The notes beneath the pieces were generated by a model that searched no databases, was not told the DNA's origin, and saw nothing but the letters and a program-made list of their open reading frames with translations. Shown here piece after piece: positions 1 through 64,000 of a DNA stretch of 64,000 bases; within the stretch, counting starts at the first letter, position 1, and each line of letters opens with the position of its first letter. Position numbers and translations under genes: made by a program. The stretch is from Lysobacter auxotrophicus (GTDB lineage Bacteria > Pseudomonadota > Gammaproteobacteria > Xanthomonadales > Xanthomonadaceae): the NCBI RefSeq assembly GCF_027924565.1, contig NZ_AP027041.1, positions 1,426,001-1,490,000 on the forward strand. The letters are read 5' to 3'.

Positions 1-323
1 CGTTCGCTGGCGGGCAGGTGACGCGAACCCGCGGCGGCGGACGGCGCATGCGACGCGTCGGGCATGGGACGCGAATTCATCGCCGGTCCGCGCGGCGTGG
101 AGCCCGGCAAACGCCCATGGATGCGGTGGAAGCGGATCGCGCCCGAATACAGCGCGGTCAGTTCGGTCAGCGCGCTGTTCGCCTCGTCGGAGGAAGGGCG
201 ATCGAGATGGCGGTCCGGATGCAGTTCGGCCACGCGGACGCGATACGCACGCTTGAGGTCTTCGAGGCTGCAGTCCGGATGCAGGCCAAGCTGCATGTAC
301 AGAAGCGCGAAGTCCTGGCTCAT
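1..323 (-). CDS. J-domain (DnaJ-like) protein, 3' end outside the window
   Basis: Reading the minus strand from an ATG at 323-321 gives an open frame of 107 codons that runs off the left edge. The N-terminal residues form a J-domain-like helix pair carrying the invariant HPD tripeptide (AELHPDRH, about residues 33-40). HPD is the signature by which DnaJ-family co-chaperones stimulate Hsp70 ATPase activity. After about residue 75 the sequence turns Pro/Ala/Ser-rich, so this is a J-domain protein of unknown client rather than canonical DnaJ; no G/F region or zinc fingers are visible. It is divergent from the NRPS operon and probably unrelated to it. The call is good for the domain and open for the function. 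Confidence 0.75.
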   Translation of the reverse strand, partial: MSQDFALLYMQLGLHPDCSLEDLKRAYRVRVAELHPDRHLDRPSSDEANSALTELTALYSGAIRFHRIHGRLPGSTPRGPAMNSRPMPDASHAPSAAAGSRHLPASE

Positions 324-765
324 GGGGCCCCCTTGTCGGGGTCAATCCTAGCGCGGCTTCACGCGCCGTGCATCGTCTGGCGGATGCGCGGCGAACGTGG
401 CCGCTCGCGCCCGTGCGCACCGTTTGGTTCGACGAGAGGGGCAGGGAAGACACGAATGCCGCGGTCGGCATCGGTCGTGCCGCATGTGGGGTGAGCGATG
501 TCGTGGAGTGCCGGCACACAGCCAACGCGCAGGCCCGAGGCGGCCCGCGACGTGGTGCCGGACGCGCGGTGCGTGGCAGCGGTTTCGCCGCACCGGATCG
601 CAACGACGCGCCTGCCTTCGACCGCCCAACGCATCCGCGCGCAATGACGCAGCGGAGCCGGCGCGACAACCGGTTTTGACGCAGACCGCCGGCCGTTCGA
701 CGCCGGTTTGGACGTGATTGTTGCCGACGGCCACGGCCGCCGCGCAGTGGAGAAGGAGCAGGCGC
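324..765. other. Intergenic region between the J-domain gene and the NRPS operon
   Basis: No convincing gene lies here; the short open frames are typical of GC-rich DNA. It must hold the promoter of the NRPS-PKS operon. Two imperfect 12-base direct copies (CCGGTTTTGACG at 670-681 and CCGGTTTGGACG at 703-714) lie 33 bases apart, about three helical turns, 50-95 bases upstream of the NRPS start. They are candidate regulator half-sites. I see no clear sigma-70 -10 box at the right spacing. A good Shine-Dalgarno sequence (AAGGAG, about 752-757) precedes the ATG at 766. Confidence 0.4.
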
Positions 766-3700
766 ATGAGTACGCGGGCAGCAGCGACACAGGACGACGA
801 CTTTCGCGGCGCGACGCCGGCCATCGATTCGCCGCTGCTGGACGTGCTTCCGCAGCCCGCCGGCAACGCCGACGGCGCCGTCGGATCGCTCGCGTTCGCG
901 CTGCCGCCCGATGTTGCACTCGCGTTGCACCACGATGACGCCCGCAACGCGCTCACCGCCGCGCTGGTCGCCGTGGATGCCTGGCTGTCGGGCGCCGACG
1001 ATGCGCTCGCCACGATGGGCCGCGGCAACGCATGGCGCCAGCTGCGCGTCGCGGTGGGTTCGACGAACGCCGCGACACTCGCCGAGGCGATCGACTGCGC
1101 CGACACGAACGAAGCGCCGCAGCCCTGCGTCTGGACCGTCTCGGACGAGGCGGGCGTTCCGGCGTTCGCCGCATCGAACTGGCGCATCGACGACGCGCAG
1201 CTTCGCGGGGAGTTTCGCGCGCCGCTATCGAACGAAGCCGCCGCGCTGATCGGCGAGGCCGTCGTGCGTTGCCTGCGTGCGATCGCGAACGACGCCACGC
1301 TGCCGCTGTCGCATATCGACGCGCTCGATCCGACCGACCGCGCGCGCCAGATCGACGACTGGGCCGTCGCGCCTCGCGCGCGTGCCGAGTTCGACACCGT
1401 CCACGAATGCTTCGCGCAGACGCTCGCCGCGTTTGCCGACAAGACCGCCGTCGTGCACGGCGAGGCGAGCCTCACCTACGCGCAGCTCGACCGCCGCGCC
1501 GCTTCGCTTGCCACGCGGCTTCGCGATGCGGGCGTCGTCGCGGGCGACATCGTCGGTGTCGCGCTGCCGCGCTCGCTCGACGCGGTCGTCGCGCTGCTCG
1601 GCGTGATCAAGGCCGGCGGCGCGTACCTGCCGTTGGACCTCGCGCTGCCCGCCGACCGTCTCGCCTTCATGGTCGATAACGCCCGCGTGCGCGTGATCGT
1701 CGCCGATCCCGCGCTGCACGCATCGAACCTGCCGCGCGAGCCGCGTCGCGTGGACGTGCACGGCGACGATGCGCCGCTGGCGGATACGCCGGACACGAAC
1801 CGCGACTCGCTCGCGTACGTGCTCTTCACCTCCGGCTCGACCGGCGTGCCGAAGGGCGTGGAGATCCGCCACCGTTCGCTCGTGCGCCGGTTGCGCGGCG
1901 TCGATTACGTCACGCTCGACGCCCAGACGCGCCTGCTGCACCAGGCGCCGCTGGGCTTCGATATTTCCGGCCTGGAACTGTGGGGCGCGCTGTTCAACGG
2001 CGGCACCGTCGTCGTGCACGACGAACTGGCGCCGACCGCCGCGCGCCTGCGCGAGACGATCGCGCGACACGGCGCGAACGCCGCGATCATGTCGGCCGCG
2101 TTGTTCAACGCGGTCGTCGACGAGGACGCGACGATCTTCGCCGGCATGCGCGAGCTCATCGTCGGCGGCGAAGCGCTCTCCGTCGAACACATCCGTCGCA
2201 TGCAGGCCGTCGCGCCGCAGCTGCAACTGCACAACGGCTACGGCCCGACGGAGTGCACGATCATGTGCACCTCGCATGCGATCCCGCGCGACCTGCCGCG
2301 CGATGCGACGTCGATCCCGATCGGCCGTGCCATGCAGGACGCCAGTGCCTACGTGCTCAACCGCCGCCTGCAACTGCTGCCCGCCGGCGTGATCGGCGAG
2401 CTGTGCGTGGGCGGCGCGGGCGTTGCGCGCGGCTATCTCGCACGTCCCGAACTCAACGCGGAGCGTTTCGTGCCCAATCCGTTCCTTGACGGCGACGTGC
2501 TGTACCGCACCGGCGACCAGGTGCGCCTGCGCGAAGACGGGCTGATCGAATTCGTCGGGCGCACCGACGCACAGGTGAAGATCCGCGGCCATCGCATCGA
2601 GCTGACGGAAATCGAAACCGTGCTGGCGCGCCATCCGGCGATCGCCTCGTGCGTCGTCGTGGCGCGCGCCGACTTCCCCGGCGAAAAGCGCCTGGTCGCG
2701 TACTACGTCGACAGCGGGCTCGGGGCGCATGCACCGCAGCTTCGCGCGCATCTCGCCGCCGCGCTGCCGGCGTACATGGTGCCGACGCGTTACGTGCGCC
2801 TGGACGAACTCCCGCTGACGAACAACGGCAAGGTCGATCGCCGCGCTTTGCCCGCGCCGGATCGCCGCCGTCCCGAGCTCACCGTCGATTTCGCCGCGCC
2901 GGCCAACGCGCTCGAAGGCAAGCTCTGCGAGGCCTTCGGCACGCTGCTCGACATCGAGGGCGTCGGCCGCGACGACAACTTCTTCGAGCTCGGCGGAAGC
3001 TCGCTGCTCGCCGTGCGCCTGGCCGAGCACATCCGCGTGGAAGGCTGGCAGTCCGACGAGGCGGCCCCGCGCGTGGCCGCGCCGACGATCTTCCAGCATC
3101 CGACGCCGGCGAAGCTCGCGGCGGTGCTCGAAGGCGCGCAGGCCGCACAGGCGCCGGCGCGTCGCAGCGTCGATGCGCGCGAGCCCATCGCCATCGTCGC
3201 GATGGCCGGACGCTTCCCGGGGGCAGGCGACGTCGAATCGTTCTGGAACAACCTGTGCGAAGGCCGCGATTCGATCACCCAGTTCCGCATCGACGAACTC
3301 GATCCCGCGGTGAGCGCGAGCGATCGCAACGATCCCGGTTACGTCGCCGCGCGCGGCGTGATCGACGATGTCGAGCTGTTCGACGCCGCGTTCTTCGGCA
3401 TCGGCCCGCGCGAGGCGGAGCTGATGGACCCGCAGCAGCGCATCTTCCTGGAACTGTGCTGGGAATGCCTCGAACGGGGCGGCCATGCGCCGGACGCGGC
3501 CGGCGTCACGGGCGTGTTCGCCGGCATGAACAACGCGACGTACTTCCAGCGCCATGTGTCCGCGCATCCCGAACTGGTCAATCGCGTCGGCGCGCTGCAG
3601 GTGATGCTCGGCAACGAGAAGGACTACATCGCCACGCGCGTGGCGCACAAACTCAACCTCACCGGCCCGGCGGTCAGCGTGCATACGGCGTGCTCGACCT

Positions 3701-6700
3701 CGCTGGTGGCGATCGCGCAGGCGGTGGAAAGCCTGCAGGCGGGCCTGTGCGACATGGCGCTGGCCGGCGGGATCGCGGTCACGTGCCCGCCGCGCAGCGG
3801 CTACCTGTACCAGGAAGGTTCGATGCTGTCGCCCGACGGCCACACGCGTACGTTCGACGCGGACGCGAAGGGCACGGTCTTCGGCGATGGCGCGGCGGTC
3901 GTGCTGCTCAAGCGGTTGTCTGATGCGATCGCCGACGGCAATCCCGTGTACGCCGTCATCCGCGGCAGCGCGCTCAACAACGACGGCGCCAATCGCGCCA
4001 GCTTCACCGCGCCCAGCAGCGAAGGGCAGGCCGCCGTGATCGCGCTCGCGCACGACAAGGCGGGCGTCGACGCACGCACCATCGGCTACGTGGAGGCGCA
4101 CGGCACCGCGACGCCGCTCGGCGATCCGATCGAAATCGAGGGCCTGACGCGCGCGTTCCGCCGCACGACCCGCGACGCCGGCTTCTGCCGCATCGGTTCG
4201 CTGAAGAGCAACGTCGGCCACATGGTGACCGCCGCCGGCGCCGCGGGCGTCATCAAGACGGCGTTGTCGCTGCACGAGAAGCGCATTCCCGCCAGCATCC
4301 ATTTCGAATCGCCGAACCCGACGATCGATTTCGCCAGCACGCCGTTCGTGGTGAACGCGCGCATGAGCGCGTGGGAGCGCGAAGGCGACGCGCCGCGCCG
4401 CGCCGGCGTGAGTTCGTTCGGCTTGGGCGGCACCAACGCGCACGCGGTGCTGGAAGAAGCGCCGCTGCTGCCCGAATCCCAGGCCGCCGACGGCCCGCAG
4501 CTGCTCGTGCTGTCGGCGCGCACCCCCACCGCGCTGGGCATGGCGGTGAACCGGCTCGCCGATCATCTCGATGCCAATCGCGATGCGAACCTCGCCGACG
4601 TCGCGTGGACGCTGGCCGTCGGCCGCAAGGCGTTCGCGCATCGCATCGCGATCGCCGCCGAGGATGCCGCGTCGGCCGTCGACCAACTGCGCGGACCGGA
4701 CACGCTGGCCGAAGCCGCGCGCAGCCGCCCGGCGCGTGCCGCGGGCGTGGTGTTCATGTTCCCGGGGCAGGGCGCCACCTACCCGGGCATGGGGCGCAGC
4801 CTGTACGAGGCCGAGCCCGTCTTCCGCGATGCGCTGGATGAATGCGCGCAGCTGCTGCAGGCCGACCTCGGTTTCGACCTGCGCGAACGCCTGTTCGCCG
4901 AGGACGCCGAAGCGCTGCTGCCGACGTCGATCATGCAGCCGGCGACGTTCGCCATCGAATACGCCCTGGCCAAGTGGTGGATGAGCCGCGGCATCACGCC
5001 TTCGATGATGATCGGCCACAGCATCGGCGAGTTCGTCGCCGCCACCCTGGCCGGCGTGTTCGAACTGCGCGACGCGCTGCATCTCATCGCGCGCCGTGGC
5101 GCGCTGATGCAGGCGCAGCCGGCGGGGTCGATGCTTTCGATCCGGTTGCCGGCCGATGCCGTACGCGATCGCCTGCCGGCGTCGTTGTCGCTCGCTGCCG
5201 AGAATTCGCCGCTGGCCTGCGTAGTCGCCGGGGAATCCGACGCCGTCGCCGCGTTCCAGGCGCAGCTCGAAGGCGAGGGCATCGCCTGCCGTGCGCTGCG
5301 CACCTCGCACGCGTTCCACTCCGCGATGATGGAGCCGGTAGTCGCGCCGTTCCGCGACGCCGTCGCCGCCGTGCGCCTGAACGCGCCGACGCGGTCCATC
5401 GTCTCCACCGTCACCGGCGCCCCGCTGACGGCGGAAGAGGCCATTTCGCCCGACTACTGGGCGCGGCACCTGCGCGAGCCGGTGCGGTTCTCCAGCGCGT
5501 TGCAGGCGCTGCTCGACGGCGACGACGCGGCCTCACGCGTGCTGCTGGAAGTCGGCCCGCGCGGCACGCTGAACGCGCTCGCGCGGCAGCAGCCCGTCGT
5601 GCAGAAGCAGCGCATCGCCACCGTGGCGAGCCTCACCGACAGCCCGGCCAGCGAGCGCCGCGACCTCATCGCCGCCGCCGGAAAGCTCTGGAGCCAGGGC
5701 GCGGCGATCGCGCCGGCCGCCTTCGATACGCGGGCCATCCGCCATCGCCTGCGGCTGCCGACCTATCCGTTCGAGAGACAACGTTATTGGGTGGAGGCGG
5801 TTGCCGCGAGCCCGGGCAACGTGATCCCCCATCCGGCCGTCGCGGCCGCCGCACGAACCAATCCCGTACTGGAGACCGTCATGCCGCAGTCCGCCCCCGC
5901 CGTCGCCACCGTCCCCGCCGCGCCCGCTCCCGGCCGTCGCGAACGCCTGGTCGGGCAACTGCGTGGCCTGTTCGAGAACGTCGCCGGCTTCGACATGAGC
6001 GACGCCGATGCCGACACCAACTTCATCGAACTCGGCCTGGACAGCCTGATGCTGACGCAGGTCGCCGTGCAGCTGCAGAAGACGTTCGAGGTGCCGGTGA
6101 ACTTCCGCCAGCTGATGGGCGACTGCAGCAGCCTGGATCGACTGGCCGGCATGCTCGATGCCTCGATGCCCGCCGACGCCGCACCGGCGCCCGCGCCCGT
6201 GCAGGCGGTGGCCGCGGCCCCGGTCGCCATCGCGCCCGTCGCCGTCGCGCCCGTCGCGCTGCCGGCGCTGGACGGCGGCAACGACTTCACGCGCCAGGTC
6301 ATCGCCCAGCAGATGCAGCTGATGGCGCAGCAGCTCGCGTTGCTGTCGGGCGGCGTGGCCGCGCCCGTCTCCGTCGCGACGCTCGCCGCGCCCGCGCCTG
6401 TCGCCGCCGCGCCTGTCGCCGTCGCATCACCGGTCGCCGCCGCGCCGGCGCCGAAGCCCGCCGTCGACGGCGAGGAAGACACCGGCGCGGTGCAGCAGAA
6501 GTACGACGTCAAGAAGGCCTTCGGCGCGATCGCGCGCATCGACAACCACGTCGATACCGAGCTGTCGCCGCAGCAGAAGGCCAAGCTCGACGCGTTCATG
6601 GACCGCTACGCCGCGCGTACGCGCAAGTCGAAGGACTACACGCAGGCCAACCGCTCGCACCTGGCCGATCCGCGCGTGGTCAACGGCTTCCGTCCGCTGA

Positions 6701-8049
6701 CGAAGGAGATCGTCTACCAGATCGTCGTCGAGCGTTCGAAGGGTTCGCGCGTCATCGACATCGACGGCAACGAATACGTGGATGCGCTCAACGGGTTCGG
6801 CATGAGCCTGTTCGGCTGGCAGCCGGATTTCGTGCTCGACGCCGTGCGCGAACAGCTCGACAAGGGCTACGAGATCGGCCCGCAGCATCCGGTCGCCGGC
6901 GACGTCGCGCAGCTGGTGTGCGAACTCACCGGGCACGATCGCGCCGCGCTGTGCAACACCGGTTCCGAAGCCGTGCTCGGCGCGCTGCGCGTCGCGCGCA
7001 CCATCACCGCGCGCAGCACGGTGGTGCTGTTCACCGGCTCCTACCACGGCATCGTCGATGAAGTGATCGTGCGCGGCACCAAGTCGCTGCGCGCGGTGCC
7101 GGCCGCGCCGGGCATCCTGCGCAACACCGCCGAAAACGTGCTCGTGCTCGATTACGGCACGCCCGAGGCGATGGAGATCATCAAGTCACGCATCCACGAG
7201 ATTGCCGCAGTCCTGGTCGAACCCGTGCAGAGCCGCCGCCTGGACTTCCGTCCGGTCGAATTCCTCAAGGAGCTGCGCCAGCTCACGCAGGACAATGGCG
7301 CGCTGCTGATCTTCGACGAAGTGGTTACCGGTTTCCGCTCCAACCCGGGCGGGGTGCAGGCGATCTTCGGCATCAAGGCCGACCTGGCGACGTACGGCAA
7401 GGTGGTCGGCGGCGGTTTCCCGATCGGCGTGATCGCCGGCAAGCGCGAGTACATGGACGCGCTCGACGGCGGCCACTGGCAGTACGGCGACGACTCGGTG
7501 CCCACCGTCGGCGTGACGTATTTCGCCGGCACGTTCGTGCGCCATCCGCTCGCGCTGGTCGCGGCGAAGGCGGTGCTCGAACACTTCAAGGCCGACGGCG
7601 GCGAGCTGCAGAAGCGCCTCAACGCGAAGACCGAAGCGCTGGCGGCCGACATCAACGCCTACTGCGCCGACGTCGGCGCGCCGGTGTCGGTGAAGCAGTA
7701 CGCGTCGGTGTGGAAGACGCACTGGCACGAGGCGCATCCGCTGCAGGACCTGCTGTTCGCCTCGATGCGCCTGCGCGGCATCCACATCCTCGACAACTTC
7801 CCCTGCTTCATCACCACCGCGCACAGCGACGAGGACATCGCGCGCATCGCGACGGCGTTCAAGGAAGCGGTGGCGGAGCTGCAGGACATGGAGCTGCTTC
7901 CGCGCAGCGCCGCGACGCCGAAGACGGTGATGGACGCCAGCAAGCCCGTCGTGCCCGGCGCACGACTGGGTCGCGAACCCGACGGCACGCCGGCGTGGTT
8001 CGTGCCCAACCCGGAGCAGCCGGGCAAGTACATGAAGGTGAGTGCATGA
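766..8049 (+). CDS. Hybrid NRPS-PKS-aminotransferase, A-T-KS-AT-ACP-AMT
   Basis: This 2427-residue assembly-line protein starts at an ATG preceded by AAGGAG; an in-frame TTG at 718 is less likely. Domains in order: a C-domain-like N-terminal remnant with no HHxxxDG (about 1-215); an adenylation domain (TSGSTGVPKG near 355); a carrier with GGSS (Ser about 746); a ketosynthase (806-1230) with Cys976 in HTACSTSL, EAHGTATPLGDP and NVGHM; an acyltransferase (about 1328-1610) with GHSIGE (Ser1419) and HAFH, the malonyl-type signature; an ACP with GLDSL (Ser1760); an Ala/Pro linker; and a class III PLP aminotransferase (about 1912-2400) with FDEVVTGFR and TYGK (Lys2212). With no ketoreductase before the aminotransferase, the expected product is a beta-amino acyl thioester built on the A-loaded starter. 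The stop overlaps the next start (ATGA). The compound is unknown. Confidence 0.92.
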   Translation: MSTRAAATQDDDFRGATPAIDSPLLDVLPQPAGNADGAVGSLAFALPPDVALALHHDDARNALTAALVAVDAWLSGADDALATMGRGNAWRQLRVAVGSTNAATLAEAIDCADTNEAPQPCVWTVSDEAGVPAFAASNWRIDDAQLRGEFRAPLSNEAAALIGEAVVRCLRAIANDATLPLSHIDALDPTDRARQIDDWAVAPRARAEFDTVHECFAQTLAAFADKTAVVHGEASLTYAQLDRRAASLATRLRDAGVVAGDIVGVALPRSLDAVVALLGVIKAGGAYLPLDLALPADRLAFMVDNARVRVIVADPALHASNLPREPRRVDVHGDDAPLADTPDTNRDSLAYVLFTSGSTGVPKGVEIRHRSLVRRLRGVDYVTLDAQTRLLHQAPLGFDISGLELWGALFNGGTVVVHDELAPTAARLRETIARHGANAAIMSAALFNAVVDEDATIFAGMRELIVGGEALSVEHIRRMQAVAPQLQLHNGYGPTECTIMCTSHAIPRDLPRDATSIPIGRAMQDASAYVLNRRLQLLPAGVIGELCVGGAGVARGYLARPELNAERFVPNPFLDGDVLYRTGDQVRLREDGLIEFVGRTDAQVKIRGHRIELTEIETVLARHPAIASCVVVARADFPGEKRLVAYYVDSGLGAHAPQLRAHLAAALPAYMVPTRYVRLDELPLTNNGKVDRRALPAPDRRRPELTVDFAAPANALEGKLCEAFGTLLDIEGVGRDDNFFELGGSSLLAVRLAEHIRVEGWQSDEAAPRVAAPTIFQHPTPAKLAAVLEGAQAAQAPARRSVDAREPIAIVAMAGRFPGAGDVESFWNNLCEGRDSITQFRIDELDPAVSASDRNDPGYVAARGVIDDVELFDAAFFGIGPREAELMDPQQRIFLELCWECLERGGHAPDAAGVTGVFAGMNNATYFQRHVSAHPELVNRVGALQVMLGNEKDYIATRVAHKLNLTGPAVSVHTACSTSLVAIAQAVESLQAGLCDMALAGGIAVTCPPRSGYLYQEGSMLSPDGHTRTFDADAKGTVFGDGAAVVLLKRLSDAIADGNPVYAVIRGSALNNDGANRASFTAPSSEGQAAVIALAHDKAGVDARTIGYVEAHGTATPLGDPIEIEGLTRAFRRTTRDAGFCRIGSLKSNVGHMVTAAGAAGVIKTALSLHEKRIPASIHFESPNPTIDFASTPFVVNARMSAWEREGDAPRRAGVSSFGLGGTNAHAVLEEAPLLPESQAADGPQLLVLSARTPTALGMAVNRLADHLDANRDANLADVAWTLAVGRKAFAHRIAIAAEDAASAVDQLRGPDTLAEAARSRPARAAGVVFMFPGQGATYPGMGRSLYEAEPVFRDALDECAQLLQADLGFDLRERLFAEDAEALLPTSIMQPATFAIEYALAKWWMSRGITPSMMIGHSIGEFVAATLAGVFELRDALHLIARRGALMQAQPAGSMLSIRLPADAVRDRLPASLSLAAENSPLACVVAGESDAVAAFQAQLEGEGIACRALRTSHAFHSAMMEPVVAPFRDAVAAVRLNAPTRSIVSTVTGAPLTAEEAISPDYWARHLREPVRFSSALQALLDGDDAASRVLLEVGPRGTLNALARQQPVVQKQRIATVASLTDSPASERRDLIAAAGKLWSQGAAIAPAAFDTRAIRHRLRLPTYPFERQRYWVEAVAASPGNVIPHPAVAAAARTNPVLETVMPQSAPAVATVPAAPAPGRRERLVGQLRGLFENVAGFDMSDADADTNFIELGLDSLMLTQVAVQLQKTFEVPVNFRQLMGDCSSLDRLAGMLDASMPADAAPAPAPVQAVAAAPVAIAPVAVAPVALPALDGGNDFTRQVIAQQMQLMAQQLALLSGGVAAPVSVATLAAPAPVAAAPVAVASPVAAAPAPKPAVDGEEDTGAVQQKYDVKKAFGAIARIDNHVDTELSPQQKAKLDAFMDRYAARTRKSKDYTQANRSHLADPRVVNGFRPLTKEIVYQIVVERSKGSRVIDIDGNEYVDALNGFGMSLFGWQPDFVLDAVREQLDKGYEIGPQHPVAGDVAQLVCELTGHDRAALCNTGSEAVLGALRVARTITARSTVVLFTGSYHGIVDEVIVRGTKSLRAVPAAPGILRNTAENVLVLDYGTPEAMEIIKSRIHEIAAVLVEPVQSRRLDFRPVEFLKELRQLTQDNGALLIFDEVVTGFRSNPGGVQAIFGIKADLATYGKVVGGGFPIGVIAGKREYMDALDGGHWQYGDDSVPTVGVTYFAGTFVRHPLALVAAKAVLEHFKADGGELQKRLNAKTEALAADINAYCADVGAPVSVKQYASVWKTHWHEAHPLQDLLFASMRLRGIHILDNFPCFITTAHSDEDIARIATAFKEAVAELQDMELLPRSAATPKTVMDASKPVVPGARLGREPDGTPAWFVPNPEQPGKYMKVSA

Positions 8050-11000
8050 ATGCAGCCGTGATGAACGAGGGCGTGCGCGACGAAGCGACGGTCGATTACG
8101 ACCCGTTCGCGGAAGGACCGCTGTCGCGCGTCGCCCCGACCACCGAACCGCAGCGCGAAGTGTGGCTCGCCGATCGCCTCGGCGAGGATGCGTCGCTGGC
8201 GTACAACGAGTCGATCTCGCTGGATTTTCGCGGGAAACTCGACGCCACCGCACTGCGCGACGCGTTGCGCGGCCTCGTCGCGCGCCACGACATCCTGCGC
8301 GCGAACTTCGGCCCCGACGGCCGCACGCTGTGCGTGAGCGACGACCGGTCAATCGAATTGCCGCTGATCGACCTGTCGTCGATGGACGACGGCGAACGCA
8401 ACGCGCGCATCGCCGCGCACGCGCGCGAGGTCGTCGAAACCCCGTTCGACCTGGACCACGGCACGCTGCTGCGCGCGCACCTGCTGCGCCTGTCGGAAGA
8501 CCGCCACCACCTCGTGCTGACCGCGCACCACATCGTCTGCGACGGCTGGTCGTGGTGGGTGATCGTGCGCGAGCTGGGCGCGTTGTACTCGCAGGCGCTG
8601 GGCCAGGATGCGCCCGTGCTGCCGGCGGCCGAATCCTTCGCCGATTACGCGCTGGCCGAAGCCGAACACCCGCACGGCGCGACCTATCGCGCCGACGAGG
8701 CGTACTGGCTGTCGCGCTTCGCCGACGGGGGGCCGATCCTCGACCTGCCGACCGATCGCCCGCGTCCGACGCGCCGCACGTTCCCGTCGATCCGCGAGGA
8801 CCACCTGCTCGACAACGATCTCGTCGCCGCCGTGCGCCGCCTCGGCGCGCGCCAGGGCGCGAGCCTGTTTGCGACGTTGCTGGCGAGCTTCGCCGGCCTG
8901 CTGTCGCGCCTGACCGCGCAGAACGAAGTCGTCGTCGGCATTCCCGCCGCCGGGCAATCGGTGGACGGCCACGATCATCTCGTCGGCCATTGCGTGAACC
9001 TGCTGCCGCTGCGCTTCGAGCTGGACCACGCGCAGCCGTTCGAGCAGGCGCTGGGCGTCGCGCAGTCGACGCTGCTGGACGCCATCGAGCACCAGCGCTA
9101 CACCTTCGGCACGCTGCTGAAGAAGCTGCCGATGCAGCGCGATCCCGCGCGCCTGCCGCTGTGCAGCGTGATGTTCAACATCGACCAGGCGATGGACCAG
9201 GAAAGCACCGGCTTCCACGGCCTGGGCATGCGCCTGATCACCAACCCGCGCAGTTACGAGAACTTCGAACTGTTCGTCAACGCGGTGCAGGTGCAGGGCG
9301 GCATGCGGCTGGAGTGCCAGTACAACACCGACCTGTTCGACAACGCGACGATCCGCCGCTGGCTGGCCGCGTACGAGACGCTGCTGCGCGAAGCCGTCGC
9401 GCGCCCGGACCTGCCGTTCGGCCGTCTTTCCGTGGTGTCCGAAAGCGCACGCGCGCAGCTCCAGGCGCTGCAGCCGGCGCCGGTCGCGTTCGATCGCGAA
9501 TGCCGCATGCACGAGGCGTTCGAGCGGCAGTGCGACCGCACGCCCGATCGCATCGCGGTGGAGTTCAATGGCGAGCACGTGCGCTACGACGAGCTGGAAG
9601 CGCGCGCCAACCGCATCGCGCACCTGCTGCGCGCGCGCGGCGTGCGTCGCGGCTCGCTGGTCGGACTCGTGCTCGATCGCGGCGTCGACATGCTCGCGGG
9701 CCTGCTCGGTGTGCTCAAGGCGGGGGCGGGCTACGTGCCGCTCGATCCGAATTTCCCGGCAGAACGCCTGTCGTACATGGCCAGCGACGCGGGCCTTGCG
9801 GCGCTGCTTACGACGACGAAGCATGCCGGCAACTTCGACCTGCGCGGGCGCCCGGTGCTGTCGCTGGACACGCTGCAGGACGAACTCGCCGCGCTGCCCG
9901 CCGCTCGCATCGGCCGCGATGAAGGCGCCGCCGAGCCCGAATCGGTCGCCTACGTGATCTACACCTCCGGTTCGACCGGTCGCCCGAAGGGCGTGCAGGT
10001 GCCGCATCGCGCGGTCAGCAATTTCCTGTCGAGCATGGCGAAGGAGCCGGGCCTGGACGCGGACGACCGCCTCGTCGCGGTCACCACGCTGTCGTTCGAC
10101 ATCGCCGTGCTCGAACTGCTGCTACCGCTGTCGGTCGGCGCGCGCATCGTGCTCGCCGACCGCGCAACCGCGGCCGACGGCGTCGCGTTGAAGGCGCTCA
10201 TCGCCAGCAGCGGCGCGACGGTGATGCAGGCGACGCCGGCCTCGTGGCGGTTGCTGCTCGACGCCGAATGGCAGGGCGACGCGCGGTTCAAGATCCTCTG
10301 CGGCGGCGAAGCGCTGCCGCCGGATCTTGCGACCCAACTGCTCAAGCGCTGCGGCTCGCTGTGGAACGTGTACGGTCCGACCGAAACGACGGTGTGGTCG
10401 ACGTGCTCGCGCGTCACCGATGCGTCCGACATCCACATCGGCCGGCCGATCGACAACACGCAGGTGTGGATCCTCGATCCGCGTGGCGAGCTGTGCCCGC
10501 TCGGCGTGCCCGGCGAGATCTGGATCGGCGGCGACGGCGTGACGCTGGGCTACCTGGATCGCGCCGAACTCACCGCCGAGCGCTTCGTGCCCGATCCGTT
10601 CGCGGCATCGAAGCACGCGTTGCTGTATCGCACCGGCGACCGCGGCCGCTGGCGGCCCGACGGCGTGCTCGAACACCAGGGGCGCCTGGATTTCCAGGTG
10701 AAAGTGCGCGGTTACCGCATCGAGCTGGGCGAGATCGAAGCGCTGCTCGCGGCGCATGCGCAGGTCGCGCGCGCGGTCGTGGTCGCACGCGAGGATCGCC
10801 CCGGCGACGTGCGCCTGGTCGCGTACGTGGTGGGCGAGGGGGCGGCGTCGCTGGACGAAGCCGCGCTCGCGTCGTACCTCAAGGGCTCGCTGCCGGACTA
10901 CATGATCCCGCAGCACATCCTGTTTCTTGACGCGATCCCGCTGCTGCCCAACGGCAAGATCGACCGCAAGTCGCTGCCGGCGCCGGACCTCAACGTGAAG

Positions 11001-14000
11001 CTCGCCGGCGAGCGCGTGGCGCCGCGCAACGCGCTGGAGCGCACCATCGCCGACGCGATGGCGAAGGTGCTCGGCGTCGCCGAAGTCGGCGTGGACGATG
11101 ATTTCTTCTCGCTCGGCGGCCATTCGCTGCTTGCCGCGCAGCTGACCTCGCGCATCAACAAGGAACTGGGCATCGCGCTGTCGCTGCGGGCGCTGTTCGA
11201 CGGCCCCACCGTCGCGAAGCTCGCGCGCATGGTGCAGGGGATCGACGGCGAGGCCGCGCCGAAACGCGAGCCGATCAAGCCGCTCGCCGACCGCACGCGC
11301 GGGCCGATGTCGGTGATGCAGGAGCGTCTTTACCTGCTCGAACAGTTCAATCCCGGCCAGATCACCTACAACACGCCGAGCGCGCATCGCCTGCGCGGTC
11401 CGTTGCAGCTGGACGCGTTCCAGGCCGCGCTGAACGCGATGATCCAGCGCCAGAGCGTGCTGCGCACGACCATCGCCCTGGTCGATGGCGAGCCGATGCA
11501 GGTCGTGCACGACGCGGTCGACGTGGGTATCACCGACGTCGTCGACGTGAGCGACCTGGCGAAAGACGAGCGCGAGGCGGAAGTGTCGCGGTTGATGGAC
11601 GCGCTGATCCAGACGCCGTTCGAACTCGACCGCGCGCCGCTGATCCGCTCGCGCCTGTTCCGCCTCGGCCCGGAAGAACACGTGTGGTTCTTCATGACCC
11701 ACCACCTGATCTGGGACGGCTGGTCGTTCGACCTGATGTACACCGACATGGCCGAGCTGTACGCCGCGCAGTTGGAAAAGCGCGAGCCGAAGCTGCCGGA
11801 ACTCACGGTGACCTACGCCGACTTCTCCGCATGGCACCGCGACTGGCTGCAGGGGCCGGAATACGCGAAACAACTGACGTTCTGGCGCGAACGCCTCGGC
11901 GGTGTCGGGCACGCGATCGAAGCGTTGCCGACCGACATGCCGCGCCGTCCCGGCATGTCCGGACGCGGCGTCACGCACCGAATCACCGTCGCCAACGACG
12001 TGACCGCGGCGCTGCACGACACCGCGCGCAAGGTCGACGCGACGCTGTACATGGTGCTGCTCACCGCGTATTTCGCGCTGATCAGCCGCACCTCGAACCT
12101 GCGCGAGCTGATCGTCGGCACGCCGGTACGCGGGCGCAACACGGCCGAAGTCGAGAACCTGATGGGCTATTTCACCAGCCTGTTGCCGCTGCGCATGGAG
12201 ATCGATCCGTCGATGACCTTCGCGCAGGCGGTCAAGCAGGTGAAGGACGTGGTGCTGGACAGCTTCGCGCATCCCGACATCCGGCTGGAGGATCTCGTGC
12301 GCGAACTGAGCGTGCGCAGTCGCGAAGGGGGCGCGGTGCTGTACCACGCGCTGTTCTCGTTCCAGGACATCCGCCAGCGCATGTGCGAATGGGGTCCGCT
12401 CACGCACGAGCGCTACCCGGTGTTCCAGACGGCGTCCACGCAGGACCTGGGCCTGTGGTTCGTCGAACAGGACACGGGGCTGTCGGGCGGTTTCATCTAC
12501 AACGCCGACATCTTCCTCGACGATACCGCGGCGCTGCTGCGCGACCGCTACGTCGCCGTCCTCAAGGCGCTGGGCCGCGATCCCTCGCTGACGCTGGCGC
12601 AGATCACGCAGTTCGACGATGGCCAGCCGCTGCGCTTCGGTCGCGCGACCGACGCGACGTCGGATGCGTCGGGCGCGGGCGCGTCGGCCGAGGCGCCGGC
12701 CGTGGCCGACGCGGCCACGAACGAGCCGCTCGACGAGCTGGGCGAGCAGTTGCTGGAGATCTGGCGCGACCTGCTGCGCAAGCCCGATATCGGCGCGGAC
12801 GATGATTTCTTCTCGCTCGGCGGGCATTCGCTGCAGGCCGTGCAGATGTTCCATCGCTTCAACCGGCAGACCGGCGTCAACCTGCCGCTGGCCACGCTGC
12901 TCACCGCGCGCACCGTGCGTGCGCTCGCGCGCGAATACCAGCGCGTGCGCAACGACATCGACACGCACGGCGACGCCGCGCCGGCCGACGGCACGCGCCC
13001 CGATCCGTGGGCGCCCCTGGTGCCGATCCGTCCGCAGGGCGAAGGCGCGCCGCTGTTCCTCGTGCATGCCGTCGGCGGCAACGTGCTGAACTACCGTCCG
13101 CTCGCCGAGGCGATGCCGCAGGGCATTCCCGTGTACGGCCTGCAGGCGCTGGGCCTGGACGGCCGCACCGCGCCGCTGGACAGCGTGGAGAAGATGGCCG
13201 AACGCTACGTGCGCGAAATCCGCACCGTGCAGCCGCAGGGGCCGTACCACCTGGCCGGCGGCTCGATGGGCGGCATCATCGCCTTCGAAATGGCGCAGCA
13301 GCTGGTGGCCGCAGGCGAAACGGTCGCGATGCTCGGCCTGGTCGATACCTCGGCCGAGTTCGGCATCCGCTACCGCGCGCAGGCGCAAAGCGGCCTCTCC
13401 GGGCGCGTGCAGCGGCTGCATCGCCGCATGCAGGGGCAGTCGCTGGGCCAGCGCATCGCGACGATCGGCGAGGTCGTGAACGGCCGTCGCCACGCGTCGA
13501 AGCTTCGCCAGCAGGCGCAGCAGGCGCGTGAGGCCGGGCAGGCGCTGCCGCACAGCGTGCGCTACGCCGAGCTGGAAGCCACGCACATGCACGCGTACAT
13601 GAAGTACATCGTCAAGCCGTATGCCGGCGGCATCGTGCTGTTCCGCGCGGAAAACCAGCCGCCGGAGCTGCGCGCCAAGCCGCTGCTCGGCTGGGAAGCG
13701 ATGTGCGCCGACGTGGACGTCGTGGCGATCCCGGGCGATCACCAGGGCATGATCGAATCGCCCGCGCTGGTTGCGCGACTGGCGTCGGCGATCCTGCGTG
13801 CGCAGGGGCGCGGCGAAGCGCCGGTGGACGAGGCGCCCCCGGTTTCGAAACACGACGGCACCGTCGCCGAGCACGATCCGCGCGCGATCTACCTGCGCGA
13901 GCTGTGGAAGGAACTGCTCGGCGTGGACGTCGGCGCGCAGGACAACTTCTTCGACCTCGGCGGCAACTCGATGCTGGCCGTGCAGATGTCGAGCCGCGTC

Positions 14001-14171
14001 GCGAAGGACACGGGCGTGCGCATCCAGCTGATGCGGCTGGCCGCGACGAATCTCGCGCAGATCGCCGCCGACCTGCCGATGCACATCGTGCGCGAGGAGA
14101 AGAGCGGCATGGGCTCGCGCATGGCGCGCACGATGAAGCGCCTGCTGCGCACCCCGGGGACGGTGGAATGA
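8046..14171 (+). CDS. Nonribosomal peptide synthetase, C-A-T-C-T-TE-T
   Basis: This 2041-residue NRPS is coupled to the preceding gene by an ATGA overlap. Domains: condensation (HHIVCDG near 161); adenylation (YTSGSTGRPKG near 640); carrier with GGHS (Ser1027); a second condensation domain with intact THHLIWDGWS (about 1219); a carrier with GGHS (Ser1595) and no adenylation domain before it; a type I thioesterase with GGSMGG (Ser1740) and GDHQ near its end; and a final carrier with GGNS (Ser1975). Aligned by hand to GrsA, the adenylation pocket reads D-I-L-Q-L-G-V-V-W-K, close to the glycine code. The second module would need in-trans loading, or it acts as a transfer module. A carrier after the TE is unusual and may hold the product for the neighbouring hydrolases or an acyl transfer. 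The final product is unknown. Confidence 0.92.
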   Translation: MNAAVMNEGVRDEATVDYDPFAEGPLSRVAPTTEPQREVWLADRLGEDASLAYNESISLDFRGKLDATALRDALRGLVARHDILRANFGPDGRTLCVSDDRSIELPLIDLSSMDDGERNARIAAHAREVVETPFDLDHGTLLRAHLLRLSEDRHHLVLTAHHIVCDGWSWWVIVRELGALYSQALGQDAPVLPAAESFADYALAEAEHPHGATYRADEAYWLSRFADGGPILDLPTDRPRPTRRTFPSIREDHLLDNDLVAAVRRLGARQGASLFATLLASFAGLLSRLTAQNEVVVGIPAAGQSVDGHDHLVGHCVNLLPLRFELDHAQPFEQALGVAQSTLLDAIEHQRYTFGTLLKKLPMQRDPARLPLCSVMFNIDQAMDQESTGFHGLGMRLITNPRSYENFELFVNAVQVQGGMRLECQYNTDLFDNATIRRWLAAYETLLREAVARPDLPFGRLSVVSESARAQLQALQPAPVAFDRECRMHEAFERQCDRTPDRIAVEFNGEHVRYDELEARANRIAHLLRARGVRRGSLVGLVLDRGVDMLAGLLGVLKAGAGYVPLDPNFPAERLSYMASDAGLAALLTTTKHAGNFDLRGRPVLSLDTLQDELAALPAARIGRDEGAAEPESVAYVIYTSGSTGRPKGVQVPHRAVSNFLSSMAKEPGLDADDRLVAVTTLSFDIAVLELLLPLSVGARIVLADRATAADGVALKALIASSGATVMQATPASWRLLLDAEWQGDARFKILCGGEALPPDLATQLLKRCGSLWNVYGPTETTVWSTCSRVTDASDIHIGRPIDNTQVWILDPRGELCPLGVPGEIWIGGDGVTLGYLDRAELTAERFVPDPFAASKHALLYRTGDRGRWRPDGVLEHQGRLDFQVKVRGYRIELGEIEALLAAHAQVARAVVVAREDRPGDVRLVAYVVGEGAASLDEAALASYLKGSLPDYMIPQHILFLDAIPLLPNGKIDRKSLPAPDLNVKLAGERVAPRNALERTIADAMAKVLGVAEVGVDDDFFSLGGHSLLAAQLTSRINKELGIALSLRALFDGPTVAKLARMVQGIDGEAAPKREPIKPLADRTRGPMSVMQERLYLLEQFNPGQITYNTPSAHRLRGPLQLDAFQAALNAMIQRQSVLRTTIALVDGEPMQVVHDAVDVGITDVVDVSDLAKDEREAEVSRLMDALIQTPFELDRAPLIRSRLFRLGPEEHVWFFMTHHLIWDGWSFDLMYTDMAELYAAQLEKREPKLPELTVTYADFSAWHRDWLQGPEYAKQLTFWRERLGGVGHAIEALPTDMPRRPGMSGRGVTHRITVANDVTAALHDTARKVDATLYMVLLTAYFALISRTSNLRELIVGTPVRGRNTAEVENLMGYFTSLLPLRMEIDPSMTFAQAVKQVKDVVLDSFAHPDIRLEDLVRELSVRSREGGAVLYHALFSFQDIRQRMCEWGPLTHERYPVFQTASTQDLGLWFVEQDTGLSGGFIYNADIFLDDTAALLRDRYVAVLKALGRDPSLTLAQITQFDDGQPLRFGRATDATSDASGAGASAEAPAVADAATNEPLDELGEQLLEIWRDLLRKPDIGADDDFFSLGGHSLQAVQMFHRFNRQTGVNLPLATLLTARTVRALAREYQRVRNDIDTHGDAAPADGTRPDPWAPLVPIRPQGEGAPLFLVHAVGGNVLNYRPLAEAMPQGIPVYGLQALGLDGRTAPLDSVEKMAERYVREIRTVQPQGPYHLAGGSMGGIIAFEMAQQLVAAGETVAMLGLVDTSAEFGIRYRAQAQSGLSGRVQRLHRRMQGQSLGQRIATIGEVVNGRRHASKLRQQAQQAREAGQALPHSVRYAELEATHMHAYMKYIVKPYAGGIVLFRAENQPPELRAKPLLGWEAMCADVDVVAIPGDHQGMIESPALVARLASAILRAQGRGEAPVDEAPPVSKHDGTVAEHDPRAIYLRELWKELLGVDVGAQDNFFDLGGNSMLAVQMSSRVAKDTGVRIQLMRLAATNLAQIAADLPMHIVREEKSGMGSRMARTMKRLLRTPGTVE

Positions 14172-14977
14172 GCGCGCCGTTCTTCTTCGGCGCACCGGGA
14201 CGCAGCCTGTTCGGGTTGCTGCACTCGCAGCCCGATGCGGAACCGGCGTCCAGACACGGCGTGCTGCTGTGCGCGCCGCTACTGCAGGATGGCATCCGCA
14301 GCCATCGCGCGTTGTGGTCGCTCGCGCAGACGGTGGGGCAGTTCGGCATTCCCGCGCTGACGTTCGACTGGTACGCCACGGGCGATTCCGCCGGGCAGGA
14401 CGGCGAACTCGGACTGCCCGGCATGCTCGACGATCTCGAACACGCCAGCGCCGAACTGCTGCGTCGTGGCGAAGTGGACGCCGTGCAGTTCCTCGCGCTG
14501 CGCAGCGCCGCGTTGCCGCTGCTCGCCGCGCTGGAACGCCGCGTCGATCCGGTCGACGTCGTGCTGTGGGATCCGCAACTGGACGGCGCGCAGGTGGTCG
14601 CGTCGTGGAAGAAGCAGCATCGCGAGCAGCTGCACGAAAGCGGCCGCTACGTGAAGGTCGCGCACGAGTCCGACGACGGCGAACTGCTGGGATTCGCCGT
14701 CGACGATGCGCTGCTTACCGCGTTGTCGGCGCTTGACGCCGCGCACCTGCGCCTGCCGAACGGAAGCCGCGTGCGCATGGCGGTCTGGGAGATGGACGAA
14801 TCGCTCGATCGCTTCGCGCGCGAACAGCGCGCCGGTGGCGTGTCGGTGGAAGCGGTGCTGCTCGACGAAGGCGAGCGCCCGGAATGGGACGTGCCGTCGC
14901 GTTTCGGCGGCCAGGTGTTCCCGCGTCGCGCGGTCGCCCAGCTCGCGCAACGCATGACCGAACAGGTGCCGTGGTGA
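14168..14977 (+). CDS. Alpha/beta hydrolase-like protein, resembles XrtA-associated hydrolase 2
   Basis: This 269-residue protein starts on an ATGA overlap with the NRPS. The fold is alpha/beta hydrolase: an N-terminal strand region ending in LLCAP, a FDWYATGDSAG segment (about 65-75), an elbow-like ALRSAALP (about 107-114) and VVLWDPQLDG (about 130-139). The usual G-x-S-x-G nucleophile elbow is absent. The equivalent motif in exosortase A system-associated hydrolase 2, as I recall it, is also non-canonical (GLRLGA), so this may be a family property and not decay. No signal peptide is seen; it is likely cytoplasmic. Its position between NRPS and flippase suggests a role in releasing or transferring the NRPS product. 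The reaction is unknown. Confidence 0.7.
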   Translation: MSAPFFFGAPGRSLFGLLHSQPDAEPASRHGVLLCAPLLQDGIRSHRALWSLAQTVGQFGIPALTFDWYATGDSAGQDGELGLPGMLDDLEHASAELLRRGEVDAVQFLALRSAALPLLAALERRVDPVDVVLWDPQLDGAQVVASWKKQHREQLHESGRYVKVAHESDDGELLGFAVDDALLTALSALDAAHLRLPNGSRVRMAVWEMDESLDRFAREQRAGGVSVEAVLLDEGERPEWDVPSRFGGQVFPRRAVAQLAQRMTEQVPW

Positions 14978-15855
14978 ACCTGCAACTCGACGAGAAGGCA
15001 TTGGAAGCCCGCACGGAAGTCGCGCCGTCGCGGCATCGCGCATCGGCGGTTTCGCACGCGCCATTCGAGGAAACCGCGCACGGTTTCGGCGACGGCCTGG
15101 TCGGCGTGATCACGCGGCCGGTCGGCGCCGCATCGACGACCGGCGTGCTGCTGCTCAACGCCGGCCTTACGCGCCACACCGGACCGTTCCGCATGCACGT
15201 GGAACTGGCGCGCGCGCTTGCCGCGCAGGGTTTCGCGGTGCTGCGGTTCGACCAGTCGGGACTGGGCGACAGCGCGCTGCCGGGCAAGGCCGCGGGCGAA
15301 CGTCGCCAGCGCGAGACCGACGCGGCCATGCGCCTGCTCGCGCAGGAAGCGGGCGTGGAGCGTTTCGTGCTCGCCGGGCTGTGTTCCGGTGCGGACGACG
15401 CGTTCCACGTCGGCGCGGTCGATGCGCGCGTTGCCGGCGAGATCCTGCTCGACGGCGTCGCGTATCCGACGACGGGCTTCTGGCTGCGGCACGTGCTGCC
15501 GCGCCTGTTCGATGTCGGCAAGGTGCTGCGCTTCCTGATGTCGCGTCGCAATCCCGGGCCGTCGCTGTCGGATTTCCGCGACTGGCCCGAACGCGCGCAG
15601 GCGCGCCGCATGCTCGCCGACATGGTCGCGCGCGACACGCGCCTGCTGTTCGTCTTCACCGGCGGCGCGTACCACTATTTCAACCATCGCGCGCAACTGC
15701 CCGGGTGCCTGGGGCGCGCGGCCGAAGCGAGGCAGGTGAGCCTGGAATTCTGGCGCGAGTACGACCACACCTTCTTCCTGCGCAAGCACCGCAACATGCT
15801 GTTCAAGCGCATCGCGGCGTGGATGCATGACGAGTTCGGCACGGGGACGCCTTGA
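14974..15855 (+). CDS. Alpha/beta hydrolase, resembles XrtA-associated hydrolase 1
   Basis: The start is a GTG overlapping the previous stop (GTGA), giving 293 residues. A typical alpha/beta hydrolase core is present: GVLLLNAGLTRHTGPFR, FDQSGLGDS, an elbow GLCSGADDA with Cys in the nucleophile position (about residue 135), and a late His in EYDHTFF. Cys in place of Ser in this elbow is also seen in dienelactone-hydrolase-like proteins and, as I recall, in exosortase A-associated hydrolase 1 (GLCDGA). No signal peptide is visible. It is co-transcribed with the NRPS genes and the flippase. Hydrolysis or acyl transfer on the assembly-line product or on a lipid-linked sugar are both possible; the substrate cannot be read from the sequence. 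Confidence 0.72.
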   Translation: MNLQLDEKALEARTEVAPSRHRASAVSHAPFEETAHGFGDGLVGVITRPVGAASTTGVLLLNAGLTRHTGPFRMHVELARALAAQGFAVLRFDQSGLGDSALPGKAAGERRQRETDAAMRLLAQEAGVERFVLAGLCSGADDAFHVGAVDARVAGEILLDGVAYPTTGFWLRHVLPRLFDVGKVLRFLMSRRNPGPSLSDFRDWPERAQARRMLADMVARDTRLLFVFTGGAYHYFNHRAQLPGCLGRAAEARQVSLEFWREYDHTFFLRKHRNMLFKRIAAWMHDEFGTGTP

Positions 15856-15859
15856 TCCG

Positions 15860-17353
15860 ATGACCGCTTCCACGCCCGGCCTCGCCCGGCACTACCTGCG
15901 TTACTCCACCGCCAACCTGCTGGTGTTGATGGCCGGGCTGGTGTCGTTCCCGCTGCTCACGCGGCTGCTCGACAACACGCAGTACGGCATCCTCGGGTAC
16001 TACGAAACCTGGGTGCTGATGGCGGTGGCCGTCGCCAAGCTCGGCGCGCAGCACTCGATCCAGCGCTTCTATCCGCACGGCGGCGACGAGCAGCGCATGC
16101 GCGCGTTCGCCACCAACCTGTTCTACCTGCCGATGATCGGCTCGCTGTCGCTGTGGGCGTTCGTCGGGGCGGTGGTGATCGTGCACGGCTACGTCACCGG
16201 CGACGGGCATTCGCCCGTGTTCTGGATGGCGCTGGTGATGACGCCGATGCTGGTGTACTCCAGCCTCGTGGAAACCGTGCTGCGGGTGACGGAGCAGTCG
16301 CGCACGGTGATGCTCACGCGCGTCGCGTGGCGATGGCTGCAACTGGCGCTGATGCTCGGCGCGGTGCTCGCGGTGCAGCACACCGCCGCCGCGGCGTATG
16401 GCGGCAAGCTGCTCGCCGTGGTGATCGGCATGGTGTTCTACTTCGGCTGGGCGCGCCGGAACCTGCATTTCGCGCGCAGCACGATGGATGCCGCCGAACT
16501 GCGCCAGTCGTTCGCCTACGGCATGCCGCTGGTGGCGACGGAGATCCTCGCTGTCGCGCTGGTGTCGGTGGACCGCATCATGCTGAAGAACCTTTCCGGC
16601 GACTTCGCGGTCGTCGGCATCTACAGCGTCGGCGCGGCGCTGGCGATGCAGGTGCACATGTTCATGAACCTCACCGTGTTCGAATCGTTCACGCCCGCCG
16701 CCAACCGCGTGTTCACCACCGACGGCGCCGCCGCCGTGCGCGCGCTCAAGCGCACGATGCTGATGCCGATGACCTACGCGGCCATCGGCGTGGCGATGCT
16801 GCTGTGGTGCCTGGGCACGGACCTGATCATCGCGCTCAGCGGCGCGGGAAAGGCGCAGTCCGGCCCGGTGTTCGAACTGATGGGCGCGATGAACGCGGTG
16901 CTTCCGGTGATGCTGGTGTGCGGTTTCGGTCTGGTGCTCGAGCGGCGCACGAAAACCGTGATGGCGCTGATGGGCGTTGCCGTCGTGGTCAACACGCTGC
17001 TCAACCTGTGGTGGATCCCGGCGTTCGGCGTGATGGGCGCGGCCTACGCGACGCTGGCGAGCTCGGTGGTGTCGAGCGTCGCCGCGTGCCTGCTGGTCGA
17101 CCGTTCGCTGCGCCAGTTCCCGGATGCGAAGACGCTGGCGACAGTGGCGATTGCCGCGGTCGCGGCCCTCATCGGCGAGTGGATCACGATGCAGCTGGCG
17201 CTGCGTCCGGGCTGGCAGCGGATGCTGGTCGGCGGCCTGCTGATCGGCGGGCCGTACCTGCTGGTGCTGCTGGCGCTCGACTCGCGGCTTCGGGGGATGT
17301 TGTATCCGAAGTTGCGGGCGGTGGAGCGGCGGGTTGAGGGGGTGGTGGGATAG
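15860..17353 (+). CDS. Wzx-like polysaccharide flippase (oligosaccharide/MATE superfamily)
   Basis: The ATG lies 4 bases after the hydrolase stop and gives 497 residues. The protein is hydrophobic almost throughout, with about 12-14 membrane segments and the early motif NLLVLMAGLVSFPLLTRLLD followed by YGILGYYE, typical of the polysaccharide transporter family. Such proteins move undecaprenyl-linked oligosaccharide units across the inner membrane in Wzx/Wzy pathways. No other flippase is present among the polysaccharide genes at 20-33 kb, so this one probably serves that locus. Its position as the last gene of the NRPS-PKS operon is the strongest physical link between the assembly line and the polysaccharide. 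A repeat cluster follows immediately. Confidence 0.88.
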   Translation: MTASTPGLARHYLRYSTANLLVLMAGLVSFPLLTRLLDNTQYGILGYYETWVLMAVAVAKLGAQHSIQRFYPHGGDEQRMRAFATNLFYLPMIGSLSLWAFVGAVVIVHGYVTGDGHSPVFWMALVMTPMLVYSSLVETVLRVTEQSRTVMLTRVAWRWLQLALMLGAVLAVQHTAAAAYGGKLLAVVIGMVFYFGWARRNLHFARSTMDAAELRQSFAYGMPLVATEILAVALVSVDRIMLKNLSGDFAVVGIYSVGAALAMQVHMFMNLTVFESFTPAANRVFTTDGAAAVRALKRTMLMPMTYAAIGVAMLLWCLGTDLIIALSGAGKAQSGPVFELMGAMNAVLPVMLVCGFGLVLERRTKTVMALMGVAVVVNTLLNLWWIPAFGVMGAAYATLASSVVSSVAACLLVDRSLRQFPDAKTLATVAIAAVAALIGEWITMQLALRPGWQRMLVGGLLIGGPYLLVLLALDSRLRGMLYPKLRAVERRVEGVVG

Positions 17354-17402
17354 GGCTTCGCTTTCCGGTCGTCATCCAGCGAGGCCAAAGCGCCGCGCTT
17401 TT

Positions 17403-17432
17403 GTAGCCCGGGTAAGCGAAGCGCACCCGGGG
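17403..17432 (+). repeat. GTAG-headed REP-like palindrome, copy 1
   Basis: It begins GTAGCCCGGGTAAGCG and ends CACCCGGGG. The stem is CCCGGGT/ACCCGGG around an AAGCGAAGCGC loop. A tetranucleotide GTAG at one end of a short stem-loop is the hallmark of the SMAG/REP elements of Stenotrophomonas and its relatives. Copy 2 lies 90 bases on in the opposite orientation. Confidence 0.85.
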
Positions 17433-17442
17433 ACGCGGCCAC

Positions 17443-17480
17443 CTTTCCCCACGGGAGAGGGGTTGGGGTGAGGGGCGGGG
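17443..17480 (+). repeat. GGGAGAGGGG-type repeat, copy 1 (imperfect stem)
   Basis: It carries CCCCACGGGAGAGGGG followed by TTGGGGTGAGGGGCGGG. The left stem arm is degenerate compared with the copy at 17593. Confidence 0.75.
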
Positions 17481-17522
17481 CGTGCGATCACGCTGGAACC
17501 TGCCGTGCCTTCTCGACGAAAG

Positions 17523-17552
17523 CCCCGGGTGCGCTTCGCTTACCCGGGCTAC
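17523..17552 (-). repeat. GTAG-headed REP-like palindrome, copy 2 (inverted)
   Basis: It is the exact reverse complement of the 30-base element at 17403-17432. The pair can fold into one long cruciform with a 90-base loop that contains the GGGAGAGGGG element. Confidence 0.85.
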
Positions 17553-17592
17553 AAGAGCCAAGTCCGAGCCTCGCCGATGCCGATGCTGTCAG

Positions 17593-17632
17593 CCCCTCTC
17601 CCCACGGGAGAGGGGTTGGGGTGAGGGGCGGG
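17593..17632 (+). repeat. GGGAGAGGGG-type repeat, copy 2 (perfect 10-bp stem)
   Basis: CCCCTCTCCC (17593-17602) and GGGAGAGGGG (17606-17615) form a perfect 10-bp stem around CAC, followed by the shared TTGGGGTGAGGGGCGGG tail. A reverse-orientation relative lies near 38573-38602. Confidence 0.8.
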
Positions 17633-17708
17633 ACAGGCGACCACGCCGGCACTCGCCGCGCGTCGCACAGCGCACAACGCACAACGCAACCCGTCCCAAG
17701 GCTACGCT

Positions 17709-19541
17709 CTAAGACTTCCGCCCACGCCCCTTCCGCATCGCCGCCGCCACGCCCGCTGTCAGCAGCGACGCCGCAGCGAGCGTGCCGATTATCAGCGCCG
17801 AGCCCTGCCGCGGCGCGGATGCGCCGGAGGTGTCGTTCGACGCGTTGCCTTCCACCTTCGCCGGCGCAGCTTTCGAACCCTCCGGCGGCGGCGACGCAGG
17901 CGCCGATGCCTGGCCGCCCTGGTACTCGATCGCGCCGATGTCCGCCGCGGCGCCCATCGGGCGCGACTGGCGCAGGAAGTCCGACGTCACGCTCGTGTTC
18001 TGCGTCGCATGGTCGATTAGCGGGCTGCCGGCGAGCGGGGCGGGGTCGAAGTTCGCTATGTCGAGGCTCGCGATCTTCGGTTCGCGCCCGCACACGTTGC
18101 CCGGCGGGCACATGTCGTCCTTGACGTTCCAGAACGCGTTGCCGTCGAAGTTCACCACCGCGGTGCTGTCGTCGGCGTAATGCGCGCAGCTGCGCATGTC
18201 GCCGTCGCTGGCGGTGACGTCCTTCTGGCCGATCAGCGCGTTGTTGTAGATGTCCACGCGCGAGGTCTGGTTGCCGCCCGCGGTGAGGATCAGGCAATCG
18301 CCCTCGCCGGTGATGGTGTTGTGCCGCACGGTCGCGGTCTGCTTGGGGCCGACGCCGATCGACAGCGCGTTGCCGTATGCGCGGCACATGTCGCCGTCGC
18401 TCATTTCGTATTTCTTGTGGAAGTACGCGCACTGGCCGACGATCACCGAGTTCTCGATCAGCGCGTTGCCGGCGGTCTTCACCTGGTTGCCCGCGTTCGC
18501 GGCGGCGTACACGCGGCGCACGACGACCGTGGCGGTCTTCGATTCATCGGTGTAGAGCAGGTCCAGGCCGTCGGAGGTGTTGTGGTGGATGCGCGAATCC
18601 TCCACCAGCCAGTGCCCGTCGGTCTTGCCGGTGCCCAGGCCGTCGCCGTAGCCACCTTCCTCCTGCGCCCAGCACGCGAACGGCTCGCCGGTCTGCCAGT
18701 GCTCGGCGCAGCCGTTCCAGGCGATTTCCACGTTGCGGAACACGATGTCGCCGTCGTTGGAGCTCTCGCCTTCCCCAACGTCGCCATCCCATCCCGCCCA
18801 GCCGTTGGCGTGGATGCGCACGCGTTCGATCGTCCAGTCGCGCAGGCCGCCCGCCATCACGCCGCGGCCGGACAGACCGTGGATGTTGAGATCGTGCAGC
18901 CACACGTTCCTCGAGCGTTTCGCACCGATGCCGATCGACGCCCACTGGCCGAACGGCGGCGCGTCGCGTTCGCAACGCACTTCGTCGTTGGCATGGAATT
19001 CCACGCAGTCGCTCTTGTCGGTGATTTCCAGGCAACCGACCTCGACGTTGTCGGCGTCCTGCAGGTTGAACACGAGGTCGACGCGGTTGGTGCCCCACAG
19101 TCTGGGCGGCGCCTTGCAGCCGGCGTCGAACCCCGCACCGAGGATGCGCGTGCGCTGCTGCGGCGTGCCGCTCGGCGGCGCGGCCGGATAGCAGTCGTAC
19201 GGCGAGGAACGGTCGCAGCGCAGGCTCTTGGTCGAAAGTCCCGGCGATTCCCAGCCGATCATGTAGTCGCCCGGGCCGATGATCAGCGTGTCGCCGCCGT
19301 CGATGCGCGGGCGATCGTTGGTCGGCAGCGCGTAGTTCGGGTGGCTCCACGCGCAATCCACGCCGTTGCCGCTGCCGGGATACGGCGCGTCGGCGCGGCC
19401 GTTGCACTGTTCGTCGGTGCCGCCGTCGGTGCGCACGTAGTAGGTCGTTGCCGCGAACGCGTGCGACGGCAGCACGACCGACGCGACGAGCATCGCGATC
19501 GGCAGGAAGAAGCGAAGGGCGCGAAGCCGCGGGATGGCCAT
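17709..19541 (-). CDS. Secreted right-handed beta-helix protein with C-terminal membrane tail
   Basis: The start is the ATG at 19541, because it is followed at once by a clear signal peptide (MAIPRLRALRFF..., hydrophobic core, SHAFAA cleavage region); this gives 610 residues. The mature part reads like a parallel beta-helix: many repeats of N/D-rich turns and short strands (for example VEVGCLEITD and VWLHDLNIHG), with paired Cys residues suited to the periplasm. Beta-helix proteins of this kind are often polysaccharide lyases or epimerases. The last 35 residues have a Ser/Ala/Pro linker, a hydrophobic segment (SALIIGTLAAASLLTAGVAA) and a basic tail (MRKGRGRKS), resembling a C-terminal sorting or anchor signal but without a PEP motif. 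It lies between the two polysaccharide operons. Function inferred; no catalytic residues identified. Confidence 0.75.
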   Translation of the reverse strand: MAIPRLRALRFFLPIAMLVASVVLPSHAFAATTYYVRTDGGTDEQCNGRADAPYPGSGNGVDCAWSHPNYALPTNDRPRIDGGDTLIIGPGDYMIGWESPGLSTKSLRCDRSSPYDCYPAAPPSGTPQQRTRILGAGFDAGCKAPPRLWGTNRVDLVFNLQDADNVEVGCLEITDKSDCVEFHANDEVRCERDAPPFGQWASIGIGAKRSRNVWLHDLNIHGLSGRGVMAGGLRDWTIERVRIHANGWAGWDGDVGEGESSNDGDIVFRNVEIAWNGCAEHWQTGEPFACWAQEEGGYGDGLGTGKTDGHWLVEDSRIHHNTSDGLDLLYTDESKTATVVVRRVYAAANAGNQVKTAGNALIENSVIVGQCAYFHKKYEMSDGDMCRAYGNALSIGVGPKQTATVRHNTITGEGDCLILTAGGNQTSRVDIYNNALIGQKDVTASDGDMRSCAHYADDSTAVVNFDGNAFWNVKDDMCPPGNVCGREPKIASLDIANFDPAPLAGSPLIDHATQNTSVTSDFLRQSRPMGAAADIGAIEYQGGQASAPASPPPEGSKAAPAKVEGNASNDTSGASAPRQGSALIIGTLAAASLLTAGVAAAMRKGRGRKS

Positions 19542-19656
19542 GGTGTGTTCCGGCGCGGGAAGGGGAGCGGGCGTGCCCGTTACGGTGAAGAACGCGTTGC
19601 GCGGCTGCGTTCGGCCGTGTCGCGTGCGCGGCCTGTTCATGCAAGACTGCGGCGCC

Positions 19657-20403
19657 ATGAGCCACATCCTGCTTTCGCCGATGACCTGGGCCCTGCTGTG
19701 GATGGCGGCGGCGTGGCTCACGTGGACGCGCGCCCGCGCGTGGTGGCGCGCGATGCTGGTCGTCGTCGGTACCGCCATCGTGCTGCTGTGCGCGCCCGTT
19801 GGCGCGAACCGGCTGATCCGCGCGGTGGAGTCCAGCGTGCCCGCATCGGCGCGTTGCACGGCCGCGGATGCCGCATCTCCCATCGTCGTGCTGGCCGGCG
19901 GCCTGCAGGACGAACCGCGCGCGCAGGACGACTACATCGCGCTGACGCCATCGAGCTGGCGACGGTTGCGCGGCGGCGTGGAGCTGTGGCGCCGTGCATC
20001 GCCGGTGTCGATGACGATCGCCGGCGGCGGTCCGTTCGCCATCAGCGAAGCGGCGGTGCTCGGACGGCTCGCGCAGGACTGGGGCGTGCCGGCGCAGTGG
20101 CTGCACGAGGAAACCCGATCGACGACCACGTGGGAAAGCGCGATGGCCCTGCGCGGCACGCTGCCGCCGCGCGTGCGGGTGGTGAGTTCGGCGACGCACT
20201 TGCCGCGTGCGCGCGTGGCGTTCGAAGCGGCCGGCTTCACGCCCTGCATGGTCGCCAGCGATTCGCTGTACGTGCCGATGGGCAGCGTCGGCTACTTCCT
20301 GCCGCAGTTGTCGGCGATGCAGAAAACGCAGATCGCGCTGTACGAGGCGTTGGGCGTGGCGAGTTATCGCTGGAAGGCGAGGGGCGCCGGCGCCAGGCGC
20401 TAG
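19657..20403 (+). CDS. YdcF/SanA/ElyC-family (DUF218) membrane protein
   Basis: The chosen ATG at 19657 gives 248 residues beginning MSHILLSPMTW; an in-frame ATG at 19639 is possible. Two N-terminal membrane segments (about 1-20 and 27-48) are followed by the DUF218 domain: SPIVVLAGG, TTWESA and RVVSSATHLPRARVAFEAAGF. E. coli members (SanA, ElyC) affect envelope integrity and undecaprenyl-linked glycan flux, but the biochemical activity is not settled. Its place between the two polysaccharide operons suggests an envelope-polysaccharide role. Its TAG stop shares the palindrome CTAG with the stop of the convergent glycosyltransferase gene. Confidence 0.82.
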   Translation: MSHILLSPMTWALLWMAAAWLTWTRARAWWRAMLVVVGTAIVLLCAPVGANRLIRAVESSVPASARCTAADAASPIVVLAGGLQDEPRAQDDYIALTPSSWRRLRGGVELWRRASPVSMTIAGGGPFAISEAAVLGRLAQDWGVPAQWLHEETRSTTTWESAMALRGTLPPRVRVVSSATHLPRARVAFEAAGFTPCMVASDSLYVPMGSVGYFLPQLSAMQKTQIALYEALGVASYRWKARGAGARR

Positions 20404-21647
20404 GCCTCGATCGCGTCGAAGTTGCCGACGCCCGCGCGCACCGGTCGCGCACCGCCGGCGACAAGCGGCTCGTACGCCCGCAACAGCCGCGTCCCGATCG
20501 CCTCCCACCCGTACTCGTCTTCCGCCAGGCGCCGCGCCTCGATGCCGAGTTCGGCGACGCGGGAAGGCGATTCCAGCAGCGACAGCACCGCATTCGCGAA
20601 GCCGTCGGCGTCGTCGGCGTACAACGCGCTGTGATCGTGGCGCAGCGCGATGCCTTCGCTGCCCACGCTCGTGGTGACGATCGCCTTGCCCAGCGCCATC
20701 GCCTCCAGCACCTTCAGCCGCGTGCCGCTTCCCGCGCGCAGCGGCACCACGTAGACCGAGGCGTCGTGCACGTGCGGACGCAGGTCGTCGACGAAGCCGG
20801 CGAGATCGACGTGGGCGCGGACCGCGTCCGGTACTTCGAAACCCTCCGCCTTGCCCACCAGCTCGAAACGCGTCGCCGGTCGCCGCGCGAGGATGCGCGG
20901 GAATACCTCGCGCAGGAACCATTCGACGCCATCGCGGTTCGGGAACCAGCCCATCTGCCCGACGAACACCAGCCGGTCGGGGTCGGGCGCGTGCGCCGCC
21001 GGCTGGTTGGTGTGCAGATCCACGCCATTGACGACGACGTGCACGTTGCAGCCCGGCGCCAGTTCGCGAAGCCCCTGCGCGTCGACCTCCGAACACGCCA
21101 GCACCGCGTCGGCGCGTTCGCAGGCGCGGCGCTCGAAGGCTTCCAGCTTGCCCACCTGGCCGGCGAGGAACCGCCGCGCCCACGCGCGTGGTTCGATGCG
21201 TGCTCGCGTGGCGAGCAGGCGATGTTCGACGTTGTGCGCGTTGAGCGTGACGGGCACGCCCTCGGGCACGCAGTCGGCGTGCGCGATCAGCGGCAGCATG
21301 TCGAAATGGACTAGGTCCGCGTCGCGGGCCAGGGCGGTCAATCGTGCACGCAGCGCGGGCGCGTCGTATTTCGCGACGAGGAACGGCGTCGGCGTAAGCA
21401 TGCCGCGCAGCGCCCCGCGCGCGAGTGCGGTGCGCGAGCGTTCGCTCGGGATGCGGAAGGTTTCCACGCGCGCCATGGCGGCATGCAGCGGCGCGGCGTC
21501 GGTCGGCAGGTCGTCGTTGCGCTGGAAGCTGAGCAGCGTCACCTCATGCCTGGAGGCCAGCGCACGCAGCACGTGCCACGCGCGCAGCTGGTGGCCTTCG
21601 CGCGGCGGGAACGGCAAGCGGCTGGTCACGGCGAGGATGCGGGCCAT
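20400..21647 (-). CDS. GT4-like glycosyltransferase, XrtA-locus (TIGR03087-like) type
   Basis: This 415-residue protein starts at an ATG overlapping the GT2 stop (ATGA) and is the last gene of the minus-strand operon. The N-terminus (RILAVTSRLPFPPREGHQLR) and the donor-binding half (LVFVGQMGWFPNRDGVEWFL, VPLRAGSGTRLKVLEAMALGKAIVTTSVGSEG split over about 290-350) fit GT-B retaining glycosyltransferases. The N-terminal pattern PFPP...G...R resembles the glycosyltransferase that recurs in exosortase A polysaccharide loci. It would add a sugar to the lipid-linked repeat unit at the cytoplasmic face. Donor and acceptor cannot be read. Confidence 0.85.
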   Translation of the reverse strand: MARILAVTSRLPFPPREGHQLRAWHVLRALASRHEVTLLSFQRNDDLPTDAAPLHAAMARVETFRIPSERSRTALARGALRGMLTPTPFLVAKYDAPALRARLTALARDADLVHFDMLPLIAHADCVPEGVPVTLNAHNVEHRLLATRARIEPRAWARRFLAGQVGKLEAFERRACERADAVLACSEVDAQGLRELAPGCNVHVVVNGVDLHTNQPAAHAPDPDRLVFVGQMGWFPNRDGVEWFLREVFPRILARRPATRFELVGKAEGFEVPDAVRAHVDLAGFVDDLRPHVHDASVYVVPLRAGSGTRLKVLEAMALGKAIVTTSVGSEGIALRHDHSALYADDADGFANAVLSLLESPSRVAELGIEARRLAEDEYGWEAIGTRLLRAYEPLVAGGARPVRAGVGNFDAIEA

Positions 21648-22780
21648 CAGTGCTTCTTCCACAGGCGCGACGGATCCATCGCCAGCGAGGCCGGCAACGA
21701 CAGCAGCGCGGCGAAGTTCAGCATCACGAAACTGCTCGCGGCCGGCAGCAGCGGCAATCGCGCGGCCAGGCGCGGCAACACGAGGCCGCCCAGCGCGCCC
21801 GCATAGGCGAGCAACTGCAGGCCGAACAGCATCCGGTACACCGGGCCATCGGCGAACGCGCACGCGGCCAACGCGACCAGCAGCGCCCACGGCACGAGCA
21901 GGCGCAGGAACTTGTGCGAGAACCACGCGAAGAACACCGGGTTGCCGAACGGATTCACCAGCCACGGCAAGCGCGCCACGAGTTGCCAGTTGCCGGCAAG
22001 CGTGCGCAGTTTGCGCTGGAATTCCTCGTCGACGCTGTGGCTGGCGCGATCGAACGCGAGTGCGTCGCGCACCATCCACACGCGATGGCCCGAGCGCAGC
22101 ACGTGCAGCGGCATCCACATGTCGTCGAGCACGGTGCCGGCGGGAATCGACACGAACAGCGTGCGGCGCAGTGCGTGGATCGAGCCGCTCACGCCATGCA
22201 GCCAGCCCAGGCGCGCCTCGTCCGAACGCAGGCGTTTTTCCATGCGCCAGTACAGGCCGACGCCTTCGCCGGTGCCGTGGTCGGCCGCGGCGATCACCAG
22301 CTCGCCGCTCACGGCGCCGACGGCGGGATCGGCGAACGGCGCGCACAACGCGCGCAGGGCGCCGGGCGAGAAGCGCTGGCGGACATCGGTGAACGCCACC
22401 AACGGGGTGTCGACATGGCCCAGCGCGAGCGTCAGCGCCGCGGCCTTGCCGACGTTGTGCGGCAGATCGAGCACGCGCACGCGCTCGTCGTGGACGGAGG
22501 CCGCGGCCCGCGCGGTGCCGTCGCGGCTGCCGTCACTGACGACCAGCACCTGCAGGCGATCGGCGGGATAGTCCTGCATCAGGATGTCGCGCACGCGCGC
22601 GGCGATGCGTGCTTCCTCGTCGAACGCGGCGACGACGACGGTGACGTGCTCGCAGTCATCGGCGTCCTGGAACGGCGCGTGCCCGTAGCGCCGCGCCAGC
22701 AGAGCGGCGAGCAGCGGATACCCCGCGTAGGCCCACGCGACCAGCGCGATGCACGACCAGAACAGCAGCGCGGCGGTCAC
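21647..22780 (-). CDS. GT2-family membrane glycosyltransferase
   Basis: The start is a GTG that overlaps the previous stop (GTGA); 377 residues. There is one N-terminal membrane segment (LLFWSCIALVAWAYAGYPLL), then a GT2 catalytic domain: VTVVVAAFDEE, VLVVSDGSRDGT, the metal-site region FTDVRQ, GVSGSIHALRR, and DDMWMPL as the acceptor-side acidic motif. Three or four C-terminal membrane segments follow the catalytic domain. The architecture fits processive or membrane-associated GT2 enzymes (ExoU/EpsF-like). It lies in the polysaccharide operon and probably extends the repeat unit; the sugar is unknown. Confidence 0.88.
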   Translation of the reverse strand: MTAALLFWSCIALVAWAYAGYPLLAALLARRYGHAPFQDADDCEHVTVVVAAFDEEARIAARVRDILMQDYPADRLQVLVVSDGSRDGTARAAASVHDERVRVLDLPHNVGKAAALTLALGHVDTPLVAFTDVRQRFSPGALRALCAPFADPAVGAVSGELVIAAADHGTGEGVGLYWRMEKRLRSDEARLGWLHGVSGSIHALRRTLFVSIPAGTVLDDMWMPLHVLRSGHRVWMVRDALAFDRASHSVDEEFQRKLRTLAGNWQLVARLPWLVNPFGNPVFFAWFSHKFLRLLVPWALLVALAACAFADGPVYRMLFGLQLLAYAGALGGLVLPRLAARLPLLPAASSFVMLNFAALLSLPASLAMDPSRLWKKH

Positions 22781-23538
22781 AGCAGGCGCTCGCGCAGGCG
22801 CTGGTAGCCGCCATTGCCGAGCACGCGCTTGGGCAGCGCGAGCGCCGCATGCCGCGCCTGCATCCAGCGCGCCGGCAGTCCGCGCCAGTGCACCAGCGCA
22901 GCGAAATCGTCGAGCGACAGGTTGCGCGTCACCGGCAGGCGTTGCAGCCACGCATCCGTGCGCCGGCGCTTGTTCGGCCCGGGTACCGAACCGAGCAGAT
23001 GGCGATAGCCCAGCTGCTGCGCCGCGAGCAGTTCGCGTTCGCCGCCGCGTCCGCCGGGCAACGCGATCGACTCGATGGCGCGCCCGCAGATCTGCTGCAA
23101 CCGGCTGCGGCTGTCGTCCAGTTCGGCGTGCAACTGCGCGAGGTCGAGATCGGAGAGGAACGAATGCGTGCGCCCGTGCGAACCGATGCCCATGCCGTGC
23201 GCGGCGAGGCGGCGGATGTCGTCCGGCGCGAGCATGCCGCACTGGCCGATGAAATCGGTGGTGACGAAGAACTCCGCGCGCAGGCCGCGTTCGAGCAGCA
23301 GCGGCAACGCGACCTCGACGTTGGACACGTCGCCATCATCGAAGGTGATGATCACGTCGCGCGCGTTGCCGGACGCGAGCGCATCGTCGAGCAGCGGCAC
23401 GCGATGGCCCTGCTGCACCAGCCAGTCGAGCTGCCGCGCGAACATCTCCGGATGCACGCTGTAGACGGGGTCGAACCGGCCGCGCGAGGACTCCTCGCGG
23501 TGCAGGCCGTGGTACATGAGGATCGGCAGCGTGCCCAT
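22777..23538 (-). CDS. Polysaccharide deacetylase (NodB homology), 253 aa
   Basis: A NodB-type domain starts almost at residue 1 (MGTLPILMYHGLH). TFDDGD (about 64-69) supplies the catalytic Asp and metal Asp, and SHGRTH (about 119-124) the metal His pair. LPGGRGG may be the third motif. No signal peptide is seen, unlike many periplasmic members, so it may act on the cytoplasmic face or be exported another way. It removes N- or O-acetyl groups from glycans in the family. Its stop overlaps the GT2 start. A second deacetylase precedes it by 23 bases. Confidence 0.88.
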   Translation of the reverse strand: MGTLPILMYHGLHREESSRGRFDPVYSVHPEMFARQLDWLVQQGHRVPLLDDALASGNARDVIITFDDGDVSNVEVALPLLLERGLRAEFFVTTDFIGQCGMLAPDDIRRLAAHGMGIGSHGRTHSFLSDLDLAQLHAELDDSRSRLQQICGRAIESIALPGGRGGERELLAAQQLGYRHLLGSVPGPNKRRRTDAWLQRLPVTRNLSLDDFAALVHWRGLPARWMQARHAALALPKRVLGNGGYQRLRERLL

Positions 23539-23561
23539 GGCGAGGTCTCAGCGAAGTGCGG

Positions 23562-24599
23562 TCATGCAGCGCGCAGTCCGCGCAGCCAGCCGAGCATCCC
23601 GCTCGTCTCGCTGAAGAACAGCGCCTTGGAAAGGCGGCCCGACGGCGAACGGAAACGCGCCTCGTGCACGTTGAAACGCAACAGGCGATACGGATCGGCA
23701 CCCTGACGGTTCACGCCTTCGATGGACGTGGTCGCCGTGGCGAAGCCCGCGTCGCGCACCAGGCGCACATCGCGGTCGCTGAAATCGGCGCGCCCGCCGT
23801 TCGGGTACGCGAAATGGCGCGGCGCGTTGCCCAGTTCGGCGGCGATGCTCGCGCGCGACAGCCCGATTTCCTCGCTGGCCGCGGCGTCGTCGAGCCGGCT
23901 CAGGATCGCGTGGCTGCAGGTGTGGCCGCCGATCTCCACGCCGCCGTCGGCCAGGCGCCGCACGTCGCTCCAGTCGAGCATCTCGCGGTCTTCGTGCGGG
24001 AGCGGGCGAGGGCGCGCCTGCTCGCAGACGTGGTCGACCCAGGCTTCCAGCTCGGCCGGTTCCAGCGTCTTCAGGCGCGGCGGGAGCAGTTCGTACAGGC
24101 GGTTGCGATCGTCGCGTAGCGACAGATCGAAGTGGCCCAGCCCAAGCCCGCCAAGATCGATCTGGTCGCGGCTGCGCGATTCCACCGCATGCACGAGGCG
24201 GTACGCCCAGATCGGCTCGCCGCCGATGTGGCCCGTTGCGACGTAGACCACCGCCGGCACCGGGCCGCCGAGGCTGGCGTCGATCAGCCCGAGGTTGTCG
24301 CGGTAGCCGTCGTCGAAGGTGAGTGCGTAGTGGATCTTCTGCGCGCGCTCCGGCGCGAGCGAACGCAGGCCGTCGTCCAGCCCGACCAGCGCATTGCGCG
24401 TGCGCAGCCACGCCAGCATCTGCCGCAGCTGCGTGCGCGAGACGCTGAGCGGGAACGGATCGTGGTCCTCGCGCAGGCGGTGCAGCATCAGGATCACCAG
24501 CCCGGCGCCGCTGACCCGGCGGTAGAGGCCGTCGAGCCCGCTGTAGTGGCTGCACAGCGCGAGCGAGTAACGCAGCCAGGTGCGAAGCAGGGCGGTCAT
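23562..24599 (-). CDS. Polysaccharide deacetylase, 345 aa
   Basis: The ATG overlaps the stop of the polymerase gene (ATGA). A hydrophobic N-terminus without a clear cleavage site is followed by GLVILMLHRL, TFDDGYRDN (about 93-101) carrying the catalytic/metal Asp pair, and EIGGHTCSHAIL (about 225) with the metal His residues. FAYPNGG is the conserved third motif. The long insert between motifs 1 and 2 is typical of deacetylases found in polysaccharide loci. It is distinct in length and sequence from the 253-residue neighbour, so two different acetyl positions may be trimmed. Confidence 0.88.
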   Translation of the reverse strand: MTALLRTWLRYSLALCSHYSGLDGLYRRVSGAGLVILMLHRLREDHDPFPLSVSRTQLRQMLAWLRTRNALVGLDDGLRSLAPERAQKIHYALTFDDGYRDNLGLIDASLGGPVPAVVYVATGHIGGEPIWAYRLVHAVESRSRDQIDLGGLGLGHFDLSLRDDRNRLYELLPPRLKTLEPAELEAWVDHVCEQARPRPLPHEDREMLDWSDVRRLADGGVEIGGHTCSHAILSRLDDAAASEEIGLSRASIAAELGNAPRHFAYPNGGRADFSDRDVRLVRDAGFATATTSIEGVNRQGADPYRLLRFNVHEARFRSPSGRLSKALFFSETSGMLGWLRGLRAA

Positions 24600-25954
24600 C
24601 GTGCGGAATCCTCCGGCGGCAGGTGGCGCGCCTTCACCACCAGGCCCATGTAGGCCCAGAAGTAGGCGATTACCGGGTAATACGTAAAACGGTCGCCGAA
24701 GAGGTTGGCGATGACCATCGACACCCACGCGCCCATCATTCCCAGGGCCAGCGCATACCGCCAGGTGCCGGTCCGCGCCTCGCGCACCTCGCGCATCGCC
24801 GTGCGCAGCACCGCGATCAGGATGCCCAGCAGTGCGATGGCGCCAAGCACGCCACCTTCGCTCAGGGTGCGGATGTAGAGGTTGTGCGTGTCGCGGCCGT
24901 AGGGGTTGATCTCGCGGTGGTGGAAGGTGTGGTAGCCGGTGCCCACCACCGGGTTGCGCAGGAAGTTCGCCCACGCGATCTTCCAGTATTCGATGCGCAG
25001 CTCGGTGCTCTCGTCGCGCTTGCCTTCCTCCACCGTCGTGCTGTCGAAGCGTTCGACGACCGACGCCGGCAGCACCGCCGGCAGCACCACCACCGCCAGG
25101 CACAGCGGCAGGATCAGCTTCAGCCGCCCGCGCCAGACCATGATGACCACCACCATGCCCATGATCAGGCTGATGTACGCCGTGCGCGAGTACGCATAGA
25201 GCACGCCGACGATCATGCAGCCGATGCCGCCCATCAGCACGATCTTCCACTTGCGCGACAGCCGGCACGCGAGCAGCAGCGCGAACAGCACCACCGCGAC
25301 GGTCACGCAGAACGCGGCGAATTCGTTGGCGCCCAGCAGCGCGAAGGTGCCGCTGATGCGCAGGTCGTCGGTGTAGTGCGTGCTGGCGACGCTGCGGTGC
25401 TGGTTCCACACCACCTTGGCGATGTACGGCAGCGGCAGCAGCGTGGCGAGCACGACCAGGCGCACGCCGTTCCAGTCGCGCACGCTCATCTGCACGACGT
25501 AGATGACGAACAGCCCGACCATGTGGTCCTTGAGCTGGTTGAAGTGGTTGGTCGGATCGTCCACGAAGTGGAAGCCGATCAGAAGCGACAGCGTCATGTA
25601 GATCGCGTAGACCGCCGTCCAGGTGTTCATCGGCTCGTTCGGCGCGAGCTTGCCGCCCTGCGCCATGGCCGTGAACAGCGAGATCAGGAACATCACGTTG
25701 AGGAAATTGAAGCCGCCGCCGATGTTGGGCAGGTAGCCGGCGGTGATGTTCTGCAGCGGCAGCAGGATCAGGAACGCGAACAGCGGCCAGTTGCGTGGCG
25801 CGCGCGTGGTCGCCCGCGCGGACGCCTGCGCGGTGTCGGCCGAACCGGGCACGACCGGCAGGCGCGTGCGCGTGGCCGAGGGCATCGCGCCGCGCAGCGC
25901 TTTCGCCGCGAGCGGGAAGCGCGAACCGCCGGCGTCAGGATGCGCGCCGCGCAT
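24596..25954 (-). CDS. Wzy-like O-antigen ligase/polymerase family membrane protein
   Basis: From the ATG at 25954 the protein has 452 residues; the ATG at 25885 would shorten a non-conserved basic N-terminus by 23 residues and is equally possible. About ten to twelve membrane segments flank one large periplasmic loop (about 290-350) that carries RIEYWKIAWANFLRNPVVG and GYHTFHHREIN...THNLYI, the loop pattern of the Wzy_C/O-antigen ligase family. It is expected to polymerise repeat units at the periplasmic face of the inner membrane after flipping. It overlaps the upstream glycosyltransferase gene by 20 bases if the longer start is used. Confidence 0.88.
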   Translation of the reverse strand: MRGAHPDAGGSRFPLAAKALRGAMPSATRTRLPVVPGSADTAQASARATTRAPRNWPLFAFLILLPLQNITAGYLPNIGGGFNFLNVMFLISLFTAMAQGGKLAPNEPMNTWTAVYAIYMTLSLLIGFHFVDDPTNHFNQLKDHMVGLFVIYVVQMSVRDWNGVRLVVLATLLPLPYIAKVVWNQHRSVASTHYTDDLRISGTFALLGANEFAAFCVTVAVVLFALLLACRLSRKWKIVLMGGIGCMIVGVLYAYSRTAYISLIMGMVVVIMVWRGRLKLILPLCLAVVVLPAVLPASVVERFDSTTVEEGKRDESTELRIEYWKIAWANFLRNPVVGTGYHTFHHREINPYGRDTHNLYIRTLSEGGVLGAIALLGILIAVLRTAMREVREARTGTWRYALALGMMGAWVSMVIANLFGDRFTYYPVIAYFWAYMGLVVKARHLPPEDSAR

Positions 25955-27104
25955 GGCGCTTCTCCAGCAGGTCGCGGTACAGCGCGACGTAATCGGCGGC
26001 CATCGCCTGGGCGCCGTGGCGCTCGCGCACGTGGTCGCGCGCGGCGACATCGCGCGTGCGCGGCGCGGCCAACGCCGCTTCCAGCGCGGATTCCAGCGCG
26101 GCCGCGTCGCCGGGCGGAATCGTGCGTCCGTGCGCGGCGTGTTCGAGCAGTCGCGGGATGTCGCCGACGGCGCTGGCGATCACCGGGACCTCGCAGGCCA
26201 TCGCTTCGAGTACGACCAGCGGCATGCCTTCGGTGAGCGAGGGCAGCACGAGGTGGTCGGTGAGCGTGTAGATCGCGGGCATGTCGTGGCGCATCCCGAG
26301 GAAATGCACGCGGTCGTTCAGCGCGAGGCTGTGCGCGAGCGCTTCGAGTTCCTCGCGTTCGGGCCCGTCGCCGACGACCAGCAGCACCGCGAGCGGCTGG
26401 CGGTTCGCAACGCAGGCGAACGCGCGTAGCAGCATCGCGAGGTTCTTCTCGCTGGAAAGTCGGGCGACGGCGGAAAACACGTGCGCATCGGGTGCGATGC
26501 GAAGCTGCGTGCGAAGCGCCGTCGCGGCGGATTCGTCGCGCACCGGGTATTCGATGCCGTTGCCGATGTGGCGGATGCGCGAGCGCGGAACGCCCGCGCG
26601 CGCGAGGCGGTCGATCTGTTCGGCGGCCACCACGACCAGCGCGTCGAAGCGGCGCAGCAGCGCGAGTTCCAGCCGCGTGTACAGGCGCAACGCCGTGGAG
26701 CCTTCGACCCAGCCGTGCAGCGTCGCGACCAGCGGCGCGGGCGCGGCGGCGTGGTGTTCGCGGCGCGTGGCGATCCAGGCGTAGAAGGCGCTCTTGTAGT
26801 CGTGCACGTGCACGACCGGCGGCAGGCCGGCGCGGTCGCGCGCGGCACCGACCTGGGCGGCGAGCGCGCCGATCGTCGAGGCATCCACCCGGCCGCGGCA
26901 CGGCAGCAGCACGGCGTCCTGGCCGCGGGTGGAGGCGATGTCGTGCAGCGCCTGTTCGGACATGCGGTAGTTGTTGATGCTCAGCAGCCGGCTGCGCGCG
27001 CCGCTGCGGTCGAGCGCGCGGTTGAGCGCGAGCACCACGCGATCGGCGCCGTAGAGGCCGGCGCTGGAGCGGACCTGCAGGGCGAACGGGCGCAGTTCGT
27101 TCAT
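25935..27104 (-). CDS. GT4-family glycosyltransferase
   Basis: A 389-residue GT-B enzyme. The N-terminal half contains SSAGLYGADRVVLALNRALD and the acceptor-side VVHVHDYKSAFYAW. The C-terminal half has RIRHIGNGIEYP, FSAVARLSSEKNLAMLLRAF, LVVGDGPERE and SLTEGMPLVVLEAMACEVPV, the family's nucleotide-sugar site including the E-x7-E pattern. It lacks a signal peptide and works in the cytoplasm on the lipid-linked unit. It is followed by the polymerase gene and lies 7 bases downstream of another GT4 gene. Confidence 0.9.
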   Translation of the reverse strand: MNELRPFALQVRSSAGLYGADRVVLALNRALDRSGARSRLLSINNYRMSEQALHDIASTRGQDAVLLPCRGRVDASTIGALAAQVGAARDRAGLPPVVHVHDYKSAFYAWIATRREHHAAAPAPLVATLHGWVEGSTALRLYTRLELALLRRFDALVVVAAEQIDRLARAGVPRSRIRHIGNGIEYPVRDESAATALRTQLRIAPDAHVFSAVARLSSEKNLAMLLRAFACVANRQPLAVLLVVGDGPEREELEALAHSLALNDRVHFLGMRHDMPAIYTLTDHLVLPSLTEGMPLVVLEAMACEVPVIASAVGDIPRLLEHAAHGRTIPPGDAAALESALEAALAAPRTRDVAARDHVRERHGAQAMAADYVALYRDLLEKRHARRAS

Positions 27105-27111
27105 CGCGACC

Positions 27112-28326
27112 TCACTCGCGACCGAGCAGGCGGCGATAGAGGCGGTCGAAGGCGAGCACCATCGCGTCGAGCGAGAATTCGCGTTCGATGCGCGTGCGCG
27201 CGGCCAGGCCCATGCGGCGGCGCGCGTGCGGCGATTGCGCCAGCCATTGCAGGGAAGCCGCCAGCGAGATCGGGTCCAGCGGCGGCACCAGCAGGCCGGT
27301 CTGTTCGTGCTGCACCAGGTGCAGGTTGCCGCCGACGGCGGTCGCCACCACCGGCAGGGCGCAGGCCATCGCTTCGAGGATCGCGTTGGACATGCCCTCG
27401 CTCGACGAGCACAGCACCAGCGCGTCCATCGCCGGCAGCAGGTCGGCGACATCGTCGCGGAAGCTGAGCAGGTGCACGTCCTCGCCCAGGCCAAGCTCGG
27501 CGATCTTCGCCTTGATCTCCGGCAGCCCCGGGCCATCGCCGACGAGCAGCAGGCGCGCCTGCGGCACGTTGCGGCGCACGTTGGCGAAGGCGTCGAGCAG
27601 GTCGACGTGGCGCTTCACCGGCGTGATGCGCGCGACGCAGCCGAAGACGATGGCGTCGGCGTCCAGGCCGAGCACGGAACGGGCATCGAGCCGGCGCTGC
27701 AGCGGCGCGGGCGCGTAATGCCGCGTGTCCACGCCGTTGGGGATCCACGTCATCCGCATCGGATCGAGCCGCTCGCACTGCGCCAGGCCCGACAGGATCT
27801 GCCGCGCCGGCGCCACGACGGTGTCGTAACGCGGGTTGAGCCAGCGGAATGCGTGCTGCAGTTTCGGGCTCTTCTTGAAGCCCATGTCGCGACGGTTCGA
27901 GATGTACACCGTGCCCGGCAGGCGCGGCAGCAGCGCGTTGAGCACGTCGGCCTTCTCGTGCTGCGACTGCACGACGTCGAAGCGCTCGCGGCGCAGCATC
28001 GCCGAGAGCTCGCGCAATGCCCGCAGGCCGGTGCGGTCGTACACCGCGTGCACCGGCAGCGACATCATGCGCAGGTGCGGCTGCGTCAGCAGGTGGCGGC
28101 CGTGGTTGCCCGGCATCTGCTGCTCGTGCAGCTGCACCAGCGTGATGCGGTACGCATCGGCCGGCAGGCGCGTGGCGAGGTTCTGCAGGAAGCGTTCGCT
28201 GCCGCCGGGCGCGAGCACGGGCGTGTCGGTGACCAGCAGCAGCCGGATGCGCCGGTCCGCGACGTGCGCGGGGGCGAGCGGTTCAGCGGGTATAGCGAAC
28301 GCTGAAGATGGCGGCATTCTCGTCAT
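27112..28326 (-). CDS. GT4-family glycosyltransferase
   Basis: The ATG at 28326 gives 404 residues, with an internal ATG at 28317 possible. The GT-B landmarks are LLLVTDTPVLAPGGSERFL (acceptor domain), WIPNGVDTRHY, GCVARITPVKRHVDLLDAF, LLVGDGPGLPE and SSSEGMSNAILEAMACALPV. It is the most upstream glycosyltransferase of the operon. With the long start, its first 44 bases overlap the end of the outer-membrane protein gene, so translation is probably coupled. The sugar is unknown. Confidence 0.9.
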   Translation of the reverse strand: MTRMPPSSAFAIPAEPLAPAHVADRRIRLLLVTDTPVLAPGGSERFLQNLATRLPADAYRITLVQLHEQQMPGNHGRHLLTQPHLRMMSLPVHAVYDRTGLRALRELSAMLRRERFDVVQSQHEKADVLNALLPRLPGTVYISNRRDMGFKKSPKLQHAFRWLNPRYDTVVAPARQILSGLAQCERLDPMRMTWIPNGVDTRHYAPAPLQRRLDARSVLGLDADAIVFGCVARITPVKRHVDLLDAFANVRRNVPQARLLLVGDGPGLPEIKAKIAELGLGEDVHLLSFRDDVADLLPAMDALVLCSSSEGMSNAILEAMACALPVVATAVGGNLHLVQHEQTGLLVPPLDPISLAASLQWLAQSPHARRRMGLAARTRIEREFSLDAMVLAFDRLYRRLLGRE

Positions 28327-29641
28327 AGCTCGCTTCGTTGGCGTTGCTGTCGCGTTCCTGGTGGCGCAGGTCGAACCCCAGGCTCCAGTGGCGGGTGAGG
28401 ATCTTCGACATGCCGATGTAGACCGAGAAGTCGTCGTCGTCGCGGTCGAAGCTGTCGAAACTGCGGAAGCCGGCGGACGCCGACACGTTGAGGAACCACG
28501 ACGGGGTGATCGACCAGCTCACGCCGGCGCCGATGCCGTAGCTGCCTTCGCTCTCGGCGGTGGGGTCGACGTAGTCGTTGTCCTCGTAGTACGGACGGAT
28601 CGTCGCGTCCCAGCGCTCGCCGTTGTAGCGGTAGCCGATGTCGATGCGGCGCTGGCGGTACAGATCGGGACCGATGGTGACGTCGCTGGGATCGGGCGAG
28701 GGCGCGCCGCCCGGCGTGGCCGGCACGCCGGTCGGATCGACCGCGTTGGTCATCAGCTCCTGCGCCGCGTCGGAGAACTGGTAGTACACGCCCATGTCGA
28801 GCGTGCTGCGCGAGGTCGGCCGCCACGTCAGCACGGTGCGGAACAGCGGCGCGTCGTCCTTGGTGTTGTAGTCGGTCAGCTCGACCCACGAATAACCGGC
28901 GCGGATTTCCAGGTCGATGTTGGCGAGGTTGCGGTTCCAGGTGACGTAGCTGTCCAGGCGGCGGTAGTCCGCGCCGAGCGTGTCCAGGCTGACCTGGTCG
29001 TACTGCACCTCGCTGCCTTCCACGGTGAAGCCGATGCGCGTGGTCGCGCTGGGCTCCTGCCACAGCGTAAACGCCGCGTTGTAGCGATCGCCGTTGAAGT
29101 CGTCGCTTTCCTCGGCCCAGTAGTTGTTGTAGCGAAGGTCCAGCCGCACGCGCGTCGCGTCGCCCGGGCGCAGGTTGAACTGCGTGCCGGCGACGAAGAC
29201 GTTCACCTGCTGCTGGTTGCCCGGCGCGTCGGGCGAGAGCACGTCGATGGGCTCGTAGTTGGCGTAGTCCTCGACGATGACCTTCATGCGGTCCTGCCAG
29301 GTCGTCCAGTTGAACGTGCCCACCAGCGAGGCGAGCACGTCGTCGTCGAACACGCCGCCGGTGTAGTACAGGTATTCCACGCCGCCGCGCGCGGCCAGCG
29401 TGGTGTTGCGGCCGGTCTGGGTGAGGTCGAAATCCACGTCGGTGGCGAACGTGCTTTCCTCCATCGGGTTGGTCTGCGTCAGCGCGATGTTGTCGCTGTG
29501 CTCGACGCGCCCGCCGATGGAGTAGTTGATCTGCGCCGCACGCGCGCCCGGCACCGCCGCCGGCAGCGTGGCCAGCAGCGCGAGGCAGAGCGCGGATCGA
29601 CGGGACGAACCCGCGACCGGTTGGAGTCTTCCGCTGGCCAT
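28283..29641 (-). CDS. Outer-membrane beta-barrel protein, XrtA-locus (TIGR03016-like) type
   Basis: The ATG at 29641 was chosen because GGGGAG lies 5 bases upstream; 452 residues. A signal peptide (AGSSRRSALCLALLATLPAAVPGARA) precedes a mature part rich in alternating hydrophobic/polar strands and Asp/Asn/Tyr turns (for example YSIGGRVEHSDNIALTQ near the start and SVYIGMSKILTRHWSLGFDLRH near the end), finishing in FSVRYTR. This is the look of the PEP-CTERM-system outer-membrane proteins that sit beside the Wza/Wzc homologues. It may support polysaccharide passage or anchoring in the outer membrane. No enzyme motif is present. Confidence 0.82.
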   Translation of the reverse strand: MASGRLQPVAGSSRRSALCLALLATLPAAVPGARAAQINYSIGGRVEHSDNIALTQTNPMEESTFATDVDFDLTQTGRNTTLAARGGVEYLYYTGGVFDDDVLASLVGTFNWTTWQDRMKVIVEDYANYEPIDVLSPDAPGNQQQVNVFVAGTQFNLRPGDATRVRLDLRYNNYWAEESDDFNGDRYNAAFTLWQEPSATTRIGFTVEGSEVQYDQVSLDTLGADYRRLDSYVTWNRNLANIDLEIRAGYSWVELTDYNTKDDAPLFRTVLTWRPTSRSTLDMGVYYQFSDAAQELMTNAVDPTGVPATPGGAPSPDPSDVTIGPDLYRQRRIDIGYRYNGERWDATIRPYYEDNDYVDPTAESEGSYGIGAGVSWSITPSWFLNVSASAGFRSFDSFDRDDDDFSVYIGMSKILTRHWSLGFDLRHQERDSNANEASYDENAAIFSVRYTR

Positions 29642-29686
29642 TGCATCTCCCCGTGGTTGCCAGGTGCCGGATGTCCGCAACTGCGT

Positions 29687-30454
29687 TCAGACGCCTTCGT
29701 TGAAGACCACGCCGGCGAACTTGGCCGGATCGAAGTTCGCCGCGGCCTGCGCGATGGTCGATGCGGTGTCGCGGCCGTAACCGGCGACCAGGATCACCAC
29801 GTCGGCGATGTCGGCCAGGATGCGTGCGTCCGGCGTGCCGCGCACCGGCGGCCCGTCGAGGAAGACGTAGCAGTTCGGATGGCGGCTGCGGATGGAGTCC
29901 AGCAGCAGGCGCATGCGCACCGAGGAGAAATACTCCGCGCCGACTTCGCGCGTCGTGCCGGCCGGGATCAGGCGCAGCCCGTTCACGCCGGTTTCGTAGA
30001 TGACGTCGGAGAGGTCCGCGTCGGGGTTTTCCAGGTATTCGACGAGCCCGCCGTTGTCGGTGTCGATCTTCATCGTGCGCGCCTGCGAGGGATGGCGCAC
30101 GTCGCAGTCGACCAGCAGCGCGCTCTTGGTTTCATCGAACGCCATCGCCGTGGCCAGGTTGCGCGCGACGAAACTTCCGCCGCTGCCGGTGCTCACCGGT
30201 GCGACCAGCGCGACGAAGCTGCCTTCCACCGCGGCCAGCAGGCGCGTGCGCAATTCGCGGAACGCATCGACCTCGGGGCGCGAGACGCCGCCGCGATGGA
30301 TGATCGCGCGGTCTTCCAGCTGCGTCGGCGTGAGCAGCTCGACGCCGGCGGTGCGCGTGATGGCGGGGCGCAGGTCGGGCTCGGGCGCGGGCTCGCGCTG
30401 CGCCTGTTCGCGTTCGGTATCGGTGTCGAGTACGGCTTCGGACGGGAGAGTCAT
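29687..30454 (-). CDS. BY-kinase-like (CpsD/Wzc C-terminal type) protein with degenerate P-loop
   Basis: This 255-residue protein starts on an ATGA overlap with the chain-length gene. The fold matches the tyrosine autokinases of XrtA polysaccharide loci: FRELRTRLL, a P-loop region, a Walker A' strand LLVDCDVRHP (about 110-120) and Walker B-like VFLDGPPV. The Walker A site reads STGSGGSF: the Lys of the GKS/T signature is replaced by Gly, and no Tyr cluster follows at the C-terminus (ends FNEGV). ATP-dependent kinase activity is therefore doubtful. It may act as a structural activator of the Wzc-like partner. The change is read directly from the sequence. Confidence 0.8.
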   Translation of the reverse strand: MTLPSEAVLDTDTEREQAQREPAPEPDLRPAITRTAGVELLTPTQLEDRAIIHRGGVSRPEVDAFRELRTRLLAAVEGSFVALVAPVSTGSGGSFVARNLATAMAFDETKSALLVDCDVRHPSQARTMKIDTDNGGLVEYLENPDADLSDVIYETGVNGLRLIPAGTTREVGAEYFSSVRMRLLLDSIRSRHPNCYVFLDGPPVRGTPDARILADIADVVILVAGYGRDTASTIAQAAANFDPAKFAGVVFNEGV

Positions 30455-32058
30455 TGCAGGTTCACCATTTTCAGGGCGAGGACCGCGCCGTACACGAGCG
30501 GCACCACCAGGAAGATCATCGCGGCGATGACGAAGCGGCGCGTGCCGAGGCGACGCGACGGCGCCGTCTGGTAACGCGGCACGCTGCCCAGCACCGGCAG
30601 CGCCGATGCGGTTTCGATCTGGTACGGCGAGCGCACGCGCGGATCCAGGCGCACGAAGCCGAACAGCAGCAGGAGCGGTGCGAGGGCGGCGGCACCGAGG
30701 CCGGCGCTGGCGACGTGTACCAGGCGCAGGCCGACGCCACGCAGCGGATAGCTCGCCGGTTCCTGCACGCGGAAACTCAAACCGCGTTGTTCCGCGTCCA
30801 GGCTCATCGACACGCGGGCGTTTTCGCGGCGCTTGAGCAGGTCCTGGTAGAGGTCGCGATTGACTTCGTAGTCGCGCGAGAGCTCGGCCATCGTGCTTTC
30901 GGACGCGGCGATGTGGCGGCTGCGCGCGAGTTCCTGGTCGAGCAGCGCCTGGCTGGTGTTGATGCGCGACTGCACCGCAGCAGCCTGGCGGCGGTTCTCG
31001 GCCGTCTTGCTCTTGAGTTCGCCGTACAGCGGGTTGAACGAGGCGACGCCACCCAGCGCGGTGCCGCCGACGCGCGAGGCGTCCGAAGGCGAGGGCGGCG
31101 CGTCCTTCAGCGCGGCCTGTCGCGCGTCCTCGCGGCGCACTTCCTCTTCCAGATCGCGGATCTGATGCTGCACGCGGACCACGTCCGGATGCTGCTCGGT
31201 GTAGTTCATCAGCAGCTTGTCGTGCTCGGCCTCCAGCTCGGCCATGCGCGCCAGCAGCTGGCCCGAGCGCGTCTGCACCAGGTTCACCTCGTTCTCGCCA
31301 TTGAGCTGGCCCTGCAGCGCGTTGCCCTGCGACTCCAGGTCCATCAGTTCCATGCGCGAGGTGTCGACCATGCGGCGCAGCTCGGCGATGCGCGAGTTCA
31401 CGTCGCCGTCGATGCCCGGGCGCGCGTCCGGATTGGACTTGCGATAGGCCTCCAGCTTCGATTCGGCATCGGTGAGCTTCTTGTGGTACGCGCGCACCTG
31501 CGAGTCGATGAAGTCGTAGGCGTCGCGGCTTTCGCGTTCCTTCGTCGCCAGGCTTTCCTGGATGATCAGTTCGGCGAAGCGCTTGGTCACCGCGTGCGCG
31601 CGCGCCGGATCGGTGTCGGTGTACGACACGCGGATCAGGTTGTCGCGCGGGTTGGAGATGATGGTGCGGCCGGTGATCAGCTCGATGATCTGGTCCTGCT
31701 GCACGGGCGTGGGATTCTTCGCCATCCAGCCGCCGGTCTTGAGGATGTCCTCCATCGTCTTGCGGCTGAAGGCGACTTCGCGCGTGATCGCGGCGCGGCT
31801 CACCACGCTGGTCGGCACGGCGCGGCCTTCCATCAGCGGCTTGATGATGTTGCTTTCCTCGACCAGGATCGTCGTCTGCGAGTTGTACTTCTTCGGCAGC
31901 AGCATCCCGAACACGAGCGCGCCGAGCGCGATCAGCGTGAACACCGTCGCCAGCAGCACGGGGCGGCGACGCCATTCCTCGAAGGCGACCGGCACCATCG
32001 CCGCGATCGCGGACGGGCGGGCCTCCGGGATCGTGAGTTCCGTCGACGCGCCGTTCAC
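30451..32058 (-). CDS. Wzc/GNVR-type chain-length determinant, XrtA-locus type
   Basis: The start is a GTG overlapping the Wza stop (GTGA); 535 residues. An N-terminal membrane segment (about 33-52, LLATVFTLIALGALVFGMLL) is followed by KKYNSQTTILVEE, a long periplasmic coiled-coil region (about 150-420), then SFRVQEPASYPLRGVG and two C-terminal membrane segments. Such polysaccharide co-polymerases control polymer length together with Wza and a BY-kinase. As in other XrtA loci, the kinase part is a separate downstream gene. The protein lacks its own kinase domain. Confidence 0.88.
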   Translation of the reverse strand: MNGASTELTIPEARPSAIAAMVPVAFEEWRRRPVLLATVFTLIALGALVFGMLLPKKYNSQTTILVEESNIIKPLMEGRAVPTSVVSRAAITREVAFSRKTMEDILKTGGWMAKNPTPVQQDQIIELITGRTIISNPRDNLIRVSYTDTDPARAHAVTKRFAELIIQESLATKERESRDAYDFIDSQVRAYHKKLTDAESKLEAYRKSNPDARPGIDGDVNSRIAELRRMVDTSRMELMDLESQGNALQGQLNGENEVNLVQTRSGQLLARMAELEAEHDKLLMNYTEQHPDVVRVQHQIRDLEEEVRREDARQAALKDAPPSPSDASRVGGTALGGVASFNPLYGELKSKTAENRRQAAAVQSRINTSQALLDQELARSRHIAASESTMAELSRDYEVNRDLYQDLLKRRENARVSMSLDAEQRGLSFRVQEPASYPLRGVGLRLVHVASAGLGAAALAPLLLLFGFVRLDPRVRSPYQIETASALPVLGSVPRYQTAPSRRLGTRRFVIAAMIFLVVPLVYGAVLALKMVNLQ

Positions 32059-32684
32059 AGCGTGCGTTCCGGAACGGTGATGACGTCGCCCGGGGCCACC
32101 TTGAAATTGGTGGTGAGGTCGCCGTCTTCCAGGATGTGGTCCAGCCGCACCGCATAGCTGCGCGTGCTGTCGCCGGTCTTCCGATACAGGTCGGACTTCG
32201 CGGGCGCGGCGAATTCGGTCACGCCGCCGGCGGCGAGCACCGCGTCGAGGACCGTCATGCCTTGGCGGAACGGGATCGAAATGGGTTGTCGCACCGCGCC
32301 GGTGACGCGCACGCGCGAGAGGTATTCGTGGCTGCGAAGGTCGGTGAGGATCACCGCGACCTGCGGATCGCGGACGAACGCGCCCAGGCGTTCCTGGATT
32401 TCCTTCGCGACTTCGTTCGGGGTGCGGCCACCGGCGGCGACGTCGCCCACCAGCGGCACGGAAATCTTGCCGTCCGGACGCACCGGGACGGTGATGCCCA
32501 GTTCCGGGTTGCGCCACACGGAGACCTGCACGATGTCGTCGATGCCGATCTGGTAGGCGTCGACCAGGTTCTCCGATTCCGCCGGCGGCGGGGCGATGGC
32601 GCCACGACCGGACGAGGCGCAGGCGGACAGGAAGAGCGTCGCTGCGAAAACGGCGGCGACGGAGATGAAGCGGAACGTGCGCAT
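32055..32684 (-). CDS. Wza-like polysaccharide export lipoprotein
   Basis: The ATG at 32684 was chosen because it is followed by a lipoprotein signal (MRTFRFISVA..., LSAC lipobox, Cys22); 209 residues. The mature part contains the Poly_export domain (YQIGIDDIVQVSVWRNPELG, VPVRPDGKISVPLVGDVAAGG, about 45-100) and an SLBB-like segment (RVRVTGAVRQPISIPFRQGMTVLDAV). It forms the outer-membrane channel for polysaccharide in this family. At 209 residues it is shorter than E. coli Wza and has only one SLBB, as is usual in XrtA loci. It is the first gene of the minus-strand operon. Confidence 0.9.
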   Translation of the reverse strand: MRTFRFISVAAVFAATLFLSACASSGRGAIAPPPAESENLVDAYQIGIDDIVQVSVWRNPELGITVPVRPDGKISVPLVGDVAAGGRTPNEVAKEIQERLGAFVRDPQVAVILTDLRSHEYLSRVRVTGAVRQPISIPFRQGMTVLDAVLAAGGVTEFAAPAKSDLYRKTGDSTRSYAVRLDHILEDGDLTTNFKVAPGDVITVPERTL

Positions 32685-32812
32685 ACGGAAACCCCCTTGC
32701 ATTCGTCCAGATCGAACGGCGCGGCGGCGGATTTCCGGCCAGCGTTCCGCAGCGCATCCAAGGGGGCCGCCACGTTTGCCGGGACCGGGCGCGCATTGCG
32801 TTGGAGGAATCA

Positions 32813-32834
32813 GGACGGCGGACGGTCGCCGTCC
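32813..32834. repeat. Imperfect inverted repeat between wza-like gene and galE
   Basis: GGACGGCG...GTCGCCGTCC forms an imperfect hairpin in the 244-base divergent gap. It may be an operator for one or both genes. No clear -10 box was found on either strand here. Confidence 0.3.
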
Positions 32835-32928
32835 GGGGAGCCGCCAGCCACACGGCGGCGTGTGCGCGACGGACGCCCGGCGGCCGTGGGCGCGTCGTCC
32901 TGCGAAGGCGTTCCGGAACATCCATCGA

Positions 32929-34017
32929 ATGCGAATCCTCGTCTGCGGAGGCGCCGGTTACATCGGCAGCCACACCTGCCTGAGCCTCATCGAACGCGGC
33001 CACCAGGTCGTGATCGCCGACAGCGGCGTGAACTCGTCGCCGCGCGTCGTGCCGCGCCTGCGCCGCCTCGCCGGCGTGCCGCTGCCCGTGCATCGCGTGG
33101 ACCTGCGCGATCGCGTCGCGCTGACCGCGTTGTTCGCGACCTACCGCTTCGACGCGGTGCTGCATTTCGCAGCGCTGAAGGCCGTCGGCGATTCGTGCCG
33201 GCGCCCGCTGGACTACTTCGACAACAACATCAGCGGCACCATCGTCCTGTTGCAGGCGATGAAGGCCGCGGGCGTGCGGCGGCTGGTGTTCAGCTCATCG
33301 GCGACCGTGTACGGCGAGCCGGCGCAGGTGCCGGTGCGCGAGGACGCGGGCCTGTCGGTGATGAATCCCTACGGCCGCACGAAACTCGTCGCCGAGCAGC
33401 TGATCGGCGATGTGTGCACGGCGGATGCGGATTTCCGCGCGGCGAACCTGCGTTACTTCAACCCGGTCGGCGCGCATGCATCGGGCACGATCGGCGAGGA
33501 TCCGTGCGGCGAACCGACGAACCTGATGCCCTACATCTGCCAGGTCGCCGTGGGCGCGCGCGAGAAGCTGCGCGTGTTCGGCGGCGATTACCCGACGCCG
33601 GACGGCACCGGCGTTCGCGACTACATCCACGTCGTCGACCTGGCACGCGCGCACGTGGACGCGCTGGAGTTCATGGCGCGCGCGGACCGCAGCCTCACCG
33701 TCAACCTCGGCACCGGCCGCGGCGTGAGCGTGCTGGACCTGGTACACGCGTTCGAGCGCGCGAGCGGACGCCGCATCCCGTACGAGATCGTCGAGCGCCG
33801 CCCGGGCGACGCGGCATCGGTCTACGCCGATCCGTCGCTGGCGCACGAACTGCTCGGCTGGCGCGCGGAATTCGACGTCGACGCGATGTGCCGCGACGCA
33901 TGGCGCTGGCAGTCGATGAATCCGGATGGGTATCGGACGGTGGTGCGCCGTGAGGTGGCGTCACCGCGCGGACGGCGAGCGCGGATCGGCGTGTCGCGGG
34001 TGGTGGATGCGGTTTGA
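32929..34017 (+). CDS. galE: UDP-glucose 4-epimerase
   Basis: A 362-residue extended SDR. The NAD-binding GGAGYIGSH starts at residue 7, HFAALKAVGDS and FSSSATVYGEP supply the catalytic Ser region, and NPYGRTK the Tyr/Lys pair. LRYFNPVGAH is the GalE substrate loop. It interconverts UDP-glucose and UDP-galactose, or the GlcNAc forms, and so supplies sugar donors for the neighbouring polysaccharide genes. About 25 basic residues at the C-terminus go beyond the usual end of the family. It is divergent from the export operon with a 244-base gap. Confidence 0.93.
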   Translation: MRILVCGGAGYIGSHTCLSLIERGHQVVIADSGVNSSPRVVPRLRRLAGVPLPVHRVDLRDRVALTALFATYRFDAVLHFAALKAVGDSCRRPLDYFDNNISGTIVLLQAMKAAGVRRLVFSSSATVYGEPAQVPVREDAGLSVMNPYGRTKLVAEQLIGDVCTADADFRAANLRYFNPVGAHASGTIGEDPCGEPTNLMPYICQVAVGAREKLRVFGGDYPTPDGTGVRDYIHVVDLARAHVDALEFMARADRSLTVNLGTGRGVSVLDLVHAFERASGRRIPYEIVERRPGDAASVYADPSLAHELLGWRAEFDVDAMCRDAWRWQSMNPDGYRTVVRREVASPRGRRARIGVSRVVDAV

Positions 34018-34072
34018 GTTGTGCCGCGCTAGGGCGCAAGCAGCGAGGCGTCCTGCGGCGTCGCGCGTTCGA

Positions 34073-35866
34073 CTAGGGCGCACCACTCGCCGCGCCTGCA
34101 TCCTCGCCCGCGGCTCGCCGATCCTCCGCCAGCACGCGCTGCAATCCATCGCGCAATTGCGTCGGCTGGCCGATGGGATTCCACACCGGTTCGCGGCCGA
34201 AGCGGACGAAGTAGGTCGAGAGGAAGCGGGTGTTGTCTTCCGGGAGTGCGTCGAACAGGTCGGCTTCCAGGTTCGCGTCGATGCCGGGCGGGCCGTAGCC
34301 CATGAGCGTGAGCAGGGTGGGGTACACGTTGAAGGCGCTGGCGCGGTCCTGGTTGCGGCGTGCGGCATCGCGCAGGAGCGGTGAGAGTTCGGCGTTTCGC
34401 GTGATCGTCGCCAGCGGGATGCGGCCTTCGGTCGGCGACGCGGTGCCGATCGTGCAATGCGTCTGCTCGCCGGGGCTGCCGTCTTCGTGGAAGTTCTGGC
34501 CGTGGTCGGCGGTGTAGACGATCAACGTGTCCTCCAGGTCCACGTTCGCCAGTGCTTCGCGGAAGAAGCCGCGCGTGTTCCATGCCAGGCAGTTCCGATA
34601 ACTGTTGACCTGGCGCCAGCGCTGCTCGGCGTTCCGGGCCTGCCGGAAGCCGGAGCCGTCGTCGGTTTCCTTCGACACGAACGCGCGCGACATCGTCGGC
34701 GAATACAGAGTGTTGGCGGTCGGGTACTTGCCTTCGTACGGGAAATGGCAGCCCATCTTGTTGACGTAGGTGAAGCTGGGGCGATCGCGCAGCAGCACGC
34801 GGTTGAGCAGGCGGCCGGCCTCGATGTCCTTCGCGTCCGGCGCGAACGCCGTGCCGACCTGCACGAACTCGTCGATCTCGCCGACTTCGCGCGGGTCCAT
34901 GAAGTTCTGCAGCTTGCCGTCGTGACGCTGCGCATCGATGTAGATCGTGCGATAGCCCGCGCGGTTCGCGTAGCGCCAGAACGACGGATTGAGCTGGAGG
35001 TCCTTGAGATAACTGTCGCGCGTGACGCCGTAGCGCACACTGGCGTTGGAGGTGGCCGAGCAGTTCGCCGTCGATGCGGCGATGCCGAAGTTCGCCAGCG
35101 CGCTGCCGAGCGGACGCAGGCCGGTTTCCACGCCGTCCTCGACGTTGAGGTCGACGTAATCGCCGCGCACGCTTTCGTCCATCACCAGCACGATGTGGCG
35201 GAACGGTCGCTGGCCGAGGTGCGCGAGCGCGATGTCCTCGCGTTCCGGCCGTGGCGGCGCGAGCACCTTCTCGGCGCCGAGCACGCCGGCGAATGCCGCG
35301 GTCGTGTACTGGCCGGGAAATCCGTTGGACCCTTCGCCGCCGCGCAGGTAGAGGATCGCGCCGATGGCGACCACCGGGAACAACTGCAGCAGCCCCGGGT
35401 TGCGCTGCGGCCAGCGCAGCAGCGAGGGCGAGTTCGGCGGTGCGAGCCACGGCGGCAGATTGATCGCCACCACGCCCAGCGCCGACCACGCGACAGCCTG
35501 CAACACCTGCGCGTCGTGGAAACCCTTCAGGTTGCCGGCGAAGCCGATCAGGCCCAGGAGCTGCTCGAATTCGATCAGGCCCAGATGGCGCGAGACGATC
35601 AGCGCGTGGGCGAGGGTGAAAGTGCTGCCGAGGAAGAAGATCGCGCTCCACACCACGCGCGTGGTCGCGCGGGCATGGAACGCGAGTACCAGCATCGTCA
35701 CGATGCACAACAGCCAGACCGCGGCGAACACCGCCAGGCCGGGCTGCAGCCCGATGTGGGCCACGCGCTCGGCGAGCAGGCGGTTGGTGCCCAGCAGATA
35801 GGCGCCGATCAGCACCAGCTTCACTGCGATCCATGCAGCCGGTGCCCTGGAAACCCATCCGCCCAT
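34073..35866 (-). CDS. Sulfatase-fold membrane transferase (EptA/phosphoethanolamine transferase-like)
   Basis: From the ATG at 35866 the protein has 597 residues: four or five N-terminal membrane segments (about 1-190), then a periplasmic alkaline-phosphatase-fold domain. VLVMDESVRGDYV holds the metal/nucleophile region; the usual Thr of phosphoethanolamine transferases is Ser here. YTADHGQNFHEDG gives the D-H-G metal site, and CHFPYEG and Cys-bearing NCSATSN resemble EptA-family motifs. Expected activity is transfer of a phospho-alcohol group to an envelope glycan or lipid A. It faces galE tail to tail, so a link to the polysaccharide is possible but not shown. Confidence 0.75.
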   Translation of the reverse strand: MGGWVSRAPAAWIAVKLVLIGAYLLGTNRLLAERVAHIGLQPGLAVFAAVWLLCIVTMLVLAFHARATTRVVWSAIFFLGSTFTLAHALIVSRHLGLIEFEQLLGLIGFAGNLKGFHDAQVLQAVAWSALGVVAINLPPWLAPPNSPSLLRWPQRNPGLLQLFPVVAIGAILYLRGGEGSNGFPGQYTTAAFAGVLGAEKVLAPPRPEREDIALAHLGQRPFRHIVLVMDESVRGDYVDLNVEDGVETGLRPLGSALANFGIAASTANCSATSNASVRYGVTRDSYLKDLQLNPSFWRYANRAGYRTIYIDAQRHDGKLQNFMDPREVGEIDEFVQVGTAFAPDAKDIEAGRLLNRVLLRDRPSFTYVNKMGCHFPYEGKYPTANTLYSPTMSRAFVSKETDDGSGFRQARNAEQRWRQVNSYRNCLAWNTRGFFREALANVDLEDTLIVYTADHGQNFHEDGSPGEQTHCTIGTASPTEGRIPLATITRNAELSPLLRDAARRNQDRASAFNVYPTLLTLMGYGPPGIDANLEADLFDALPEDNTRFLSTYFVRFGREPVWNPIGQPTQLRDGLQRVLAEDRRAAGEDAGAASGAP

Positions 35867-36016
35867 GCGATCTCGCCCCCCGTTGCGCCGCCTTCCGGCG
35901 GAACCGCTTGTGTCCGGCGCGCGGCCGGGTTCCGGCCACTCCCGCTCGGCGCGGGAGGGCCTCACTTCGGGTTAACGCAAGGCCGCGGCCGGTTCGGTCG
36001 CGGCGCGGACGAACGG

Positions 36017-36874
36017 TCAGCGCAGGAGCGCGTCGGCGACGGCGTCGGGGCGCTTCATCCAGGCGTAGTGGTCGGCGCGCGCGCCCAGCGCGTCCGCGTC
36101 GAGGACCTCGATGCGCGGCTCGACGCGGCGCAGTTTCGACAGCAGGAACCGCAGCGACGACACCGGACCGAGCCAGTCGTTCGCCAGCGCGACGGCGTGC
36201 GCGTCCAGCGTGAGCGCGGCCATCGCGGCTTCCAGATCGACGTCGACGCCGGCGGCAGCGTAACGGCCGGACAGGCCGCTGCGGCTCCAGTCGCGGATCA
36301 CGCCGCGCGCTTCCTGCCCGCCGAAGCCGATGCGGCGGCCGGGCAGCACGCCGTGGAAATCGGCGAGCCACGGAAGGAACCGGTAGACGAGCGGCAACCA
36401 CCACGCGGTCCGCGCCGGGAACGCGCGCCAGTACGGCGCGCCGCTGCCGACCAGCCACAGGCGCTGCGCGCTTTCCGGCGACAGCCCGAGCCGGCAGCAC
36501 GCGAGCTGGCCGCCGAGACTGTGGCCGCCCAGCGTGCGCGGTCCATCGGGCACGTGCTGTGCGACGAGCGCTTCGCTGGCGGGGATGTCGAGCGTGAGCA
36601 GTTCGCGATAGCCCCAGTCGGTTTCGCGGCTCGCGCGCACGCTGCTGGAGCCGGCGCCGCGCCATTCGTGCACGAACACGGCGATGCCGCGACGTGCGAG
36701 TGCATCGGCGAAAGGAATGTAGTGCTTCGCGCCGATGCCCATCGCCGGCAGCCACAGCAGGCTGCCGCGCGGCGCGGCCGGGAGGCGTGCGATCAGTTGG
36801 AAGCGATGGCCGTCGGCCGCGTGCGCATCGAGTTCGGTTTCGCGGATGTCGCGCGACGAAAGTGCGTCATCCAT
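36017..36874 (-). CDS. Alpha/beta hydrolase
   Basis: A 285-residue alpha/beta hydrolase with FVHEWRGAGSS, the nucleophile elbow GGHSLGGQ (about 117-124, Ser) and a late DHYAWMKRPDAV carrying the likely catalytic His. The oxyanion segment is LPAMGIGAKHYIPFA. This type is annotated broadly as serine aminopeptidase/esterase; the substrate is unknown. Its first 8 bases overlap the end of thiD, and thiD in turn overlaps the YoaK-type gene, so the three form one operon. No signal peptide is seen. Confidence 0.82.
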   Translation of the reverse strand: MDDALSSRDIRETELDAHAADGHRFQLIARLPAAPRGSLLWLPAMGIGAKHYIPFADALARRGIAVFVHEWRGAGSSSVRASRETDWGYRELLTLDIPASEALVAQHVPDGPRTLGGHSLGGQLACCRLGLSPESAQRLWLVGSGAPYWRAFPARTAWWLPLVYRFLPWLADFHGVLPGRRIGFGGQEARGVIRDWSRSGLSGRYAAAGVDVDLEAAMAALTLDAHAVALANDWLGPVSSLRFLLSKLRRVEPRIEVLDADALGARADHYAWMKRPDAVADALLR

Positions 36875-37688
36875 GCGGCGCGGCTCCGAAATGATCGAGC
36901 ACCAGGACGTTGCCGCGGCCCGGACGGTAGCCGCGTCGAAGCGCGGCGTGCACGTAGTCGGTGGCGGCGATGCTCGATTCGCGCAGGTCGCGGCCCAGGC
37001 ACAGGTTCGCCGCGACTGCGGAGGCGAGCGTGCAGCCGGTGCCGTGCGCGTCGATCTTCAGCCGTGCATGCGACATCGGATGCACGAGGCTGCCGTCGGC
37101 GAACAGGTCGACGACTTCATCGCGCGCGGCGTCCACCGGCAGATGGCCGCCCTTGAGCAGCACCGCCTTCGTGCCGAGCGCCTGCAGTGCGTCGATCGCG
37201 CCGTGCATGGCGTCGACGTCCTCGACGCGCTCGCCGATCAGCAGTTCGGCTTCGGGCAGGTTCGGCGTCACCAGCGTCGCCATCGGCAGCAGGCGCGTGC
37301 GCAGCGCATCGAGCGCACTGGCTTCCAGCAGGCGCGCGCCGGAGGTCGACACCATCACCGGATCGAGCACGACGTGCGCGGGCCGGTGGTGTTCGAGCGC
37401 GTCGGCGACGGCGAGGATCACCTCGGCGTTTGCGAGCATGCCCAGCTTCACCGCGCCGATGGCGAAGTCGTCGAAGCAGGCGTCGATCTGTGCGCGCAGG
37501 AAGCCGACGTCGGGCACGTGTACGGCGGTGACGGCGCGCGTGTGCTGCGCGGTCAGGGCGGCAAGCGCACTGAGGCCATGCACGCGATGCGCGGCGAAGG
37601 TTTTCAGGTCGGCCTGGATGCCGGCACCGCCGCCGGAATCGGAACCGGCGATGGTGAGGGCGCAGGAGGGCAGGGTGGCGTCGTTCAT
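36867..37688 (-). CDS. thiD: Hydroxymethylpyrimidine/phosphomethylpyrimidine kinase
   Basis: This 273-residue ribokinase-family enzyme carries [22 protein letters not shown] at the N-terminus (GSDSGGGAG binds the pyrimidine), [12 protein letters not shown] (about 127-138) and the anion hole [12 protein letters not shown] (about 223-234, catalytic Asp/Cys region). It phosphorylates HMP and HMP-P for thiamine synthesis, and its length is normal for stand-alone ThiD. The start overlaps the stop of the YoaK-type gene (ATGA). No thi-box riboswitch is seen upstream in this operon. Confidence 0.93.
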
Positions 37689-38365
37689 GGCGACAGTGTG
37701 CCTGCTGGCCCGCGATGCAGGCGATAGGCGACGTAGGCGAGCCCTGCGGTGCCGGTCAGTGCGGCGGGCACGTACAACGTCCGGTACGACAGGTGCGGGA
37801 ACAGCAACGCACCGACGATGCCGCCGAGCAGGAAGCCGCCGATGATCGCCAGGCACAGCCACAGCCGGCGCGGTTCGGCCGGCACGCCGCGCAGGCGGTG
37901 GCCCAGGAACACGCCCAGGTCGGTGAACATTCCCGTAAGGTGCGAGGTGCGCACCAGCGCGCCGCTGTAGGTCGCGGTCATCGCGTTCTGCAGGCCGCAC
38001 GCCATCGCGGCGAGCGCGGCGCCGGCGATCTGCTGCCGTTCGAACAACGGCACGGCCGCCACCAGCAGCCCCGCTTCGATCGCCAGCGCGACGCCGTAGC
38101 GGCGGCCCAGTCGCAGCGTGCTGTCCTGGATGATCGCGCCGCTCAGCACCGCGCCGCCGACGAACGCGAAGACGATCAGCAGCAGATGCGTGCTCGCGCG
38201 CAGGTCGCCGTGTGCGAGCGACGCGCCCAGCAGCGACGTGGTGCCGGTGAGGTGCGTGATGGCCTGGTGTTCGAAGCCGAGGTAGCCGACGACGTTCACC
38301 ATGCCCGCGACCATGGCGAGCGAAGCGGCGCCGAGCCAGACCCAGGTCGGGAGGCGGGTGATCAT
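37685..38365 (-). CDS. YoaK/DUF1275-family membrane protein
   Basis: A 226-residue integral membrane protein with six predicted segments. It begins [25 protein letters not shown] and contains the family's H-L-T-G-T-T/S motif ([12 protein letters not shown]) and [24 protein letters not shown], both typical of DUF1275 proteins. No activity is established for the family. It is the first gene of a three-gene operon with thiD and a hydrolase; the GTAG-type repeat hairpin lies 85 bases upstream of its start. Confidence 0.88.
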
Positions 38366-38449
38366 GGGGTGTGCGCGTCCTTGGACGGAATGCGTTGGAT
38401 TGTGCCGTGTCGCGGGAGCGGCGGGTTTGCGCGTCCACGATCCGCTTTT

Positions 38450-38520
38450 GTAGCCCGGGTAAGCGAAGCGCACCCGGGGACTTGCTGCGATCCCGGGTGC
38501 GCTTCGCTTACCCGGGCTAC
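38450..38520. repeat. Paired inverted GTAG-headed REP-like elements
   Basis: One copy (38450-38479, GTAGCCCGGGTAAGCG start) faces an inverted copy (38492-38520) across a 12-base loop. Together they can form a near-perfect long hairpin. The pair lies between the 3' end of phoH and the start of the YoaK-type gene. Confidence 0.85.
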
Positions 38521-38572
38521 AAAGGCAGGCTTACAGAGCCATTCGCGAGTGAGCGGCGTTGCGCGTTCCGAC

Positions 38573-38602
38573 CCTCCCAACCCCTCTCCCGGTGGAGAGG
38601 GG
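38573..38602 (-). repeat. GGGAGAGGGG-type repeat, reverse orientation
   Basis: CCCCTCTCC/GGAGAGGGG (38581-38602) forms a 9-bp stem, preceded by CCCTCCCAA, the reverse complement of the tail of the elements at 17443 and 17593. It sits 42 bases downstream of phoH and could serve as its terminator stem, though no T run follows. Confidence 0.65.
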
Positions 38603-38643
38603 CCGGACGCCGCGCGCGTCGGCGTACGTGCGAGAGGGTAGCC

Positions 38644-40041
38644 TTACAACACTTCCGACGCGTAATCCGCCAGGCGCGAGCGTTCGCCGCGACGCAGCGT
38701 GATGTGCGCGCTGTGTTCCCAGTTCTTGAACCGGTCCACCGCGTACGTCAGGCCCGACGTCGTTTCGGTGAGGTACGGCGTATCGATCTGCTCGACGTTG
38801 CCCAGGCACACGATCTTCGTGCCGGGGCCGGCGCGCGTGATCAGCGTCTTCATCTGCTTGGGCGTGAGGTTCTGCGCTTCGTCCAGGATCAGCCAGCGGC
38901 TCAGGAACGTGCGGCCGCGCATGAAGTTCATCGAGCGGATCTTGATGCGGCTGGCGAGCAGGTCGTTGGTCGCCGCGCGCCCCCAGCTGCCGCCTTCCTG
39001 GTTGTGCGTGAGCACTTCCAGGTTGTCGGTCAGCGCGCCCATCCACGGCGTCATCTTTTCCTCTTCCGTGCCGGGCAGGAAGCCGATGTCCTCGCCGACG
39101 CTCACCGTCGCGCGGGTCATGATGATCTCGCGGTAACGCTGCTGGTCCATCGTCTGCGCCAGGCCCGCGGCCAGCGCGAGCAGCGTCTTGCCCGTGCCCG
39201 CGGTGCCGAGCAGCGTGACGAAGTCGATCTCCGGATCCATCAGCGCGTTGAGCGCGAAATTCTGTTCGCGGTTGCGCGCGGCGATGCCCCACACCGCGTG
39301 CTGGTGATGGCGGTAGTCGTCGACGATCTGCAGCACCACCTTCTCGTCGTTGACGCGCGCGACCTTCAGCTCCGATTCCTCGTCGCCGGGCAGGTAGAGG
39401 AACTGGTTCGGATGGAAGTCGTCCCCTTCCTGGCGGTGCATCTCGTAGAACGTGCGGCCCTTTTCGGTCCAGGACTTGAGGTCCTTGCCGTAGCGCTGCC
39501 AGAAATCCTCCGGCAGCGCGGTCGCGCCGGTGTAGAGCAGGCTGAAATCGTCGAGCGCGCGATCGTTCTCGTAATCCTCCGACACGATGCCTGCGATCGA
39601 CGCCTTGATGCGCAGGTTCACGTCCTTGGAGATGAACACCACCGGCACGCCGGGGTCGCTCTCCTTCAGCGTGAGGATCGAGCCCAGGATGTGGTTGTCG
39701 GGAATCACCGCGCCGAAGCGCTTGCCCGAATCGAAGTCGCGCGTCTGGAAACGCAGGCGGCCGATGCTCTGTTCGCCGCGCAACTGCAGGCCCTGCGGCC
39801 GGTTGAGCGGAATGCCTTCGCTGATCTTGTCCGAGCCGCCGGCTTCGATCAGTTCGTTGAGGAAGCGGCTGACCTGGCGCGCGTTGCGGCTGGCTTCGGA
39901 GTTGCCTTTCTTGGCGTTGTCGAGTTCCTCGATCACCTGCATGGGCAGGAAGACATCGTGTTCCTCGAATTTGAACAGCGCGGTCGGGTCGTGCATGAGG
40001 ACATTGGTGTCGAGCACGTAGATCCGCTTGCTTCTGGTCAT
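38644..40041 (-). CDS. phoH: PIN-PhoH family protein (PhoH-like ATPase/RNase fusion)
   Basis: A 465-residue protein. The N-terminal PIN domain begins at YVLDTNVLMHD (Asp11) with further acidic residues at VIEELD and ISKDVN, the metal-binding set of a ribonuclease fold. The C-terminal PhoH domain has Walker A GTAGTGKT (279-286) and LILDEAQNL as Walker B, and TRATVSVGEDIGFLPG is the PhoH signature. Such PIN-PhoH proteins (also called PhoH2) are RNA helicase/RNase candidates. The gene appears monocistronic, with repeats at its 3' end. Confidence 0.92.
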   Translation of the reverse strand: MTRSKRIYVLDTNVLMHDPTALFKFEEHDVFLPMQVIEELDNAKKGNSEASRNARQVSRFLNELIEAGGSDKISEGIPLNRPQGLQLRGEQSIGRLRFQTRDFDSGKRFGAVIPDNHILGSILTLKESDPGVPVVFISKDVNLRIKASIAGIVSEDYENDRALDDFSLLYTGATALPEDFWQRYGKDLKSWTEKGRTFYEMHRQEGDDFHPNQFLYLPGDEESELKVARVNDEKVVLQIVDDYRHHQHAVWGIAARNREQNFALNALMDPEIDFVTLLGTAGTGKTLLALAAGLAQTMDQQRYREIIMTRATVSVGEDIGFLPGTEEEKMTPWMGALTDNLEVLTHNQEGGSWGRAATNDLLASRIKIRSMNFMRGRTFLSRWLILDEAQNLTPKQMKTLITRAGPGTKIVCLGNVEQIDTPYLTETTSGLTYAVDRFKNWEHSAHITLRRGERSRLADYASEVL

Positions 40042-40219
40042 CGAACGCTCCGATGCGGGTGGGACTGCCTGGAAAACGGGATGCTGCTGCGTGGTGTACT
40101 GCTTCGTCCCGCCGGAAACCTGACTGCGCGCGGGCAGGCCGCCGACGAGGCATTCGTGCACGGCGACGCCGCCGTGGCCCGCGTTGCGGGACGGCGGTGT
40201 GGCGGGCATCCGGAGGGGG

Positions 40220-40702
40220 TCACTGCGTCGTGTGTTCCTTGAGCGAATCGAGCACGGCCTGCGCATGGCCGGGCACTTTCACCGGGCGCCATGACTGCAC
40301 GATGACGCCCTTGGGATCGATGAGGAAGGTGCTGCGCTCCACGCCGACATACTCGCGGCCGTAGAGCTTCTTGGGCTTGATCACCCCGAAGGCGTTGCAC
40401 AGCGCTTCGTCGCCGTCGCTGACGAGGTCGAACTTGAAACCCTGCTTCGCGCAGAAGTTCTGGTGCGACTTGATGGAGTCGCGCGAGACGCCGAGCACGG
40501 TCGCGCCCAGCTTCCGGAACTTCGGCAGCAGCGCGTTGAAGTCGATGCCTTCGGTGGTGCAGCCGGGCGTGCTGTCCTTCGGGTAGAAGTAGAGCACCAG
40601 CCAACTGCCTGCGAAGTCCTTCAACTGCGCGGTCTCGCCGCTGGACAGCGACAGGGGCAGGGCGGAAACGTCTTTCGGAATTCGGTCGCCGGTGTCGAGC
40701 AT
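40220..40702 (-). CDS. bcp: Peroxiredoxin, Bcp/PrxQ family
   Basis: A 160-residue thiol peroxidase. YFYPKDSTPGCTTEG carries the peroxidatic Cys (about residue 47) with the family's T-P-G-C context, and VLGVSRD and FLIDPKG follow. The resolving Cys usually five residues later in E. coli Bcp is replaced (CTTEGI). Other Cys residues (NFCAKQGF, ALCNAF) could resolve the sulfenic acid, or an external thiol does. It reduces peroxides in the cytoplasm. The gene lies 29 bases downstream of the gcvR-like gene and may be co-transcribed with it. Confidence 0.93.
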   Translation of the reverse strand: MLDTGDRIPKDVSALPLSLSSGETAQLKDFAGSWLVLYFYPKDSTPGCTTEGIDFNALLPKFRKLGATVLGVSRDSIKSHQNFCAKQGFKFDLVSDGDEALCNAFGVIKPKKLYGREYVGVERSTFLIDPKGVIVQSWRPVKVPGHAQAVLDSLKEHTTQ

Positions 40703-40731
40703 CGTCGTGTCAGTTCGTATCGCGCGGGCGA

Positions 40732-41292
40732 TCAGAACTTCATCGGGTCCATGATCGCGTCGAGGTTGAGGTGGTCGCAGAACTCGAGGAAATCGTCGCG
40801 CAACGCGGCGATGTGCATGCTCGAGGGCACGCCGATGGTGATCTGCGCGGAGAACATTTCCGCGCCGGTCTGCATCGCGCGGTAACGCGAGGAGTGCAGG
40901 CTTTCGATCGTGATGCCCTGGCGGTCGAAGAAGTCGGCCAGCTGGAACAGGATGCCCGGCTTGTCGGCGGCCACGACCTCGACCACGTACGGCAGCAGGC
41001 TCGATTGCACCTGCTTGGCGCCGGTGCGGTACCACACCAGCTTCAGGCCTTCCTCGCGCTCCAGGCGCGTGAGCATGGCTTCGAGCTTGGCCACCGAATC
41101 CCACGAGCCCACCGCCAGCGTCGTCACCGACACGTCGCGACCCACCGTCGCCAGACGGGCGTCGACGAGATTGCACCCCGAATCGGCGATGCGACGCGTC
41201 ACCGACAGCAGCGGCGACTCCGGATGCGTCGTGTAGGCGTTGATCAGGAGGTGGTTTTCGTTCGGCGACGGCCGGGAAGCGGAATCGGTCAA
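40732..41292 (-). CDS. ACT-domain protein, GcvR-like
   Basis: The best start is TTG at 41292 (AGGACAGG lies just upstream and family similarity begins near NENHLLINAY), giving 186 residues. Two ACT domains are visible: about 15-85 (LLSVTRRIADSGCNLVDARLATVG) and about 100-175 (VVEVVAADKPGILFQLADFF, SLHSSRY). This is the architecture of the glycine-cleavage system repressor GcvR, which binds the activator GcvA in E. coli rather than DNA. It is divergent from dapA, as in several xanthomonads. No gcvA is nearby. The start codon is uncertain. Confidence 0.8.
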   Translation of the reverse strand: MTDSASRPSPNENHLLINAYTTHPESPLLSVTRRIADSGCNLVDARLATVGRDVSVTTLAVGSWDSVAKLEAMLTRLEREEGLKLVWYRTGAKQVQSSLLPYVVEVVAADKPGILFQLADFFDRQGITIESLHSSRYRAMQTGAEMFSAQITIGVPSSMHIAALRDDFLEFCDHLNLDAIMDPMKF

Positions 41293-41364
41293 GGCGGCGC
41301 CTGTCCTGGTGAGCCTGGGCTCGGATACTGAATGGTGGCCCGTGAGGGGCCCGTGCTTGGCGGG

Positions 41365-41401
41365 AGCATACTTGCCCACGCTTTCACGCCGCAAGTAACA
41401 T
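41365..41401. promoter_or_regulatory. Overlapping face-to-face sigma-70-type promoters for gcvR-like gene and dapA
   Basis: Plus strand: TTGCCC (41372-41377), an 18-base spacer and TAACAT (41396-41401), facing dapA. Minus strand: TTGCGG (complement of 41389-41394), an 18-base spacer and TATGCT (complement of 41365-41370), facing the gcvR-like gene. The two polymerase sites occupy the same DNA, so simultaneous use is unlikely. Assigned by eye. Confidence 0.45.
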
Positions 41402-41528
41402 CGCCAAGCGCTGCGCGCGCGCTCGGCGCCGTCGGAACGGCGCTGAGACGGCACCAAGACGAAGTCACCCAACCCCCGCGCGGACCGGCGCGGACTCCTG
41501 CAAACGCGTCCCCTCGGAACACAAGACC

Positions 41529-42434
41529 TTGCGACTTTCCGGCAGCATCACCGCGCTGGCGACGCCTTTCACCGCGACCGGCGAAATCGACCTCGACGCA
41601 TGGAACCGGCTGCTCGACGGGCAGCTCGCGGCGGGCACCCAGGGCATCGTCGTCGCCGGCTCCACGGGCGAGGCGGCGGCACTGTTCGACGCCGAGTACG
41701 ACACGCTGCTGCGCACCGCCGTTGAGCGCGTCGCCGGGCGCATTCCGGTCCTGGCCGGCACCGGCCTGTCGAACACCGCCAAAACCATCGAACTTACCCG
41801 CCGCGTCGCCGCGCTCGGCGCCGACGCGGCGCTGGTCGTGACGCCGCCCTACGTGCGTCCGACACAGGCCGGCCTTCTCGCGCACTACCGCGCCATCGCC
41901 GACGACGACGCGCTCCCCGTCGTGCTCTACAACGTGCCCGGCCGCACCGGCGGCGACCTGCTGCCGGAGACCGTTGCCGAACTCGTGTCACACCCGCGCA
42001 TCGTCGCCATCAAGGAAGCGCGCAGCGAACCCGAGCGCATGGCCGCGCTGCTCGAACTCAAGGGCGACGGCTTCGCGATCCTCAGCGGCGACGACCCGAC
42101 CGCGTGCCGCGCGATGTTCGCCGGCGCGGACGGCGTCATCTCGGTGGCCTCGAACGTCGTGCCGCACGCCTTCCGCCGCCTCGCCGACCTGGCGCGCGCC
42201 GGCCAGCGCGATGCCGCGCTCGCGCTCGATGCGCGCCTGCAGACGACCTACGACTTCCTCGGCGTCGAGCCCAATCCGATTCCCGTCAAGGCGCTGTTGG
42301 CGCGACAGGGCATCGGCCACGGGCTGCGTCTGCCGTTGCTGCCGCTCTCGGCCGCACATGCCGGCACCGCCGCGGCGATCGCCGCGCTGGTGGCCGAACT
42401 CGAACTGGAATGCCACGAATCGCTCGTGGCCTGA
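41529..42434 (+). CDS. dapA: 4-hydroxy-tetrahydrodipicolinate synthase
   Basis: A 301-residue class I aldolase-fold enzyme. Family similarity begins at once ([12 protein letters not shown]), which fixes the TTG at 41529 as the start. Landmarks are GSTGEAAAL (pyruvate site), LYNVPGRTG (Tyr about 133 plus the RTG motif) and VAIKEAR with the Schiff-base Lys (about 160). It condenses pyruvate with aspartate semialdehyde, the first step to diaminopimelate and lysine. It is followed after 18 bases by a lipoprotein gene, as in the dapA-bamC pair of E. coli. Confidence 0.93.
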
Positions 42435-42452
42435 ACCCTGCAGGAGACTTAC

Positions 42453-42953
42453 ATGCGTCCCAACGTTTCGATCACCCGCGCCGCCGTGGCCGGCCTGTTG
42501 CTGGCGGGTGTCGCGCTCGGCTCCGGCTGCAGCTGGTTCCGCAAGGGCAGCGACCTCTACGCGCAGAGCCCGGAAACGCGTCCGCTGGAAGTCCCGCCGG
42601 ACCTCGACCAGCCGCGCACCGACACCGCCGTGAACGTGCCTTCGGCCGCCGCGCGCCAGTCGGTGGAATCGGGCCAGGCGTCGGGCGGTTTCGGCCTGGC
42701 GATCGGTCGCGAGGAAGCCTTCGCGAAGGTCGGTGAAGCGCTCGCCGCCATCCAGGGCGTGACCATCACCAGCCGCGCCGAAGCGCTTGGCGTCTACGAC
42801 GTCAGCTACGAAGGCGCGAACTTCCTCGTGCGCGTGGCCGGTGCGTCCGCCGGCGCCTACGTGTCGGCCGTCGACCCGCGCGGCCTGCCCGCCACGGGCG
42901 ACGCGCCGAAGAAGCTCGTCGACACGCTGCGCACGGCACTCGGCGCGCAGTAA
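42453..42953 (+). CDS. Lipoprotein, BamC/NlpB-like N-terminal region
   Basis: A 166-residue lipoprotein with an ATG preceded by GGAG. The signal MRPNVSITRAAV... ends in LGSGC (Cys26). The mature N-terminus (RPLEVPPDLDQP) matches the conserved BamC/NlpB opening that binds BamD in the beta-barrel assembly machine. At 166 residues it is about half of E. coli BamC and seems to hold one helix-grip domain. Position behind dapA supports the assignment. Expected location: inner leaflet of the outer membrane. Confidence 0.75.
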   Translation: MRPNVSITRAAVAGLLLAGVALGSGCSWFRKGSDLYAQSPETRPLEVPPDLDQPRTDTAVNVPSAAARQSVESGQASGGFGLAIGREEAFAKVGEALAAIQGVTITSRAEALGVYDVSYEGANFLVRVAGASAGAYVSAVDPRGLPATGDAPKKLVDTLRTALGAQ

Positions 42954-42974
42954 GGCGTCGGCCAGAAAAACGCG

Positions 42975-43000
42975 AAACGGGCGCCGGAAGGCGCCCGTTT
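42975..43000 (+). terminator. Rho-independent terminator of dapA-lipoprotein
   Basis: AAACGGGCGCC-GGAA-GGCGCCCGTTT is a strong stem with a GGAA tetraloop followed by TTTTCG, 21 bases after the lipoprotein stop. Confidence 0.85.
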
Positions 43001-43024
43001 TCGTTGGGGTAAGCGGCGGCTTTT

Positions 43025-43054
43025 ATAGGCCCGGGTAAGCGAAGCGCACCGGGC
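43025..43054 (+). repeat. GTAG-type REP-like palindrome, degenerate copy
   Basis: ATAGGCCCGGGTAAGCGAAG... with a CACCGGGCG end: the same core as the other copies but without the GTAG head. It lies between two convergent genes. Confidence 0.7.
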
Positions 43055-43084
43055 GATGCGTCGGCAGGGTAGGGCGCGTTGCGC

Positions 43085-43408
43085 TCAGCGCTCCAGCAGA
43101 TCCAGCTTGCCCGGCTTGCCTTCCCACTCCTTGGCGTCCGGCAGCGGGTCCTTGCGCGTGGTGATCACCGGCCAGGCCTTCGACAGCTCGGCGTTGAGCG
43201 CGACGTAGACCTCCTGCCCGGCGGGCACGTCGTCCTCGGGGTAGATCGCGTTGATGGGGCATTCCGGCTCGCACAGGGTGCAGTCGATGCACTCGTCCGG
43301 GTCGATCACCAGGAAATTCGGGCCCTCATGGAAGCAGTCGACCGGGCACACCTCCACGCAGTCGGTGTACTTGCACTTGATGCAGTTCTCGGTGACGACG
43401 AAGGGCAT
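43085..43408 (-). CDS. fdxA: 7Fe ferredoxin
   Basis: A 107-residue FdxA-type ferredoxin. [26 protein letters not shown] carries the [3Fe-4S]/[4Fe-4S] Cys pattern (about residues 9, 17, 21), and [17 protein letters not shown] the second cluster motif (about 40-52). The C-terminal 40 residues are the usual FdxA extension. It transfers electrons at low potential in the cytoplasm; the partner is unknown. The gene is transcribed towards the dapA operon terminator. Confidence 0.93.
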
Positions 43409-43548
43409 GGCCGGGATTTCCGTGAAAAGTGGCGCCGCGACGGCGCCGGGCATCGCAATAGTCTAGCGATTCGCCGCCGCGAGCCCCAAGCCGGGCTTGG
43501 CGGATGGGCTCGGCTGGGACGGGGTACACGGGCCGCGGGCCCGCAAAC

Positions 43549-43577
43549 AAAAAGCCCGCGCATCGCTGCGCGGGCTT
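43549..43577 (-). terminator. Rho-independent terminator of tRNA-Glu
   Basis: On the minus strand, AGCCCGCGCA-GCGA-TGCGCGGGCT folds into a strong hairpin followed by TTTTT, a few bases after the tRNA 3' end. Confidence 0.85.
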
Positions 43578-43583
43578 CGGAAT

Positions 43584-43659
43584 TGGTACTCCCAACGGGA
43601 TTCGAACCCGTGTTACTGCCTTGAGAGGGCGGTGTCCTAGGCCTCTAGACGATGGGAGC
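43584..43659 (-). tRNA. tRNA-Glu (CTC)
   Basis: The 76-base sequence begins GCTCCCATCGTCTAGAGG and ends TGGGAGTACCA, with an encoded CCA. The acceptor stem pairs GCTCCCA with TGGGAGT (G-U at the first pair), the T arm holds GGTTCGAATCC, and the anticodon loop CTCTCAA puts CTC at 34-36. The D arm matches glutamate tRNA. The anticodon stem CCGCC/GGCAG has one C-A mismatch. Confidence 0.95.
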
Positions 43660-43708
43660 ATGTGAAGCGGTGAACCCCGCGCAGGCTCTCAACGTAACGC
43701 GGCTTGCT

Positions 43709-43737
43709 AGTATATGCGCCGCTGTTGCCGGCGGCAA
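43709..43737 (-). promoter_or_regulatory. Sigma-70 promoter of tRNA-Glu
   Basis: On the minus strand TTGCCG (complement of 43732-43737), a 17-base spacer and TATACT (complement of 43709-43714) lie about 50 bases before the tRNA 5' end. This is the best-looking promoter in the window. The same DNA read forwards has TGCTAGTAT, an extended -10 that could serve pcnB. Confidence 0.6.
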
Positions 43738-43774
43738 CGGCCATCTTTCCAAGGATCCGCGGCACGCCCGCCTG

Positions 43775-45103
43775 ATGCAACCTCAAATCCGAACCCAATT
43801 GCAGATCATTCCGCGCGACCAGCACAACGTCTCGCGGCGCGACATCAGCCCCAATGCCCTGCGCGTGCTTTACCGCCTGCGTGAAGGCGGTTTCGACGCG
43901 TACCTGGTGGGCGGCGCCGTCCGCGACCTGCTCATCGGCGGACACCCGAAGGACTTCGACGTCGCCACCAACGCGACGCCCGAAGAGGTCAAGGGCCTGT
44001 TCCGCAACTGCCGCCTGATCGGTCGCCGCTTTCGCCTGGCGCACGTGGTCTACGGCCGCGAAATCATCGAAGTGGCGACCTTCCGCGCGAACAGCGACGA
44101 CGGCAGCGGCGATCGCGAACTGCACGAAGGCGGCCGCGTGCTGCGCGACAACGTGTACGGCACGATCGAGGACGACGCGGTGCGTCGCGACTTCACCGCC
44201 AACGCGCTGTACTACGCGATCGAGGACTTCTCGGTGCGCGACTACACCGGTGGCTTCGAGGACGTGCGCAACCGGCTGATGCGCCTGATCGGCGATCCGG
44301 AAACGCGTTATCGCGAAGACCCCGTGCGCATGCTGCGCGCGGTGCGCCTGGCGGCGAAGCTCGACTTCGAGATCGAATCGGAGACCGCCAAGCCCATTGC
44401 GCAACTGGCCCCGCTGCTGCGCGAAGCCGCGCCGGCGCGCCTGTTCGAGGAATGCCTGAAGCTGTTCCTGTCGGGCCACGCCGTGAAGAGCTTCCTCGGC
44501 CTGGAGCGCCACGGCCTGCTGCCGGCGCTGCTGCCGGAAACCGCGGCCGCGCTGAAGTCCAACCGCAGCGGCGCGCTGCGTCGGATGCTGCTGGAAGGCC
44601 TGAAGGGAACCGACACGCGCGTGGCGAACGACGAACCGGTGTCGCCGGCGTTCCTCTTCGCGCTGCTGCTGTGGCCGGCGTACTGCCGCGCGCTGATCAC
44701 GCTGCAGGCGCAGGGCGTGCATGCGACCGAAGCGCAGCGTCGCGCGGCCGATCGCGTCACCGTGCACCAGCTGGAAACGATCGCGCTGCCGCGTCGGTTC
44801 TCACTGCCGATGCAGGAAATCTGGCTGCTGCAATCGCGCTTCTCGCAGCGCCAGCGCAAGCGCGTGTTCCGCACGCTGGCGCATCCGCGTTTCCGTGCGG
44901 CCTTCGATTTCCTCAACCTTCGACTGGCCGCGTCCGACGAGCACGCCGATGACGTCGCGTTCTGGCGCGAGGCGCAGACCGATCCGGGTCATGCGCTGGC
45001 GGTGCAGGCCGAGGCGCATCGCGACATCGAGTCGAACGAAGAGGGCGAGGCGCCGCGCAAGCGTCGTCGCCGCCGTCGCAAGACCGCCCACGGCGGCGAA
45101 TGA
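43775..45103 (+). CDS. pcnB: Poly(A) polymerase I
   Basis: The ATG at 43775 gives 442 residues. The nucleotidyltransferase signature YLVGGAVRDLLIGGHPKDFDVATNA (split here for length, about 44-68) holds the catalytic DFD, RRFRLAHV follows and RRDFTANALYY is the conserved second motif. The C-terminus is a basic tail (KRRRRRRK), common in PcnB and absent from CCA-adding enzymes, which supports PcnB over Cca. It adds poly(A) tails to RNA and promotes decay. folK follows with an ATGA overlap, as in other gammaproteobacteria. Confidence 0.93.
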   Translation: MQPQIRTQLQIIPRDQHNVSRRDISPNALRVLYRLREGGFDAYLVGGAVRDLLIGGHPKDFDVATNATPEEVKGLFRNCRLIGRRFRLAHVVYGREIIEVATFRANSDDGSGDRELHEGGRVLRDNVYGTIEDDAVRRDFTANALYYAIEDFSVRDYTGGFEDVRNRLMRLIGDPETRYREDPVRMLRAVRLAAKLDFEIESETAKPIAQLAPLLREAAPARLFEECLKLFLSGHAVKSFLGLERHGLLPALLPETAAALKSNRSGALRRMLLEGLKGTDTRVANDEPVSPAFLFALLLWPAYCRALITLQAQGVHATEAQRRAADRVTVHQLETIALPRRFSLPMQEIWLLQSRFSQRQRKRVFRTLAHPRFRAAFDFLNLRLAASDEHADDVAFWREAQTDPGHALAVQAEAHRDIESNEEGEAPRKRRRRRRKTAHGGE

Positions 45104-45630
45104 ACGAAACGCCCGAAAGCCAGGCCTTCATCGGCATGGGCAGCAACCTGGGCGACAGCATCGCCACGCTGAAGCACGCGCTTCGCGCGCTCGATGCGCT
45201 CCCGGATACCCGTGTCGCGCGGGCGTCCAGGCTCTACCGCACCGCCGCGTGGGGCGTGACCGAGCAGCCGGACTTCATCAACGCCGTCGCGCTGCTGCGC
45301 ACCCGTCGCGCGCCGCGTGAACTGCTCGGGGACCTGCTGGCGATCGAGCGCGAGGCCGGACGTCGCCGGCTCGAGGACGGCAGCGACCGCTGGGGGCCGC
45401 GCACGCTGGACCTGGACCTGCTGCTCTATGGCGAGGCACGCATCGACGAGCCCGGCCTCCACGTGCCGCATCCGCGCCTGCACGAGCGCGCGTTCGTGCT
45501 GGTACCGCTGGCCGAAATCGCGCCCGATGCGCGCATCCCCGACGTAGGTACCGCCGCGCAGGCACTGGCCAGGATGGCACCCTCGCAGGTCGAGGGGGTA
45601 ACGTATGCGGACCCCCTCGATCCCGCCTGA
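45100..45630 (+). CDS. folK: 2-amino-4-hydroxy-6-hydroxymethyldihydropteridine pyrophosphokinase
   Basis: A 176-residue HPPK. FIGMGSNLGD opens the fold, RTAAWGVTEQPDFINAV is the substrate loop, and RWGPRTLDLDLLLYG carries the acidic metal motif (LDLDLL). HPRLHERAFVLVPLAEI is the conserved end block. It makes the pyrophosphorylated pterin for folate synthesis. It overlaps pcnB by 4 bases and precedes panB by 27 bases. Confidence 0.95.
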   Translation: MNETPESQAFIGMGSNLGDSIATLKHALRALDALPDTRVARASRLYRTAAWGVTEQPDFINAVALLRTRRAPRELLGDLLAIEREAGRRRLEDGSDRWGPRTLDLDLLLYGEARIDEPGLHVPHPRLHERAFVLVPLAEIAPDARIPDVGTAAQALARMAPSQVEGVTYADPLDPA

Positions 45631-45657
45631 GCGTTCGCGCCGGCGCACAAAACCCCC

Positions 45658-46476
45658 ATGTACAGCGGAACGCCGAACGAAAAGCCCTGGACCGTTCCCG
45701 CGCTCGCGCAGGCCAAGCGCGACGGCCGGAAGCTGGTCATGCTGACCTGCTACGACGCCGGTTTTGCGCGGACGATGGACGAGGTCGGCATCGACCTGGT
45801 GCTGGTCGGCGATTCGCTCGGCATGGTGATGCAGGGCCACGACAGCACGATCCCGGTGACCACCGCCGACGTCGCCTACCACACGGCCTGCGTCGCGCGC
45901 GGCCTCGACAAGGCGCTGCTGATCGCCGACCTGCCGTTCGGCGCCGATGCCACGCCGGAGCGCGCGCTCGACGCATCGCTCCGGCTGCTGCAGTCGGGCG
46001 CGGCGATGGTCAAGCTGGAAGGCGCCGCGCACAAGCTCGAGGTCATCCGCTTCCTCGTCGATCGCGAGATCCCGGTCTGCGCCCACCTGGGCCTGACACC
46101 GCAGTCGGTGCTGCGCCTGGGCGGCTACAAGGTGCAGGGTCGCGATGAAGTCGCCGCCCGGCGCCTGCGCGAGGACGCGCATGCCGTGCAGGACGCCGGC
46201 GCCACGCTGCTCGTGCTCGAGTGCGTGCCGACGCCGGTCGCCGCGGCGATCACGTCCGACCTCGACATCCCTACCATCGGCATCGGCGCGGGCCCGCAAT
46301 GCGACGGCCAGGTGCTCGTGCTGCACGACCTCCTCGGCGTGAATTCCGGCCACCGTCGCCCGCGTTTCGTGAAGGACTTCCTCGCCGGAGGCGGCTCGAT
46401 CGCCGGCGCCTTCGCCGCGTACGCGCAGGCGGTCCGCGACGGGTCGTTCCCGGACGCGGAACATTCCTACGCTTGA
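45658..46476 (+). CDS. panB: Ketopantoate hydroxymethyltransferase
   Basis: A 272-residue TIM-barrel enzyme with [31 protein letters not shown] (metal Asp about 51) and [18 protein letters not shown] and [21 protein letters not shown]. It transfers a hydroxymethyl group from methylene-THF to ketoisovalerate, the first step to pantothenate. It is followed by panC and panD in the same direction, so all three committed steps of pantothenate synthesis except the PanE reaction are here. Confidence 0.96.
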
Positions 46477-46510
46477 GCCGATCCACTCCCGGATTCGCCA
46501 GAACACCGCA

Positions 46511-47359
46511 ATGATCGAAACCTTCACCGACCTGGAACTGCTCCGCGAACGCGTGCGCAGCTGGAAGCGCGACGGCCTGCGCGTCGCCTTCGTGCCCACG
46601 ATGGGCAACCTGCACGACGGCCATTTCTCGCTGGTGCGCCTCGCGCGCGAACACGCCGATCGCGTGGTCGCCAGCGTGTTCGTCAATCCGACCCAGTTCG
46701 GCCCGAACGAGGACTTCGCGCGCTATCCGCGCACGCCCGGCGCCGACGCACGCGGCCTGGAAGCGGCCGGGTGCGATGCGCTGTGGCTGCCATCGGTCGA
46801 GGCGATGTATCCGTACGGCGTCGAGGCGACCGTGCGCGTGCAGGTGCCCGACGTGACCTCGACGCTGGAAGGCGCCTCGCGGCCCGGGCATTTCGACGGC
46901 GTCGCGACGGTGGTGTCGCGCCTGTTCAACCAGGTGCAGCCGGACGTCGCGGTGTTTGGCCGGAAGGATTACCAGCAGCTCGCCGTCGTGCGCTACATGG
47001 TGCGCGACCTCGCGTTCCCGATCGCGATCGTCGGCGCCGACATCGTCCGCGAGGCGAACGGGTTGGCGATGAGTTCGCGCAACCAGTACCTGTCCGACGA
47101 GGAGCGCGAACAGGCCGCGCAGATCCGCCGCTGCCTGGCGACGATGGCGGAGGCGATCGCCGCGGGCCGCCCGCGCGAGGCCGTCGAAAGCGAGGCGACC
47201 AAGCGCCTGGTCGAGGCCGGTTTCCAGCCGGACTACGCGGTCGTGCGCCGGCCCGACCTGACCGAGCCGGCGAACCATGAAACCGGTTCCATGGTGGCGT
47301 TGATCGCTGCCAGGCTGGGCCGCACGCGGTTGATCGACAACCTCGAATTCACCGCCTGA
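46511..47359 (+). CDS. panC: Pantothenate synthetase
   Basis: A 282-residue class I aminoacyl-tRNA-synthetase-like ligase. VPTMGNLHDGHFSLVR carries the HxGH-type motif (HDGH), FVNPTQFG and FGRKDYQQL the pantoate site, and MSSRNQYLS the KMSKS-like loop. It joins pantoate and beta-alanine using ATP. It starts 34 bases after panB. Confidence 0.96.
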   Translation: MIETFTDLELLRERVRSWKRDGLRVAFVPTMGNLHDGHFSLVRLAREHADRVVASVFVNPTQFGPNEDFARYPRTPGADARGLEAAGCDALWLPSVEAMYPYGVEATVRVQVPDVTSTLEGASRPGHFDGVATVVSRLFNQVQPDVAVFGRKDYQQLAVVRYMVRDLAFPIAIVGADIVREANGLAMSSRNQYLSDEEREQAAQIRRCLATMAEAIAAGRPREAVESEATKRLVEAGFQPDYAVVRRPDLTEPANHETGSMVALIAARLGRTRLIDNLEFTA

Positions 47360-47507
47360 ACGCGCCTGGACGCGCACGATCCTGAGCGTTCCAGCGCCGG
47401 CGCCAATCGCGAAGGCCGGATGATGTTGCACCGCGCCATGCGCTGCTAGACTTGCCCAAATCCCTTGCACGCCCAGCGCTTGCGCGTTGCGGCCGGAGTC
47501 GAAATCC

Positions 47508-47888
47508 ATGCAACTGAACATCCTCAAGGCCAAGATCCACCGCGCGACGGTGACCCACGCGGAGCTTCACTACGAAGGCTCCTGCGCGATCGACGGCCGC
47601 CTGCTCGACATTTCCGGCATCCGCGAGTACGAGCAGATCCACATCTACAACGTGAACAACGGCCAGCGCTTCGTCACCTACGCCATCCGCGGCGAAGAGG
47701 GCAGCGGCGTGATCTCGGTGAACGGCGCCGCCGCGCACTGCGCGCAGCCGGGCGACCTGGTGATCATCTGCGCCTACGGCGTGTGCGACGAGGCCGAAGC
47801 GGCCAAGTACAAGCCGACGCTGGTGTACGTGGACCGCGACAACGCGCTCACGCATACCAACCGTTCGATGCCGGCACAGGCGGCCTGA
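47508..47888 (+). CDS. panD: Aspartate 1-decarboxylase precursor
   Basis: The ATG at 47508 starts [29 protein letters not shown]; 126 residues (upstream residues in frame are not conserved). The self-processing site is Gly24-Ser25 in YEGSC, where the pyruvoyl cofactor forms. [12 protein letters not shown] and NGAAAH follow as in PanD. It makes beta-alanine for panC. pgi follows after 6 bases. Confidence 0.96.
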
Positions 47889-47894
47889 TCGCCC

Positions 47895-49406
47895 ATGGAT
47901 GCCGCTTCCCGTCTGAGCCAACTGCGCGCCCAGGCCGGGCGCATCCAACACACCCCGCTGGCGAAGCTGATCGCGCAGGACCCGGCGCGCGCGCAGGATT
48001 TCGCCCTGCGCGTCGGGCCGATCTACGCCAACTTCGCCCGCCAGCATTACGACCGCGACGCGCTCGCCGCGCTGTTCGCGCTCGCGCAGTCCGTCGATGC
48101 GCCTTCGCGCCTGAAGGCGCTTTTCGACGGCGAGAAGATCAACCTCACCGAAGGTCGCAGCGTGCTGCACACGTCGCTGCGCAGCGATCTGTCCGACGCG
48201 CCCGTCGCCAAGGCCGCGCACGCGCAGGCACTCGAAGCGCGAAAGCGCATGCGCGAGCTGGTCGATTCGCTCGCCGCCAGCGGGATCACCGACATCGTCA
48301 GCGTCGGCATCGGCGGTTCCGATCTCGGGCCGCGCCTGGCGGTCGATGCATTGAGCGGGCCGAAGCCGGGCCGCTTCCGCGTGCATTTCCTCAGCAACGT
48401 CGACGGCCATGCCGCGCAGCGCGTGCTGGCCGGCCTCGATCCCGCGCGCACCGCCGCGGTGCTGATTTCCAAGACCTTCGGCACGCAGGAAACGCTGCTC
48501 AACGGCGCGATCCTGCGCGACTGGCTGGGCGGCACGGAGCGTCTGTACGCCGTGTCGGCGAACGTCGAACGTGCGGCGCAGTCGTTCTCGATTCCCGCCG
48601 AACGCATCCTGCCGATGTGGGACTGGGTGGGCGGGCGTTATTCGCTCTGGTCGGCGGTCGGGTTTCCGATCGCGCTGGCGATCGGCATGGACGCGTTCGA
48701 GCAACTGCTCGACGGCGCCGCGCAGATGGATGCGCACGTGCTGCACACGCCTGCCGAAACCAACCTCGCGTTCTGGCACGCGCTGACCAGCGTGTGGAAC
48801 CGCAACGGCCTGGGCTACGCGACGCAGGCAGTGCTGCCGTACGACGAGCGCCTGAAGCTGCTGTCGAACTACCTGCAGCAGCTGGTGATGGAGAGCCTCG
48901 GCAAGTCGGTACGCACCGACGGCTCGCCGGTGGGTGTCGAGACCGTGCCCGTGTGGTGGGGCGGCGCCGGCACCGACACGCAGCACAGCTTCTTTCAGGC
49001 GCTGCACCAGGGCACGTCGATCGTGCCGGCGGACTTCATCGGCGTGATCCGTGCCGACGCGCCGTATCCGCAGAACCATCGCGCCTTGCAGGCCAACCTG
49101 CTCGCGCAGACCGAAGCGTTCGCGAACGGCCAGGCGAGCGACGATCCGCACCGCGCGTATGCGGGCGGTCGCCCGACGACGACGATCCTGCTCGATGCGC
49201 TGACGCCGCAATCGTTTGGCGCGCTGCTCGCGCTGTACGAACACAGCGTGTACCTGCAGTCGCTGGTGTGGGGCATCAACGCCTTCGACCAGTTCGGCGT
49301 GGAACTCGGCAAGCAGGTCGCGTCGCGTCTGCTGCCCGCGCTGGAAGGCGAGGCGCAGGCGGACGATCCGGTGACGCGCGCGTTGCTCGAACAGCTGCGG
49401 CGCTGA
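47895..49406 (+). CDS. pgi: Glucose-6-phosphate isomerase
   Basis: A 503-residue enzyme with [15 protein letters not shown] (phosphate site), [10 protein letters not shown] (sugar-phosphate loop), [14 protein letters not shown] (PGI signature 1) and [14 protein letters not shown] (PGI signature 2 with the ring-opening/isomerisation Lys). It sits at the end of the pan genes and links glycolysis to sugar-nucleotide supply. It is somewhat shorter than E. coli Pgi, as is common in xanthomonads. A REP-like pair follows it. Confidence 0.96.
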
Positions 49407-49433
49407 TAGCCGCGCGCTTGTAGCAAGGCTCTT

Positions 49434-49506
49434 GTAGCCCGGGTAAGCGAAGCGCACCCGGGTCATGCATCAAGGTCCCCGGGTGCGCTTCGCTTACCCG
49501 GGCTAC
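49434..49506. repeat. Paired inverted GTAG-headed REP-like elements
   Basis: One copy (49434-49462) faces an inverted copy (49477-49506) over a 14-base loop, 27 bases after pgi and 12 bases before the end of the convergent queG. The pair could form one long hairpin and may serve as a bidirectional stop. A partial TTGTAGCAAGGCT precedes it. Confidence 0.85.
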
Positions 49507-49518
49507 ACGAGCGCAGCG

Positions 49519-50616
49519 TCAGCTCGCCGGATCCACCCCATGGCGCCGCAACGCCCACTCGATGTGCTCACGCACCATCGGGCTCACGGTCGCTAATCGA
49601 CCACGCAGCGCGTCGATCACCTCCGGCGTCGAACGCGCATTTCCCAGTGCGACGGCGATGTTGCGCAGCCATCGCTCGTGCCCGCTACGCCGGATCGCCG
49701 AACCTTCGGTGCGCTGCAGGAAGTCTTCTTCGCTCCACGCGAACAGGTCCACCAGCGTCGCTTTGTCCAGGTCGTTGCGCACGCGGAAATCCGGCTCGTC
49801 GGTGCGTTGCGCGAATTTGTTCCAGGGGCACACGAGCTGGCAGTCGTCGCAGCCGAAGATGCGGTTGCCGATGGGCGCGCGCAGGTCTTCGGGAATCGCG
49901 CCTTCGTGTTCGATCGTCAGGTACGCGATGCAGCGCCGCGCATCGAGGCGATAGGGCGCGACGATCGCCTGCGTCGGGCAGATGTCGATGCAGCGACGGC
50001 ACGTGCCGCAATGCGCGCTCGCCGGCGCGTCGATGGGAAGCGGCAGGTCGACGTAGATCTCGCCAAGGAAGAAGAACGAGCCGCCGTCCTTGTCGATGAG
50101 GCACGTGTGCTTGCCGATCCAGCCAAGCCCGGCGTTGCGTGCGAGCGCGCGTTCGAGCACCGGCGCGGAGTCGACGAACACGCGATGGCCGAACGGGCCG
50201 ACGACTTCCGCGATGCGGTCGGCGAGGCGTTGCAGGCGCTGGCGCATCAGCTTGTGGTAGTCGCGGCCCAGCGCATAGCGCGCCACGTAGGCGCGCTCGG
50301 AATCGTCGAGCGTCGCCCAGGCCTCGTCGGCGTCGCGCCCGTAATCCAGTCCGACCGAGATCACGCGCACCGTGCCCGGATGCAGCTCGTGCGGGCGCGC
50401 ACGCAGTTCGCCGTGGCGCGCCATCCAGTCCATCGACCCGTACAGTCCCTGCGCGAGCCAGTCGCGCAGGTAGGCCTCGTCCTCGCCGAGGTCGATTCCG
50501 GCGATGCCGCAGCGCTGGAATCCGAACTCGCGTGCCAGCTCGCGCACGCGCAAAGACAGCGCGTCGTAGTCGGGCGCGGAGGCGGGCAGGGGAGCGGGCG
50601 ATGCGGACGGGTTCAC
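49519..50616 (-). CDS. queG: Epoxyqueuosine reductase
   Basis: A GTG start gives 365 residues. The cobalamin-binding half precedes two [4Fe-4S] motifs: CGTCRRCIDICPTQAI (about 193-208) and CDDCQLVCPWNKFA (about 247-260, with CxxCxxxCP). A HEAT-like C-terminus (WLRNIAVALGNARSTPEVIDAL) matches QueG. It reduces epoxyqueuosine to queuosine in tRNA. The gene is divergent from nnr with only 25 bases between starts. Confidence 0.95.
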   Translation of the reverse strand: MNPSASPAPLPASAPDYDALSLRVRELAREFGFQRCGIAGIDLGEDEAYLRDWLAQGLYGSMDWMARHGELRARPHELHPGTVRVISVGLDYGRDADEAWATLDDSERAYVARYALGRDYHKLMRQRLQRLADRIAEVVGPFGHRVFVDSAPVLERALARNAGLGWIGKHTCLIDKDGGSFFFLGEIYVDLPLPIDAPASAHCGTCRRCIDICPTQAIVAPYRLDARRCIAYLTIEHEGAIPEDLRAPIGNRIFGCDDCQLVCPWNKFAQRTDEPDFRVRNDLDKATLVDLFAWSEEDFLQRTEGSAIRRSGHERWLRNIAVALGNARSTPEVIDALRGRLATVSPMVREHIEWALRRHGVDPAS

Positions 50617-50627
50617 GGCATGGCAAG

Positions 50628-50635
50628 TATAGAAT
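50628..50635 (+). promoter_or_regulatory. Likely -10 element of nnr, suggesting a leaderless or nearly leaderless mRNA
   Basis: TATAGAAT lies 7-14 bases before the nnr ATG, in a 25-base gap between two divergent start codons. A start site 6-7 bases beyond would fall on or next to the ATG. No good -35 box is seen (the expected place overlaps the queG 5' end). Confidence 0.4.
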
Positions 50636-50641
50636 CGCGCG

Positions 50642-52159
50642 ATGCCCCACGCCGCCGCTCCGTTCGTTCATGCGCTCTACGATGCGACCGCGCTGCGGGC
50701 GCTGGAGGCGCGCGCCACGCAGCGGCTGGGCGACGGTTTCGAACTGATGCGCCGCGCCGGGCAGGCCGCGTGGCGCGACCTGCTCGCGCGCTGGCCGGAT
50801 GCGATGGGCATCCTTGTCGTGTGCGGGCCGGGCAACAACGGCGGCGACGGCTATGTTCTTGCACGCCATGCACACGAAGCCGGACGTGGCGTGCGTGTCG
50901 TGCGTCTGCCTGAACACGCGCCGCGCAGCGAGCTCGCCCGTCGCGCCGCCGATGAATACGCCGCGGCAGGCGGCCGTATCGCTGACGTCGCCAGCGACCT
51001 ACCGGGATGCGACCTCATCGTCGATGCGCTGTTCGGCATCGGTTTTTCGCGCTTGCCCGACGCGACGACGCAGGATCTGATCGCCGCGATCAACACGCAC
51101 GAGGCACCGGTGTTCGCGCTCGACGTACCCAGCGGCGTCGATGCCGATCGCGGTGCGGTGCCGGGCGCAGCGGTGATCGCGACGCGAACGATCGAATTCA
51201 TCGCGCCGAAAGCGGGGCTGCGTACCGGCGCCGCGCTCGATCACGCGGGAGTGCTGTCGCTCGCACCGCTCGAACTGGCGGCGGATGATTTCGGCGGCGT
51301 TGCCCCCGTCGCCGAACGTATTGCCGCGACCGATCTGCCGCGATGGCTCGCACCGCGTCCGCGCGACAGCCACAAGGGCCGCAACGGGCGCGTGCTGTGC
51401 ATCGGCGGCGATCACGGCAGCGGCGGCGCGATCCTGCTGTGCGCCGAAGCGGCGTTGCGTAGCGGCGCCGGGCTGGTCGAAGTCGCGACGCGCGAACGTC
51501 ACGTCGGACCCTTGCTCGCGCGCTTGCCCGAAGCGATGGCGCACGACGTCGGCGATGCCGATGCATTGCAGGCGGCGCTCGATCGCGCGGATGCGATCGC
51601 GCTCGGGCCGGGGCTCGGACGCGGGGAGTGGAGCGTCGCGCTGTACGAACGCGCGATCGCCAGCGGAAAACCGCTGCTGCTCGATGCCGATGCACTCAAC
51701 CTGCTGGCGACGCGCCCGTTCGCTTTGCCGGCCGATGCGGTGATCACGCCGCATCCGGGCGAAGCGGCGCGCCTGCTCGATACGAACACCGCCGACATCC
51801 AGCGCGATCGCTTCGCCGCGGCGCGCGCGTTGTGCGATCGCTATGCGTGCGTGGTCGTGCTGAAAGGCGCCGGTACGATCGTGATGTCCGCGCACGAAAC
51901 GCCGCGCGTCGTCACGGCGGGCAATCCGGGCATGGCAGTGGGTGGCATGGGCGACGTGCTCAGTGGCGTCATCGCCGCGCTGCGCGCGCAGGGCATGGGC
52001 GCGTTCGACGCTGCGGCGTGCGGCGCGTTGCTGCATTCCTCAGCGGGCGACGCAGCCGCGCACGACGGCGGCGAACGCGGCCTGTTGCCCAGCGATCTGA
52101 TGCCGTGGCTGCGGCACTTTTCGAACCAGGAACCTTACGGCCGGGAGCCGACCCGATGA
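50642..52159 (+). CDS. nnr: Bifunctional NAD(P)H-hydrate epimerase / ADP-dependent dehydratase
   Basis: A 505-residue fusion. The N-terminal YjeF epimerase domain (about 1-215) has VVCGPGNNGGDGYVLARH and VDALFGIGFSR. The C-terminal ribokinase-like dehydratase (about 225-495) has HKGRNGRVLCIGG, LGPGLGRG, LLDADALNLLA, HPGEAARLL and the catalytic NPGMAVGGMGDVLSG. It repairs NADHX/NADPHX. tsaE overlaps its stop (ATGA). Confidence 0.95.
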   Translation: MPHAAAPFVHALYDATALRALEARATQRLGDGFELMRRAGQAAWRDLLARWPDAMGILVVCGPGNNGGDGYVLARHAHEAGRGVRVVRLPEHAPRSELARRAADEYAAAGGRIADVASDLPGCDLIVDALFGIGFSRLPDATTQDLIAAINTHEAPVFALDVPSGVDADRGAVPGAAVIATRTIEFIAPKAGLRTGAALDHAGVLSLAPLELAADDFGGVAPVAERIAATDLPRWLAPRPRDSHKGRNGRVLCIGGDHGSGGAILLCAEAALRSGAGLVEVATRERHVGPLLARLPEAMAHDVGDADALQAALDRADAIALGPGLGRGEWSVALYERAIASGKPLLLDADALNLLATRPFALPADAVITPHPGEAARLLDTNTADIQRDRFAAARALCDRYACVVVLKGAGTIVMSAHETPRVVTAGNPGMAVGGMGDVLSGVIAALRAQGMGAFDAAACGALLHSSAGDAAAHDGGERGLLPSDLMPWLRHFSNQEPYGREPTR

Positions 52160-52629
52160 TCGAACTGTGGTTGCCCGATGCCGACGCGACCGATGCGCTC
52201 GGCGCACGCCTGGCGATAACGCGTCCCGCGCAGGCGACCGTGCACCTGCACGGCGATCTGGGCGCGGGCAAGTCGACGATCGCGCGCGCGCTGTTGCGGG
52301 CGCTCGGCGTGCAGGGTGCGATCCGCAGCCCGACGTACACGCTGGTCGAACGCTATCCGCTCGCCGACGGCGAAGCGTGGCATCTGGACCTGTATCGAAT
52401 CGCGGATCCGGGCGAACTCGAGTTCCTCGGTCTGGACGGGGCCGAGGTGCGGCTGTGGCTGGTGGAATGGCCCGAACGGGGCGCCGGGGCGTTGGCCGCG
52501 CCAGACCTGACGATTGAGCTGTCGATGCGTGGGCCGGGCCGGATCGCCCGGCTGCACGCCGGCTCTCCGGTCGGGGACGCCTGGGTCGGACGGGTGTCGG
52601 TCGGGCACGAAGTTGCGGGCGACTCCTGA
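52156..52629 (+). CDS. tsaE: tRNA threonylcarbamoyladenosine biosynthesis ATPase TsaE
   Basis: A 157-residue P-loop protein with HGDLGAGKSTIARALLRALG (about 32-51, Walker A GAGKST), SPTYTLVERY (TsaE signature) and HLDLYRI, FLGLD and LVEWPERG as the conserved acidic and WPE motifs. It works with TsaB and TsaD to make t6A in tRNA. It overlaps nnr by 4 bases, the arrangement seen in many gammaproteobacteria, with amiC and mutL downstream as in E. coli. Confidence 0.95.
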   Translation: MIELWLPDADATDALGARLAITRPAQATVHLHGDLGAGKSTIARALLRALGVQGAIRSPTYTLVERYPLADGEAWHLDLYRIADPGELEFLGLDGAEVRLWLVEWPERGAGALAAPDLTIELSMRGPGRIARLHAGSPVGDAWVGRVSVGHEVAGDS

Positions 52630-52671
52630 ACGGATTTGCAGGAAAACTCGGCAGGTCCCGGATTCGTAAGG

Positions 52672-52696
52672 GAAAAGTGCTTGCAAAATTAATTTC
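52672..52696 (+). promoter_or_regulatory. AT-rich upstream patch, possible amiC promoter
   Basis: GAAAAGTGCTTGCAAAATTAATTT is conspicuously AT-rich in very GC-rich surroundings, 20-45 bases before the amiC ATG. AATTAA could be a -10 box, but no good -35 is seen. Confidence 0.3.
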
Positions 52697-52716
52697 CCGG
52701 TGCTTGACTAGCGCCC

Positions 52717-54411
52717 ATGCGTGTCACGGCCGCCACCGTCCAGAAATGTCTGCTCGGCCTCGCGCTGCTCGGCGCGGTGGCGTGGAATCTTGCGCACGCG
52801 AGTGAAATCAAAGGCTTGGAGCTGCGCGACGGCGCCACCGGCACCCGCGCCGAGATCGCCCTCGATCGCGCCGCCGACTTCAAGGTCATCAGCCTCAAGG
52901 GGCCGGACCGTCTGGTCATCGACCTGCCGTCCTCGGCGCTGGCGCGCGGTTTCCGCCTGCCGGCCGCCAGCGGCGTGGTGAAGGCCGTCCGCACCGGCGA
53001 ACCCACGCCGGGCACGGCACGCATCGTGTTCGACTTGGCCCAACCCGTCGCCGTGCTGAAGCCGCGTATCGAACAGGCCGGCGACGGCCCGCGCCTGGTG
53101 CTCGAATGGCCGGGCGACGGCGCGATGTCCGCAACGGCCGCGTCGACGGTGGCGACCAGCGCGCCCGTTGCGCCGACCGCGACCCCGTCCTCCACCGCCG
53201 CGGCCGAAGCCGCGCCGGCGAACCCGCAGATGGCGCAGAAGTTCGACCCGGCGGCGTCGTCCGCCGCGACGACGCGCCTGATTTCCGAGATCGTCGCGCG
53301 CAACGACAACACGCCGACGGCAACCGCATCGACGCACGCGACGCCCGCAACGGCGCCGGTGACGCCGGCGACGGTCCCGCCGTCCGCCATGCCCACCGTC
53401 ACGCCGACACCGACCGCGGCGCAGATCGCGGCGTCGGGCCCGTCGGCGGCGTCGCAGAACACGCTCGCGCCGCCGGCAGCGGGCGCGGTCAAGGCGCCGG
53501 TCGCCACGACGATCGCGACGGGTGTTCCGACCCGGATCGCGACCGGCGTGCCGACGCCGATGCCGGGCTCGCCCGTTACGGCGACGTCGGAAACGCCCGC
53601 CGCGCAGGCGCCGGTCAAGACGATGAAGGACGTGATGCGCGGTCGCGGCATGCGTCCCTTGGTCATCGCCATCGACGCCGGCCACGGCGGCCAGGACCCG
53701 GGCGCGATCGGCCCGTCCGGCAAGCGCGAGAAGGACGCGACGCTCGCGATCGCCCGCGAACTCGCGCGCCAGGTCAACGCCACGCCGGGTCTGAAGGCCT
53801 ATCTCACCCGCGACACCGACGTGTTCATCCCGCTGCCGCGTCGCGCGCAGCTGGCGCGCGCGGCCAAGGCCGACATGTTCATCTCCATCCACGCCGATGC
53901 CGCCGAGAACCGCGCGGCGCGGGGTTCGTCGGTGTACGTGCTCTCGCTGAAGGGCGCGTCCTCGCAGCGCGCCCGCTGGCTGGCCGACAAGGAAAACGCC
54001 TCCGACCTGATCGGCGGCGTGCGCCTGGAGCAGGCCAACAACACGCTGGCCTCGGTGCTGCTGGACCTCACCCAGAGCGGCCACATGCGCGCGTCCGAAG
54101 ACGCCGCCGGCCACGTGCTGGACGGCCTCAAGCGCGTCGGCGCCAACCACAAGCCGAACATCGAACGCGCGAACTTCGCCGTGCTGCGCACCTCCGACAT
54201 GCCGGCGATGCTGGTCGAAACGGCCTTCATCTCCAATCCGGACGAGGAAAAGCGCCTCAACGATCCGGCGCACCAGACCAAGCTGGCGCGTGCGGTGCTG
54301 GATGGCGTCAACACCTACTTCACCCGCCAGCCGCCGCCGGGCACGCTCTACGCCGCCCGCGCGGACGCCCAGATCGCCACCACCGGCGAATCGAGCGGCG
54401 GCAGCCTCTGA
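52717..54411 (+). CDS. amiC: N-acetylmuramoyl-L-alanine amidase, AMIN + Amidase_3
   Basis: A 564-residue periplasmic amidase. A signal peptide (about 1-28) is followed by an AMIN domain (about 30-130, IKGLELRDGATGTRAEIALD), then about 170 residues of Ala/Thr/Pro-rich low-complexity linker and the zinc amidase domain: IDAGHGGQDPGA (His323), SIHADAAE and MLVETAFISNPDEE (catalytic Glu). It cleaves peptide stems from glycan strands during cell separation. No LysM domain is present. mutL follows. The symbol amiC follows E. coli; amiB or amiA would describe it equally. Confidence 0.9.
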   Translation: MRVTAATVQKCLLGLALLGAVAWNLAHASEIKGLELRDGATGTRAEIALDRAADFKVISLKGPDRLVIDLPSSALARGFRLPAASGVVKAVRTGEPTPGTARIVFDLAQPVAVLKPRIEQAGDGPRLVLEWPGDGAMSATAASTVATSAPVAPTATPSSTAAAEAAPANPQMAQKFDPAASSAATTRLISEIVARNDNTPTATASTHATPATAPVTPATVPPSAMPTVTPTPTAAQIAASGPSAASQNTLAPPAAGAVKAPVATTIATGVPTRIATGVPTPMPGSPVTATSETPAAQAPVKTMKDVMRGRGMRPLVIAIDAGHGGQDPGAIGPSGKREKDATLAIARELARQVNATPGLKAYLTRDTDVFIPLPRRAQLARAAKADMFISIHADAAENRAARGSSVYVLSLKGASSQRARWLADKENASDLIGGVRLEQANNTLASVLLDLTQSGHMRASEDAAGHVLDGLKRVGANHKPNIERANFAVLRTSDMPAMLVETAFISNPDEEKRLNDPAHQTKLARAVLDGVNTYFTRQPPPGTLYAARADAQIATTGESSGGSL

Positions 54412-54437
54412 TCGCGCCGCGCGACCGCCACCTGAAG

Positions 54438-54462
54438 ACGCCCGGGATTCCCGGGCGTTTTC
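54438..54462 (+). terminator. Rho-independent terminator of amiC
   Basis: ACGCCCGGG-ATT-CCCGGGCGT followed by TTTCG, 26 bases after the amiC stop. mutL probably has its own promoter beyond it. Confidence 0.8.
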
Positions 54463-54476
54463 GTTTGCGCGAGCGG

Positions 54477-54504
54477 CCTGACGGCCCGCTTCGTCGGCTA
54501 TGAT
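54477..54504 (+). promoter_or_regulatory. Candidate sigma-70 promoter of mutL
   Basis: CCTGAC (54477-54482), a 16-base spacer and TATGAT (54499-54504) lie downstream of the amiC terminator and about 40 bases before the mutL start. Confidence 0.45.
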
Positions 54505-54546
54505 GAACGCGATTCCCTCGACGATGCCGGGCCGCATCGCCAAGCC

Positions 54547-56381
<1,835 letters not shown>

Positions 56382-56382
<1 letters not shown>

Positions 56383-57326
56383 TGGCTTCTGTCGCGAAGG
56401 GCGCAATGATCTTCATGATGCTGGGTGCGATCACTGCCTGCGGGCCCAAGCCGGACGACGCCACTACGGCCGAGCAGTCGAAGGCGGCGCGCGTGGCGTT
56501 CCAGCAGGAGCTCGACGTGACGCGCCAGCTGCGCATCACCGAACTCACCAAGCCCGACGGCTGGACCAGCCTGGTCGGGTTGCACTGGATCGACCCGGGC
56601 TCGCATTACATCGGCTCGTCCGCGGGTAACGGCATCAAGCTCGCGGTCGGCCCGGCGCACCTGGGCATGGTCGACCTCAGCCAGAACCGTGTGCGTTTCG
56701 TTCCCGAGAAGGGCGCGGCGATCACGCTCGACGGCCAGCCGTTCACCAGCGAAGCCATCCTGCGCGCCGACGACGCACCGACCGGCCCGAGCGTCATCGC
56801 CTTCGATGAAGGCAAGGGCCAGGCAACGGTGATCAAGCGCGGCGACCGCTACCTGCTGCGCGTGAAGCACGCCGACGCGCCGACGCGCACGGGCTTCCGC
56901 GGCATCGAGTACTGGCCCACCACCGCCGACTGGCGCGTGGAGGGCCGCTTCGTGCCGCATCCGGCGGGCAAGACGCTGGAGATCGCGAACATCATCGGCA
57001 CCACCGATGCGGTGCCGAACCCGGGCGCGATCGAGTTCGAACGCGACGGCAAGACCTTCCGCATCGAAGCGCTGGACGAAGGCGCCGAGACGCTGTTCCT
57101 GGTGTTCGCCGATCGCACCAGCGGCCATGGCAGCTATCCGGCGGGGCGCTTCCTCGATGTCGCCAAGCCGGGCGTCGGCGGCACCGTCGTGCTCGATTTC
57201 AACCAGTCGCGCAACCCGCCGTGCGCGTTCACGCCGTTCGCGACCTGCCCGCTGCCGCCGCCGGAAAACCGGCTGGACGTGGCGATCCAGGCCGGCGAAA
57301 AGACCTACGCCCACTCCGCCAACTGA
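56382..57326 (+). CDS. DUF1684 lipoprotein
   Basis: The ATG shares bases with the mutL stop (TAATG). The 314-residue protein has a short lipoprotein signal ending in AITAC (Cys20). The mature part contains the DUF1684 blocks: LTKPDGWTSLVGLHWIDPGSHYIGSS, GFRGIEYWPT and the late RYPAG/GRFLDV, NQSRNPPCAFTPFATCPLPPPENRL. DUF1684 proteins occur widely in bacteria without an established activity. It may be translated with mutL, but there is no functional link known. Confidence 0.9.
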
Positions 57327-57343
57327 TCCGGATCCCGTTCCCG

Positions 57344-58381
57344 ATGCGTCGCCGCCTCAAGCTGTTGTGCCTTTCGCTCGCCGCCGCCGTCGGCCTGATG
57401 TCGGTGGCGCTCGCCGTCGAGCAGGCGCGCTCGCCGGCCCAACCGGCGACGCCGGCCCAGCCCGCGAGCGCCGCGCCGGTGACAAGCAAGCCGCCGCCGG
57501 TGCCGCTGCTGTGGAAGGTGTCCGATCGCGACAACGCGGTGTACCTGCTCGGGTCGTTCCACCTGCTCAAGGCGGACGACTACCCGGTGTCCGGCGACAT
57601 CGACCAGGCCTTCGCCAGCGCCGACCGCATCGTCTTCGAAGTGCCGCCGGAACAGATGCTCGATCCGGCGATGGCGCAGAAATTCCTCGCCGCGGCGGGC
57701 TACGCCGACGGCCGCACGCTGAGCCAGGTGCTGCCGGCGACGTTGCGCGAGAAGTTCAACCGCATCCTCGCGCAGCGCGGCGCGTCGATCGCGCAGTTCG
57801 ACGCCTACGAGCCGTGGTTCGTGAACCTGTCGCTGATGCTCGGCGTCTCGCAGCAGATGGGCTTTCGTCCCGACCGTGGCCTCGACCAGGTACTGATGCA
57901 GCAGGCGATCGCCAGCAGGAAGGCGACCGGCGGGCTGGAGTCGATCGACCTGCAGCTGGGCGTGCTCGATTCCACGCCGATGGACGAGCAGGTGAAATCG
58001 CTCAGGGAGTTCCTCGACAAGCCGACGGAAATGCCGGGCATGTTGAGCGAACTGCACAACGCTTGGCGCGATGGCGACGTCGCGAAGCTGGACACCCTCA
58101 CGCGCGAGGAGATGCGCGACAAGACGCCGCAGACGTATCGCATCGTCAACGTCGAACGCAATGACGCGTGGGTGCCGCAGATCCAGCAGATGCTCGACGG
58201 CCAGAAGAAGGGCGACACGATGGTCGTCGTCGGCGCGCTGCACCTGCTCGGCGAGGACGGCGTGGTCGAGAAGCTGCGCGCGAAAGGCTACACGGTCGAA
58301 CGCGTGTGCTCGGCGTGCGCGCCGGAGACGGCGCCTGCCTCATCGGCTGGCGAAGCGTTGCAGGCCGTTCCGGCGAAGTAG
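57344..58381 (+). CDS. TraB/GumN-family protein
   Basis: A 345-residue secreted protein. A signal peptide (MRRRLKLLCLSLAAAVGLMSVALA) is followed by a Pro/Ala-rich stretch and the TraB/GumN domain: LLWKVSDRDNAVYLLGSFHLLK (about 52-73, with the GSFH motif), VFEVPPEQM, ATGGLESIDLQLGVLD and VVVGALHLLGEDGVVEKLRAKGY (late GALHL, with its His). GumN and TraB-type proteins are proposed metalloproteases. In Xanthomonas gumN ends the xanthan cluster, but this copy is beside mutL, far from the polysaccharide genes. No substrate is known. Confidence 0.9.
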   Translation: MRRRLKLLCLSLAAAVGLMSVALAVEQARSPAQPATPAQPASAAPVTSKPPPVPLLWKVSDRDNAVYLLGSFHLLKADDYPVSGDIDQAFASADRIVFEVPPEQMLDPAMAQKFLAAAGYADGRTLSQVLPATLREKFNRILAQRGASIAQFDAYEPWFVNLSLMLGVSQQMGFRPDRGLDQVLMQQAIASRKATGGLESIDLQLGVLDSTPMDEQVKSLREFLDKPTEMPGMLSELHNAWRDGDVAKLDTLTREEMRDKTPQTYRIVNVERNDAWVPQIQQMLDGQKKGDTMVVVGALHLLGEDGVVEKLRAKGYTVERVCSACAPETAPASSAGEALQAVPAK

Positions 58382-58597
58382 GCGTGGTTCCGACGTAGGT
58401 CCGAACGTGTAACGCAGACCTTCCCGTCGTCATCCCCATCGGCCGGCATCTCGCGAAGGCGGGGAGCCTTGGGGCGGCGACAACCCGCTCATCGAAGCGT
58501 TGTCGCGCACGATCGCGTATCGCATTCGTCGATGCGTGGGTCGTTGGCAGGTGGGATGCCGTCTTCGCCGGAATGACGGCCTTTCGGGACGTTCCGC

Positions 58598-58999
58598 CTA
58601 CGCCGCCACCAGCACGATGCAATCCACCGGGCACGCCGGGACGCACAGCTCGCAGCCGGTGCACAGCGGATCGATGACGGTGTGCATGTGTTTGTTGCCG
58701 CCGACGATCGCGTCCACGGGGCACGCCTGGATGCACTTGGTGCAGCCGATGCAGTCGGCCTCGACGATCAACGCGACCTGCGGCGGCTTGTGTTCGCCGC
58801 GCGTTCGATCGAACGGTTTCGCCGGAACGTCCAGCAGGCGCGCGAGCGCGCGCGCGCCTTCGTCGCCGCCGGGCGGGCAGTGGTCTACGTCGGCTTCACC
58901 GCGCGCCATCGCCTCCGCATACGGACGGCAACCGGCGTAACCGCACTGCCCGCACTGGGTTTGCGGGAGCAGGCGATCGAGGCGTTCGGTCAGATCCAT
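58598..58999 (-). CDS. RnfB-like ferredoxin
   Basis: A 133-residue protein with an Fe-S domain ([18 protein letters not shown]...HCPPGG, about 13-45, the RnfB-type four-Cys motif), then two [4Fe-4S] repeats: [16 protein letters not shown] (about 84-99) and [16 protein letters not shown] (about 112-127). The N-terminal membrane anchor of full RnfB is missing and no other rnf gene is here. Solitary proteins of this kind are usual near metG in xanthomonads. The electron partner is unknown. Confidence 0.88.
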
Positions 59000-59086
59000 C
59001 GGCGGGAAACGAGGGGAGAGGAACCGTGAACGAGCGGGAGCGCCGGCGTTACGCTTCCTCGCGCCTGATCACCCGTTCCTGGTCGT

Positions 59087-61174
59087 TCAGCGCACCGGCG
59101 CGCCCGGCTGCACGCCGGCGTCGGCGTCGAGCAGGTGCAGCGAGCCGCCGTCGAAACCGGCCGACAGGATCATTCCCTCGCTGATGCCGAAACGCATCTT
59201 GCGCGGGGCGAGGTTGGCGATGAACACGACGCTGCGGCCGACGAGTTTTTCCGGCTCGCCGTAGGAACCGCGGATGCCGGAAAAGATCTGGCGCGTGCCC
59301 AGGTCGCCCGCGTCGAGCTCGAAGCGCAGCAGTTTGTCGGAGCCTTCGACGAACTCGCATGCGACCACCTTGCCGACACGCAGGTCGAGCTTGGCGAAGT
59401 CGTCGATGCCGATCGTCGGCGCGGCGGCGGTCGCGGCAGGCGCGGTTGCAGCAGGCGCGGGCGCAGCAGCGGCCTTCGGTTCGGCCTTGGCGGCGGTGTC
59501 GGGCTGGGCGTCGGCCTTCGGGGCCAGCGAATCCTTGGAGGCGTCGATCATGGTCTGGATCTGCTTCGGGTCGATACGGGTGAAAAGCGGGGTGTAGGCG
59601 TTGATGCGATGCGCGACCAGCGGCGCGGACACGTCGCCCCAGTGGGCGACCGGCGCGGCGAGGAACGCCTCGGCCTGCGCGGTCACGCGCGGCAGCACCG
59701 GCTTGAGCGCCGTGTTGAGCACGCGGAACAGGTTCAGTCCCTGGGTGCACACGGCCTGCAGCTGCGCTTCCATGCCGTCCTGCTTGGCCAGCACCCACGG
59801 CTTGTGTTCGTCGATGTACTTGTTGGCTTCATCGGCCAGCGCCATGGTCAGGCGCAATGCGGTGGCGGCCTCGTTGCGTTCATAGGCCTGGGCGATCGGC
59901 GCGAGCTGTTCGACGAAGCGCGCGTACTGCGCGGCGTCGGGCAGCGCATCGGCAAGGCGGCCGTCGAAGCGCTTTTCGATGAAGCCGGCGCAGCGGCTGG
60001 CGAGGTTCACGAACTTGCCGACCAGGTCGGCATTCACGCGCGCGACGAAGTCGGTGAGGTTGAGGTCGAGGTCGTCGACGCCGCCGGTGGTCTTGGTCGC
60101 GTAGTAGTAACGCAGCGCCTCGGGCTCCAGGCCGACATCGAGGTACGTGCGCGCCATGACGAACGTGCCGCGCGACTTGGACATCTTGGCGCCATCGACG
60201 GTCAGGTAACCGTTGACGTGCAGGCGCGTGGGCGCGCGGAAACCGGCGCCGTGCAGCATCGCGGGCCAGAACAGGCCGTGGAAGTTGACGATGTCCTTGC
60301 CGATGAAATGGTGGAGTTCGGCGGTGCTGTCGCGTCGCAGGTAGGACCAGAAGTCCAGGCCTTCGCGCTCGCACAGCGCCTGGAAGCTCGACAGGTAGCC
60401 GATCGGCGCGTCGATCCACACGTACAGGTACTTGCCCGGATGCCCCGGGATCTGGAAGCCGAAATACGGCGCATCGCGCGAGATGTCCCACGCGCGCAGG
60501 CCGCCTTCGGCATCCAGCCATTCCTGCAGCTTCGCCTTCACGCCGGGCAGCGCGACGTCGCCGGCGAGCCATTCGCGCAGGAAGCCCTCGAACTGGCCCA
60601 CTTCGAAGAAGAAATGTTCCGACTCGCGCAGTTCCGGCGTGGCGCCGCTGACCACCGAACGCGGTTCCTTCAGCTCCGTCGGCGAATACGTCGCGCCGCA
60701 GTTCTCGCAGTTGTCGCCGTACTGGTCGGGCGTGCCGCAGTTGGGGCAGATGCCCTTCACGTAGCGGTCGGGCAGGAACATGCCCTTCACCGGGTCGTAC
60801 AGCTGCTCCACCGAGCGGCGGCCGATGTGGCCGTTGTTGTCGAGCTTGGCGTAGATCGCCTCGGTCAGGACGCGGTTACGCTCGGAGTTGGTCGAATCGT
60901 AATGGTCGAAGGCGACGCCGAAGTCGGCGAAATCGCGTTCGTGGTCGCGCTGGATGCCGGCGATGAAGGCTTCCGGCGTCTGCCCGGCCTTTTCTGCCGC
61001 GAGCATGATCGGGGTGCCGTGGGTGTCGTCGGCGCACACGTACCAGGCCTTGTGGCCCGACATGCGCTGGGCGCGGCACCAGATGTCGGCCTGGGTGTAG
61101 CCGACCAGATGGCCCAGGTGCAGTTGCCCGTTGGCGTAGGGCAGGGCGCAGGAAACGACGAACTCGCGGGACAT
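59087..61174 (-). CDS. metG: Methionyl-tRNA synthetase
   Basis: A 695-residue class I synthetase. LPYANGQLHLGHLVGY carries HLGH (19-22), CPNCGTPDQYGDNCENCG is the zinc knuckle (about 145-162), KMSKSRG (about 330) is the second ATP motif, and the C-terminal domain (about 590-695, IGIDDFAKLDLRVGKVVACE) is the tRNA-binding/dimerisation Trbp111-like module. An Ala/Pro/Lys linker (about 550-585) joins it. It charges tRNA-Met. A single GTAG-type repeat lies upstream. Confidence 0.96.
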   Translation of the reverse strand: MSREFVVSCALPYANGQLHLGHLVGYTQADIWCRAQRMSGHKAWYVCADDTHGTPIMLAAEKAGQTPEAFIAGIQRDHERDFADFGVAFDHYDSTNSERNRVLTEAIYAKLDNNGHIGRRSVEQLYDPVKGMFLPDRYVKGICPNCGTPDQYGDNCENCGATYSPTELKEPRSVVSGATPELRESEHFFFEVGQFEGFLREWLAGDVALPGVKAKLQEWLDAEGGLRAWDISRDAPYFGFQIPGHPGKYLYVWIDAPIGYLSSFQALCEREGLDFWSYLRRDSTAELHHFIGKDIVNFHGLFWPAMLHGAGFRAPTRLHVNGYLTVDGAKMSKSRGTFVMARTYLDVGLEPEALRYYYATKTTGGVDDLDLNLTDFVARVNADLVGKFVNLASRCAGFIEKRFDGRLADALPDAAQYARFVEQLAPIAQAYERNEAATALRLTMALADEANKYIDEHKPWVLAKQDGMEAQLQAVCTQGLNLFRVLNTALKPVLPRVTAQAEAFLAAPVAHWGDVSAPLVAHRINAYTPLFTRIDPKQIQTMIDASKDSLAPKADAQPDTAAKAEPKAAAAPAPAATAPAATAAAPTIGIDDFAKLDLRVGKVVACEFVEGSDKLLRFELDAGDLGTRQIFSGIRGSYGEPEKLVGRSVVFIANLAPRKMRFGISEGMILSAGFDGGSLHLLDADAGVQPGAPVR

Positions 61175-61257
61175 GGCGAACCGGAATGCAAAGTGAGCCG
61201 GGGATTATCGCATGCGTGCCGCGCGTCCCCGACCGCCTCCCGGGCGGCGTGGCCGTC

Positions 61258-61287
61258 GTAGCCCGGGGAAGCGAAGCGCACCCGGGG
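61258..61287 (+). repeat. GTAG-headed REP-like palindrome, single copy
   Basis: GTAGCCCGGGGAAGCGAAGC followed by GCACCCGGGG: the same element as at 17403 with one base changed (T to G). It lies in the 5' flank of metG, close behind the DUF2147 gene. A degenerate arm (CGCTCGGCTTCGCCGGGCC) is near 61317-61336. Confidence 0.8.
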
Positions 61288-61344
61288 ACGCGTGACGTCT
61301 TGCGCCCCCGATACGGCGCTCGGCTTCGCCGGGCCACAAAAGCA

Positions 61345-61369
61345 GAACGCCCCGGAAGCCGGGGCGTTC
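61345..61369 (-). terminator. Terminator-like hairpin after the DUF2147 gene
   Basis: GAACGCCCCGG-AAG-CCGGGGCGTTC is a perfect 11-bp stem just beyond the DUF2147 stop on its downstream side, followed on the minus strand by TGCTTTTG. Confidence 0.65.
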
Positions 61370-61394
61370 GTCAGGCAGTGGGCGCAGCGAACCG

Positions 61395-61844
61395 TCAGCG
61401 ACGGTTCCAGGTCTGCGTCCGGCCCAGCAGCGAAAAGCCCATGAAGCCGCGGACTTCCAGCTTGCGGCCGCTTTCCACCGGGGTGACCTTCACCGAATAG
61501 ACCTTGCCGCTGGCCGGATCCAGGATCTGGCCGCCTTCCCACGTCTCGCCCTTCTGCTTGATGCCCCACAGGATCACCATGCCCTTGACCGGCTTGCCCT
61601 TGCGGTCGCCGGAGCACTTGTCGCAGACCGGGTTCGGACCGCGGTCGGACTGCAGGATCTCGGTCACGCGGCCGGCGAGGCTGCCGTCCTTGGCTTCGTA
61701 GATCTCCACCACGGACTTGGGCTTCTGCGTCTTGTCGTCGATGGTCGTCCAGTGGCCGACCGGCGAGGCCTGCGTGGACGCGTTCTGGGCGACGGCGCCC
61801 AGCGGCAGGGCCAGCAACAGAAGAGCGAGCAACTTGGTGCGCAT
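61395..61844 (-). CDS. DUF2147-family secreted protein
   Basis: The ATG at 61844 has AGGGG just upstream and gives 149 residues. A signal peptide (MRTKLLALLLLALPLGAVAQ) precedes the DUF2147 domain: GHWTTIDDKTQKPKSVVEIYE, LAGRVTEILQSDRG, NPVCDKCSGDRKGKPVKGM and LDPASGKVYSVKVT (split at about 29-125). Such lipocalin-like periplasmic proteins have no settled activity. The gene stands alone between two terminators. Confidence 0.9.
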   Translation of the reverse strand: MRTKLLALLLLALPLGAVAQNASTQASPVGHWTTIDDKTQKPKSVVEIYEAKDGSLAGRVTEILQSDRGPNPVCDKCSGDRKGKPVKGMVILWGIKQKGETWEGGQILDPASGKVYSVKVTPVESGRKLEVRGFMGFSLLGRTQTWNRR

Positions 61845-61927
61845 GTTCCCCTCCCAGGGATCGAATTCCGACCAGTTATACCGCATCCGTTGCCGTACGG
61901 AAGCCCGCCCGGCGCGACGTCATCCGC

Positions 61928-61956
61928 AAAAAAAGACCCCGCCTTCCGGCGGGGTC
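61928..61956 (-). terminator. Rho-independent terminator of the TonB-dependent receptor
   Basis: On the minus strand GACCCCGCC-GGAA-GGCGGGGTC is followed by TTTTTTT, 24 bases after the receptor stop. Confidence 0.92.
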
Positions 61957-61979
61957 TGTCGGTGCTCGCGGCGGGCCGC

Positions 61980-64000
61980 TTACTTGCCGAAGTTGTAGCG
62001 CATCTCCAGGTAAACCGAACGCCCGTAGATGTTGTACAGGTAGTTGTTCCAGGGCGTGGTGGACGTGCCCGGGTAGTTCTTCGCCTGCTCTTCCGGCATC
62101 TTGTTGAGCGCGTTGTTGACCAGCAGCGACAGGCGGATCTGGTCGGTCGCGTCGTAGTTGAAGGTCAGGTTGTAGGTGGTGTACGGCGCCCACCAGCCGG
62201 CCTTCTGGCCGCCCGTCTCGTAATCCCACGAACCCGAGGTGTACGCCAGGTAGTTCGGGGTCTTGCCGATGCGGTTGGCGTACGCGGTGGTCGTCCACTT
62301 GCCGATGCTCCAGCCCAACGACGCGTCGGCGCGGGTCTTCGCATAGGCGTCGTAGATCCACATGTTGTACGGATCACGCAGCAGGTCGATCGGCTCGTCG
62401 CCCGGCAGCGGGGTGACGGTGTGCTCGAGGTTGTTGGTGTAGTTGCCGGCGAAGGCCAGCGAACCCCACTTACCGATGTCCAGCACGTAGTTCAGGCTGG
62501 CGGTGACGGCTTCCAGCTTCTGCTGCGAGACGTTGACCTTCGGCGTGTAGATGCGCTCGATCTCGTTGTTCGCACCGCGCGTCACCCAGGCCAGGGCGTT
62601 GTCGCAGCTGGCCGAGGCCGTGTTGGTCTGGCCGGTGCGGCAGAAGTACTCGGCCAGCAGCAGCTGGTCGCTGCTGAGCTGGTCGACTTCGTCGCGGATG
62701 TCCCAACGGAAGTAGTCCACCGACATCGACAGGTTGTTCATCGGCGCCCACACGAAGCCGGCGTTCCACACATCCGCTTCGATCGGCTGCAGGTCCGGGT
62801 TACCCGACTGCTGGCCGAAGAACTGCTGCGAATCGTAGGTGCAGTCGTCGGTGTTGCCCGGGGTGAAACCTTCCAGCGAGCAGCGGTAGTAGTCGGTGTT
62901 GGAGCTGTAGTAACCGCTCAGGCCCATGAACGTGTCCGACAGCGTCGGCGCACGGAACGCGGTGCCGTACTTGCCACGCAGCAGGAAGCTTTCGACCGGA
63001 CGGTATTCCACGCCGATGCTGTAGGTCGGCTTGTCGATCGTCTGGCCGGCGACCTTGAACGCGTCGTAGCGGCCCGACAGGGTGACCGTCAGCGGCTCCC
63101 ACAGCGGCAGGCGCAGTTCGCTGGTCACGGCGTAACGGTCGCGATCGCCCGCGCCGTTGACCGAGGTCAGGCCCCAGATTTCCGATTCGAGCGTGTCCGG
63201 ATCCTGCAGCAGGCGCGCGTCCGGCGTGTAGTTCCACTCCTGCGTGCCGCCTTCCACCACGATCGCCAGGCCGGCGTCGCCGCCCGGCAGCGAGAACAGC
63301 GACGCGTTGGTCAGCTGGGCGCGCAGGGTGTTGTCGGTGGTCTTGCTGTCGGTGTCGACGAAGCCGGTGAAGCTGGCGAAATCGCTCGGCGACATCGGCT
63401 GGTAGAACGCCGCGTAGTTCGGACGGAAGATCGGATAACCGCTTTCCTCGCCCAGCTGCGGACCGAGGACGTGCGTCAGGAAGTAGTCGTTGATCGGATC
63501 GGCGAAGCGGACCCAGTTCTTCTCGGTCAGCTTGTACTCAGTGCGGGTGAAACCGACATCCAGGTCCCAGTCGCCGAACGAACCCTTGCCGCCCAGGGTG
63601 ACCTGATAGGAACGGTTCTTGTCGGTGTTGAGGATGTCCTTGAAGCCCTGGCCGCCGATGTCCTCGGGCGAGAACGCGCGCTGCAGGTTCAGGAACGCAT
63701 CCTGGTCCGGATCGTAGTAGTAGCCGTACTTCGCGCTGGTGCCCCACCAGACGTAGCTGGAACCGGCGGTGTACTCGACGTCCTCGTGGCTGGTGAGCAG
63801 GTCGCCGTACAGCTGGATGTTGTCGTTGACGTCATAGGTGCCGTGCGCATAGATCTGCGTGGCGTCCTTGCCGTTCATCAGCGTGCGGTAGCCCGGCGTG
63901 CTGAACGAACCGCAGTACCGGCCGAAGCCCGCACGCGTCTGCAGCGCTTCGGTGCCGTCGAACTGGCCGGTGACGTTGCCGCAGTTGGCCGGATCCAGGA
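61980..64000 (-). CDS. TonB-dependent receptor, C-terminal part (5' end outside the window)
   Basis: An open frame continues to the right edge without a stop, giving about 673 residues of barrel. It consists of alternating aromatic strands and long Asn/Gly/Ser loops (for example YGTAFRAPTLSDTFMGLSGYYS, split here, the TonB_dep_Rec motif region, and WNAGFVWAPMNNLSMSVDYFRWDIRDE), and ends in SVYLEMRYNFGK, a beta-barrel end with an aromatic residue two from the C-terminus. Plug and TonB box lie beyond the window. The substrate is unknown; xanthomonads have many such receptors. A strong terminator follows. Confidence 0.9.
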   Translation of the reverse strand, partial: LDPANCGNVTGQFDGTEALQTRAGFGRYCGSFSTPGYRTLMNGKDATQIYAHGTYDVNDNIQLYGDLLTSHEDVEYTAGSSYVWWGTSAKYGYYYDPDQDAFLNLQRAFSPEDIGGQGFKDILNTDKNRSYQVTLGGKGSFGDWDLDVGFTRTEYKLTEKNWVRFADPINDYFLTHVLGPQLGEESGYPIFRPNYAAFYQPMSPSDFASFTGFVDTDSKTTDNTLRAQLTNASLFSLPGGDAGLAIVVEGGTQEWNYTPDARLLQDPDTLESEIWGLTSVNGAGDRDRYAVTSELRLPLWEPLTVTLSGRYDAFKVAGQTIDKPTYSIGVEYRPVESFLLRGKYGTAFRAPTLSDTFMGLSGYYSSNTDYYRCSLEGFTPGNTDDCTYDSQQFFGQQSGNPDLQPIEADVWNAGFVWAPMNNLSMSVDYFRWDIRDEVDQLSSDQLLLAEYFCRTGQTNTASASCDNALAWVTRGANNEIERIYTPKVNVSQQKLEAVTASLNYVLDIGKWGSLAFAGNYTNNLEHTVTPLPGDEPIDLLRDPYNMWIYDAYAKTRADASLGWSIGKWTTTAYANRIGKTPNYLAYTSGSWDYETGGQKAGWWAPYTTYNLTFNYDATDQIRLSLLVNNALNKMPEEQAKNYPGTSTTPWNNYLYNIYGRSVYLEMRYNFGK

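Follow-up and report, generated by a model that had tools for sequence, protein, structure and literature searches.

In Dlt-type D-alanylation and AlmEFG glycylation, adenylation and carrier proteins deliver an aminoacyl group, one amino acid in each case, to a glycan of the cell surface. These single-residue, carrier-tethered decorations are probably the closest precedents for the locus described here, which would share their supply by adenylation and carrier functions. It differs in that its line is multimodular and includes a PKS step, and in that the genes scanned showed no MBOAT or AlmG-type transferase. In loci of the XrtA (exosortase A) type the usual supply genes encode an AMP-ligase and a carrier, MycA of mycosubtilin takes a fatty acid as starter, and an N-acyl amino acid synthase is a single acyltransferase that involves no assembly line. 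The present locus resembles XrtA loci in matching TIGR03013, TIGR03007, TIGR03027 and TIGR03016 over their cut-offs and in holding a hydrolase 2/1-like pair. In contrast, no exosortase was found in the genome and a full NRPS/PKS line stands in place of the AMP-ligase and carrier; the relative G022 has a small carrier and a ligase-like protein (TIGR03098, 473 bits, below the cut-off of 592), and G094 has a similar set. With MycA the line shares the order ketosynthase (KS), acyltransferase (AT), carrier and aminotransferase (AMT), followed by condensation (C) and adenylation (A) domains, whereas here an A domain loads the starter, so that a diamino acid is expected, and the locus is a polysaccharide one. 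The likeness to N-acyl amino acid synthases lies in an amino acid-derived product from exosortase-type loci, and the genetic link between these synthases and PEP-CTERM/exosortase systems is mentioned in PMC4897644, citing Craig 2011. No description of an NRPS/PKS in such a polysaccharide locus was recognised in the open-licence literature, represented mostly by titles and the first lines of abstracts. In the portions available, a paper on the L. soyae exopolysaccharide gives only an aryl polyene cluster from antiSMASH (PMC10456730), a list for L. enzymogenes includes an unknown 'NRPS, T1PKS' cluster (PMC9410377), and a term search of PMC1569441 returned none of hydrolase, ligase, acyl or nonribosomal. 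We propose, with a probability of about 0.6, that the product of the line is a short acyl-peptide, held on a carrier and then moved to the lipid-linked repeat or the polymer as a variable decoration.

The window, the whole stretch of 64,000 nucleotides of Lysobacter auxotrophicus DNA that was analysed, carries five plus-strand genes, A to E, at positions 766..17353 (Table 1). Gene A starts with ATG, with the upstream letters AGAAGGAG. Genes A and B, and likewise B and C, overlap by ATGA, C and D overlap by GTGA, and D and E are separated by a 4-base gap, an operon-like spacing that is read directly from the junction letters and agrees with the sequence-only reading of this DNA. The B/C and C/D overlaps are kept in 5/5 Lysobacter-clade loci (L017-L020 and L048), where D and E lie 1 to about 34 bases apart (projected coordinates). 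The NRPS-PKS-aminotransferase content claimed by the same reading is also found, with A, C, KS, AT, carrier and class-III aminotransferase domains all matched, in order; gene A alone runs from AMP-binding through carrier, KS, AT and a further carrier to the aminotransferase. The original observation on A-E was thus real, and understated.

Table 1. Features of the assembly-line locus, the facing operon and their flanks, in window coordinates.
Feature	Position	Strand	Basis
Initiating sugar-1-phosphate transferase, upstream of the window	-1975 to -581	+	TIGR03013, 537 bits against a cut-off of 393
DnaJ-domain gene (end), between initiating transferase and gene A	3..323	-	gene call
Gene A, hybrid NRPS/PKS, A-T-KS-AT-ACP-AMT, 2427 aa	766..8049	+	domain matches
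Starter adenylation domain, pocket DILIIGGIMK	1414..2850	+	Pfam PF00501/PF13193; pocket by alignment
Ketosynthase domain, active-site motif TACSTS intact	3181..4437	+	domain match and letters
Acyltransferase domain, GHSIGE and HAFH	4750..5625	+	domain match and letters
Class-III aminotransferase (AMT) domain	6673..7977	+	Pfam and solved-structure search
Gene B, NRPS, C-A-T-C-T-TE-T, 2041 aa	8046..14171	+	domain matches
Second adenylation domain, pocket DILQLGVVWK	9519..10976	+	domain match; pocket by alignment
Second condensation domain, module without A domain	11286..12611	+	domain matches
Thioesterase (TE) domain, GGSMGG	13050..13772	+	domain match and letters
Terminal carrier domain 3' of TE, letters GGNSM	13941..14135	+	domain scan
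Gene C, hydrolase-2-like alpha/beta fold protein	14168..14977	+	profile match, alignment
Gene D, hydrolase-1-like alpha/beta hydrolase	14974..15855	+	profile match, alignment
Gene E, Wzx-type flippase, PF01943	15860..17353	+	Pfam
Right-handed beta-helix protein, recurrent in locus	17709..19541	-	profile scans, relatives' loci
Glycosyltransferase, stp1-like	20400..21662	-	NCBIfam/Pfam scans
Family 2 glycosyltransferase	21647..22780	-	NCBIfam/Pfam scans
Polysaccharide deacetylase-family protein	22777..23538	-	NCBIfam/Pfam scans
Second polysaccharide deacetylase-family protein	23562..24599	-	NCBIfam/Pfam scans
Wzy / O-antigen ligase-type polymerase	24596..25954	-	PF04932
Family 4 glycosyltransferase	25935..27104	-	NCBIfam/Pfam scans
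Family 4 glycosyltransferase, stp2-like	27112..28218	-	NCBIfam/Pfam scans
Outer-membrane protein	28283..29554	-	TIGR03016 over cut-off
XrtA-type tyrosine autokinase	29687..30454	-	below curated cut-off
Chain-length determinant	30451..32058	-	TIGR03007 over cut-off
Exopolysaccharide export protein (Export probe)	32055..32684	-	TIGR03027 over cut-off
UDP-glucose 4-epimerase GalE	32929..34017	+	profile scan

In the translations of A and B, read by eye, the motifs TACSTS, GHSIGE, HHxxxDG (twice) and GGSMGG of the thioesterase are intact together with the carrier serines; the meanings of these motifs are assumed here, and HAFH in the acyltransferase is taken to be of the malonyl type. We know of no standard substrate assignment for the starter pocket DILIIGGIMK, and Val-, Pro- and Thr-type pockets replace it among relatives while the locus layout is largely kept. 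The pocket of the second adenylation domain is presumably of the glycine type, an assignment that supports glycine in module 2. The AMT domain has the MycA aminotransferase (6kfm) as its nearest solved structure. The β-amino acid product suggested previously needs care, since the line opens with an A domain and, with an amino acid as starter, the AMT would yield a 3,4-diamino acid; in some relatives the AMT is missing from the line. An A domain is present at the second-condensation module in 40/80 B-type proteins of relatives and absent from this module in the window. The thioesterase of the window's line could free a peptide, and to that extent speaks against decoration. The lines of G105 and G139 also contain such a domain, as does an additional NRPS gene in both G158 and G191. 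These domains are compatible with a small diamino acid-glycine peptide, set free by either the TE or hydrolase 1, that would be secreted and act alongside the polymer, for example by inhibiting proteases, binding metals or signalling, the locus being shared through co-regulation. The link of N-acyl amino acid synthases to PEP-CTERM/exosortase systems cited in PMC4897644 points the same way. We regard such a free peptide as rather unlikely, however, with a TE in only 8 of the 80 B-type proteins (some cut by locus ends), many lines there having no obvious release domain, the line adjoining the initiating transferase in most genomes where a single contig carries both, and a flippase following it.

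The facing operon comprises 11 minus-strand genes (20400-32684) and is, by its profile matches, an XrtA-type exopolysaccharide operon. As had been remarked, it has no flippase of its own, none being found in NCBIfam (11/11 genes scanned) or Pfam (8/11 scanned). It was also called complete, which does not hold for the operon alone: the initiating transferase lies upstream of the window and ends 1346 bases 5' of gene A, with only the opposite-strand DnaJ-domain gene between them. A gene resembling phosphopantetheinyl transferases (HetI, 49 bits, under the cut-off) is located 138 bases before the initiating transferase. One locus thus contains a Wzx/Wzy-pathway set of initiating transferase, glycosyltransferases, flippase, Wzy, and chain-length and export proteins. 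Sorting by an exosortase was rejected for this genome, in which PF09721 has no match; matches occur in 14/197 family genomes at E 0.001.

Among the relatives, the line was scored as an AMT match of at least 47% identity (40 genomes) or a KS-AT match of at least 61% (39 genomes), with KS-AT matches of at most 54% in genomes without an AMT match left out of the count. By this measure the line is present in 49/197 family genomes, and the export gene is found in 48 of the 49 line-bearing genomes versus 21 of the 148 line-less ones, a comparison for which p-values overstate independence because the genomes share ancestry. The 21 genomes with the export gene and no line are as expected of an optional decoration. 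The KS lies within 4.8 kb of the initiating transferase in 38/43 same-contig pairs and within 18.6 kb in 42/43, G135, which has both genes on different contigs, being omitted. The AMT-type line is at most 44 kb from the export gene in 25 of 27 same-contig pairs, and the AMT-less line at most 28.2 kb in 6 of 7. Random 20-kb stretches (n=20, five genomes) held any of 15 polysaccharide-locus probes in 0/20 cases. Assembly-line loci of at least 20 kb had a polysaccharide probe match in 58 of 62, many of these matches being weak (deacetylase B in 28 loci, GT2 in 23, the two hydrolases in 25 each); the four without one count against decoration. Chance neighbourhood is rejected by the distances, the random stretches, the export co-occurrence and the transferase adjacency. 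That a secondary-metabolite cluster merely sits inside a polysaccharide island, with no functional tie, is very improbable, given an adjacency that recurs over many genera, interleaved gene types and the empty random stretches, even though the line lies far from the export gene in two family genomes. In G013 the initiating transferase is 690 kb and the export gene 726 kb away from it; in G057, whose line is AMT-less, the export gene is 310 kb away. Both cases argue against decoration. Line, initiating transferase, export gene and flippase are positionally linked across the family in the gene-order comparison that the sequence-only reading had called for.

Relatives' gene calls come from a simple codon-usage script, and some are wrong. 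Gene A was put on the wrong strand in G158 and is absent from the call list of G174, so that the architecture rows of both are without gene A, which the tblastn rows show in each; a single gene was called in L208 (G005). These three genomes enter the tallies through sequence matches.

A flippase-E ortholog is present in 35/48 line-bearing genomes with the export gene versus 2/21 with the export gene and no line; at E 1e-40 it is missing from the other 13 of the 48, which also weighs against decoration. That the operon ends in a flippase is true of the window and is one local layout, as the flippase of relatives comes directly or several genes later. Outside the family, two Variovorax genomes (G198, G199) and Burkholderiales 8X (G200) have the line grouped with both hydrolases and a phosphopantetheinyl transferase. 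The 60 kb around these lines, where neighbour annotation covers selected genes in G199, hydrolase 1 only in G200 and none in G198, showed no polysaccharide genes of the window type. A close export gene is absent from the three genomes (best E 3.5e-5 to 4.1e-9) and likewise from Xenophilus G197 (best E 4.6e-8). The line can thus exist apart from this polysaccharide locus, an arrangement that favours the free peptide and goes against decoration.

The earlier proposal tied the line to the polysaccharide. That the assembly line is part of the polysaccharide system is strongly supported by the export gene in 48/49 genomes, the KS beside the initiating transferase, the flippase that follows and the hydrolases beside export genes, while decoration or co-export stands at the level of a proposal. 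The hybrid line would supply the acyl groups of a Wzx/Wzy-type exopolysaccharide system, and what we infer about the substrate, the chemistry of transfer, the acceptor and the timing of flipping is as follows. A starter amino acid would be loaded and extended once with malonyl, transamination of the beta-keto group would yield a 3,4-diamino acid still bound to its carrier, and glycine would be added next; in the window an additional A-less C-T unit, probably loaded in trans, would act after glycine. With the help of the hydrolase-2/hydrolase-1 pair, the chain would then leave its carrier for an acceptor on the lipid-linked repeat, the simplest candidate being an amine exposed by the deacetylases, and the decorated unit would be flipped by E before the facing operon polymerises and exports it. 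A more specific version, for which the odds seem to us a little short of even, is a nonribosomal 'serotype' system in which a diamino acid-glycine chain is placed on each Wzx/Wzy repeat via a Cys-type hydrolase pair, and exchange of starter pocket and aminotransferase diversifies charged side chains independently of the sugars. If the line does decorate the polymer, thiotemplate lines would not be solely makers of diffusible metabolites and would form a regular part of surface polysaccharide synthesis in many genera of one bacterial order, and basic, amide-linked diamino acid side chains are predicted on the exopolysaccharides of Lysobacter, Dyella, Luteibacter and Rhodanobacter.

Genes C and D, left unnamed in the sequence-only reading, resemble the exosortase A-associated hydrolase 2 (TIGR03101, 58 bits against a curated cut-off of 203) and hydrolase 1 (TIGR03100, 72 bits against 168), respectively. 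Both scores fall far below the cut-offs, and that of TIGR03100 is exceeded in 0/197 family genomes. Beside the carrier, this pair is the only candidate transferase, no GNAT, MBOAT or FemAB acyltransferase having been seen among the genes scanned; this absence and the low scores count against decoration. Hydrolase 1 has Cys137 and His265 invariant in 16/16 aligned sequences. Gene C lacks a conserved nucleophile among the relatives aligned, its elbow position being S, L, G, F, M or A, and hydrolase 2 was dropped as a catalytic partner; the pair would thus consist of a Cys-His enzyme and a probable non-catalytic partner. Solved-structure searches with the hydrolase alignments returned only general alpha/beta hydrolases and esterases, matches so generic that they fit a hydrolase and a transferase alike. 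One relative (G101) has hydrolase 2 as a C-terminal fusion to the line, and in Dyella (G203) the script-called hydrolase 2 shares 4 bases with the export operon's outer-membrane gene. Both arrangements, like the recurrence of the beta-helix protein in the locus, would also suit a product placed on another surface acceptor (a lipid anchor, an outer-membrane lipid or the beta-helix protein) that helps hold the polymer at the cell. This seems quite unlikely to us, as a lipid-modifying acyltransferase was not seen among the genes scanned and the beta-helix probe has no match in several line-bearing loci, although one of these, G174, has a different beta-helix protein. Under the preferred reading, transfer to the lipid-linked repeat or polymer, the exosortase-associated hydrolase pair would gain a function, and the pair adjoins export genes in the Dyella, Luteibacter and Rhodanobacter loci examined.

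The sequence-only reading had described a run of five genes in the window, and this was recovered on the plus strand with the junctions ATGA, ATGA and GTGA followed by a 4-base gap, as read in the letters. Genes A and B encode the hybrid NRPS/PKS assembly line (the line), genes C and D resemble the hydrolases 2 and 1 known from exosortase-A systems, with neither score reaching its curated cut-off (58 bits against 203 and 72 against 168, respectively), and gene E is a PF01943 flippase; one other PF01943 protein was found in the genome (a single contig of 4.16 Mb), at 2.54 Mb. The closest named relatives of the window are Lysobacter changpingensis, L. arvi and L. soli (98% identity in the region of the aminotransferase domain, AMT). 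The facing operon contains export, chain-length and outer-membrane proteins over XrtA-type cut-offs, together with an autokinase, four glycosyltransferases, a Wzy-type polymerase and two deacetylase-family proteins; its genes gave no flippase family match, in agreement with the earlier claim. A PF09721 search of the genome found no exosortase. Upstream of the window, on the plus strand, a gene resembling phosphopantetheinyl transferases (HetI, 49 bits, which is under the cut-off) is separated by 138 bases from an initiating sugar transferase that scores 537 bits to TIGR03013 (cut-off 393) and precedes gene A by 1346 bases, with a DnaJ-domain gene on the opposite strand in the latter interval. 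The line is therefore flanked by the first polysaccharide enzyme and a flippase. Apart from the initiating transferase, PF02397 occurs in one protein, at 2.45 Mb. Farther upstream, on the minus strand, two sugar-nucleotide enzymes, one TviB-like (619 bits, over its cut-off of 592) and one TviC-like (101.8 bits, under its cut-off), suggest an acidic amino sugar.

Features of the window and of related loci (G, genome; L, locus; unprefixed positions are those of the window)
Feature	Position	Strand	Remarks
Window	G000:C1:1426001-1490000
Genes A-E	766-17353	+
Gene A		+	A-T-KS-AT-ACP-AMT
Gene B		+	C-A-T-C-T-TE-T
Right-handed beta-helix protein	17709-19541	-	recurs at flippase end of locus; possibly a polymer-acting enzyme
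Facing operon	20400-32684	-	11 genes
Sulfatase-family protein	34073-35824	-	beside galE
Third alpha/beta hydrolase	36017-36874	-	adjoins thiD; in many contexts examined
AMT-less line protein, G101	L205:7781-16972		3063 aa
Extra NRPS gene, G158	L118:15927-19940		C-A-T-TE, inside locus; also in G191
Protein downstream of line, G033	L160:13738-14604		Cupin_8/JmjC by Pfam
559-aa protein after hydrolase 1	L109:15559-17238		GINT1_N match
593-aa protein after hydrolase 1	L117:2237-4018		GINT1_N match
Ligase-like protein after line, G022	L152:5159-6987

Going further than gene content and positions, the best reading is that a short acyl-peptide, bound to a carrier of the line, would be delivered to the polysaccharide repeat unit. 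In the window this would comprise a diamino acid and glycine, the deacetylases would offer amines and hydrolase 1 is a candidate transferase; against this reading, none of the genes scanned belongs to an acyltransferase family known to decorate glycans. Cys137, Asp160 and His265 of hydrolase 1 are present in 16/16 aligned sequences, and hydrolase 2 has no nucleophile conserved among the relatives aligned. In Dyella jiangningensis (G203), Luteibacter and Rhodanobacter the pair lies at the far locus end, next to the genes for the outer-membrane, kinase, chain-length and export proteins, and thus connects both halves of the locus; the hydrolase 2 gene called in G203 shares 4 bases with the outer-membrane gene. 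Dlt and AlmEFG are carrier-tethered decorations with single amino acids, so the line would rank beside them if the decoration reading holds. No description of an NRPS/PKS system inside a polysaccharide locus of this kind was found in searches of open-licence papers.

Gene order in relatives, the check proposed with the sequence-only reading, was compared and supports the link between the line and the polysaccharide locus. The AMT-region search, from which 80 of 276 confirmed loci were taken in, returned mostly Lysobacterales and some Burkholderiales among the loci listed. At least one of 15 polysaccharide-locus probes (C and D included, many matches being weak) matched 58/62 assembly-line loci of at least 20 kb, against 0/20 random 20-kb stretches. 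When as much as 80 kb of surrounding sequence was compared, the line and Export (the TIGR03027 export gene of the facing operon) were both seen in 12/15 genomes (G139, G078, G174, G158, G191, G065, G028, G160, G046, G169, G105 and G033) and not both in G013, G022 and G038; in G038 the contig ends. The glycosyltransferase part varies among genomes and the locus ends are largely constant. Among 197 genomes of the family, 40 have an AMT-type line and 39 a KS-AT match with 61% identity or more, which makes 49 line-bearing genomes in all; Export (E 1e-50 or better) occurs in 69 and accompanies the line in 48 (one-sided Fisher 5e-28, overstated since the genomes are related). The sole line-bearing genome without Export, G120, is 76% complete and has an initiating transferase match. 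TIGR03100 matches at E 1e-8 were found in 44/49 line genomes, some to hydrolase 2 or other proteins. Orthologs of flippase E (at E 1e-40) were found in 37 genomes, 35 of them line-bearing; among genomes with Export these are 35/48 with the line versus 2/21 without it.

The KS lies within 4.8 kb of the initiating transferase in 38 of 43 same-contig pairs and within 18.6 kb in 42, the exception being G013 (690 kb); the two are on different contigs in G007, G057, G089 and G135, and no pair was obtained in G120 and G176. AMT and Export are within 44 kb in 25 of 27 same-contig pairs, are 726 kb apart in G013 and span the ends of the single contig of G038 (about 23 kb, assuming circularity); 12 further genomes have them on different contigs. 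In the nine genomes with KS-AT and no counted AMT match, KS and Export are 21.9-28.2 kb apart in six, 310 kb in G057 and on different contigs in two. The wide separation of line and Export in G013 and G057 weakens the decoration reading, and the TE present in lines of the window clade allows release of a free peptide. Moreover, Variovorax dokdonensis, Variovorax J22R193 (L164) and Burkholderiales 8X (L167) keep A, B, the phosphopantetheinyl transferase and both hydrolases with no window-type polysaccharide genes found in the 60 kb covered; the selected neighbours annotated in J22R193 encode an RND pump, a MiaB-like protein and two-component and housekeeping proteins, with the glucan synthase MdoH about 10 kb past hydrolase 1. 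No close Export gene was found in these three genomes or in Xenophilus, and in a Rubrivivax MAG Export (43% identity) is on another contig than the line. In those Burkholderiales the product may therefore act alone or on another glycan.

The line itself varies. Five of the nine AMT-less genomes (G063, G190, G101, G048 and G015) show the line followed by hydrolase 2, hydrolase 1, a further gene and the flippase, although hydrolase 1 was not called in G063; Pfam scans of two of the proteins, from G190 and G101, confirmed that the AMT is missing. Hydrolase 2 forms the C-terminal part of the G101 line protein, and a single protein comprises both A and B in G169, G013, G022 and G033. The 68 starter A pockets recovered from the 80 loci are dominated by DA[LF]W.GGTFK (51), which we take to be Val-type, with six presumed Pro-type and two Thr-type; the DILIIGGIMK pocket of the window occurs in five (L017-L020 and L048, Lysobacter clade) and four others differ. 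The second A pocket is DILQ.G.VWK, presumably glycine type, in 12/16 genomes, with G013 and G160 near it, G078 taken as Ser-type and G169 as Asn/Asp-like. Among 80 proteins starting with C-A, some cut by locus ends, 40 have a second A domain absent from the window and eight have a TE. The A domain of the extra NRPS gene in G158 and G191 is assumed to be glycine type. Related proteins of about 300 aa upstream of A in G046, G078, G174 and G203 are cupin/JmjC oxygenase-like by eye; with such proteins beside the line, also in G033, carrier-bound hydroxylation is possible. Genes similar in size to those matching GINT1_N occur in other loci. Ligase-like proteins are found near the hydrolases in G094 (L209) and after the line in G022 and, together with a small carrier, resemble a simple supply module of exosortase-A systems.
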